Assembly (NCBI GenBank): GCA_014084085.1
Contig: NPFB01000121.1
Coordinates: forward strand, 168,309-201,903
Reading direction: 5' to 3'
Origin: Hondaea fermentalgiana
Taxonomy: Eukaryota; Sar; Bigyra; Thraustochytrida; Thraustochytriidae
DNA length: 33,595 nucleotides
Below the pieces are notes generated by a model. The model saw only the letters and a program-made list of their open reading frames with translations, ran no database searches and was not told the DNA's origin. This document shows positions 1 to 33,595 of this stretch, piece by piece. Both the position numbers and the translations under genes were made by a program. Position 1 is the stretch's first letter; every line of letters begins with the position of its first letter.

Positions 1-161
1 TGAGCTTGCTCATTTTGAGCTTGCTCATTTTGAGCTTGCTCATTTTGAGCTTGCTCGTTTTGAGCATGCTCGTCTTGAGCTTGCTCATTTTGAGCTTGCT
101 CGTTTTGAGCTTGCTCGTTTTGAGCTTGCTCGTTTTGAGCTTGCTCGTTTTGAGCTTGCTC
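1..161. repeat. 15-bp tandem repeat (EQAQN-coding)
   Basis: About 10.7 copies of a 15-base unit with few changes; the core is TTGAGCTTGCTCGTT on the plus strand and reads E-Q-A-Q-N on the minus strand. The unit is a multiple of three, so copy-number change keeps the frame. One unit near 60-75 is diverged, giving D-E-H-A-Q. The array continues past the left edge. Confidence 0.95.
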
Positions 162-1244
162 TGTGTGTCCGGCGTTTTTCTTATTCTTGTCGGAGGGTGG
201 ACCTCGATCGGCACTCGTCGCAAAGACTGCTTCAGTGAATCGAATCAATTCGTTGTCTTCGTTGCTGTATTCTTGCAGGACTTGGTCAACAGACTTTCTC
301 CTACTATAAAGCAAATTGGAAAACTTAGTCTGATCAGTGTGATTTTTGGATCCAGTTGTATGGAAGTGGTTCGCAGCGACTTCGATGCGCTCGTGTACTT
401 TATATCTAAGCGTATTGCTAGCTACAATCAGAACAGTGAAGTCCGAAAAGTATGCTCCGCCGAATTCGCTAAAAAGTTTGTACATGAGTTTCACAATTAT
501 AAGAAGTTCGCTTCTCAAACCCGATGTCAGTTGAGGCGCAACTTTCTTCCAAAGTTCAATCTGAAGGGAAAAAACTACTGCACGCTTTGCAAACTCGATT
601 TCCCTGAGATGATTTTCTACTTTATCGAATCCTTTCCACGCATGCCACTTGTTGAGATGCTTTATCTCGTTTTTGTCTAATTCAAGTTCGCGTCGAGCAA
701 AGGTGGCGATATGAGTGTCAGTCAAGTACCGTACAATGTACTTGAGATTCTTCTCTCGCGGTGTGTACATTTTAGGTGTGCCTAAGATCGACTGCCCGTT
801 TTCAATGATTGCCCGTTCCCCCTCGATTAACGCTGAATTAATAGCAGTGATGTTTGCGTGATGCAATTGCTTCCTAATGCTTTTCTGGGGATCGTACGAT
901 GAGGATAAAATCCGTTGTTGCCAATTCATGCTGATCTTGAAATCGCTGGTGCTCCTTCTGTCTTCGTCTAAGTATAGAGTGACTTTAAATTCATTCACCT
1001 GGGGGCTTAGCACTTTATCGTCCCAATTTTTCAGGAAATTTGAAGCTCCCAACTCAGCAGATACATCAAAAATAGTCCTTCGGCGTTCGGGAACTGCGTT
1101 TAAGAGAGCGTCTTCGCTTTTGTATAATGCCCGATATTCAGGTTTGATCGTAAAAAGATGTAGAGCAATCATGATATCCTCACTCTGCATCTTGGGCCAG
1201 AGGTGGAAACATGTTTGGGGGAGTAGAAGCGTGTAGTCTTTCAT
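1..1244 (-). CDS. Uncharacterised protein with C-terminal pentapeptide repeats, cut by window edge
   Basis: The minus strand is open without a stop from at least 1244 to base 1, at least 414 codons, so the 3' end lies outside the window. I read it codon by codon. The first ~360 residues are a mixed globular sequence rich in charged residues, with no motif I recognise. It begins MKDYTLLPQTCFHLWPKMQ. The tail is a run of the pentapeptide EQAQN (about ten copies plus a partial one) encoded by the 15-base repeat at 1-161. ATG at 1244 is preferred because a TATA-like box (1299-1304) lies 55 bases upstream; ATG at 1190 is an alternative. It is divergent from the seven-helix protein gene. Function unknown; the Q/N/E-rich tail is probably disordered. 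The plus-strand ORF over the repeat (poly LLILS) is its shadow. Confidence 0.75.
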   Translation of the reverse strand, partial: MKDYTLLLPQTCFHLWPKMQSEDIMIALHLFTIKPEYRALYKSEDALLNAVPERRRTIFDVSAELGASNFLKNWDDKVLSPQVNEFKVTLYLDEDRRSTSDFKISMNWQQRILSSSYDPQKSIRKQLHHANITAINSALIEGERAIIENGQSILGTPKMYTPREKNLKYIVRYLTDTHIATFARRELELDKNEIKHLNKWHAWKGFDKVENHLREIEFAKRAVVFSLQIELWKKVAPQLTSGLRSELLIIVKLMYKLFSEFGGAYFSDFTVLIVASNTLRYKVHERIEVAANHFHTTGSKNHTDQTKFSNLLYSRRKSVDQVLQEYSNEDNELIRFTEAVFATSADRGPPSDKNKKNAGHTEQAQNEQAQNEQAQNEQAQNEQAQNEQAQDEHAQNEQAQNEQAQNEQAQNEQA

Positions 1245-1295
1245 CTCGGGTGGTATGTTTTGTGGCTTTTTTTTTCGCTGAGCACTGGCATCTCT

Positions 1296-1306
1296 GTACA
1301 TATAGA
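1296..1306. promoter_or_regulatory. TATA-like box shared by divergent genes
   Basis: The sequence GTACATATAGA lies 55 bases before ATG 1244 (minus) and about 38 bases before ATG 1340 (plus). Position and spacing match the TATA-like boxes before other genes in the viral part. Confidence 0.5.
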
Positions 1307-1339
1307 AGCATGATCGTGAAGGGACGTACGTGGCGACAG

Positions 1340-2149
1340 ATGGTTAGCGTATATTTTGTCGGGCGCACATCGAAGCTTGGTTTCACGGCGCTGTATGTCG
1401 TGCTTTTCGCGCTCACCCTGGCGTATGCGTTGGACGGGGGGTCGGTACAGCTGTACCACACAAAGAGCTCCTTAGATTGTGACGTCGACAGCGACGACGA
1501 TTCGAGCACCTGCGTCCTCGCATTCGGCGTTGAGCGCAGCGTTGGGTCTTCCGTGCGCGCTGCTTCGCTGCTTGCTGTGCTTTTTCCTACATTGGCACTT
1601 TTGGAGCTGCTGCGTGTTCATTATGCCGGACATGAAACGGCGAAGGCTGCGTGGAAAGACACCGTCGCATGCGTTGCGCAAGATGCGCTGAGCGTTGGAG
1701 CATGGACCTTGGTCGTGGCGCTGGTCGTCGGCGTGCAGGAAGTTAAACTGCTGTGCGCGCTCGAGGTGTTGGTCCTGGGCGCGCAAGTCCTGCGCGCAGC
1801 TCATGTGCACTGCACGGTTCCTCCTGCGATAGTTGCCGTGGCAGCAACACAGACGTTGGTTGTGCAAATTTGTTTGTGCGCGGCGTGTTACTATTTTATG
1901 TACAAGAGCTACCGTTATGCGCCAGTGCAGGTGCCAGTGTTCCTTGTTATTTTCGAGGGCTTCCGGGGACTCGAGTGGGCGATCTGTCTCCGTGTCGATG
2001 CGCCCGGCTACGAGCTATGTGAGTACGAGAGGGGGCGTGCCGCCGACGCTGCCCAGCATGCCCGCAACCTGCACCGTGCGGTGATGCACGCTTCGCAATT
2101 TGGTGCGTTTCTCGCAGCCTCGCGCATCAAGTCCGTCACCTATCTCTAA
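1340..2149 (+). CDS. Seven-helix membrane protein, possibly a lysine-less heliorhodopsin relative
   Basis: About 269 residues with seven hydrophobic segments. Segments 3 and 4 are joined by a very short loop (VVGVQEVKLLCAL) that resembles the same loop of the heliorhodopsin encoded at 6473-7207 (LVGVTDLGQLIAI). The last helix (HRAVMHASQFGAFLAASRI) lines up with its retinal-binding helix, but the Schiff-base lysine position carries another residue (Q/F region). The match is by eye and weak, so another 7TM family is possible. Start chosen at 1340 because the TATA-like box at 1299-1304 is too close to ATG 1310; ATG 1211 would overlap the minus gene. The stop codon overlaps the stop of the convergent methyltransferase gene. 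Confidence 0.6.
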   Translation: MVSVYFVGRTSKLGFTALYVVLFALTLAYALDGGSVQLYHTKSSLDCDVDSDDDSSTCVLAFGVERSVGSSVRAASLLAVLFPTLALLELLRVHYAGHETAKAAWKDTVACVAQDALSVGAWTLVVALVVGVQEVKLLCALEVLVLGAQVLRAAHVHCTVPPAIVAVAATQTLVVQICLCAACYYFMYKSYRYAPVQVPVFLVIFEGFRGLEWAICLRVDAPGYELCEYERGRAADAAQHARNLHRAVMHASQFGAFLAASRIKSVTYL

Positions 2150-2712
2150 CGATCGGGGCCTGGGTCGCAGAGGATAATATCGCGAGGGAGCGCGAGCCCG
2201 ACGCAGAACCACGCGACGTCGAAGCTGGCGCCGCGAGAGCCGCGGCGCGACGGCCCTGGCATCAGCGGCAGGTGCGTTGTTGGATCGAGGAAGCGACAGC
2301 GCCTGCAGTGCACCAAAAGTTGGATTTGGGCGTGTCCGGTCGTCTCGTGGAAGTAGCGCGTGTAAAGAGTGGCCGCCGGCAGCAGGAGCGCCCACCTCTC
2401 GACACCCAGGGCCTTGAGGTGCGCGAGGATTTCTTTTTTGCGGCTATAGGGGGGGTTGGTGACCACGACAAGTTCGCGTCCTTCCGCGCGCGGGACAGCG
2501 CTTGCAAAAAAGTCCCAGGTGCCCACATTGTTCACCGCCGCAAATCCCCGAGCGCGCATGTGATCGGTGCTGTGCCCGCTGCCCGGGAAGGGTTCCCATA
2601 TGAGCACTTTCTCGGGGTTTAGGTGGGCCAGCACAAGGTCCAGGGCGCTCCCGGGCGTCTCGTATTCATCATTGCCCGAGTTGTTTTGAACCTTCTCCGT
2701 GTAAAACGCCAT
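2146..2712 (-). CDS. DNA adenine (N6) methyltransferase-like protein
   Basis: 188 residues. The N-terminus carries NDEYETP, as in many phage and viral Dam-type enzymes. A glycine-rich SAM-binding motif I (WEPFPGSGHS, about residues 37-46) and the catalytic motif IV NPPYS (about residues 84-88) follow. This suggests transfer of a methyl group from SAM to the exocyclic amine of adenine in DNA. It is short for the family, so the target-recognition part is small. ATG 2712 is chosen because the methyltransferase motifs begin just after it and a TATA-like box (2750-2756) lies 40 bases upstream; the open frame upstream is antisense to the zinc-ribbon gene. It may mark viral DNA or change host chromatin; no restriction partner is seen. 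Confidence 0.75.
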   Translation of the reverse strand: MAFYTEKVQNNSGNDEYETPGSALDLVLAHLNPEKVLIWEPFPGSGHSTDHMRARGFAAVNNVGTWDFFASAVPRAEGRELVVVTNPPYSRKKEILAHLKALGVERWALLLPAATLYTRYFHETTGHAQIQLLVHCRRCRFLDPTTHLPLMPGPSRRGSRGASFDVAWFCVGLALPRDIILCDPGPDR

Positions 2713-2749
2713 GACGGCCGTCCCCTCAGGGCGCTGCGCCCCTCTACTT

Positions 2750-2756
2750 GTATATG
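2750..2756 (-). promoter_or_regulatory. TATA-like box of the methyltransferase gene
   Basis: GTATATG on the plus strand (CATATAC on minus), 40 bases before ATG 2712 and between divergent genes. Confidence 0.45.
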
Positions 2757-2764
2757 ACGATGGC

Positions 2765-2815
2765 AAAGTGGAGCCGAGTGCAAAGTGGAGCCGAGTGCAA
2801 AGTGGAGCCGAGTGC
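2765..2815. repeat. Three perfect 17-bp tandem repeats in a divergent promoter
   Basis: The unit AAAGTGGAGCCGAGTGC occurs three times in a row without a mismatch, followed by AAAA. It lies between the methyltransferase start (2712) and the zinc-ribbon start (2846). 17 is not a multiple of three and the position is upstream of both genes, so repeated binding sites for a regulator are a fair guess. Confidence 0.85.
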
Positions 2816-2845
2816 AAAACCGCGTGGTGCTGCGGGGGAAAAAAA

Positions 2846-3325
2846 ATGGAAGGGGCGCGGCCTTGTAAGCGTGTGCGGCGCCAGGTGGATCGTTTCCAAG
2901 CGACCGAGGCCGTTGTAACCGACGCGGAGCCTGGCGCCGATATGAGCGAGGAGGAGCTCCGCGCGCGCCTCGTTGCGCAGCGACGGGCCGACAAGTTAAT
3001 CGACCGGTCCCAGGACTTCATCTGGTGCCCGCGTTGCCCGGAAGAAAAAATTTTCGTCGAGTGCGACGGTTCGACCAGGCCGTGTCCCGGCTGTCGGGAG
3101 GGCGCTGCGGTCAATGACCAAGGCTACGTTCGGGACGGCTTCATCGCCGACTCTGACGAGGAAGAAGAATGCGCCGAGAGTTCGAGTGGGGATGAGGTCA
3201 GCGAGGGGTGGAGCAGCAGCGAAGAAAGCGAGGACTCGGAGTCCGTGCCGCTGGAGTCGGACGAAGACGAGTCGGCGAATGGCGCTTTTTCTGACTATGA
3301 TGACCTGTCGCCGGACGAGGACTGA
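2846..3325 (+). CDS. Zinc-ribbon protein with long acidic tail
   Basis: 159 residues. A basic N-terminus (CKRVRRQVDR) is followed by a zinc-ribbon-like pair of knuckles, WCPRCP and PCPGCR, about 20 residues apart. The last ~60 residues are almost only D, E and S. A small zinc ribbon plus acidic tail would suit a transcription or chromatin protein, but I recognise no family. ATG 2846 is chosen because the first ~45 codons of the longer frame run through the 17-bp tandem repeats and look non-coding. An AATAAA signal lies just after the stop, around 3351-3356, before the convergent TBP gene. Confidence 0.7.
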   Translation: MEGARPCKRVRRQVDRFQATEAVVTDAEPGADMSEEELRARLVAQRRADKLIDRSQDFIWCPRCPEEKIFVECDGSTRPCPGCREGAAVNDQGYVRDGFIADSDEEEECAESSSGDEVSEGWSSSEESEDSESVPLESDEDESANGAFSDYDDLSPDED

Positions 3326-3365
3326 GTCGCTTGCCAAGCGGGGCTTTAAACAATAAATGAATCCT

Positions 3366-3914
3366 TCACTCTAGTCGCCTGAACGTTGTGTCGAATCGCT
3401 CCATGACGACGCGCACCGTGTGCTCCAGGTCTTCGCGCGTTTTCGGCCCCGCGACGATGATGCGGCCGCTGGAAAACAGGTTGACCTTGATGTTCTTCGT
3501 GGGGTCTGGGAGTTTGAAGGAGCAGCTTGGGAACACGGAGGGATTGTACGAGCAGCAGTCCTGGTTGGCGGCGCGAAATTTGTCCACGTCAACTTCAAAG
3601 CGGTCGAAGATTGAGAACTTCGCGACGATATTGGTCAGGACGATGTGGACAAACTCTAAGTCGAGCTTCTCCCTGAGGAATCGGAGCGCCACGAGCGCAG
3701 CGTAGTAGCTGGTACATCCCATGACGGTTGCAGTACCAGTGGAGAACAAAATAACGGTGGCATTTGGGTTTATCACCTTGAGGGTAATTGCGGAAAACTT
3801 CTTCGGCGAGTATTTTCCTGCCATCAAGAGTGAAGCAAATTCCGGAAGGGCTCTTCGCGACCGCAGTCGCACGGAGATGACATGGTTGGTGCGCGAGTAG
3901 ACGACTCTCTCCAT
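3366..3914 (-). CDS. TBP: TATA-binding protein (TBP)
   Basis: 182 residues, the size of a TBP core with almost no N-terminal extension. Both direct repeats of the saddle are visible. Repeat 1 has KKFSAITLKVINPNATVILF-STGT. Repeat 2 has NIVAKFSIFDRFEVD, then YNPSVFPSCSFKL and NLFSSGRIIVAGPKT. The F-S-S-G-R/T strand and the phenylalanines near it match the DNA-kinking region of TBPs. Repeat 1 is the more diverged. TBP binds promoter TATA boxes and recruits TFIIB, which is also encoded here (20089-21000). ATG 3914 is the first ATG; upstream codons in frame start with GTG only. A TATA-like box at 3946-3954 lies between it and the divergent gene. Confidence 0.88.
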   Translation of the reverse strand: MERVVYSRTNHVISVRLRSRRALPEFASLLMAGKYSPKKFSAITLKVINPNATVILFSTGTATVMGCTSYYAALVALRFLREKLDLEFVHIVLTNIVAKFSIFDRFEVDVDKFRAANQDCCSYNPSVFPSCSFKLPDPTKNIKVNLFSSGRIIVAGPKTREDLEHTVRVVMERFDTTFRRLE

Positions 3915-3945
3915 CGCTGTACTTGGCTCATAAGTAAACAACGAA

Positions 3946-3954
3946 ACATATATC
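3946..3954. promoter_or_regulatory. TATA-like box shared by TBP and the 555-residue gene
   Basis: ACATATATC lies 33 bases before ATG 3914 (minus) and about 28 bases before ATG 3979 (plus). It is near-palindromic and could serve both directions, including the virus's own TBP gene. Confidence 0.5.
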
Positions 3955-3978
3955 ACATCAAGGGACTGGAGCGGCGAG

Positions 3979-5646
3979 ATGGAAGGGGCTGGTCTGTTGG
4001 ATCTTGCAGCGGGGCTCTTGCGGGATACGGAGCCGGATGGGGAGGATGTGGTATTGCGCGAAATTGTCGTCGAAGAGGATGGGGCGCCAAGGCATTATAG
4101 TATGCGTTTCCTCAAGTCTGAGATGGAACGGATGTCAGGCCGCCCTTCGCGCGAAATTGATACGGCTACGGGTCCTTTAATGTCAATAGCAATTTCGTTT
4201 GCCGCAATGGCTCATATAGCTGTTCCGGGTCTTGTTCTTTATGAGGGCTATGTATTCGTTTCTAAGAGCTACGCCGAGGCAGTGCCTGCGGATTTCATTG
4301 CCGAAGCGGCTTCTGTTGCGGCGGGGTATCCGGGGGACTGGACTTCTTCTTTTCAGGCCGTGACAGACAATGAAAACGCAGAATCTTCTACAAGATCCTT
4401 GGCGTTTTCGGCGGCGTTTATGTGCTCAACGTTTGCGCATGATTTGGTTCTGCAAAAGTCCTTTGGAGCCCTGCGAGGTATCAACGCCACTGCTCTGGAT
4501 GCCCTGCTTGTTGAAATGGTGCGAACTCGAATGATTATGGAGGATCCTCTAAGTGTAAGCTTACCTGGCGACGACGGATCTTTAATTCAAAAGACCGAAA
4601 AGGAGATTGTCGCGCTCGTTGACACACGTAGCGTATCGGCTCTCGAGGAGCTGAAGGTCCTAGTCGAAGGCGCGGGACACGGGCGAGATGAATTTAGGCA
4701 TGTTGCGATGATGGGAATCTTAAATCGAGCTCGGATGTGCATGCAGAAGCAAGACCGTGCATGCAGGTCGTGGTTGGATGATTTTTATCAGTTCTGCGTT
4801 TTCGCGAAAGGTAAAAACGGGGCGGATGAACTGTTCGATGCGATTAAAAATCTCACACCCATCTCTGTTGGGCAAGAAAGTTACGTCGCGGAAGGGTTCT
4901 TCAGGCCTTATTATGACAAGTTGGCTCTTTATCCGCCCAAAGATGCGGCCCAGATCGATTCCCAGGCCGATCAAGCCATCGGTCCAATCGTAGGGGGCGA
5001 AGAACTGGAATCAGTGGCAGGACTCGCGATGTCGCACCGTCATAAAATATTTTCAGCCGTATTCATTATTGCAGGTGCGGTTCAAGTCGCGCGCAACGGC
5101 CCTTCGCGTAGAACTATGCAGACGGAAGTTCATGCGCTGGCGCTACTTTGCTGCATTATTGCTCTGGGTCGTTCATTTGATGTGGGGAAAAGGCTGCTGT
5201 TCGATAGGAAAGCGGGGCAGGATTCCATCGACGCAGTCGTGATATTTTTGATCGAAGTGGTGATGTTTATTCAGGGCGCTGCGGACGCATGGCCGGAGGA
5301 GGATGAGCAAAGAAGGATCGCGCTCAAGCACAGTGTTTGGGAGGACATGACGACCAAGGCGGATGAATGGCCGAGTGGGGCTGTGCCACTTGCCGTGCAG
5401 CTTGCAGGGCGTCCGGGGCTCGAGAATTTATCGACGAAGGGGCAAATGATTTTTGCTACCATTCGGGCCCAAACACCCGTGAGCATCCGAGATGAGGAAG
5501 TCTCCGCCGAAGTGAATAAGATCGGTAATTATTTGAATGGCAACGACGAGGGCCGGAGTATATTTACTAAGCTCCGCAACGAAATTGACGGTATAAACGT
5601 GGAGGATATTCCAGCGTGGGTGGTAGATAATCTGGAGGAGGAATGA
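3979..5646 (+). CDS. Uncharacterised 555-residue viral protein
   Basis: No family recognised. The chain is mainly alpha-helix-prone with two moderately hydrophobic stretches (about residues 70-95, MSIAISFAAMAHIAVPGLVL, and about 355-395), too mixed to call membrane segments firmly. There is no signal peptide. It begins a chain of three genes in which each stop overlaps the next start as ATGA: 3979-5646, 5643-6476, 6473-7207. A role as a virion or capsid-associated protein would fit its size and lack of enzyme motifs, but this is a guess. Codon use is less GC-rich than the 11-15 kb block. Confidence 0.75.
   Translation: MEGAGLLDLAAGLLRDTEPDGEDVVLREIVVEEDGAPRHYSMRFLKSEMERMSGRPSREIDTATGPLMSIAISFAAMAHIAVPGLVLYEGYVFVSKSYAEAVPADFIAEAASVAAGYPGDWTSSFQAVTDNENAESSTRSLAFSAAFMCSTFAHDLVLQKSFGALRGINATALDALLVEMVRTRMIMEDPLSVSLPGDDGSLIQKTEKEIVALVDTRSVSALEELKVLVEGAGHGRDEFRHVAMMGILNRARMCMQKQDRACRSWLDDFYQFCVFAKGKNGADELFDAIKNLTPISVGQESYVAEGFFRPYYDKLALYPPKDAAQIDSQADQAIGPIVGGEELESVAGLAMSHRHKIFSAVFIIAGAVQVARNGPSRRTMQTEVHALALLCCIIALGRSFDVGKRLLFDRKAGQDSIDAVVIFLIEVVMFIQGAADAWPEEDEQRRIALKHSVWEDMTTKADEWPSGAVPLAVQLAGRPGLENLSTKGQMIFATIRAQTPVSIRDEEVSAEVNKIGNYLNGNDEGRSIFTKLRNEIDGINVEDIPAWVVDNLEEE
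5592..5597 (+). promoter_or_regulatory. TATA box inside the upstream gene
   Basis: TATAAA in the last 60 bases of the 555-residue gene, 51 bases before ATG 5643. The spacing fits the other viral starts, so the second gene of the ATGA chain may have its own promoter. Confidence 0.4.
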
Positions 5647-6476
5647 ATCCTCTCCCTGGTATTCGAGAACAATTACTGGATAGGATTAGTGACCTGATGG
5701 GCAATCCCAGGCCGGTTGGGACGATATCGGGCGACGTGGTAGAAGTACTTCGTGTGGCAGCCTGGGGCTTGCAAATGCGCAAATATCGTGTTGCTTTTGC
5801 GGCTGTGGTAATTCTTATAAATCACGCGACATTGCCATACGCTGCTGAACTGGCGGACGTGAAGGACGGAGCCCTGCTGGCTCGTCTGATGTGGGATTTT
5901 GCGAAAATGCTTTACTTCCATGTCAGCGGCGTACCAAAGAGGGTCGCGTGGTATCGACGGTCCGCGCTCGTTGGGCAATTGCGCAGAACGCGGTTGGATG
6001 CTGGCGTTGCGAGCCTCGCGGAAACTGCGTTGCTCATGATGCCGGACAGAATGTTGATCGCCCAAGAGACGAGTCAATCTGTTGTGGATGGCATGAACGT
6101 TGTTAAGGTATTGGAACCAGGCGCGGAGCTCGGCAGTGCCATTGCATTCGTGCAGGTGTTTGCAATGCACTCCGCGGCTGCCCCGGTCATAATAATTCCG
6201 GAAAAGCACGCGGTGATTGTGCCTCTTGCAGAAGCCATCGCCACAAGTTTCGCCGAGACCCGGAGAAGAGGAGAAGCCTTCACCGTGTCCAAGGCCACCA
6301 AGGTTTTTTGTAAAAAAATGCTCCTTGGCCAAAGCTTGCACGTAGTCAATCACAGGGACCCCGACGACTGTGAATGTTTCCATACGTGGAAAATTTTCTT
6401 CGACAGATTGCATGCGTCCGAAGCTTTCGAAGCGAATCAAGCCCATTTTGTTCGCCAATTAAAAAAGAAGCGATGA
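5643..6476 (+). CDS. Uncharacterised 277-residue viral protein
   Basis: Starts at the ATG of an ATGA overlap with the upstream stop and ends in another ATGA overlap with the heliorhodopsin gene. No family recognised. One hydrophobic stretch near residues 48-62 (VAFAAVVILINHATL) and another near 165-200 (IAFVQVFAMHSAAAPVIII). The C-terminus is very basic (RQLKKKR). The minus-strand frame over this gene is long but is its shadow. The tight link to the 555-residue gene suggests co-expression or partner proteins. Confidence 0.72.
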   Translation: MNPLPGIREQLLDRISDLMGNPRPVGTISGDVVEVLRVAAWGLQMRKYRVAFAAVVILINHATLPYAAELADVKDGALLARLMWDFAKMLYFHVSGVPKRVAWYRRSALVGQLRRTRLDAGVASLAETALLMMPDRMLIAQETSQSVVDGMNVVKVLEPGAELGSAIAFVQVFAMHSAAAPVIIIPEKHAVIVPLAEAIATSFAETRRRGEAFTVSKATKVFCKKMLLGQSLHVVNHRDPDDCECFHTWKIFFDRLHASEAFEANQAHFVRQLKKKR

Positions 6477-7207
6477 TTGAAACGTCTTCGATGCAGCGTC
6501 TTTTTGCGGAAATGGCACTGTTGCGATTCCAGTTGTTTTGCGCGTTCGTTTTCGGCGTCTCGGCGGCTGTGCAGGTCGTGGTGGGAGGGGAACCTAGCGC
6601 TCTGCGTGTGGCTGGGGTGAACTTGACGTGGGTAAACGCCAGTTTTCTGAGCGTTGCAATGTGCTTTCATGTGGTGTATGCGGTCGCGCAAGTACTCGGC
6701 GGGGTTCTTTCCCCGCGCTTGCGTTATCTGGAGTATCTCGTGACGATGCCAGCGGTGCTTTGTTCTTTGGCGCTTCTGGTGGGTGTCACAGATCTGGGCC
6801 AACTGATCGCCATTGCAGCGCTGCAGACAGTCACCACGGCGGTGGCGTACGTTGATGCGAACGCGAGTCGCGGGGCGTGTTGCGCGCCTCGCGGCGCCGT
6901 CGCTGGCAGCCCTGTGTTGCTCGCGCTGGCCTTCGCCACGTACGCGGCCGAGTGGGTGATCATCATGCGGTCGCTCGTGTTGCGAGCGGCGCAAGGCTCT
7001 CTCGAGGGCTGGGTCGTTGGTCTTTCGTTGAGTCTTTTTTTCATCAGCACGCTGTACGGGGCCAACCAGGCGTATTTTCTGGCACTGGCCCGCATGCACG
7101 GCCGGGAAATTACCAAGCTGGACGAGCTTGAAATGGACGGAGCCTTCCATGCGCTTTCGCTGCTCACCAAGGGGGTGTTGGTCTGGGTGCCACTTGCGCT
7201 GGCGTGA
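6473..7207 (+). CDS. Heliorhodopsin
   Basis: 244 residues, seven hydrophobic helices. Helix 3 begins RLRYLEYLV, matching the family's R-W-x-E-Y-S; E87 corresponds to the Schiff-base counterion glutamate. Next comes the family's LxGxxDLxxLIA pattern (LLVGVTDLGQLIAIAAL, about residues 101-117). The last helix, ALSLLTKGVLVW, carries K233 where heliorhodopsins bind retinal (family S-L-x-A-K-S-A-L-A-W). Heliorhodopsins are light-sensing retinal proteins with inverted topology and are known in viruses of algae and in mirusviruses; one viral member conducts protons. Both key residues are intact, so it should bind retinal. Start at 6473 is the ATGA overlap; the frame extends upstream to 6374 but that part overlaps the previous gene. 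Confidence 0.88.
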   Translation: MIETSSMQRLFAEMALLRFQLFCAFVFGVSAAVQVVVGGEPSALRVAGVNLTWVNASFLSVAMCFHVVYAVAQVLGGVLSPRLRYLEYLVTMPAVLCSLALLVGVTDLGQLIAIAALQTVTTAVAYVDANASRGACCAPRGAVAGSPVLLALAFATYAAEWVIIMRSLVLRAAQGSLEGWVVGLSLSLFFISTLYGANQAYFLALARMHGREITKLDELEMDGAFHALSLLTKGVLVWVPLALA

Positions 7208-7213
7208 CATATG
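7208..7213 (+). promoter_or_regulatory. TATA-like box after heliorhodopsin
   Basis: CATATG directly after the heliorhodopsin stop, about 38 bases before ATG 7249, the usual spacing in this region. Confidence 0.35.
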
Positions 7214-7248
7214 AAGGAAGCGCTTTGCGTTAACGGGCGACTGGTACG

Positions 7249-7674
7249 ATGCAAACGTCGCGTCACAGTGCTAATTTTATAGACCCACACAGTCTCGCGA
7301 CTGAGGTGGTTCTGCTTCTTTCGCAGACAACGTTTTACCTTCTGCTCTTCGTGGTGCTCAAGCGTGTCCTGGTGGACCAGCATGGTATGATGAGTTCTCG
7401 CGAAGCGCTGCGTCGCAACCGGGTGCAGCTCGCGGCTATTTATTTTGCCATATTCACGCTCGTCGTGATACTTCTCCTGCCGCTGCACTCGTACGAGTAC
7501 GTGGACGTCGTGGCCGCGTCGACGCTCGTGGTGGCGGCTGGCTTGTTGATCCGCGAAGTACGAGCATTGCCGGCGCGGGATCTCGTCGCCCCGCCCCCGG
7601 CCCCGGCTCCGGCTCGAAAAGAAGAGCCTGCTGAAGCGCTGGGGCCGGTCGCGGCGGCGCGATTCAACTTTTGA
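7249..7674 (+). CDS. Small membrane protein (141 residues)
   Basis: Two or three hydrophobic segments: about residues 18-40 (VVLLLSQTTFYLLLFVVL), 60-80 (YFAIFTLVVILLLPL) and 84-100 (VVAASTLVVAAGLLI). The C-terminal 40 residues are A/P-rich with an APAPAR stretch. No family recognised. It follows the heliorhodopsin gene by 41 bases. Its last 235 bases overlap the convergent frame at 7440-8138; both frames look protein-like, which is unusual for this compact region. Confidence 0.6.
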   Translation: MQTSRHSANFIDPHSLATEVVLLLSQTTFYLLLFVVLKRVLVDQHGMMSSREALRRNRVQLAAIYFAIFTLVVILLLPLHSYEYVDVVAASTLVVAAGLLIREVRALPARDLVAPPPAPAPARKEEPAEALGPVAAARFNF

Positions 7675-8138
7675 GCGAGCGCCCTGGGGATGGTCCTGCG
7701 CAGTTGCGCCCTGAGCGCGCCGCCCAGGCCGGCGCCGTCGAGGGCCGCTCGGGACACAGGCCCTTCGCTCCGCAGCGTGCGAGTGCAGAGCGCGTGATCC
7801 CATACTTGCACGCGCCAGTCAACTTCCCCGGGCGCCACGTGCCCCGCGCGCGCAGCACTGACGCACAGTGCAAAAGAGGACTCGCGATCGAGCCCAAAGG
7901 CGCACAACTCAACGCTTCCTCCGTTGTGCCGCAGCTCGTGGTGCTCGAGTGCGTTGCGAAATAGATCTTCACCCAAAATCAAGAGCGCCGTGTGTAGTTC
8001 TTCGTAAACAGTCGAGCACAAGGAACGTTCGCTGGCACCGGGGTCCAGCAAAACGCACGCGCGCACAGAAAGGAGCGCGCGGGATCGCGCCGCGACGGAC
8101 TGCGCGAAACGCCGGGCCGTGCCGGATTCGGCGCGCAT
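7440..8138 (-). CDS. Uncharacterised protein, long 3' overlap with convergent gene
   Basis: 232 residues if translated to its stop. The first ~155 residues look like a real soluble domain (for example VYEELHTALLILGEDLFRN). The last ~75, antisense to the neighbouring gene, are A/R/T/S-rich and look like a shadow. Either the protein has a low-complexity tail or a frameshift near 7670 extended it. ATG 8138 is first in frame, with a TATAAC-like stretch only ~14 bases upstream, closer than for other genes. No family recognised. Confidence 0.5.
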   Translation of the reverse strand: MRAESGTARRFAQSVAARSRALLSVRACVLLDPGASERSLCSTVYEELHTALLILGEDLFRNALEHHELRHNGGSVELCAFGLDRESSFALCVSAARAGHVAPGEVDWRVQVWDHALCTRTLRSEGPVSRAALDGAGLGGALRAQLRRTIPRALAQKLNRAAATGPSASAGSSFRAGAGAGGGATRSRAGNARTSRINKPAATTSVDAATTSTYSYECSGRRSITTSVNMAK

Positions 8139-8201
8139 TGATAACGCTGTATAACTTTGATTTGAGATTTTTTTAGGCAGAGGGATGCAAGTCAGGATTG
8201 C

Positions 8202-8780
8202 TCAAATATTGTTATTGTTTATTTCGCGTTTGCTCGCGCCGTTGAAGGCGTATCGGAGGCCGTTCGCCGTGCGACGAGCGCGGGCTGAGTTTTTGTCGAA
8301 CGAGAATGGAAATCTTGGTTTCTCCTTGGCGCCTGTTCGGGCGGGTAGAGTTGTGCGTTCGGGACTCACCCACACTGGTCGATTTATCAAAAAAGTCTCC
8401 GGAAAGTACTCCCACTTCGGAAATCGGTCGCGGAGATGTAGAATCGTGATCATGATCTCCTCTGCGCGTGACGGTGGAAACATCTTGAGCTTTGGCATAG
8501 AAACAGTCACAACATCTTCTCGGGGGACGTCCCAGACTTTCAGTTTCGCTACCTCGAGTTTTACCTTCCTTTCTGAAAAAGAATTGATTCCGGCTTCATA
8601 AGAGGCGCGAGCGAGCACTCCGCCAGCTCCCAGCTCGCCGCCATCCACCTGCTTTTGGATTTTGTTCGCATTGATGTCTTGCTGATCATCCCGGGCTAAG
8701 ATTTCTTTTACGTCGATTCTTTTTGGGGGGCGCCCCCGATGCAATTGTCTCATAGCCGCACACAAAGTATTGATTGACAT
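8202..8780 (-). CDS. Uncharacterised 192-residue protein
   Basis: Charged soluble protein with no motif I recognise; a central segment KVKLEVAKLKVWDVPREDVV suggests beta structure. The C-terminal ~50 residues are basic and low in complexity, ending INNNNI. It follows the 253-residue acidic gene by 5 bases on the same strand, so the two may be expressed together. An AATAAA on the minus strand (about 8218-8223) lies just before the stop. The plus-strand frame at 8185-8601 is its shadow. Confidence 0.6.
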   Translation of the reverse strand: MSINTLCAAMRQLHRGRPPKRIDVKEILARDDQQDINANKIQKQVDGGELGAGGVLARASYEAGINSFSERKVKLEVAKLKVWDVPREDVVTVSMPKLKMFPPSRAEEIMITILHLRDRFPKWEYFPETFLINRPVWVSPERTTLPARTGAKEKPRFPFSFDKNSARARRTANGLRYAFNGASKREINNNNI

Positions 8781-8785
8781 TTCAT

Positions 8786-9547
8786 TTACGATAGTTCTTG
8801 CAAGATTTTCTCGGCTTCCATGATGATGCGGTCCGCGTCGGTCATAAAATCGGCGTCAGAATCTTCCTCTGAGTCATAAAACGAACTTTCGCTGTCCCAT
8901 TTATCGGCGTCCGAGAGAGCACCACTTTCGCTCGACGCGTCGGCCTCCGGTTGTGCGTCGAGGTCGGAATCGTACGACTCGTCGAGTTCCGCTTGTGCGT
9001 CGAGGCTGAAATCGTACGACGATGCGTCGAGTTCCGGTTGTGCGTCTGCGCGGGCGGCGGTCGTTCTCAATGGCGTCGACCCTCCTGCCCTGTATACAAT
9101 CGGATTCGCAAAAATGTACCGGTTGAGGAACTTAGAATTAACATTCAAATCGTCGGGGGGCTTATACTCCGGAATCAGGTCCCGAGTGATCAGAATGTGC
9201 AAAAATTGAAGTGCCGGATTACCGCCGGCAGGGTACTCGTCAATACTCACTTGTACAATGTCACGTACTCTGTACTTGAATATCAAATCTGTTTCGCATT
9301 CTGAGAAAGTATTATTTACGAACACGTTGGCCGCCTCGGATTGTTCGAGCCGTAGGTCTAAATCGGTGACATTTTGGAGAGCACTATTGCGTGCGCGAGC
9401 TCCGCCCTCCGAAGCGATGTTCAGTGTATCCAGTTGGCGACGATCATACGCGTTGTCGGCATCTTCCTTCGTGTCGGAGGCGTAATATGTTTTGCCGTTG
9501 GGCGTAATGCCCATAAGCTGGTATTGTTTGCCAGTGAGTGTCTGCAT
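8786..9547 (-). CDS. Acidic protein with DAQ-E-D repeats
   Basis: 253 residues. The first ~150 residues are globular-looking (MQTLTGKQYQLMGITPNGKT at the start). The last ~90 are very acidic and include three imperfect units of the type LDAQ(P/A)E(L/A)DASSxS, followed by D/E/S-rich sequence. Family unknown; acidic tails often bind basic proteins or DNA-binding proteins. ATG 9547 is chosen because a TATA-like box (9591-9597) lies 45 bases upstream; the longer frame to 9637 would overlap the divergent gene and adds a hydrophobic stretch that is antisense. Confidence 0.65.
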   Translation of the reverse strand: MQTLTGKQYQLMGITPNGKTYYASDTKEDADNAYDRRQLDTLNIASEGGARARNSALQNVTDLDLRLEQSEAANVFVNNTFSECETDLIFKYRVRDIVQVSIDEYPAGGNPALQFLHILITRDLIPEYKPPDDLNVNSKFLNRYIFANPIVYRAGGSTPLRTTAARADAQPELDASSYDFSLDAQAELDESYDSDLDAQPEADASSESGALSDADKWDSESSFYDSEEDSDADFMTDADRIIMEAEKILQELS

Positions 9548-9590
9548 ATTTCCGTCTCGACTTTGCTCGACAAGACAAAGAGTGATCCAA

Positions 9591-9597
9591 AATATAG
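9591..9597 (-). promoter_or_regulatory. TATA-like box of the acidic protein gene
   Basis: AATATAG lies 45 bases before ATG 9547 (minus). It is only 10 bases from ATG 9607 (plus), which is more likely served by TGCATATTT at 9543-9551. Confidence 0.4.
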
Positions 9598-9606
9598 TGA
9601 GTAAAA

Positions 9607-10455
9607 ATGTTTGGTCTCGGTGACCTGCCGCGGACATTTGTGAATGGATTCGATGCGTGCACCGTCTCGGCTGATTTTAACCGGACAATCTTGACCTGCG
9701 TATCTACGCTCGGCCAGGAGCAACGACACTTCCTCCGCGACACGCTGTTGGCCGTATGCGCCCATCATTTTTGTGCTGTGCGTGAGGATCTGGACGGGCA
9801 CAATACTTTAACCTGTTCGGGTGCGATTCGAGTTGTCGGTGGCGCCTCCGAGGTGGATGGCGGGCTGGAGCGATCCACCGCGTACTTCAATCCGCTCGCT
9901 CCCGCGCGGGTGGATTTCGCGGGGCTGCGCGAGGTGTCTCCGCCTGGGCTTTCGCAGAGCTGGAACTTGCAATACTTTTACGCGAGCGACGTGCGCAGCG
10001 TTTTCTACGACGACCTCGTGGGCGTGAGCTGCACCGACGCAGGCGCCACGTGCGTCGACGTGGTCGACGGGGCGCATCTGTGTTTTGGAAATGCGGGCGC
10101 CGGCGCCGGGGCGGTGGTGAGCGATGCCTGTGCGTTCTCCATCGTTTTCGTTCTGGTGCACCTGCTCGGTGTTTTCATCTTTACCGCCGTGCACCCGGTG
10201 CTGGGCGACGATTTGACGGACTCGCTCGCGGCATCTGTTTTGGTGTATGCGGTGCCGGCGGCGGCGGTTTTGCTGTTGATGTCTGGGGCTGCAATTGTCT
10301 CGACGGCGCCGCTCTTGGGCGGCGCTGCCCTGGCCTATGGAGGGGTTCTAATTGTGGTGAGCGCCGTGCGATACGCGTCGGCCGTCCTTTTCAAACCCGA
10401 TAGTAGTGATTGGTCTCTTGGCGCGGAGCCTCGTCCGGCGGTGCGTCTTCCCTAG
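9607..10455 (+). CDS. 8-cysteine membrane protein A
   Basis: 282 residues. There is no cleavable signal peptide. The N-terminal domain has cysteines at 18, 31, 51, 56, 70, 142, 149 and 159, in the pattern VCAHHFC, LTCSG, SCTD, ATCVD, LCFG. About four hydrophobic segments follow from about residue 175 to 270. The minus-strand protein at 15664-16625 has the same eight cysteines with the same local sequence (VCKHHLC, LSCTG, RCEA, ATCVE, ACFG), so the two are clear paralogs. A Cys-rich domain plus C-terminal membrane helices and no signal peptide recalls virion membrane proteins oxidised by viral redox systems, but no homology is claimed. The 3' end overlaps the small membrane gene at 10391-10597. 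Confidence 0.72.
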   Translation: MFGLGDLPRTFVNGFDACTVSADFNRTILTCVSTLGQEQRHFLRDTLLAVCAHHFCAVREDLDGHNTLTCSGAIRVVGGASEVDGGLERSTAYFNPLAPARVDFAGLREVSPPGLSQSWNLQYFYASDVRSVFYDDLVGVSCTDAGATCVDVVDGAHLCFGNAGAGAGAVVSDACAFSIVFVLVHLLGVFIFTAVHPVLGDDLTDSLAASVLVYAVPAAAVLLLMSGAAIVSTAPLLGGAALAYGGVLIVVSAVRYASAVLFKPDSSDWSLGAEPRPAVRLP

Positions 10456-10597
10456 AGAGGCATTCGGCGCAGCACTGCAGGGGCATGATCATCCAGCAGA
10501 GCAGCGTGCGGATTTGCACCAGGACGCAGACCACCAAGGACAGGCCGAGGATGATTAATAGAACCCCCCCTTCCTGTAAGATATCAAGTTCGAACAT
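10391..10597 (-). CDS. Small single-pass membrane protein (68 residues)
   Basis: MFELDILQEGG is followed by a strong hydrophobic segment (VLLIILGLSLVVCVLVQI, about residues 12-30), a second moderately hydrophobic Cys-rich stretch (LLCWMIMPLQCCAECL) and a polar acidic tail. It overlaps the convergent gene's 3' end by 65 bases. The stop of the upstream signal-peptide gene (10624) lies 26 bases before its ATG. Shorter than usual callers accept, but the composition is clearly membrane-protein-like. Function unknown. Confidence 0.6.
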   Translation of the reverse strand: MFELDILQEGGVLLIILGLSLVVCVLVQIRTLLCWMIMPLQCCAECLSREDAPPDEAPRQETNHYYRV

Positions 10598-10623
10598 TGT
10601 GCTTAACCCTCGCGCAGCGTCTT

Positions 10624-11391
10624 TTAGATACGCAGACGTCGCAGGAAGGGATTGCTTGAGTAACCTACGAACAGCACGAGATCCCACGTGACCATGGTCC
10701 CGGCGATAACCCAGCGGACGTTCTCCGCAACCCACCGCAGGGCCGCCTTGGAGCGCAGGCGGAACTCGACGCGCACCGCAGTCTCCCCAGGGACTGCTTG
10801 CGGCAACGAGCGCGCCAGGTACGACACCAGGCAGGCCTGTGTTCCCGTGATGGGCCCTGTGGCGTTGGCGAGAAGCCCCGCGCAGCGCGCAATGGCGTTG
10901 CAGTTGGCTTCGGTCGCTCGGAGCCCGCGCAGCAGGCAGTGATGGGCCTCGCGGAAGTATTCCGCGCCGGCGCGGATGGGCACTGCCGCGGCGTAGTAAA
11001 TCTCGTCCTCGCGGCCGAACGCCCAGGCGGCGTCTGCGTCCGGGAGACGTTCGACGTAGCTGCCCGTCCCCTCGACCAGCGCCCCGGTGTGGCCCGTGAA
11101 GGTGCCGGTGGTGGCCTTGCGGAGCAACACATGCGTGAGCAGCCCGTCGCTGAACACGAAGCCTTGGAAGGAGCTCTGCAGGCTGTATCTCTGGAGGACT
11201 TGCTCGCGGCTCAGCTCCGCGTAATCATCGACGACGGCGCCCGCCTCGAACATGGAAACCTCGTACGCGTCGCTGCTCTCGGTCAGGACGCCGGCATTGG
11301 GGATGATCCCAGTCGGGTAGGTGAAGTAGAACGCCGTCTCCTCGAATGCAAGCGCGGCGCGCAAGAGCAAAAATGAGACCAAGACGCGCAT
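10624..11391 (-). CDS. Signal-peptide type I membrane protein (255 residues)
   Basis: A clear signal peptide (MRVLVSFLLLRAALAF) is followed by a ~215-residue ectodomain with four or five cysteines and an N-glycosylation sequon (NAT). A C-terminal membrane helix (WVIAGTMVTWDLVLFVGY) and a short basic tail (FLRRLRI) end the chain. This predicts a secretory-route envelope or surface protein. ATG 11391 is set by the signal peptide and a TATA-like box 46 bases upstream; the longer frame is antisense to the divergent gene. Part of the ectodomain (VVDDYAELSREQVL) looks faintly like the EGF-like protein at 14780-15667 (TVEDYASISSSVL). No family recognised. Confidence 0.72.
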   Translation of the reverse strand: MRVLVSFLLLRAALAFEETAFYFTYPTGIIPNAGVLTESSDAYEVSMFEAGAVVDDYAELSREQVLQRYSLQSSFQGFVFSDGLLTHVLLRKATTGTFTGHTGALVEGTGSYVERLPDADAAWAFGREDEIYYAAAVPIRAGAEYFREAHHCLLRGLRATEANCNAIARCAGLLANATGPITGTQACLVSYLARSLPQAVPGETAVRVEFRLRSKAALRWVAENVRWVIAGTMVTWDLVLFVGYSSNPFLRRLRI

Positions 11392-11435
11392 CGCGAACCC
11401 CCCTTCGCGCCTCTTTCCCAGCTCGTGCAAAGATT

Positions 11436-11442
11436 GTATATG
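11436..11442. promoter_or_regulatory. TATA-like box shared by divergent genes
   Basis: GTATATG is centred in the 95-base gap between ATG 11391 (minus, 46 bases away) and ATG 11487 (plus, 45 bases away). It is the clearest symmetrical case in the window. Confidence 0.55.
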
Positions 11443-11486
11443 GGAGAAAGCATGTGGAGGCATGTGAAGAGAGGGTGGCATTGGCC

Positions 11487-14400
11487 ATGAGCACTGGGAA
11501 CGTCTTGGCGGACTCGACGCCGGCCCAGCTCTTCGGCGCGGTGGTCGTGGCCGGGGCGGCGTGCATTGCCTTGAACGATGGCATGGACATGTGGTACCGC
11601 GCGCTGAATGCCAGGTCGCTCGCCGATGGCATGGCGCTCGTGGACGACCTGCTGCGCGCGGCTGCGGCGGTCTATGTCCTGATGTCCAGCGTGGGCACGC
11701 CATTCGACGCCCCAGGCACCGCGCGGGGCGCCGTGCTCTATTGCACTTCCCTCTTGGCGGCCGCGACGAGCGACCTGCTGGCCGACCCGCAGCTGCTCTT
11801 CGCGGAGTTCAAAACGTTCACGCTGGCGACAATATCTCTGGACGCGTCGATCGTCGAACTCGTCGGCGAGGAAGGGGAGCTGGCGGCGCTCAGTGCGACG
11901 GCTGCGACGCGCTTTGGGGAGTACTACGTGTACGCATTCTACCTGTCCAAGTGGGCGCTGGCCGTCGCCGCTGCGGCTCATTTGGTCGCGCGACAAATTC
12001 CCTTGGCAGCGCTGGGGGCGCGGCGTATCTGGCACCGCGGGCTGCGCCGCGAACTGGCGGGTCGTCTCCTGCTGCTGGGCGCTGTGGGGCTCAACGGCTG
12101 GGCCGCCTTCGAGCACTTGGTGCGCCCCACAGTCCTGAGCTCCGAGGCGCAATTACGCGCGCACCAGATTTCCTCGCTGGGCATTCGCGAGACGCTTGTC
12201 GATGCAGCGGGCGTGACGAATGCCACGCAGGCCAAGGAGATACTGTCGCGGCTGGGGGAGGACCTGATCTCCCCGGCATTCATGCGCGTGGCCGACGAGC
12301 AGCTGCGGTGGGCGACCGTCGCGGTGCTCGTGCTGCTGGCGGGGGCGGTCGCGGCAGTGCACCCGGTGCGCGCGGCGGCGCTGCCTCCGCTGGTGCTGCT
12401 GTCCGCGTACAACCTCGTGGCGCTGGAGGCCAGCACTTCGCAGGAGGAGCTGTACGCGGCGTTGCTGGTCGTGGGGGCGGTCGCTGCCCTGCTGGCGGCG
12501 GCGTCTTCGCTGCGGGCCGTGGCTCTGGATGCCCTTGTGCGCGGGCTGCCGGCGCTGCTGTACAGAGCGGGCTTGTTGGCGATGCTACTGGCGGTGCCCC
12601 TGCTCTTTATGGGGTACTCTCACCCGTGGGTAGACTTCACGGTGCGACCCGTGTTCAGCGTCGATATCGCCGTCATCCAGTTGAACACGGCAGTTGCTCG
12701 CATCGACAGCATGGTGGACAGCGTGGCGCAGGCTGTGGTGAAGATTAACCCATGCATTCAAGCCTTCGCAGTAGACCCCGACAAGTCTCAGAGCACACCC
12801 GACACAGACCGCGACGTCGACGCTAACATGGCCGCGCAGCGGCGCGAGATGGTTAAGCAGTGCATGATAGACTGCAATGAGTGCCTGAACATCGAGGGCG
12901 GCTGGTACGTCGACGGCGCTAGCACCTGGTGGCGTCAGGACAAGTGCGAGGAGATGGTGCAGCGGGAGAGGGACCAGAACGCCGACATCAAAGACGAAGT
13001 ATCCAGCGACACCGAGGAGGCCGCCAAGGGCAAGAACCTCGCGTTTGTCACCAACACAACAGTCTACGAGGTGAACGAGCACTGCGAGGGCAAAAAGTGT
13101 GCCGTATTCACGGCACTCGCCGCGGCGCTGCTAGTGCTGGCCAAGGTTCCCTTCTTTGGCACCGTCGCCGTGGTCGTCAAAGAGATCATGACAATCGCGT
13201 TCAAGTTCGTCCGCTTCGCACTGCGCATGTTCAAAAAGCTGCGTCGCTTTTACAACCGCAACAAGAAGCTGCAGAAAATCCGCAAGCGCATGCGCGACCT
13301 GCGTGTGAACGCTGTCCGGTCCGTGCTGTCTCCCTCCGTCAGCAAGTCGTTGCTGTGGATCATGCTCCCCGTACTCGTGAGCGGAGCCGTGGCGCTTACT
13401 TTGATCATGCTCCGGCGGCGCACCATGCGAGAGCCGCCGCTGGCCCCGCGGCTGCTCCTGGCGCTGCGCGTCGGCGTGGGACTGGCCCTGCCTCTGGCGG
13501 CGGCGGAGGTGATCTCCTGGGTCGTCCTCACTTATTACCCAGTCATCGTTGGCAATCTGCTGGCAGTGCTGCCGGCGGACTTCGTCGAGTATGACTTCAG
13601 CGTGAACGTGGGCCTGCGGGCGACCAAGGCGGCTTACCTGCTCTCGGCGGCAGGCAACGCCAGCCTCTTCCTGAGCGCGGTGCTGTACGCCTTTGGCGGC
13701 ACCCTGCAGGCCCTAGTCGGGCTGGCGGCGCGCGCCGGGGCGGCGCTGTCCGGCCGCCCGCTCCCCATCCGCATGAGCGCCGCGCGCGCTGCCGACCCGT
13801 TGCGGGGAACGCTCCGCGCGGCGTGCACCTTCGGCGACGTGCGGCGAGCCCTGGCGGCGCCGCCGCGCGCCCTGAGCACTGCGGCGCGGCGGCGGCGCGT
13901 CTCCTGGGCCGTGCGCGCGCGCGAGATCGCCGCGTCGCTGCTCGACTGGGAGGCTCGCTACTTGCAGCCTCTGCTCTTCAGTGCCGTTGCTGTCCCGGTG
14001 CTGTACTATAACTCGGCCGAAAGCGAATACATTGTGTTCAAGTACAGGACCAAGCAAGACCTCGCGGAGACCGCCGGCGAGCTGGCCGACCTGAACCGCG
14101 CCGTGATCGACGCCGTGGACACCGACGATGAGTTCGAAGAGCTAAATTGCGGCCCCATCGCCAAGATCGCCGAGGTGGCCCTGGCCGCGATGCTCAACCT
14201 TCGCGCGGTCTTCATCGCTCCCTACCGCGTAGTTATGGAGAAGCTGGCCGACGCGCTGAGCGGGCTGGAGGAGGCCCTCGAGCGGCTCGTCGAGCTCGCC
14301 GACTCGGTCGCCGTCGCTGCAATTCCCGACGCCGCAACGTTGCACAATCTTCTTTTCGCCGTTCCGGTCGGGATCACACTGGCCTTCGGCCTCGCCTGGG

Positions 14401-14753
14401 TCCTCAGCGTGGTGGGCGGGGACATCTCGAGCGTGCCCGTGCTGCGGCGCTTCCTCGGTAGCGGCGACCTCTCGCTGGACGAGGCCATGGCCCCGGTCGC
14501 GTCCGCCGCGACCATTCTGTCCATCTCCATGATCCTCACGCACGTGACCATCTCCGCGATGCTCGAAACCATCAGCGAGAGCGACTTCGGCTTTTTCCAG
14601 TTCGAGGTCTCGATCGGTCAGAAGTACTATGGGGTGATGGGCGCACACATTGCGAACCTTATCACCATTGCCTCCTACTACGTCAATCTCCAGGTCCCGG
14701 TCGCCTCGGCCGGCGACGCGCAAGTCGCAAACCCTAACCCTAGGAGAAAATAA
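11487..14753 (+). CDS. Giant polytopic membrane protein (1088 residues)
   Basis: Roughly 14-17 hydrophobic segments. About nine lie in the first 410 residues. A Cys-rich acidic loop of ~150 residues follows (cysteine pairs in CMIDCNEC and CEGKKC). Next come a long hydrophobic stretch and a very basic segment (KKLRRFYNRNKKLQKIRKR) that should face the inside. More helices follow, then an amphipathic region (about 905-1000) with heptad-like leucines between two helices, and two or three final helices. I recognise no transporter or fusion signature. It is the largest protein of the viral part and lies inside the block of envelope-type genes. ATG 11487 is chosen over 11346 because the upstream part overlaps the divergent gene and lies before the TATA-like box. 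The C-terminus NPNPRRK comes from AACCCTAACCCTAGG. Confidence 0.8.
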   Translation: MSTGNVLADSTPAQLFGAVVVAGAACIALNDGMDMWYRALNARSLADGMALVDDLLRAAAAVYVLMSSVGTPFDAPGTARGAVLYCTSLLAAATSDLLADPQLLFAEFKTFTLATISLDASIVELVGEEGELAALSATAATRFGEYYVYAFYLSKWALAVAAAAHLVARQIPLAALGARRIWHRGLRRELAGRLLLLGAVGLNGWAAFEHLVRPTVLSSEAQLRAHQISSLGIRETLVDAAGVTNATQAKEILSRLGEDLISPAFMRVADEQLRWATVAVLVLLAGAVAAVHPVRAAALPPLVLLSAYNLVALEASTSQEELYAALLVVGAVAALLAAASSLRAVALDALVRGLPALLYRAGLLAMLLAVPLLFMGYSHPWVDFTVRPVFSVDIAVIQLNTAVARIDSMVDSVAQAVVKINPCIQAFAVDPDKSQSTPDTDRDVDANMAAQRREMVKQCMIDCNECLNIEGGWYVDGASTWWRQDKCEEMVQRERDQNADIKDEVSSDTEEAAKGKNLAFVTNTTVYEVNEHCEGKKCAVFTALAAALLVLAKVPFFGTVAVVVKEIMTIAFKFVRFALRMFKKLRRFYNRNKKLQKIRKRMRDLRVNAVRSVLSPSVSKSLLWIMLPVLVSGAVALTLIMLRRRTMREPPLAPRLLLALRVGVGLALPLAAAEVISWVVLTYYPVIVGNLLAVLPADFVEYDFSVNVGLRATKAAYLLSAAGNASLFLSAVLYAFGGTLQALVGLAARAGAALSGRPLPIRMSAARAADPLRGTLRAACTFGDVRRALAAPPRALSTAARRRRVSWAVRAREIAASLLDWEARYLQPLLFSAVAVPVLYYNSAESEYIVFKYRTKQDLAETAGELADLNRAVIDAVDTDDEFEELNCGPIAKIAEVALAAMLNLRAVFIAPYRVVMEKLADALSGLEEALERLVELADSVAVAAIPDAATLHNLLFAVPVGITLAFGLAWVLSVVGGDISSVPVLRRFLGSGDLSLDEAMAPVASAATILSISMILTHVTISAMLETISESDFGFFQFEVSIGQKYYGVMGAHIANLITIASYYVNLQVPVASAGDAQVANPNPRRK

Positions 14754-14779
14754 TTTTATTCTGTTTTATTCTGGAACTA
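14754..14779. terminator. Convergent polyadenylation region
   Basis: The 26-base gap between two convergent stops contains TTTTATT twice, which reads AATAAAA twice on the minus strand. The poly(A) signal of the EGF-like gene probably lies here. Confidence 0.45.
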
Positions 14780-15667
14780 TCACGCACAGCCGCACGTTTT
14801 TTCTTGGTCGCAGCGAAGCCCGAAGTGAGGAAACTCGCACTGGCACATCGCGGAGACGCACGAGCCTCCATTCTGGCACTCGCACTGCGTGGCGCACTCG
14901 ATGCCCCACCAAAACGCCGGTCCCTCGCTCGAGCAGGTGCAGGCGCCAGTGGCCTCGTCGCAGACGCCGTGGCCGCCGCAGGTGCGGCCCAGGCAGCGGT
15001 CCTGCGCGGGGCTGAGGAGCTCCGCCGCCTCAGAGCCGTGCTCTGCGAGCGCATTCGCTGCGGCCGTGCGCAGGAGCTGCGCGCCCGCCTCGTACTCCTC
15101 TAGAGCGGCCTCGGTCAGAGGATCCTCCGTGCCGGCGTCGGTAAATGTCGTTGTGATGGACACCGAGCCGCTCTGGTCCATGGCGTAGAACTCGTCGACG
15201 GTGCCCGACAGCTCGTCGCGCAGCGCGGCCTCGAACGAGACGTCTGAGACGTGCGTGCCGTCCGTGGCCACCTGCAGGAGCGCCGCGCGCGAACCCTTGA
15301 ACTCCGTCGATACCACGACGAGGCCTTGGTCGGGAGGGACGTTCACGATGGTGGACGCGCAGAAGGCCGCGCCGGAGCCGCAGCGAACCTGACTGAAGGC
15401 GCTCGCGAGCTCGAGCTCCGTGTTGTTGCCCAACACAGAGCTGCTGATGCTCGCATAGTCCTCGACGGTGATCTCGTGGTTGAGCGTCAGGCGGGTGCCG
15501 GCGAAGCCCGAGTCGACCGCGTCTGTCGTCGCGAGCGCAAAGCTCTGGCGCGCAGCGCCGGACTCCAGGACGGCGCCTTGCGTGGCGCTCGCGATGTCGC
15601 CCGACGGCGCTGCGCGCGCCAGGCAGAGCGCCGCGAGGACCGTCGCGGCGAAGATGTGGCGAGTCAT
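14780..15667 (-). CDS. Secreted protein with EGF-like repeats (295 residues)
   Basis: Signal peptide MTRHIFAATVLAALCLARAA, then a ~200-residue domain with two cysteines, then a Cys-rich C-terminus (about residues 226-295). That end holds two EGF-like units: CLGRTCGGHGVCDEATGACTC and CECQNGGSCVSAMCQC followed by FPHFGLRC. EGF repeats are extracellular and need disulfides, so the protein should pass through the secretory route; a surface-binding role is possible. No membrane helix follows the EGF units. The ATG overlaps the stop of the upstream 8-Cys gene as ATGA, and a CATAAAT box lies ~40 bases upstream. EGF-like repeats are rare in viral proteins and may come from a host. Confidence 0.75.
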   Translation of the reverse strand: MTRHIFAATVLAALCLARAAPSGDIASATQGAVLESGAARQSFALATTDAVDSGFAGTRLTLNHEITVEDYASISSSVLGNNTELELASAFSQVRCGSGAAFCASTIVNVPPDQGLVVVSTEFKGSRAALLQVATDGTHVSDVSFEAALRDELSGTVDEFYAMDQSGSVSITTTFTDAGTEDPLTEAALEEYEAGAQLLRTAAANALAEHGSEAAELLSPAQDRCLGRTCGGHGVCDEATGACTCSSEGPAFWWGIECATQCECQNGGSCVSAMCQCEFPHFGLRCDQEKTCGCA

Positions 15668-16625
15668 GTCTGGGTTTTCCTTGCTGTCCCCTTGGGGAAA
15701 ATTGCATTTATGGGCACGGACGAGAATTTGCCCTTGACCATGGAGTGCGACGCGGGCTCCTCGACTTCGCCATCTGTGTCTTCGTCCGAGTCGTACTTTT
15801 CGGCGTGCAAGTCGACGTCTACGAACTCCCCCGCATCCTCCTTTGCGGGCGGCAACTCGAGGTCCACTGCTACGTTCCGCACGCGCGGCCGGCGACGGAC
15901 TCTGCACTGGGCGCCGACCAGCATGCCGCAAGCGCCGCCGGCGAGGGCGCCGAGGAGGAACGGCGTGTTGTGCACAATCGCGTGGGCCGCGCGAAAGACG
16001 ACCGCGAAAGACACGGCCAGGGACAGCGCCAGCACTGCAAAGCTCACCAGAGCAGCGTGTGATTCGCGCAGACAGGCGTTGCTCGCGGCGCGCAGCACTG
16101 CGGCGGTGACCGCCGACGGCACGCTTCCCATGGCGAGCGACGCGGGGATCCCGTGGAACGTGTGCCCGGCCGTGCCGAAGCAGGCTGTGCCGTTCGCCGT
16201 CTCCACGCACGTGGCTGCCGGCGCTTCGCAGCGTACATCGAGCAGCGGGGCTGGGAAGGTGGTCGAGACGCCCTGCTCGTAGCTGTGCACCAGCACGTTG
16301 AATTGCTCAAACGGCTCGTCGATGCTGCTCATGTCGCGGGTCTCCAAGTGATACATGACGTCGCGCGGCAGCGGGGAGAGTGGGTTCATGAACTCGCTGG
16401 AGGCCGCCGCACCGACGATCGAAAAGGTGTAACCTGTGCACGACAACTCGGCGTTGTCCCTCGAGCTGAGCACGCACAGGTGGTGCTTGCACACGGCCAT
16501 CTCGCGCACGTCTGTGAACTCGTACGGGGCTAGGCCCAGCGTGCCGTCCAGGGGGAGCACAGCATTGTGCTCGCGTCGACATTCCACGTGCAGTTGGTGA
16601 CTTCGTTCACGACTTTGGTGATCAT
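15664..16625 (-). CDS. 8-cysteine membrane protein B, broken by a one-base frame change
   Basis: Paralog of the protein at 9607-10455: eight cysteines in the same order, including VCKHHLC, LSCTG, ATCVE and ACFG, then two or more hydrophobic segments and an acidic tail. The N-terminal 31 codons (ATG 16625, MITKVVNEVTNCTWNVDAST) are in one frame and end at a TAG (16530-16532). The rest is in another frame, open to the stop at 15664. The match to the paralog crosses from one frame to the other near a run of five G (16551-16555, C on the minus strand). One more base in that run would rejoin the frames. It may be a true mutation, a sequencing error or a programmed -1 shift. The stop overlaps the EGF-like gene start as ATGA. 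Confidence 0.7.
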
Positions 16626-16658
16626 CGTCTTCTCCCCCACCCGACCAATCCGCTTTCC

Positions 16659-16666
16659 ATAATATG
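16659..16666 (-). promoter_or_regulatory. TATA-like box between paralog B and the exonuclease
   Basis: ATAATATG lies 34 bases before ATG 16625 (minus) and partly overlaps the exonuclease ATG (16664). Confidence 0.35.
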
Positions 16667-17620
16667 CAAGATCCCGTCATCGTCGTCTTTGACCTCGAGA
16701 CGACGGGCTTTGACCCCATGCCGCTCCTGTCGCCCATGCACCGCATCCTGCAAATCTGCGCCATGCGCTTAGACACGGGGGCGTTCTTCAGCACAATCGT
16801 GGACCCGGAGATGCGCGTGCCGCCGCCCAGTCGAGCCATTCATCGCGTCGGGGACGAGGAAACGAAGGGGGCGCCGCGGCTGCAAGCGGCGATGCGTGCG
16901 CTGGAGCAAGAGCTGGCGCTAGGGGACGCGCCTTGTGTCATGGTGGCGCACAACTGCTACTTCTTCGACGAACTGATCCTGCGCAAAGAGTGTCTGCGAC
17001 TGGGGGCAGCGCTGCCGAGCCATGTGGCGTTCTGGGATTCCCTGCCCTACATGCGCGCCAAGTTCCCCCTCATCGGGCAGTGGGGCCTTTCGGCTTTGCA
17101 CGAGCACTTTTTTGGCGAACCCGTGCCCAATGCGCATCGCGCCGACGCCGATGTGCGCGCCCTTGCGCGAATATTGCAGCACGCCGCGCCACAGCTTTCT
17201 CGCGAGATTGCAGCCAACCCACGAAAACAGCCCCGCGCGCTGACGGACCTGCGCGGAGTGGGGCCCGGACGCGCGCGGATGATCACTCGGGCCACTGGGG
17301 TGCGTTTCGTGCAGGATTTGCGGGCGCATTTTGGCACGTGTCCTCGGGCCTTTGACCGCTTCCTTTGCGAGCACCTGCGCATGCGTGCTCGCTCTGACCG
17401 CGCGCTTTTGGTGGCGCAAGTTTTTGGAATCCCGCCGTGGGACCTCGAGGCCGTAGAGGAGCGAATGGGAGCTGCCCCCCCAGCTCTCTGCGGATGCGCA
17501 GGCGACGTCGACCTTTACGTGTTTTTTGCTTTTGGCAACGGAGGCTCGCTGACACGCGAGTCGTCCGCCGCCTTTGTGCGTGGTCTTCGGCGCACGCTTT
17601 CCCGCGCGCGAGAATGGTAA
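16664..17620 (+). CDS. DEDDh 3'-5' exonuclease with helix-hairpin-helix
   Basis: 318 residues. The exonuclease motifs are D10-L-E12-T (Exo I), VAHNCYFFD102 (Exo II) and H158-x4-D163 (Exo III, HRADAD), so all catalytic residues of the DEDDh (DnaQ/RNase T) family are present. The family removes nucleotides from 3' ends using two metal ions. After the domain, about residues 193-210, LRGVGPGRARMI looks like a helix-hairpin-helix DNA-binding motif. The C-terminal ~100 residues are unassigned. It could proofread or trim DNA ends in viral replication or repair. Stop and convergent protease stop are 16 bases apart. Confidence 0.85.
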   Translation: MQDPVIVVFDLETTGFDPMPLLSPMHRILQICAMRLDTGAFFSTIVDPEMRVPPPSRAIHRVGDEETKGAPRLQAAMRALEQELALGDAPCVMVAHNCYFFDELILRKECLRLGAALPSHVAFWDSLPYMRAKFPLIGQWGLSALHEHFFGEPVPNAHRADADVRALARILQHAAPQLSREIAANPRKQPRALTDLRGVGPGRARMITRATGVRFVQDLRAHFGTCPRAFDRFLCEHLRMRARSDRALLVAQVFGIPPWDLEAVEERMGAAPPALCGCAGDVDLYVFFAFGNGGSLTRESSAAFVRGLRRTLSRAREW

Positions 17621-17636
17621 ACAGGGATAAGATGGC

Positions 17637-18842
17637 TTATTTCTTTTTATGCACGGGATAGTAACAGTAAAGTTTGCCGGCAAAGTCTATGTTCTGCATT
17701 GCCATGGCATGGCATGCACCTGGTCTGACGTCGCCCTCCACCTTCAGCTGGCTTTTCAAACACGGCAACGCCGTTTGTAGCACTCGGTCCTTTGTGCCGG
17801 TGACGATGTACACCTTCGATTTCCCGGTGATCGATCGGTCAATGCGGCCCCGGTAGTCTCTGAAAACGATCCCCCCATTCCCGTCGGAATCAACGGAGCG
17901 GAGGAAATACCCTTTGCGAGCCTTGTCGCGAATGCAGACGTCGCCGCGCGGGTTTACGATGTGTTTAATCTCCTCGTGCACCTGAAACTTATCATCAACG
18001 GGACGAATCAACACCACCTCACTGTACGGCTTGTCAGCGACCGCCTTATTTTGGTATCCGTGTTTGATGGTCATCATCGCCGTGGCAAGAAAAAGGGCGT
18101 CCCGAAATCCACTAATGTTGATTGGAAAAAAGTCGTTTTCCGAGGGGTGCTTGTTCTTTGACATTAGAAGAAGTGCGAAGCGGAGGCAGAACACGCCACA
18201 CGAAATGCCGTCGTCTTGGCCTCCGTAGTCAATCGGAGTTGCTACTTTTTCTTGCAGGTTGCTCAGCTCTAAAACTCGAAGGTATGATTCAGGTAATTCT
18301 TTGGCGGGCACCTTCTTGGGTCGAGGGCCCATTGGGTCGTAAAAACGCATCTCTCCCTCCTTTGAGAAAGAGAGAAATGTGAAGTGAGAGTTATCCAAGC
18401 CGATCATGCAGGCGGTCTTTCCTTCAGCATGGATCTTCTTGACGCTTTGTTCATGGGGGAAGGTTACCATCCGATATTCACTGTCCTTGAAAACTTCGTT
18501 CAAAATCAGGCCGAACGTGTACACAGACGTGTTGGTGAGCAGAATTTCATTTGATAAGTCTCTGAAAAACACGCGGTTCAATTTAAAAATGCGGCACTCG
18601 GGGTCTATGCCACGTAGGGCGCCCTGAATTGGAAAATCATTCTTCGCATTTGCCTTGGTGTCTCCTTTTAAGGCTTTCTTGATGGCATTCCAGCTAGTGT
18701 CTGTCTTGGTGGAAATAAACGTCAAGGTCACCTTACACCTAGCATAGTATGTTCGTTCGATTTCCGAGAGTTGTCCATTGTGTTCGGCTACTCTCTCGAG
18801 GAGGACTTGTGCGTCTTGTATAGGCTCCCCTCTCCTGAACAT
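17637..18842 (-). CDS. Ulp1-like cysteine protease 1 (C48/adenain fold)
   Basis: 401 residues. The catalytic residues are H153 (NSHFTFLSF), D169 (RFYDPMG), Q209 and C215 (GGQDDGISCGVF). The order H-D-Q-C is that of the C48 family, which cuts SUMO-like proteins; related enzymes process viral structural proteins. About 150 residues follow the catalytic domain. This C-terminal domain is shared with the neighbouring protease (GDVCIRDKARKGYFLRSVD against ADVLVYYQNVNKWFLAYVD), so the two arose by duplication. TATAAA on the minus strand at 18878-18883 lies 36 bases upstream of the start. Confidence 0.85.
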   Translation of the reverse strand: MFRRGEPIQDAQVLLERVAEHNGQLSEIERTYYARCKVTLTFISTKTDTSWNAIKKALKGDTKANAKNDFPIQGALRGIDPECRIFKLNRVFFRDLSNEILLTNTSVYTFGLILNEVFKDSEYRMVTFPHEQSVKKIHAEGKTACMIGLDNSHFTFLSFSKEGEMRFYDPMGPRPKKVPAKELPESYLRVLELSNLQEKVATPIDYGGQDDGISCGVFCLRFALLLMSKNKHPSENDFFPINISGFRDALFLATAMMTIKHGYQNKAVADKPYSEVVLIRPVDDKFQVHEEIKHIVNPRGDVCIRDKARKGYFLRSVDSDGNGGIVFRDYRGRIDRSITGKSKVYIVTGTKDRVLQTALPCLKSQLKVEGDVRPGACHAMAMQNIDFAGKLYCYYPVHKKK

Positions 18843-18877
18843 TGCGATTTGCTTTGAGATAAATCACTTGAAATCAA

Positions 18878-18883
18878 TTTATA
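18878..18883 (-). promoter_or_regulatory. TATA box of Ulp1-like protease 1
   Basis: TATAAA on the minus strand, 36 bases before ATG 18842, in the 45-base gap between the two protease genes. Confidence 0.5.
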
Positions 18884-18887
18884 GAGT

Positions 18888-20054
18888 TCAAGGTTTCGAG
18901 AATTTCTTTCTATACTCTTTGAGTGAAGTCTTGTAGAGCAAGTGAATAGCTCGATGCCCTTCCTCCGCTTCATACTTTTCGTGCAGCCTTTTGCACTCCC
19001 CGGGCGCGATTTTGTCCAAAATCTCAAGTTGGAGCAGGGTAATTGATCTTGCGACGACGATTTCATCTTCTTTCACTCGAACCACTCTCGCGAAAGCAAG
19101 AGGTTCCGGCCCAGGAGATTCCACTGTTTCACCGAACTGGTCGAAAAGAATGCCGTCGTCTCCGGCCTTGTCCACGTAAGCCAGGAACCATTTATTTACA
19201 TTTTGATAATAGACGAGGACGTCGGCGTATCGGGGAATTTGCTTGTCCTCTTCATTACCATCGGGAGTAACCCTGATCTGATCATTCCACCGAGGGGGGC
19301 GCCGTGTCACCTCGGTCCCGATGACGTTTCCATGTGTGACCATTCTCATGGTGGCGATCAAAAGGCGCTCGCGAAAATGCTGAATCGTAAATGTTGACTC
19401 TTCGAAAGCTAGGTCATCTTTGGTGGGCCATTTGTTGTTTTTCATTATAAAGCAAATGGCCCGAATCACGAAGACGCCGCACGAATAACCATCATGTTGG
19501 TGGCCAAGGAGGTGTTGCGTTAAGTTGTCTTTCGGAATATTGTCTGCATCAAGAAGGAACTCCGCGGGCCCAGGAATTTTTCCATTCATGGAGTTGTAGT
19601 ACAAGGCTTCGGCTTTCTTGTCGGCGGGAATCACAAGCAGGCTCCAGTGCACAGCGTGAAGAACGGCAATGCACACATTCTTCGTTTCCGCGAGGTTGAG
19701 TATGTCATGTAGATCATGCATTTGATCGTGCACAACGCACATCCTGAAAGAACTCTCCCGAAAGAGGTCATTAAAAATATAGGAAATCTCCTCGAGCGTC
19801 TTATTGCTCAATAGCTCTGTTCCGTACGCCAGATCTCGGAGCGTCGATGCATCGATGGTGTATTCATTGAGACCAATGTTTCGTTGCAGATAACCCGCCA
19901 TGGGGAGATCATCATTCCTTTGGGGCTGATTTTTGTTTCGAGAAACATACTTCGCGAAGAATTTTGCCTCTTGCAGGAACCTCTTTTCGCGTTCCGTAAA
20001 GTCTTCATCTTCTTTAGTGTTGAGTTTGGCGAATAATTGCTTGGCGGGGTCCAT
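18888..20054 (-). CDS. Ulp1-like cysteine protease 2 (C48/adenain fold)
   Basis: 388 residues. Catalytic H136 (HAVHWSLLVI), Q186 and C192 (GHQHDGYSCGVF) are present. Where the family has Asp, this protein has Asn (N154, LYYNSMNG). Asparagine in that place can still support activity in some relatives, but it sets this copy apart from its neighbour. The C-terminal domain matches that of protease 1. The tandem arrangement, with 45 bases between genes, suggests duplication and then divergence. A TATAAG stretch (20089-20094, minus) lies 35-40 bases upstream. Likely substrates, host ubiquitin-like conjugates or viral precursors, cannot be told from sequence. Confidence 0.83.
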   Translation of the reverse strand: MDPAKQLFAKLNTKEDEDFTEREKRFLQEAKFFAKYVSRNKNQPQRNDDLPMAGYLQRNIGLNEYTIDASTLRDLAYGTELLSNKTLEEISYIFNDLFRESSFRMCVVHDQMHDLHDILNLAETKNVCIAVLHAVHWSLLVIPADKKAEALYYNSMNGKIPGPAEFLLDADNIPKDNLTQHLLGHQHDGYSCGVFVIRAICFIMKNNKWPTKDDLAFEESTFTIQHFRERLLIATMRMVTHGNVIGTEVTRRPPRWNDQIRVTPDGNEEDKQIPRYADVLVYYQNVNKWFLAYVDKAGDDGILFDQFGETVESPGPEPLAFARVVRVKEDEIVVARSITLLQLEILDKIAPGECKRLHEKYEAEEGHRAIHLLYKTSLKEYRKKFSKP

Positions 20055-20088
20055 GGGTCCTTCTCAGCGGTGGTTAGGTAAAATCAAC

Positions 20089-21000
20089 TTATACAAAATC
20101 AAACTTTCGACGGCCGTCGACGTAGGCGAGTAGGGTTACGCGCGAGGTGCCAGTGGCTGCTGCTATTTCTCCTAGGCGACTGCGGTCTTTGCCGAGGTGA
20201 TTGAACAAAGTGAGCGCCAATACAGTCACGTTGCCCACCGACCCGTTGCGCTTGATGTTTTCGCGGGTGCGTGCACCAATCTCCTTCTCGTCGGCAAAGG
20301 ACAGGCCGAGGCGCGTCCGCGCTTGAGATAGATTGGTCGCGGCGATGGAGCGTTGGGAGATGTCGGTGAGGGCGCAAAACTTGGCCACTTGTTTGGACAG
20401 CTTTTTAACGCCGGTGGCGGCTTCGATTTCCGACAGCGTCACTGGGTGGCCGAGTTCGTTCCGCACCACCACAATGGCAGCGGCGACCATGGCCTGGCTC
20501 CCTCGACACGTAAATACATGGGGTGAGTTGCGGATGATTGTCGACACGCGGTTGTACACGCGCTCGCTCGAGTCTGTGGCGTCGACGAAGCGGCGGAGGC
20601 GTGTGAAGAGGCGCCGCTCGCGCACATCGTCTGGAAAAACGCGGTCCATCAAGCGCTGGTCCGGCGACGGGCCTCTGTGCTCGGCGTGCGTGTCGACGTG
20701 GGCGGCGTGGTGAGCTGGTATGGAAGGCGGCGCGGTGCGCAATTTGGGGCGCCTGTGGGGTCCGCTCTGCCTGTGGTTGGGGGCATTCGTTGTCATGGTC
20801 CCGCTCCCGCGGCTAGTGGAGTACCAGGCTTGCTGAGGGAGCGCTGGGCGTGCTCGATGTAGAATGCCGCAGAAAAAGTTCCTGACGATGACGCCGCAGA
20901 GGGTGCAGATGAGAGTGTCTGTGCGGGTATCGTGGACATATTGGTTTTTTGCGATGCGGCAATTCTCGCACTCGAGTGTTGCAATGCTGGGTCGTGGCAT
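20089..21000 (-). CDS. TFIIB: Transcription factor IIB (TFIIB)
   Basis: 303 residues. The N-terminal zinc ribbon is CENC (about residues 10-13) and CTLCG (about 32-36). A ~70-residue low-complexity H/P/R-rich linker replaces the usual B-reader/B-linker. Two cyclin-like repeats follow: first about residues 115-200 (DRVFPDDVRERRLFTRL onward, SQAMVAAAIVVV), then about 205-300 (LSEIEAATGVKKLSKQV and LGEIAAATGTSRVTLLAYV). TFIIB bridges TBP and RNA polymerase II at promoters. Its partner TBP is encoded at 3366-3914. ATG 21000 is the first ATG before the zinc ribbon. Confidence 0.85.
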   Translation of the reverse strand: MPRPSIATLECENCRIAKNQYVHDTRTDTLICTLCGVIVRNFFCGILHRARPALPQQAWYSTSRGSGTMTTNAPNHRQSGPHRRPKLRTAPPSIPAHHAAHVDTHAEHRGPSPDQRLMDRVFPDDVRERRLFTRLRRFVDATDSSERVYNRVSTIIRNSPHVFTCRGSQAMVAAAIVVVRNELGHPVTLSEIEAATGVKKLSKQVAKFCALTDISQRSIAATNLSQARTRLGLSFADEKEIGARTRENIKRNGSVGNVTVLALTLFNHLGKDRSRLGEIAAATGTSRVTLLAYVDGRRKFDFV

Positions 21001-21076
21001 CTTGTTACGGGTTTGGAGGTCCGCTTTACTTTACCTTTTTTTTCCTCCCGTGGCGGGGGGAGGGTCAAACCGAAAT

Positions 21077-21706
21077 CTAGCTCCTTCTTAACCGTAAGAC
21101 AGCGGCATCTGCTTCGTCTGCGATCTGGCGAATGACTTGCATGAACTGCGCTGGATGTGGATGCAGGTACAGGCGCGTTCTTCGCAGCGCGAGAGGCGCG
21201 ATCACTTCGTCGTCGTCCTCCGAAGCGTCCGCTTCGCCGCCAGCTTCGCCGACGTCGTAAGCGCGGTGCACACCGTCCCGGTCCATCTCCTCACACAAGT
21301 GCGCAATGCCGACGCGCCCGTTTGCTTGTTTCACGAGAATGGCTTGCAGTGCCTTGCGGGAGCGGTGTCGCAAGCAGCGCGCGAATTGCTTGCGCGTTGC
21401 GAGCAGGCGCGGGAGGTGTGGCCCCACGGGAAGGTCTTTCCTGCAGTACACGCAGGGGAGCGCAATATCGCTCAGCAGCAGCGCGTCGCCCTCGACGTGG
21501 CAAGCATCGACGAGACAATTGAGACAGAGGGTGAAGATGCACGAGTTTTTGCACCAGTCGACGCGGACGGGGCCGGGGTCCGTGCATATTATGCACTCGC
21601 TGGGCGTCCGCTTGCAGGCGTGCTCCGCGTCCATGACAGCAGGAGTCGGCGCTCGGCGGCAGTGGGTTTCCACAAATCGCTCGATCGTTTCAGGTCTGCG
21701 AACCAT
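21077..21706 (-). CDS. RING-like zinc-finger protein
   Basis: 209 residues from ATG 21706. About residues 35-90 hold CIIC, WCKNSC, LCLNC and PCVYC, eight zinc-binding cysteines in a RING-like spacing. This suggests a ubiquitin ligase or a protein-binding finger. The rest is basic with H and R, then acidic (ASEDDDE) and ends RLRRS. The frame is open upstream to 21760 but starts with TTG there. The dNMP kinase gene ends 48 bases before this start on the same strand. Confidence 0.7.
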   Translation of the reverse strand: MVRRPETIERFVETHCRRAPTPAVMDAEHACKRTPSECIICTDPGPVRVDWCKNSCIFTLCLNCLVDACHVEGDALLLSDIALPCVYCRKDLPVGPHLPRLLATRKQFARCLRHRSRKALQAILVKQANGRVGIAHLCEEMDRDGVHRAYDVGEAGGEADASEDDDEVIAPLALRRTRLYLHPHPAQFMQVIRQIADEADAAVLRLRRS

Positions 21707-21753
21707 GTGTGCTGCGGCGGTTGCACGGGCTTCATGGCGACGGTTAAGGGCGT

Positions 21754-22365
21754 CTACCAACTACCGTGCCAGTTTTGTAGCATATCCTGCACCCTCACGC
21801 GGAAAGTCTCGCTGTCGGAATTGTTGTATAGGCGTTCGCAATCTCCGCGGCGAGCCACTTCGTATACTCCGCTTTCGCTGCTGTGCATGGCGTCGTTTGG
21901 GCCTCTCTGCAGCCGTTGGTCGGCGTCCAAAAGGACCAACTTGGCGTCGTGCGCGCCAGCGAGCCTCTGTGCTTCGTTCGGGTAGCGTGTGTCTGTGACC
22001 ACCACCAGGAGCGTCTGGTTCTCATCCAGGGTTTCGCGCTCCTTTTCGATCTCGACCTCGAGGCGCTCCACGAGAAAGCTCTCTGAGAACTGCTCGCGCA
22101 GATTTGTCCCCAGCCACTGGCACAGTTCGCGCGGCGAGCGGTCCCAGGGGTGGAGTCTCAGTTCCTTGTGCGCCCGATCCTCGAAGGCCTGGGGGGGCAC
22201 TCCGAAGAGCGCTGCGAGCGCCTCTTTGAGCGGAGCGGCGAAAGACAGCGGGCGAACCTCGACCTTGAGGCCCGGGCGCTCCTTGAAAAATTCCATCACG
22301 TGCCCGGCGGCGGTGTCCTTGCCGGCGCCGGCGCGGCCGACGAACGCGAGCACCTTGGTCTGCAT
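21754..22365 (-). CDS. Deoxynucleoside monophosphate kinase
   Basis: 203 residues. A P-loop GRAGAGKDT lies near residues 10-18, and the TDTRYPNEAQRL motif near residue 130 is typical of T4-type dNMP kinases. The enzyme phosphorylates dNMPs to dNDPs with ATP and supplies DNA precursors. ATG 22365 is chosen because a TATA-like box lies 50-57 bases upstream (22414-22422); the alternative ATG 22428 overlaps the divergent membrane gene. Phage and giant-virus versions are known. Confidence 0.85.
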   Translation of the reverse strand: MQTKVLAFVGRAGAGKDTAAGHVMEFFKERPGLKVEVRPLSFAAPLKEALAALFGVPPQAFEDRAHKELRLHPWDRSPRELCQWLGTNLREQFSESFLVERLEVEIEKERETLDENQTLLVVVTDTRYPNEAQRLAGAHDAKLVLLDADQRLQRGPNDAMHSSESGVYEVARRGDCERLYNNSDSETFRVRVQDMLQNWHGSW

Positions 22366-22413
22366 CGTATTTGTGGAGCGCGAGTCGTCATTGAGGGGCG
22401 CGCCGGGGGGCCC

Positions 22414-22422
22414 ATCATATAA
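22414..22422. promoter_or_regulatory. TATA-like box between dNMP kinase and membrane gene
   Basis: ATCATATAA, about 50-57 bases before ATG 22365 (minus). It is too close to ATG 22427 (plus) to serve that start unless a later ATG is used. Confidence 0.4.
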
Positions 22423-22426
22423 ATTC

Positions 22427-22849
22427 ATGGAGCGTCGGCCGCTTTTTGCTGCCTCTAGGGCCGAGCAAAAGGAGGAGACCAAGTATGTCAGCCAAGGGGA
22501 TAGTAGACTTGTCTTTGTGGCGCGGACCGCCGGCCGCGCCATCCGGGGCTTCGGGGACTCCTTGCGCTTTCAGGTGGCCGACACTTTTCAAAAGTCCGTG
22601 CTGTTTGTGCTCGCGCTGCAGATGAACAGTTTCCTCACGGAGCTGGTGGATCATGGCACGACGAACCTGTACCGACTCGGGACATTCGCCTTGTTCTCAG
22701 TCTTCTCGGTCGGCTTGATGCAACTCAAGGACTCGATCGAACAGCGCGACGAGGAGACGCAGCGTTTGAATCGCGCGCAGCAGGCGGGAAACGCGAACAT
22801 CGATGCAGACGTCGACCTCCAAAATATACATAGTGCAGCGTCGTTCTGA
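22427..22849 (+). CDS. Small membrane protein (140 residues)
   Basis: Polar N-terminus, an amphipathic stretch (RAIRGFGDSLRFQVADTFQ), one or two hydrophobic segments (about residues 62-75, SVLFVLALQM, and 88-105, LGTFALFSVFSVGLMQL) and a charged Q/E/D-rich helical tail. No family recognised. It is followed by another small membrane gene on the same strand, whose TATA box lies inside this gene's 3' end. Confidence 0.6.
   Translation: MERRPLFAASRAEQKEETKYVSQGDSRLVFVARTAGRAIRGFGDSLRFQVADTFQKSVLFVLALQMNSFLTELVDHGTTNLYRLGTFALFSVFSVGLMQLKDSIEQRDEETQRLNRAQQAGNANIDADVDLQNIHSAASF
22824..22828 (+). promoter_or_regulatory. TATA-like box inside the upstream gene
   Basis: AATATACATAG lies in the last 30 bases of the 140-residue gene, about 49 bases before ATG 22875. 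Confidence 0.4.
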
Positions 22850-22874
22850 GGGTAGCGAGAGAAGGTCTCGGAGG

Positions 22875-23264
22875 ATGCTGAGTCTCCCGGCAATTGCCTC
22901 GTCGCTCATCCTGGCATTCGCCGTGGCCAACCGCTTCCTGCTGTTTGTCGATACGGTCGAGCGCCTGCGCACCGAGCGGTACAACGACGCCTATGTGCTG
23001 GTCAACATGTGCGACGCGGTTGATTACCGGCGCATCGGCCGCCATGCCGTGCTGTGCGAGGAGATTGAGCACCGGCTGCGGACGTCTCTTTACGCCCAGG
23101 CAGCGCAGCGGGTGGTCGAAAACACGCTGTACCGTCGGGTGAGCGTCGATGCCCTCGTGCAGATGGCGGCGCTGATCGCCGGCGTCGCGGCGCTGGGCGC
23201 GGTCCAGCGGCTGTGCGCCGCAGCGCCGGGGCTGCCCGTGCAGCGGCGCCTCAAGTTCGATTGA
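22875..23264 (+). CDS. Small membrane protein (129 residues), last viral gene
   Basis: Starts with a signal-anchor-like hydrophobic stretch (MLSLPAIASSLILAFAVANRF), then a ~70-residue middle with two or three cysteines (VNMCDAVDYRR, VLCEEIEHRL), then a second hydrophobic segment (MAALIAGVAALGAVQRL) and a basic tail. No family recognised. Frame is open upstream to 22803 but ATG 22875 fits the TATA-like box. It is the last gene before the repeat-rich, GC-rich junction. Confidence 0.6.
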   Translation: MLSLPAIASSLILAFAVANRFLLFVDTVERLRTERYNDAYVLVNMCDAVDYRRIGRHAVLCEEIEHRLRTSLYAQAAQRVVENTLYRRVSVDALVQMAALIAGVAALGAVQRLCAAAPGLPVQRRLKFD

Positions 23265-23499
23265 AGCAGCGCGCGTAGAGCATCAGAAGAGCCGCGAGGC
23301 CGAGCGGCGGGCCGGCGCCCGCGGCCAATGCGGCGGCGCTGGTCAGGAGGAAAGCGTCGAGTGCCGCCTCTCCGCGCCGCGCGAGCTCACCGCTTCGCTT
23401 CGCACGCTCGCGCGCAAGCTGCAGAAAGAAGGAGAGAAAGGCGTCTGTCTCTCTCTCTCTGTCTCCCTCTCTCTCCGTCTGTGCACGCAGGCGAAGCAA
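23251..23499 (-). pseudogene. Possible remnant of a small viral membrane gene
   Basis: The last ~40 residues of this frame (LLTSAAALAAGAGPPLGLAA... ending in YARCFNRT) look like a viral-style membrane segment convergent with the previous gene. The first half is coded by a CT/AG microsatellite (EREGDRERE) and looks non-coding. A gene truncated at its 5' end near the virus-host junction is possible; chance is also possible. Confidence 0.25.
23443..23481. repeat. CT-rich microsatellite
   Basis: Interrupted (CT)n run with GTCTC and CCGTCTG breaks, at the inner side of the junction region. Confidence 0.85.
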
Positions 23500-23942
23500 G
23501 GGAGGCAGGCCTCGCTCACTGGCTTATCGGCGCCGCAAGTGCGCCTCCCGGCCTTTCCGCACTTGCCGCCGCGCATAGCGCACTTGCGCCGCGCGCCGCC
23601 CACTGCGCCTTTGCAGTGCGCGAGCACCCCCTTCGGAAAGAAAGAAGAAGAAAGAAGAAAAAGCCTCTCCACGAGCAGAATGCACACCCCGCGAGACTCG
23701 CGCCGCACCCCCCCCGGCCGGCGTCCTGCCGGCTTCCTGGCGGAACCCGGTGGACAGCCGGCGGGGGCACGCGGCGAGTCAGACTTCTCACCCAGCGCCG
23801 CGCACCCGCGCCCTATCCGCCGCCGCAGCAAGGAACGCGCAGGAACCGCGCGCTCCCTAGCACTCGCTAGGGATTACGCTAGCGCGACCCGTGACTTTTT
23901 TCCCCGTTTTTCTTTCACTGGTTTCTTGTTCGGGCCGGCGCG

Positions 23943-23957
23943 AAAATGGGTTGCGCA
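23943..23957 (+). repeat. 15-bp direct repeat, copy 1
   Basis: AAAATGGGTTGCGCA, identical to 24577-24591. Flanks differ, so the match is exactly 15 bases. Confidence 0.8.
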
Positions 23958-24576
23958 GACGTAACAGCGCCGCCCTCGGGGAGACTGAGAGCGGGGAGTA
24001 GGACGACCTGCTGCTGGCCGGGGTGGACGACGCGGCGTGCAGAGCGTGGAGAGCGTGCTCGACGCGCTCGGCCCGACGGCGACGTGTTGGGCGGCATGAA
24101 ACGATGGATGCCGGGAAGCTGGAGGGTGGGCTTATGTTCGGGTTTGGAGGACGCAGAGTTGGGGAGATACCGGGTGACCCAGGTGTGGCAGAGGCCGTCG
24201 AAGAGGGACATGGCCATCGACACGGAAAAAAGAAGACGGAACGTGCTCCGCAGAGGGTCGAGGTAGGTCCGCGAGGACGATCATGGGGGACCAGCGCGTG
24301 CGCACACACGCAACGTGCCCCGTGTCGAGGACTCTTTGCCGCCGATCACAATTTGCTCGGGAAGACGACATTTGGTCGTCGGACGCATCATCTTCGGACC
24401 CATTTTGCAAGCAACAGCTACAGTCGTTCGATGTCCATCCTTTTCTTCGCAGAGTGAGCTGGCTGATCCTCGGCCTCAAGACCTGCAGCTGCAGCTAGCT
24501 AGCTAGCTAGTTGCCTGTAGCTCATCGAACACACAGTCAAGCCCATTCATTCCCTTCCTTCTCAGCCAGCCTGCCT

Positions 24577-24591
24577 AAAATGGGTTGCGCA
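24577..24591 (+). repeat. 15-bp direct repeat, copy 2
   Basis: Second perfect copy of AAAATGGGTTGCGCA, 634 bases after the first. Confidence 0.8.
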
Positions 24592-24656
24592 ATGAATGAA
24601 ACGCACAAAACACTGTGATCAGAAGGAGTGATGCCGAGCAGAAGACTGCCATTGCG

Positions 24657-24680
24657 GAGGGCGGGGCGGGGCGGGGCGGG
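24657..24680 (+). repeat. G-rich tract with G-quadruplex potential
   Basis: Runs of three or four G separated by single C (GGGGCGGGGCGGGGCGGG), about 150 bases before the host gene start; may also act as a GC-box cluster. Confidence 0.6.
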
Positions 24681-24770
24681 ACAGAGCAGGCCCGCTCGGC
24701 GGCGCTTCGGCGCGTCGTGACATCGAAAGACTGGGGGTAAATAGAATCGGCTGATAATAACAGTCCTAAT

Positions 24771-24790
24771 TGCGTTGCGTTGCGTTGCGT
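24771..24790 (+). repeat. TGCGT tandem repeat
   Basis: Four perfect copies of TGCGT, 40 bases before the start codon of the proline-rich gene, in its 5' untranslated or promoter region. Confidence 0.85.
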
Positions 24791-24829
24791 TGAGACCTGC
24801 GACTGGCACTCGCGCCGCTGCAGGTCGCC

Positions 24830-27800
24830 ATGGACGACCTGCAGCCACCGCCGTCGCCGCCGCCGCCATCACAAAACCTTAAAAAAGACGGGGACCGTGG
24901 CAATACCGAAGTGGAAAAGGAGCCTCAGGTCACCGCGCACAAGAAGGAGACGTCGAGAATGCCGCCTCCTCCACCCACGATGCCGCCTCCACCGCCGGGG
25001 CCGCCTCCGCTGCCAGGTGCTAGACGTGGCGTGCTTGCGAAACAACCACCACCACCGCCGCCACCACCCCCTTCGTCACCGCCGCCGCCAAGCAAATTGC
25101 CGCAAGCTTCATTGTCCCCTCCTCCACCACCGATGCCGCCACCGTCTGGAGCAGGAGCAAGCAAATTCACGCCGCCGAGTGCACCGCCAGCAAAGTCATC
25201 AGCCTCTGCGAAGAATGACGAACCGCAGCATCAGCAGCGGTCTGCCATCAAGTCTGTGGGGTCTTTGCGCAGACCAATGCCACCGCCCAGCGCCGCGTCA
25301 CTCCCTCCTTCGCCTCCACCACCTCCGCGAACGCCATCTTTTCCATCCCCGCCCCTTGACGACGCAGATGGCTTTGAACTTGCGCCTCCTCCCTCATCGA
25401 GTGACACCAAAGTGTACCAAGGCGAGCCGCAGCAACCTGCTAGTGAAAGCACGACGCCGTCATTCAGATCCTTTGGGCGTAAAATCCGCAACCTCGTCGT
25501 GGCCACCAAAGAATCGCCCGCACGTGGCGAGAAAACCAATGCCACACGCCCACAAACAGAGAGCCCAGCGGCAACGCGACCGTCAATACTCAACTTGGTC
25601 GACCCACCAGCGCCGCGCGCAAATGCGACGCGCCCGCCCCCCGGTCTGGGACTCGAAAGAACGTTTTCCGGGACTTCAACCCGACGAACACCCTCCAAGT
25701 TTCTGGAGCGGTCTTCCTCCGCGCGCGCTCCGGATGCCGTTGCAGATATGGGCCCCAAATCTCCATTGTCCCCTGAAGCTACACTTTTGCAGGAAATGAT
25801 GCACGTCGCCAATGCGCGATCAAACATGGCTGCGCCTCCGCCTCCCCCACCTGGACTTGAGGCCGAGATGGCAGCCCCTGATACGCTTCTTCCGCCCCCT
25901 GGAATGTCTGCATCTGTGAACTCATCTGATAGCACAAGTAGCGAGACCAAGGCAATGGATGTCCCGTCGCCGCCTCATTCGCCTCCTGAATCTGAATCTG
26001 ACTCTGAAATTGAGGGCGAGCCGTCGCAAAAAACCTTGGAGACGCCCAGGGCTACATTGGATTTGTCGAGCCAGCCTTCGCCCTTGCCACCAGACTCAGC
26101 GAATACGAGCGATGAGGACACGGCCGACTCATCTCGACGGTCCTCATTTGTTTCCGAGATCGGAGAGAACCAGAATGACAATGTACAAGAAGAGGAGGAC
26201 ATCTTCAACGTTCCTCCTCCACCGCCACTCGACAGCGCTTCGGGGTCACGCCCGTCTTCTGCATCATCGCAAGCCTCTACGCCTGCACCCTCGCCGCCTT
26301 CACAGCCATCTCAGATTGAAATGCTATCGCCACCTTCCCCTCTTGACTTGGAGAACCTTTCACCAGCACAGGATCAAGCAGTAAGCTCCGAGGAAGACAT
26401 TCCATCGCCTCCGTCGCCGCCTCCAGAGCTGGACGAGCCCGAAGTTCTGCAAGCCCCTCCGTCGTCAAGTAATAAGAGTAAAGGAGGAGTGACGCTTCGT
26501 AGCCTCATGTCTTCTTCCTCCTCTTCACCTTTTTCAGAAAATTCTACTCCTCGCGATGAACACCACGCCTCGGAAGGGTCCGAGTCTTCTTCGTCGAGTT
26601 CATCGCCCGACACATTTGGGGAATACGACCTCTCGTTTCCCACGCCTGGAATGCACATTTTGCCTTCTTTGCGTGAAGAAGACGAAGAGCAAGTCGACGA
26701 CGATGACGACGACGACGACGACGAAGAAGAGGACGTCGATGAAGAGAAAGCTGCAGTCAATAACCAGAGTGACCCGGGCTCAGATGGAGCGGAAAAACGT
26801 GATGAATTGGGTTCGCCTGCTGGGCCACCGGAGTCTCCCAGCGAGTCTAAGCTCAATCCGCAAGATCATGATCGTGAGGCATCGGCAACAAGGACGTCAT
26901 CTACTGCACTCGAGCCTGCGACGCGCCAGTCCACGTCCACAAATGCGGACCAGGGAGTTGAGGCACTACCATTGAGCGAGGTTGAGACGGCCACTAATCG
27001 TGAATCCATCGCCGAGCCACCGTCGCTCGATATGGAAGTCGGTGCCCCGCCTTTGCCCCCAAGAGTAGCCAGGAAGAAGAACGAGGCATTTGCTCAAGAC
27101 AGAAATCTGCACTCTCACCGTCCTGCAGCTTCAGAGTCGCTTCCTTCGGTTCCCGCGCCTCCGACACTAGATACGGACGTGGGCGATTGGCCAACGCCTC
27201 CCAGTGACGACGAAAGAGAGAACGAAAATTTCGTTCAGACGGAAGACATGCAAACATCTGGTGATGCAGCTCCCGACACGCTGTCCTCCATTCCCGCACC
27301 TCCAATGCAAGATGTGCATGTGGGTGAAAGCGGCAAAGAGGTCGGGAACAGCGATTCCTCGAGGTCAGAGATGGGATATTCGCCTTTGTCTTCGTCTGAG
27401 ACGCCTCTAGATGGTACTAAGAGCAAAAGGATAAACCCAGCAGCTCATGACGCGCTGCCACCTTCCACGTCCTCCCCTTCGCTTGCAGCCCTGACATCAC
27501 TGCCGCCACCTCCGGGCCCGCCTGATGTTGGCGAAGAAGAAGAAGAGGAGGAGTTTGATGCTGGATTTTGGCTACCACCACCGCCAACTCCACCTTCATT
27601 CAGGAGAGCTGATGGAGATTTGGGAGACGAAGATCACACGCAAAAAGAACCGCATCAGGCACTGTCTGCACTCACGCTCGTCTTGAACAACAACGAGGGC
27701 GATGATGATGATGATGATGATGATGACGGCTACTTGGACCCTCATACGCCCGAAGACTCTCCCCCGGATGAGCCTGCGTCTCCACGGGATCCACCGAGCG

Positions 27801-29128
27801 ATCCACTTCCAGAGCAGCGGCTCGGTGAACAGGTCGCAGTAAGGCCGGCAAGTCGACAGCAGTCTCGTGTCCAGAATCCAGAGGAGCAAGCACATCCCGA
27901 GACGGACTCGCTGTCTTCTGGAGACATGGGTCCACCACCCTCGCATAGTCCGCCAAGTGCAGCGAGTCAAGACGAAAATGGCAATGTGCAGGCAACCCCG
28001 CCGCGGCACCCGCCTCCCAAACTTCGTGGCGAAGAGTCTGCGGGAGCAGGATCTCGTGGCCCAGTCTCTACCCTGGATCGTCTTTGTGTGTGGAAATATC
28101 ATACCACAGAGGAGGATTCCGACTCTTTGAGCTCGAGCGGGAGTTGGCTTCGTCAGGTTCACCCACCGCCGTATGATCCTCGCGAGGCAAGTCGCTATGA
28201 GAGCTTTGCGTCTTCACGTCCTCGCGCCGCGTCGCGCGAGGATATGAAAAAGGTGGATGCTGTGGTGGATCGCATTCTCGAGCGGCGCAGAGCTCGGCAA
28301 GGTGTGGACACGCTGCTCGCGCCTCGTGACCCAGAGCGTCGCGTTCGAAAAGAACCCTATCGACCTGCTGCGTCTTCGAGCTTTGCGCCACCTGCACGGA
28401 GATCTAACAAGGAGGGCCTTCGATCCCAGCGCCTGCAGATGCAGACGCAAAGGCTTGCGCACAAGGCATGGTCAAGTTTCTGGGACGAAGGGGATAGGTA
28501 CAATGACGAAAATGCTCTGTCAAGAGCGCGCATGGCTCTTCTTAGAGGCGAACAGGTCGAGGAAGGCAAGGGCAACGAGGACAGGGAAAATGACGACGAA
28601 TTTGAGGCGGCGTGGCGAGCCGTCGCTCGGCGTCGAAGCCGACGCGCTCCTCTGGAGGTCTTTGGCGATTCCGGCGTCTTGAGTGAGATGCAGGGCGTAC
28701 AAGACGCAATGAGCGAACTTTTACGTCCTCTTGTCCTGGGCACGGAAGTCTGCATTCGCACGGGTGGCAAATCGCAGAGCTGGGAACGCTGTACCATGTG
28801 GGTAAATGAGACTCTTGAAAATCTTTGCTGGGCACGCACTGAAGTGTCCTCTCCTCGACGTCGGCGTTTGACGTTGCTTGCGACGTGCAGTGTGCGACTT
28901 GGCAGCGTGGATTGCATAAATGCCGGTGGGCACGATTCTCCCGTGAAGCTATGTGCAAAACAGTACACGTTACGTTTTGGAAAAAAATGGCAAAACGGCG
29001 ATCGCGAAAACAAAAAAGAAGATGTTCTTGCCGTGGAGCTTGCACCATTGGAAGACTCGCCGGTGAGCAAAGAAGATTGGCTTCTTGCCCTGTCACTAGC
29101 GTGGAATCTTGCAGCGTCGCGCTACTGA
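24830..29128 (+). CDS. Large proline-rich disordered protein with C-terminal PH-like domain (host)
   Basis: 1432 residues in one uninterrupted frame. The first ~120 residues are dense in polyproline (MPPPPPTMPPPPPGPPPLPG), typical ligands for profilin, SH3 and WW domains. About residues 130-1090 are Ser/Pro/Asp/Glu-rich and disordered, with poly-Asp/Glu tracts near 26692-26750 and 27698-27726 and repeated PPxPP-type segments. About residues 1095-1290 are charged and helix-prone. The last ~130 residues look folded: WERCTMWVNETLENLCW, a run of beta strands, and a final helix with a conserved-looking tryptophan (EDWLLALSLAWNLA), as in PH domains. Probably a cytoskeletal or membrane-signalling scaffold. 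The ATG has a good context (GTCGCCATGG). Confidence 0.75.
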   Translation: MDDLQPPPSPPPPSQNLKKDGDRGNTEVEKEPQVTAHKKETSRMPPPPPTMPPPPPGPPPLPGARRGVLAKQPPPPPPPPPSSPPPPSKLPQASLSPPPPPMPPPSGAGASKFTPPSAPPAKSSASAKNDEPQHQQRSAIKSVGSLRRPMPPPSAASLPPSPPPPPRTPSFPSPPLDDADGFELAPPPSSSDTKVYQGEPQQPASESTTPSFRSFGRKIRNLVVATKESPARGEKTNATRPQTESPAATRPSILNLVDPPAPRANATRPPPGLGLERTFSGTSTRRTPSKFLERSSSARAPDAVADMGPKSPLSPEATLLQEMMHVANARSNMAAPPPPPPGLEAEMAAPDTLLPPPGMSASVNSSDSTSSETKAMDVPSPPHSPPESESDSEIEGEPSQKTLETPRATLDLSSQPSPLPPDSANTSDEDTADSSRRSSFVSEIGENQNDNVQEEEDIFNVPPPPPLDSASGSRPSSASSQASTPAPSPPSQPSQIEMLSPPSPLDLENLSPAQDQAVSSEEDIPSPPSPPPELDEPEVLQAPPSSSNKSKGGVTLRSLMSSSSSSPFSENSTPRDEHHASEGSESSSSSSSPDTFGEYDLSFPTPGMHILPSLREEDEEQVDDDDDDDDDEEEDVDEEKAAVNNQSDPGSDGAEKRDELGSPAGPPESPSESKLNPQDHDREASATRTSSTALEPATRQSTSTNADQGVEALPLSEVETATNRESIAEPPSLDMEVGAPPLPPRVARKKNEAFAQDRNLHSHRPAASESLPSVPAPPTLDTDVGDWPTPPSDDERENENFVQTEDMQTSGDAAPDTLSSIPAPPMQDVHVGESGKEVGNSDSSRSEMGYSPLSSSETPLDGTKSKRINPAAHDALPPSTSSPSLAALTSLPPPPGPPDVGEEEEEEEFDAGFWLPPPPTPPSFRRADGDLGDEDHTQKEPHQALSALTLVLNNNEGDDDDDDDDDGYLDPHTPEDSPPDEPASPRDPPSDPLPEQRLGEQVAVRPASRQQSRVQNPEEQAHPETDSLSSGDMGPPPSHSPPSAASQDENGNVQATPPRHPPPKLRGEESAGAGSRGPVSTLDRLCVWKYHTTEEDSDSLSSSGSWLRQVHPPPYDPREASRYESFASSRPRAASREDMKKVDAVVDRILERRRARQGVDTLLAPRDPERRVRKEPYRPAASSSFAPPARRSNKEGLRSQRLQMQTQRLAHKAWSSFWDEGDRYNDENALSRARMALLRGEQVEEGKGNEDRENDDEFEAAWRAVARRRSRRAPLEVFGDSGVLSEMQGVQDAMSELLRPLVLGTEVCIRTGGKSQSWERCTMWVNETLENLCWARTEVSSPRRRRLTLLATCSVRLGSVDCINAGGHDSPVKLCAKQYTLRFGKKWQNGDRENKKEDVLAVELAPLEDSPVSKEDWLLALSLAWNLAASRY

Positions 29129-29509
29129 GACTTTGTATTGTAAAAGTTTATTATTTTTTCATGTCTTCGTGTATGCATGCAAAGGAGACAAGAGTGATGC
29201 TGACAATTAATGAGGATTGTCACCGAGCGCAGTACGACTCGAAAGGAAATCGGCAAGATGAAAATAGTGAAAACGAAGAAAGAGATGTGCTCGGCGCGGA
29301 GCTTGTTGCCGAGTGTGGGACGATTCGAAAGGAAATAGGCGAGATGATCATGGTGAAAAAGAAGAAGAAAATGTGCTCGGCGTGGTATTCGCACAGAACT
29401 CTTGTCTGCAACCCTGAAAGACAGACTTCATTCTCGATTCTAGTCGTGGACCCTTTTAGCGTCGCGATCTTGAGAACACATTGGGCTATCCTTTTGTAGA
29501 AGTACAAGC
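29129..29509. other. Intergenic region between convergent host genes
   Basis: Holds TTTATTATTTTTT just after the stop of the proline-rich gene and the two-copy 86-base-period repeat. Frames here on both strands are products of that repeat and show no coding signature. Confidence 0.55.
29235..29382. repeat. Imperfect tandem duplication, period 86
   Basis: 62-base segments at 29235-29296 and 29321-29382 align without gaps with about ten differences. Both begin CGAxTCGAAAGGAAAT and end ATGTGCTCGGCG. They lie in the 3' untranslated region. Confidence 0.75.
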
Positions 29510-30946
29510 TCATTCTTTGGATGTTTCCGTTTCCAGCTTTGCGCGTTTTTGCATGTAGGCTTGTAAGAGAACGGGCGTGAAGACGCGGATGACGTTTCGA
29601 TCGTCGCCGAGCGTGCATAATTTTTGGAACACGTCTTCGATAGAGTCACGTGGGAAGACGTCAATATTTGTTCCCGGGGCATCGGCGTCGAGGATAAGAG
29701 CGTCGAATTGCATGCCAACCTGGAGTTTGCCAACCTTGTCATCAATGTCAAGCGCCTGTGCACCGCCGAGGGTAGCGAGGAAAAAGGCATGGCGATAGTC
29801 GATAATGTGGTCACCATCGAGGTGCGCAGTGCGGGCCTGAATGGCGCCTGCCTTGGAGGCGAGAACTGCAGAGCGCATGGCATTAAACATGGAGGGACTG
29901 TATCCGCCTGCAACGTCAGTGCCCAGACCCATGAGCACGCCTTGCTTGAGTAACTTGGCGACGGGAAGATAGCCATGCGCAAAGAAAAAGTTTGAAAGCG
30001 GGCAATGGGCAATGGCAGCACCACGGGCTTTGAGTAGAGCAAAATCCGCGTCACTCATGTGCACGCCGTGCGCCATGACAGCCCCCTTGCGCAAGAGGCC
30101 CGCGGCGTCAAAGAGAATAGCGTCAGAACCCTCGCCAGGGTGCAAGGCTGCAGAAAATTCGACCTCATCGAGAGACTCACTGATGTGAGATTGTACGTTG
30201 CAGTCATACTGTCGTGCGAGATCGCCAAGGCCTCGCAAGAGCTCCGGGGTGCAAGTGGGTATAAAACGGGGAGTCAAGACAGGCAAAGCCATGCCGGCTT
30301 TTCCGGCTTGACTTTGCTTGAGATTGCGCACAAAGTTCTCTGCATCCTGGAGCGCAGACTTGGTGTCTGCCTCTTGATAGCCTTGCTGGCCGTTGCGATC
30401 CATGCTGACTTTCCCGACGAGAGCGCGCTGGCCGAGACGAAAGCAAGTGTCGGCAAGAACTTGGCTCGAGGCGTTATGAAGGGTGCCAAAGTACATGGCG
30501 GTTGTGGTTCCACAACGAAGCGTGCGCGCGACGATTCTCTCGTAGACTTCTGCAGCCTTTTCGACGTCTTGAAGCGCCTTCTCGGCAGGAAATGTGTAAT
30601 CCTGGAGCCATGACATGAGCGGTTTGTCCGTGGCTGTCCCGGTGTACGAGTACTGCGGCGCGTGAATATGCGTGTCGATAAAGCCTGGACAGAGCATTTG
30701 ATGCTTTTCGAGGCGGATCACCTTTTGCGCCCCGTTCACGATCTCCCCGGCCTCGGCAAGCGGGCCGACGTGGATAATGATCCCTTGCGCGTCGACGCAG
30801 ACGCACCATGCCTGACGAATGACGAGCCAGGATTCTTGCGCATCAGCATCGTCTTTGCTCTGAGCGTCAGCGTCCTTGTCCCGCTGCACGTACGGCGGCC
30901 TTTCGCACTGCACGAGCGTGCCGCACACGGCGAGGGCGGCGGCCAT
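29510..30946 (-). CDS. GDA: Guanine deaminase (host)
   Basis: 478 residues, slightly longer than most family members. The metal-binding motif PGFIDTHIHAPQ (H93, H95), the later QSHISES, AHGVHMSD and LGTDVAGGYSPSM stretches identify it as a guanine deaminase of the amidohydrolase superfamily. It converts guanine to xanthine and ammonia with one zinc ion in purine breakdown. An extra D/A/Q-rich insertion (DKDADAQSKDDADAQ, about residues 23-37) is unusual. Start at ATG 30946, 45 bases from the divergent methyltransferase ATG. No intron seen. Confidence 0.92.
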   Translation of the reverse strand: MAAALAVCGTLVQCERPPYVQRDKDADAQSKDDADAQESWLVIRQAWCVCVDAQGIIIHVGPLAEAGEIVNGAQKVIRLEKHQMLCPGFIDTHIHAPQYSYTGTATDKPLMSWLQDYTFPAEKALQDVEKAAEVYERIVARTLRCGTTTAMYFGTLHNASSQVLADTCFRLGQRALVGKVSMDRNGQQGYQEADTKSALQDAENFVRNLKQSQAGKAGMALPVLTPRFIPTCTPELLRGLGDLARQYDCNVQSHISESLDEVEFSAALHPGEGSDAILFDAAGLLRKGAVMAHGVHMSDADFALLKARGAAIAHCPLSNFFFAHGYLPVAKLLKQGVLMGLGTDVAGGYSPSMFNAMRSAVLASKAGAIQARTAHLDGDHIIDYRHAFFLATLGGAQALDIDDKVGKLQVGMQFDALILDADAPGTNIDVFPRDSIEDVFQKLCTLGDDRNVIRVFTPVLLQAYMQKRAKLETETSKE

Positions 30947-30991
30947 GGCGGCGGCAGATCAAGAACTGCCGGGTTTCCTCCACACGCTCAC
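30947..30991. promoter_or_regulatory. Short divergent promoter
   Basis: Only 45 bases separate the start codons of guanine deaminase (minus) and the BCDIN3D-like gene (plus). A shared, TATA-less bidirectional promoter is likely, with untranslated leaders or a later start on the plus strand. Confidence 0.4.
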
Positions 30992-32026
30992 ATGTCAGGA
31001 GTCGAGGGGCGAGAGGCCGAGCCCGAGGCTTTCGAGAGCAGGGCTGCGCGCGGAGCTGCAGGCGCAAAGCTCGCGAATGCCTCGCTGAGGCGCGCAGAGG
31101 TCGAGCCCGCGTCCGAGACGTCGGGAAAGGCGGTGCCGACCACGAAAAGCACGTGCACGATGACAACAACAACGACAACAACAACAACAACAACAAGAAC
31201 AGGATCAACAGGAGCAGGAACAGCAGCAAGGAAGGCAGCGACGGGTGCGACCGGTGTCGAGCTCGGCAGGTCAGAGGCGCTTGCGCGTGTGCATCCGCAA
31301 GGCGCGCCTGATGGCCATTTGCTGGGCAATTTCGCTCAGTATTACACGTTCAACCCACCAGCCGCACGACTGGCGGAGCTGCCGGAGACCTTTTGGCAAG
31401 GCGTGGTGGAACGCGCTGGCGGCAAAGGAGCTGCGGTGCGAATGCTGGATATCGGCTGCAATGATGGCACTCTTACTCGCGAGTTCCGTGCAGCACTCTT
31501 GAGCAAGGGCGGCGCAAGCAAGGTCGAGGCCTTTGGTGTAGACATTGATGCAGATCTCATTGCGCGCGGCCAACGCATGTACTCTGCGGACGAGGTGCAG
31601 CTTGTCGCAGATGATGTAGCCGCGCATGATCACGAGGCACAGATCGTATCAACAGCGAAGGCGTATGATTTGGTGACGTGCTTTGGCGTCACCATGTGGG
31701 TTCACTTGAACTATGGGGATGAAGGTCTGCTTCGACTTTTGCGTCGTTTGGCGCATTGCACGCGTGGCTCTCTTGTAATTGAGCCGCAGCTATGGAAGAG
31801 CTACAAGAATGCCAAACGGAGGTTGCGCCGCGCAGGTGCAAACATTCCCGAAAGCTTTGTATCGATTGGCGTAGGTAGCCAAGAGGAGCTGGATGAGATG
31901 GTGCATTGCGCGCTTTCATCTCACTTTACGGGGCACACAAAGTTAGGAACGACAGCGAATTGGGGTCGCAATGTCTGGGAGTACTTTGATCATTCGAGTG
32001 ATGAGGCTTCATTAGGAGGCGAATGA
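30992..32026 (+). CDS. BCDIN3D: BCDIN3D-like RNA 5'-monophosphate methyltransferase (host)
   Basis: 344 residues from ATG 30992. A low-complexity N-terminus with a threonine run from ACA repeats is followed by GNFAQYYTFNPP, SAM motif I (VRMLDIGCNDGTLTREF), the acidic post-I site (VEAFGVDIDADLI), the domain core (LVTCFGVTMWVHLNYGDEGL) and the Bin3 signature (LVIEPQLWKSYKNAKRR). BCDIN3D methylates the 5' phosphate of tRNA-His and of some precursor microRNAs in animals; 7SK capping MEPCE is the sister group. The shorter length and domain order fit BCDIN3D better. The frame is open upstream to 30662 but overlaps guanine deaminase. ATG 31160 is an alternative start. Confidence 0.85.
   Translation: MSGVEGREAEPEAFESRAARGAAGAKLANASLRRAEVEPASETSGKAVPTTKSTCTMTTTTTTTTTTTRTGSTGAGTAARKAATGATGVELGRSEALARVHPQGAPDGHLLGNFAQYYTFNPPAARLAELPETFWQGVVERAGGKGAAVRMLDIGCNDGTLTREFRAALLSKGGASKVEAFGVDIDADLIARGQRMYSADEVQLVADDVAAHDHEAQIVSTAKAYDLVTCFGVTMWVHLNYGDEGLLRLLRRLAHCTRGSLVIEPQLWKSYKNAKRRLRRAGANIPESFVSIGVGSQEELDEMVHCALSSHFTGHTKLGTTANWGRNVWEYFDHSSDEASLGGE
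31163..31199 (+). repeat. ACA trinucleotide repeat coding for threonine
   Basis: About eleven mostly ACA/ACG codons in the disordered N-terminus of the BCDIN3D-like protein. Confidence 0.9.
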
Positions 32027-32290
32027 TTGACTTGAATTGGAAAGTTTATCTGCGCGGTCACACAGAACTTGCAAAGGCAGAAGCCGTGGAGGTCGTTGGA
32101 GGCGAGATTTTGCGTTTGCATGCTACTCTCACATACATCATGGTGCAGTGAGGGTATGTTTGCGAACTAGAAGTGCCTACGTTTGAAGAAAACGCGTGTG
32201 GTCGCTCTGTTGACAAAGAAGCACTCAAATGTATCCTAGTATGGTACAGCTTTTATTCTATTTTTTTTTTCTAGCCAAGGTGAGGAATGA
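32027..32290. other. Intergenic region between convergent host genes
   Basis: Contains CTTTTATTCTATTTTTTTTTTCTAG at about 32248-32273, which reads as AATAAAAG poly(A) signal for the minus-strand gene. No other gene or RNA is seen. Confidence 0.5.
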
Positions 32291-33322
32291 TCAAGATGAT
32301 GCAGCAGTGGGGGGAGGAGATGGAGATGCGGAGGCTTGGAAAGTAGGATCAGCAGCCATGAGCATGTCGAGGGCAGAGGGATCCATGTTGGGAAATTCGC
32401 AGTCGAGCGCACGATGGCCGAACTTGCCGCAATTATGACAATGATCGTGGTCCCGGTCGCACACGTAGCCCGAATTCGAAATCTCGGCGCTGCGACGCTT
32501 GCACCCGGCGGCATCAAAGTTGTGAAAGGCGCAAAATTCAACGCCAAGATGGTTTTGACGGCGCGGAGCTCGCGTGGGACGACTTTTGGAGGCTGCCGCA
32601 GATCCATCGATATCGGCAAAGCGAGTTCGAGCCTCAGCTTCGAGCTGGGCCCAGCGCGCGGCATCGAATCCGTTGGTTTCGAGCGCCTTTTCGTAGAGTT
32701 GCTCGGACTTGATGACAATGAGGTGAAAACGGAATTTGACGGCAAGGAAGCGGACCATGGCTACGACAGTTTCGAACTCTCGGTTGCCTCCAATGTCGAG
32801 AAAGACAACGCGGCGACGGACGTCAGGCGCCGCTGTGAGCTCCTTGACTTCGTCGGCGACCATCCACCACTCTGTGAGTACGTCGATGCCTCGAAAGTTG
32901 TGGTCGGGGAGGTCGCGCATACAGGTCCTGATGCAGAGTTTGGCCGTGTCGATGCCGATGAAGTGTGCTGGGCTTTTCACGCGACGAACGATTTCGCGCG
33001 AGCACATGCCGTGCGCGCATCCGACCTCGAGCACAAAGTCGGTCTCTTCGAGGAGGTCGATGGCGAGCTTGCGGAAGGTCTTGGAGCTAAAGCACACGAC
33101 GCCTCTGGCAGGGTTCTTTTCGAGGTCGTCTTCGCTCTGCGCGCGGTTCTCCTGCACGAGCGACTCGATGAGGTCCGCGCCTCGCGTGTGCTTGGAGCAC
33201 TCCTCGATGTGCGTCCAGGCCACACGCGGGACCTCGGGCGTCGCCGCCATGCTGTTCTCCTCGTCGCGGGTGGTTGGTTCTGGCGACTCGCCGGCACGTG
33301 CGGGCGCGTCTTGCTCCTCCAT
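32291..33322 (-). CDS. SAM-dependent methyltransferase-like protein with zinc knuckle (host)
   Basis: 343 residues from ATG 33322, the first ATG in frame. A disordered N-terminus of ~40 residues is followed by a Rossmann-type SAM motif I (VLEVGCAHGMCSREIV) with a second strand FIGIDTAKL, and RVVFLDIGG as a later strand. A basic linker (RPTRAPRRQNH) leads to a Cys/His cluster: FCAFHNFDAAGCKRRS, then a CCHC knuckle CHNCGKFGHRALDC. The C-terminus is A/S/P-rich. Zinc knuckles bind single-stranded nucleic acid, so an RNA methyltransferase or RNA-bound regulator is likely. I do not recognise the exact family. Confidence 0.75.
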   Translation of the reverse strand: MEEQDAPARAGESPEPTTRDEENSMAATPEVPRVAWTHIEECSKHTRGADLIESLVQENRAQSEDDLEKNPARGVVCFSSKTFRKLAIDLLEETDFVLEVGCAHGMCSREIVRRVKSPAHFIGIDTAKLCIRTCMRDLPDHNFRGIDVLTEWWMVADEVKELTAAPDVRRRVVFLDIGGNREFETVVAMVRFLAVKFRFHLIVIKSEQLYEKALETNGFDAARWAQLEAEARTRFADIDGSAAASKSRPTRAPRRQNHLGVEFCAFHNFDAAGCKRRSAEISNSGYVCDRDHDHCHNCGKFGHRALDCEFPNMDPSALDMLMAADPTFQASASPSPPPTAASS

Positions 33323-33595
33323 GGGCGGCTGCCCGGTCGCTCCCGCGCGTCCGCGCTGCGCAGGGTCGCCGCTGCTACGCGCGACGACGGGCTCTCCGCT
33401 TGCCCTCGACCCGTCGCCGACGGTGGCGGAGGGGCTCGCGCGCAAGGGCTCTCGAGTACGGTGTATGCAGGACGACCACGAGCACGAGCACGTTTGAAAT
33501 TCCAGAGGCTGCTGCAGGTCGCGAAGCAAACCCCGTTTGCTTGCAGCGGCCCGGGCCGGGCGCGCGCGCGGGCGGGCGGGATGCAGGCGGCGGCG
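33323..33595. other. GC-rich upstream region at right edge
   Basis: Very GC-rich with GGGC/GCGC tandem stretches at 33541-33595. The frame of the methyltransferase gene stays open upstream but has no ATG. It probably holds the promoter and leader of that gene. Confidence 0.4.

Follow-up and report, generated by a model that had tools for sequence, protein, structure and literature searches.

A viral TBP, a TFIIB-like protein and compact TATA-type boxes in a putative mirusvirus stretch of Hondaea fermentalgiana DNA

The stretch of Hondaea fermentalgiana DNA analyzed here (33,595 nucleotides; hereafter the window) is composed of viral DNA from position 1 to approximately 23.3 kb and of host DNA in the remainder. 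The first-pass annotation had delimited a virus-like region at positions 3366–21000, which was correct for its nature but too narrow in extent. The host side (24830–33529) features a long proline-rich ORF, an amidohydrolase and a Bin3-type methyltransferase. In the viral segment, a TATA-binding protein (TBP) gene is encoded by the minus strand (3366–3914) and diverges from a plus-strand gene (3979–5646) for a 555-amino acid protein of no known family, found at a single place in the genome. The plus strand also codes for a heliorhodopsin (6473–7207; PF18761, E 2e-7), for a 1088-amino acid protein without Pfam match that displays many hydrophobic stretches on visual inspection (11487–14753), and for an exonuclease of the DnaQ/RNase T type (16664–17620; PF00929, E 7.7e-20; phrog_192, E 5.3e-32). 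The minus strand carries the divergent partner of gene 11487, whose product has a signal-peptide-like start as judged by eye (10624–11391), a gene without Pfam match (17637–18842), one coding for a protein weakly similar to Ulp1-type peptidases (18888–20054; PF02902, E 0.94; NCBIfam Ulp1-family model, E 0.001), a TFIIB-like gene (20089–21000) and a deoxynucleoside monophosphate kinase gene (21754–22365; phrog_139, E 3e-39; PF21448, E 2.4e-5, under its cut-off). A second heliorhodopsin, a stronger match than that of the window, is encoded by C178, a second viral contig of the same assembly.

In mirusviruses, a capsid of herpes-like type is associated with informational genes in common with giant viruses. 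The window is best read as a mirusvirus stretch joined to H. fermentalgiana DNA. It carries both TBP and heliorhodopsin, which the texts of PMC12768974 and PMC10132985 place among the mirusvirus core functions. The herpes-like major capsid protein of HK97 type that characterizes Mirusviricota was found on C178, a contig other than that of the window: the predicted structure of its product P0004 resembles herpesvirus major capsid proteins (E 5.7e-9 in PDB; E 3.7e-14 in BFVD). No capsid, terminase or portal match was obtained for the window ORFs (28 ORFs searched with Pfam, including those of the host side, and 10 with PHROGs); the contig around the window is partly N. Sequence scans of a viral-contig collection identified no relatives of the TBP, the TFIIB-like protein, a 1095-amino acid protein, the capsid candidate or a heliorhodopsin, and neither did scans of that collection with TBP and capsid alignments.

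The viral TBP is 182 amino acids long, initiates at the ATG at 3914 and has both lobes (PF00352, E 2.2e-23), confirming that it is complete as first annotated. The two lobes appear as two Pfam stretches in one ORF, and as two places in the genome search. A search against PDB matched TBP chains with E values down to 1.2e-15. The protein is 56% identical to P0002, 55% identical to P0003 (an Aurantiochytrium transcriptome entry) and 23% identical to the TBP of the host. With yeast numbering, the viral TBP retains the four DNA-kinking Phe (99, 116, 190 and 207), the minor-groove pair Asn 69 and 159, and Val 71 and 161, so that it should bind DNA of the TATA type, as judged from these residues. It is altered at central TATA-contact residues as well as at TFIIB-binding ones, with the substitutions T124M, T215A, L205N, E186N and E188S, and the same five positions are likewise altered in P0002 and P0003. 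The two TFIIB-binding glutamates (human 284/286) are thus absent, being replaced by Asn and Ser in the window TBP and by Asn with Ala or Thr in the two relatives. The canonical residues are intact in the host TBP, including both glutamates. The TBP positions that hold TFIIB vary in viral TBPs according to the text of PMC7221094, and loss of the Glu pair is thus compatible with membership of the window TBP in the PF00352 family.

This conservation bears on the possibility that the viral segment is a decayed endogenous remnant whose TBP and promoters are fossils out of use. The window does hold a single viral stretch contiguous with host genes, and no capsid gene was found in it. Yet the open frames are long, the key TBP residues are kept across three sequences that are 55–56% identical, and a homologous TBP is present in the Aurantiochytrium transcriptome entry, which renders decay quite improbable.

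The 303-amino acid product of 20089–21000 is likely a divergent TFIIB, an assignment drawn from its sequence. The Cys spacing of its zinc ribbon (residues ~11–41) fits, but the matches are weak (PF08271, E 0.11; 5.8 bits with our own profile). Part of the first cyclin repeat (~161–200) was matched at 4.9 bits by our own profile, while the second (~240–290) is seen only in a forced alignment. Co-linear matching to a two-row TFIIB profile scored 12.1 bits whereas the best of 2000 shuffled sequences reached 7.2. The earlier designation as TFIIB is supported by this score but not by the Pfam family cut-offs, all of which were missed. Asn occupies the position aligned with R169, and T176 is retained. 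A large protein search yielded no relative of this protein, and a search of its own genome with PF00382, window included, gave no match. PF08271 did match a TFIIB-like ORF of the host, located on C170, in which a zinc ribbon and one repeat were recognized by eye. The single-sequence structural model of the viral protein was unusable (pLDDT 38.5).

A TATA sequence is found between −65 and −20 of the initiation codon in 11 of 20 window genes when starts are chosen by hand, as compared to 5.4% of random windows. Ten of these lie at −38 to −56 and one at −30. The first-pass annotation had expected a TATA-like box before nearly every gene; many genes do have one, but the other nine lack TATA in this interval. 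The motif enrichment over shuffled sequence that it called for is present: none of 2000 dinucleotide shuffles of the upstream regions reached 11 (mean 1.7). Enrichment was also found independently of manual start selection. Mechanically defined ORFs with the first ATG only gave 5/20 (0.82 expected; none of 2000 shifts reached 5), and a start-blind shift test accepting any in-frame ATG gave 10/20 (1.9 expected; none of 2000 reached 10). Scoring of the forward strand at −28 to −62 with a TBP matrix placed 12/20 genes above the 95th percentile of the background, against 1/20 in each of three farther windows; mechanical first ATGs gave 6/20. De novo expectation maximization (EM) returned an AT-rich motif, TATATAAA, at scattered positions.

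That this motif is in part plain A/T would fit boxes without any function as promoters, arising simply because spacers are AT-rich in a GC-rich genome. We consider this highly improbable because the observed count is not reached by dinucleotide-preserving shuffles of the same upstream regions, the top-ranked words in the window are TATA, ATAT and ATATG rather than AATT or TTAA, the signal is limited there to −28 to −62, and one box sits within coding sequence. The latter (5592–5595, plus strand) lies in the 3′ end of 3979–5646, 51 bp before gene 5643. The boxes of genes 17637–18842 (18880–18883; −41; TATAAATTGA) and 18888–20054 (20090–20093; −39; TATAAGTTGA) are on the minus strand. Two further boxes depend on starts chosen by hand: 22418–22421 (minus strand) is at −56 of the nucleotide kinase gene if its ATG is at 22365, and 22825–22828 (plus strand) is at −50 of a gene starting at 22875.

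The signature was found again, in a weaker form, on C178. There TATA precedes the first ATG of 5 of 39 ORFs, all five at −40 to −46 (0.98 expected; 3/2000 reach it), and the TBP matrix matches 10/39 (p 1.6e-5), with some excess also at −70 to −104 (6/39, p 0.012). The any-ATG test is weak on this contig (6/39 versus 2.07 expected; 39/2000 reach it). CTAA ranks first among its upstream words, TATA being outside the top five, while ATAT, CATA and ATATG survive correction in both viral sets. TATA is absent before the first ATG of 34/39 C178 ORFs, some of them surely spurious, and no box precedes the capsid gene. Another promoter class must therefore exist, given these cases and the nine window genes without TATA. 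The proposal of compact TATA-type promoters is nevertheless well supported by the positional enrichment, strong in the window and weaker on C178.

The boxes might be ordinary TATA promoters that the host reads with its TBP, TFIID and Pol II, in which case the two viral factors would act elsewhere, for instance at TATA-less genes. The capsid gene has no box, the canonical TBP of the host should bind TATA, intron-rich mirusvirus orders are described in the text of PMC12768974 as lacking their own RNA polymerase, and genome searches found no RPB1/RPB2-type match on C26 or C178. These polymerase searches retrieved two clear copies each, fewer than the three host polymerases need, so that the virus may still have one of its own. 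However, TATA is not in excess at this position before the host ORFs tested (0/27 with the TBP matrix; TATA in 1/28 versus 1.17 expected), none of their upstream words survives correction, and only one TATA occurs downstream of 23301 in the window. TATA in host DNA amounts to 0.34 of the base-composition expectation, although it is not below the trinucleotide prediction (70 found versus 56.6). The viral TBP, with its DNA-kinking residues, should itself bind such DNA. We regard reading by the host machinery as somewhat unlikely.

Short gaps between divergent genes hold one box each at four places of the window, three of these cases resting on hand-chosen starts. The 64 bp gap between the TBP gene (ATG 3914) and gene 3979 has a single TATA-type box at 3946–3954. 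The 95 bp gap separating 11391 (minus) from 11487 (plus) has one at 11436–11442, about 50 bp from each hand-chosen ATG. The box at 1299–1304 is at fitting distances from hand-chosen starts at 1244 (minus) and 1340 (plus). In the 9547 (minus)/9607 (plus) gap the box (9591–9597) is well placed for the minus-strand gene, whose start was chosen by hand (−49), and too close for the plus-strand one (−17). TATA is indeed present at the places first annotated (3949, 11437, 1301, 5592 and 22825), but the comparison with the other boxes lends no support to a near-palindromy peculiar to those of divergent gaps (p 0.15). Over the window and C178, a hand list of divergent gaps of up to 140 bp has a single box in 8/10. 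A mechanical recount with ORFs of at least 150 amino acids and first ATGs found it in the one window gap (TBP/3979), in none of one host gap, and, on C178, exactly one box cluster in 4 of 6 gaps (null mean 0.81; 21/5000 reach it), the other two having no box. Contrary to classical TATA boxes, 15 single-gene viral boxes picked by hand display no overall orientation preference: 7 score higher forward and 8 in reverse (6 versus 2 in the window, 1 versus 6 on C178). One box probably serves both divergent genes in some short gaps, as suggested by the presence of single boxes there.

We give somewhat better than even credence to mirusvirus promoters with compact TATA boxes that are read by a virus-specific TBP–TFIIB pair, sometimes in both directions. 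Many genes would have a compact core promoter with one TATA-type box of ~8 bp, mostly 38–56 bp before the ATG; initiation 25–30 bp past it would leave a leader of only ~8–31 nt. The virus-encoded TBP would bind and kink the box. Having lost the glutamates for a host-type TFIIB, it would most likely work with the virus's own divergent TFIIB. Retention of the DNA-kinking residues without those that hold a host-type TFIIB makes it reasonable to propose that the viral factors read the boxes. The pair would then recruit either the Pol II of the host or a polymerase encoded by the virus (none was found here). We infer box binding, TBP–TFIIB pairing, the polymerase, the start sites and use in both directions. 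A farther-reaching version is doubtful: an autonomous, largely orientation-neutral mirusvirus promoter code in a TATA-poor host, in which the TBP, with a re-specified DNA surface (the central Thr changed to Met and Ala, and Leu to Asn), would pair only with the viral TFIIB, one box would fire two divergent genes and initiation would be insulated from the host. The virus may bring its own way of switching genes on. Because the box is defined and comes with a matching TBP and a TFIIB candidate, the question of whether it has its own initiation system becomes directly testable, and the TBP changes at the TATA- and TFIIB-contact surfaces offer a natural experiment in TBP independence from the host.

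The window shares with Mirusviricota, known from Aurantiochytrium and from environmental genomes, the TBP and heliorhodopsin core, the herpes-like capsid protein (here on C178) and a thraustochytrid host; mirusvirus production in an Aurantiochytrium culture is reported in the text of PMC12911909. It differs by its TFIIB-like gene and TATA signature; neither PMC12768974 nor PMC10132985 has the words promoter or TFIIB in its main text. A paper naming both Hondaea and mirusvirus has, in its text, the latter word once, citing Collier, and an earlier report of a Hondaea mirusvirus is possible. The “MEGA-box” TATATAAAATTGA of NCLDV (PMC5294985) is likewise an AT-rich box shortly upstream of the ATG, to be compared with the boxes of genes 18842 and 20054; the capsid lineage here is herpes-like, however, and single boxes occupy divergent gaps, “bidirectional” and “palindrom” being absent from the main text of that paper. 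Late promoters of beta- and gammaherpesviruses (TATT) likewise have a viral TBP-type factor, a TBP mimic such as KSHV ORF24, whereas the window has a true two-lobe TBP homologue and a TFIIB-like protein. A further parallel is provided by the TBP–TFIIB pairs proposed for dsDNA viruses and termed orthogonal systems in the text of PMC7221094: both factors are virus-encoded and the TBP positions that hold TFIIB are altered, while the window pair is accompanied by a located promoter box. The virus studied here may be among those of that paper. Such pairs being known as a proposal for other viruses, the window pair would represent a variant of that kind.

The assembly to which the window (contig C26, 168309-201903) and a second viral contig, C178, belong comprises 36.0 Mb in 238 contigs. 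Genes of the window up to about 23.3 kb code for a TBP, a heliorhodopsin, an exonuclease and a nucleotide kinase, along with many products that match no family. From about 24.8 kb onwards family searches identified an amidohydrolase and a Bin3-type methyltransferase, both genes of host type. By tetranucleotide use in 2.5-kb blocks, 9 of the 12 blocks with starts from 1 to 22001 resemble C178 more than the host; the block at 24001 does so by a small margin, and all four from 26001 are closer to the host. The sequence of C26 around the window is partly N. A 15-base tandem repeat (10.7 copies) occupies positions 1-161, within a minus-strand open frame running off the left end.

The first-pass annotation placed a TATA-like box before nearly every viral gene. 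The boxes are real but less general: TATA is found at −65 to −20 in 11 of 20 window genes, against 5.4% of random windows. None of 2000 dinucleotide shuffles reaches this count, confirming the enrichment over shuffled upstream sequence for which a check had been proposed. One box lies at −30 and the others at −38 to −56. Start codons of the 20 genes were picked by eye, and one gene (7440-8138, minus strand), which overlaps 7249-7674, is doubtful. Because of these by-eye choices the test was repeated on mechanically defined ORFs, shifting TATA positions round the region. TATA then precedes the first ATG of 5/20 ORFs (0.82 expected) and any in-frame ATG within 80 codons of 10/20 (1.9 expected), counts attained in 0/2000 shifts in both cases. 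Scored with a TBP matrix of the JASPAR type, 12/20 window genes (6/20 with mechanical first ATGs) exceed the background 95th percentile at −28 to −62; in three windows further away the count is 1/20 each.

The signal recurs more weakly on C178, where TATA precedes the first ATG of 5/39 mechanical ORFs (0.98 expected; 3/2000 shifts), all five boxes at −40 to −46. The any-ATG test is weaker (6/39 versus 2.07; 39/2000 shifts). Matrix matches occur in 10/39 ORFs at −28 to −62, in 6/39 at −70 to −104, and in 2/39 and 0/39 further out. The words ATAT, CATA and ATATG survive correction in both viral sets. Host ORFs of at least 200 aa have 0/27 matrix matches at −28 to −62 and 3/27 at −70 to −104 (p 0.15), and the shift test on host ORFs gave no TATA excess (1/28 versus 1.17 expected). 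TATA density is 0.68 per kb in host DNA and 1.22 per kb in the viral part, amounting to 0.34 and 0.71 times what base composition predicts; neither falls below the trinucleotide prediction (host 70 versus 56.6, viral part 27 versus 20.9). Because 9/20 window genes, the majority of ORFs on C178 and the capsid gene lack the box, another promoter class is likely. CTAA, which ranks first among C178 upstream words (TATA is outside the best five) and is found at −28 to −62 in 13/39 ORFs, is a possible candidate.

Single, near-palindromic boxes had been described in divergent gaps. A hand list of gaps up to 140 bp, with by-eye starts for three window gaps and one boxless C178 gap left out, has exactly one TATA/ATAT cluster in 8/9 (null 1.2; 0/5000). 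A mechanical recount found one cluster in the only window gap, that between TBP and the ATG at 3979, which alone is not significant, and exactly one in 4/6 C178 gaps (null 0.81; 21/5000); the single host divergent gap had none. With ORFs from 100 aa the counts are 4/8 for C178 (39/5000) and 0/5 for the host. Two of the six C178 gaps have no box. Special symmetry is not borne out, gap boxes being no more symmetric than others (p 0.15). The box is near mid-gap in the TBP gap and in 11391(−)/11487(+), and in 9547(−)/9607(+) its distance suits the minus gene alone. For 15 single-gene boxes picked by hand neither orientation is preferred overall (7 forward, 8 reverse), with a forward lean in the window (6 to 2) and a reverse lean on C178 (1 to 6). 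Gap boxes and orientation counts are compatible with use in both directions.

The TBP (3366-3914, minus strand) is complete as annotated, with both lobes present. It was compared with its yeast counterpart and with the host TBP encoded on contig C184, under the customary residue roles (kinking, TATA contact, TFIIB contact) and numbering. The viral protein retains the four kinking Phe, N69, N159, V71 and V161. It is altered at TATA-contact positions (L114I, V122T, T124M, L205N, V213I, T215A) and in the TFIIB-binding Glu pair (human 284 and 286; E186N, E188S). The host TBP keeps all compared residues. With a cut-off of E 1e-3, a large protein search yielded two other relatives. At positions 114, 122, 124, 205, 213, 215, 186 and 188, P0002 carries I, S, M, N, I, V, N and A; P0003, from an Aurantiochytrium transcriptome, covers the last six (M, N, V, A, N, T), V213 being the only one of these that is unaltered.

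The TFIIB assignment (20089-21000, minus strand) is plausible, if thin. Pfam matched the zinc ribbon no better than E 0.11, and the large protein search gave no relative; the structure model was unusable. A two-row TFIIB profile matched the zinc ribbon, co-linearly with a portion of the first cyclin repeat, at 12.1 bits (best of 2000 shuffles of this protein, 7.2 bits). In an alignment human R169, the Arg facing the TBP Glu, is Asn, and T176 is kept; subject to that alignment, the Asn would look like a matched TBP/TFIIB change. A six-frame PF00382 search found no TFIIB in this genome; a host TFIIB-like ORF (C170:126134-126253) has a zinc ribbon and one visible repeat. Most likely, the viral TBP would kink a short TATA-type box and, because it has lost host-type TFIIB contacts, would recruit the viral TFIIB, the direction of firing being set by other sequence or by nothing.

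A genome search found no RPB1/RPB2-type match on C26 or C178. An RNA polymerase large-subunit-like piece (C35:24435-25328) has four in-frame stops. A family B DNA polymerase gene, perhaps viral, lies at C194:134823-137273 in a single open frame of about 1430 aa, its YGDTDS motif interrupted by an intein-like insert of about 375 aa.

C178 (54085 bases) encodes the deposited Hondaea fermentalgiana protein FCC1311_048532, a second heliorhodopsin and, among 10 ORFs scanned, a Pox_A22-type protein and a dCMP/cytidine-type deaminase. Its 863-aa protein has at least 21 relatives (sources jgi, lgn and ena; 7994 candidates scored). The predicted structure (pLDDT 73, pTM 0.72) matches herpesvirus major capsid proteins in the PDB (best HHV-6B, E 5.7e-9) and, in a viral structure library, best that of Lake sturgeon herpesvirus (E 3.7e-14), with modest TM-scores of 0.3-0.5 by query length and one of 0.25 among the herpesvirus matches listed. 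No capsid gene was found within the window, whose assignment to mirusviruses is based on its TBP and the relatives of that TBP, its heliorhodopsin and the promoter signal shared with C178.

The combination of a capsid modelled as herpes-like with heliorhodopsin, in a marine protist, is that of mirusviruses, and TBP is a mirusvirus core function (both from PMC10132985 and PMC12768974). The part of the mirusvirus literature covered yielded no report of a promoter motif or TFIIB of mirusviruses; in some of it TFIIB figures as a nucleocytovirus marker. NCLDVs are known to have promoter boxes rich in A and T (PMC5294985), and the window boxes at 18880 (TATAAATTGA) and 20090 (TATAAGTTGA) are similar to the proposed NCLDV MEGA-box (TATATAAAATTGA). 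According to PMC7221094, the C-lobe Glu pair touches TFIIB and varies among viral TBPs, nearly all viruses with a TBP-like sequence, poxviruses excepted, also encode a TFIIB-like protein, and TBP-TFIIB pairs were already proposed for other dsDNA viruses; the window likewise has a TBP and a TFIIB-like gene.
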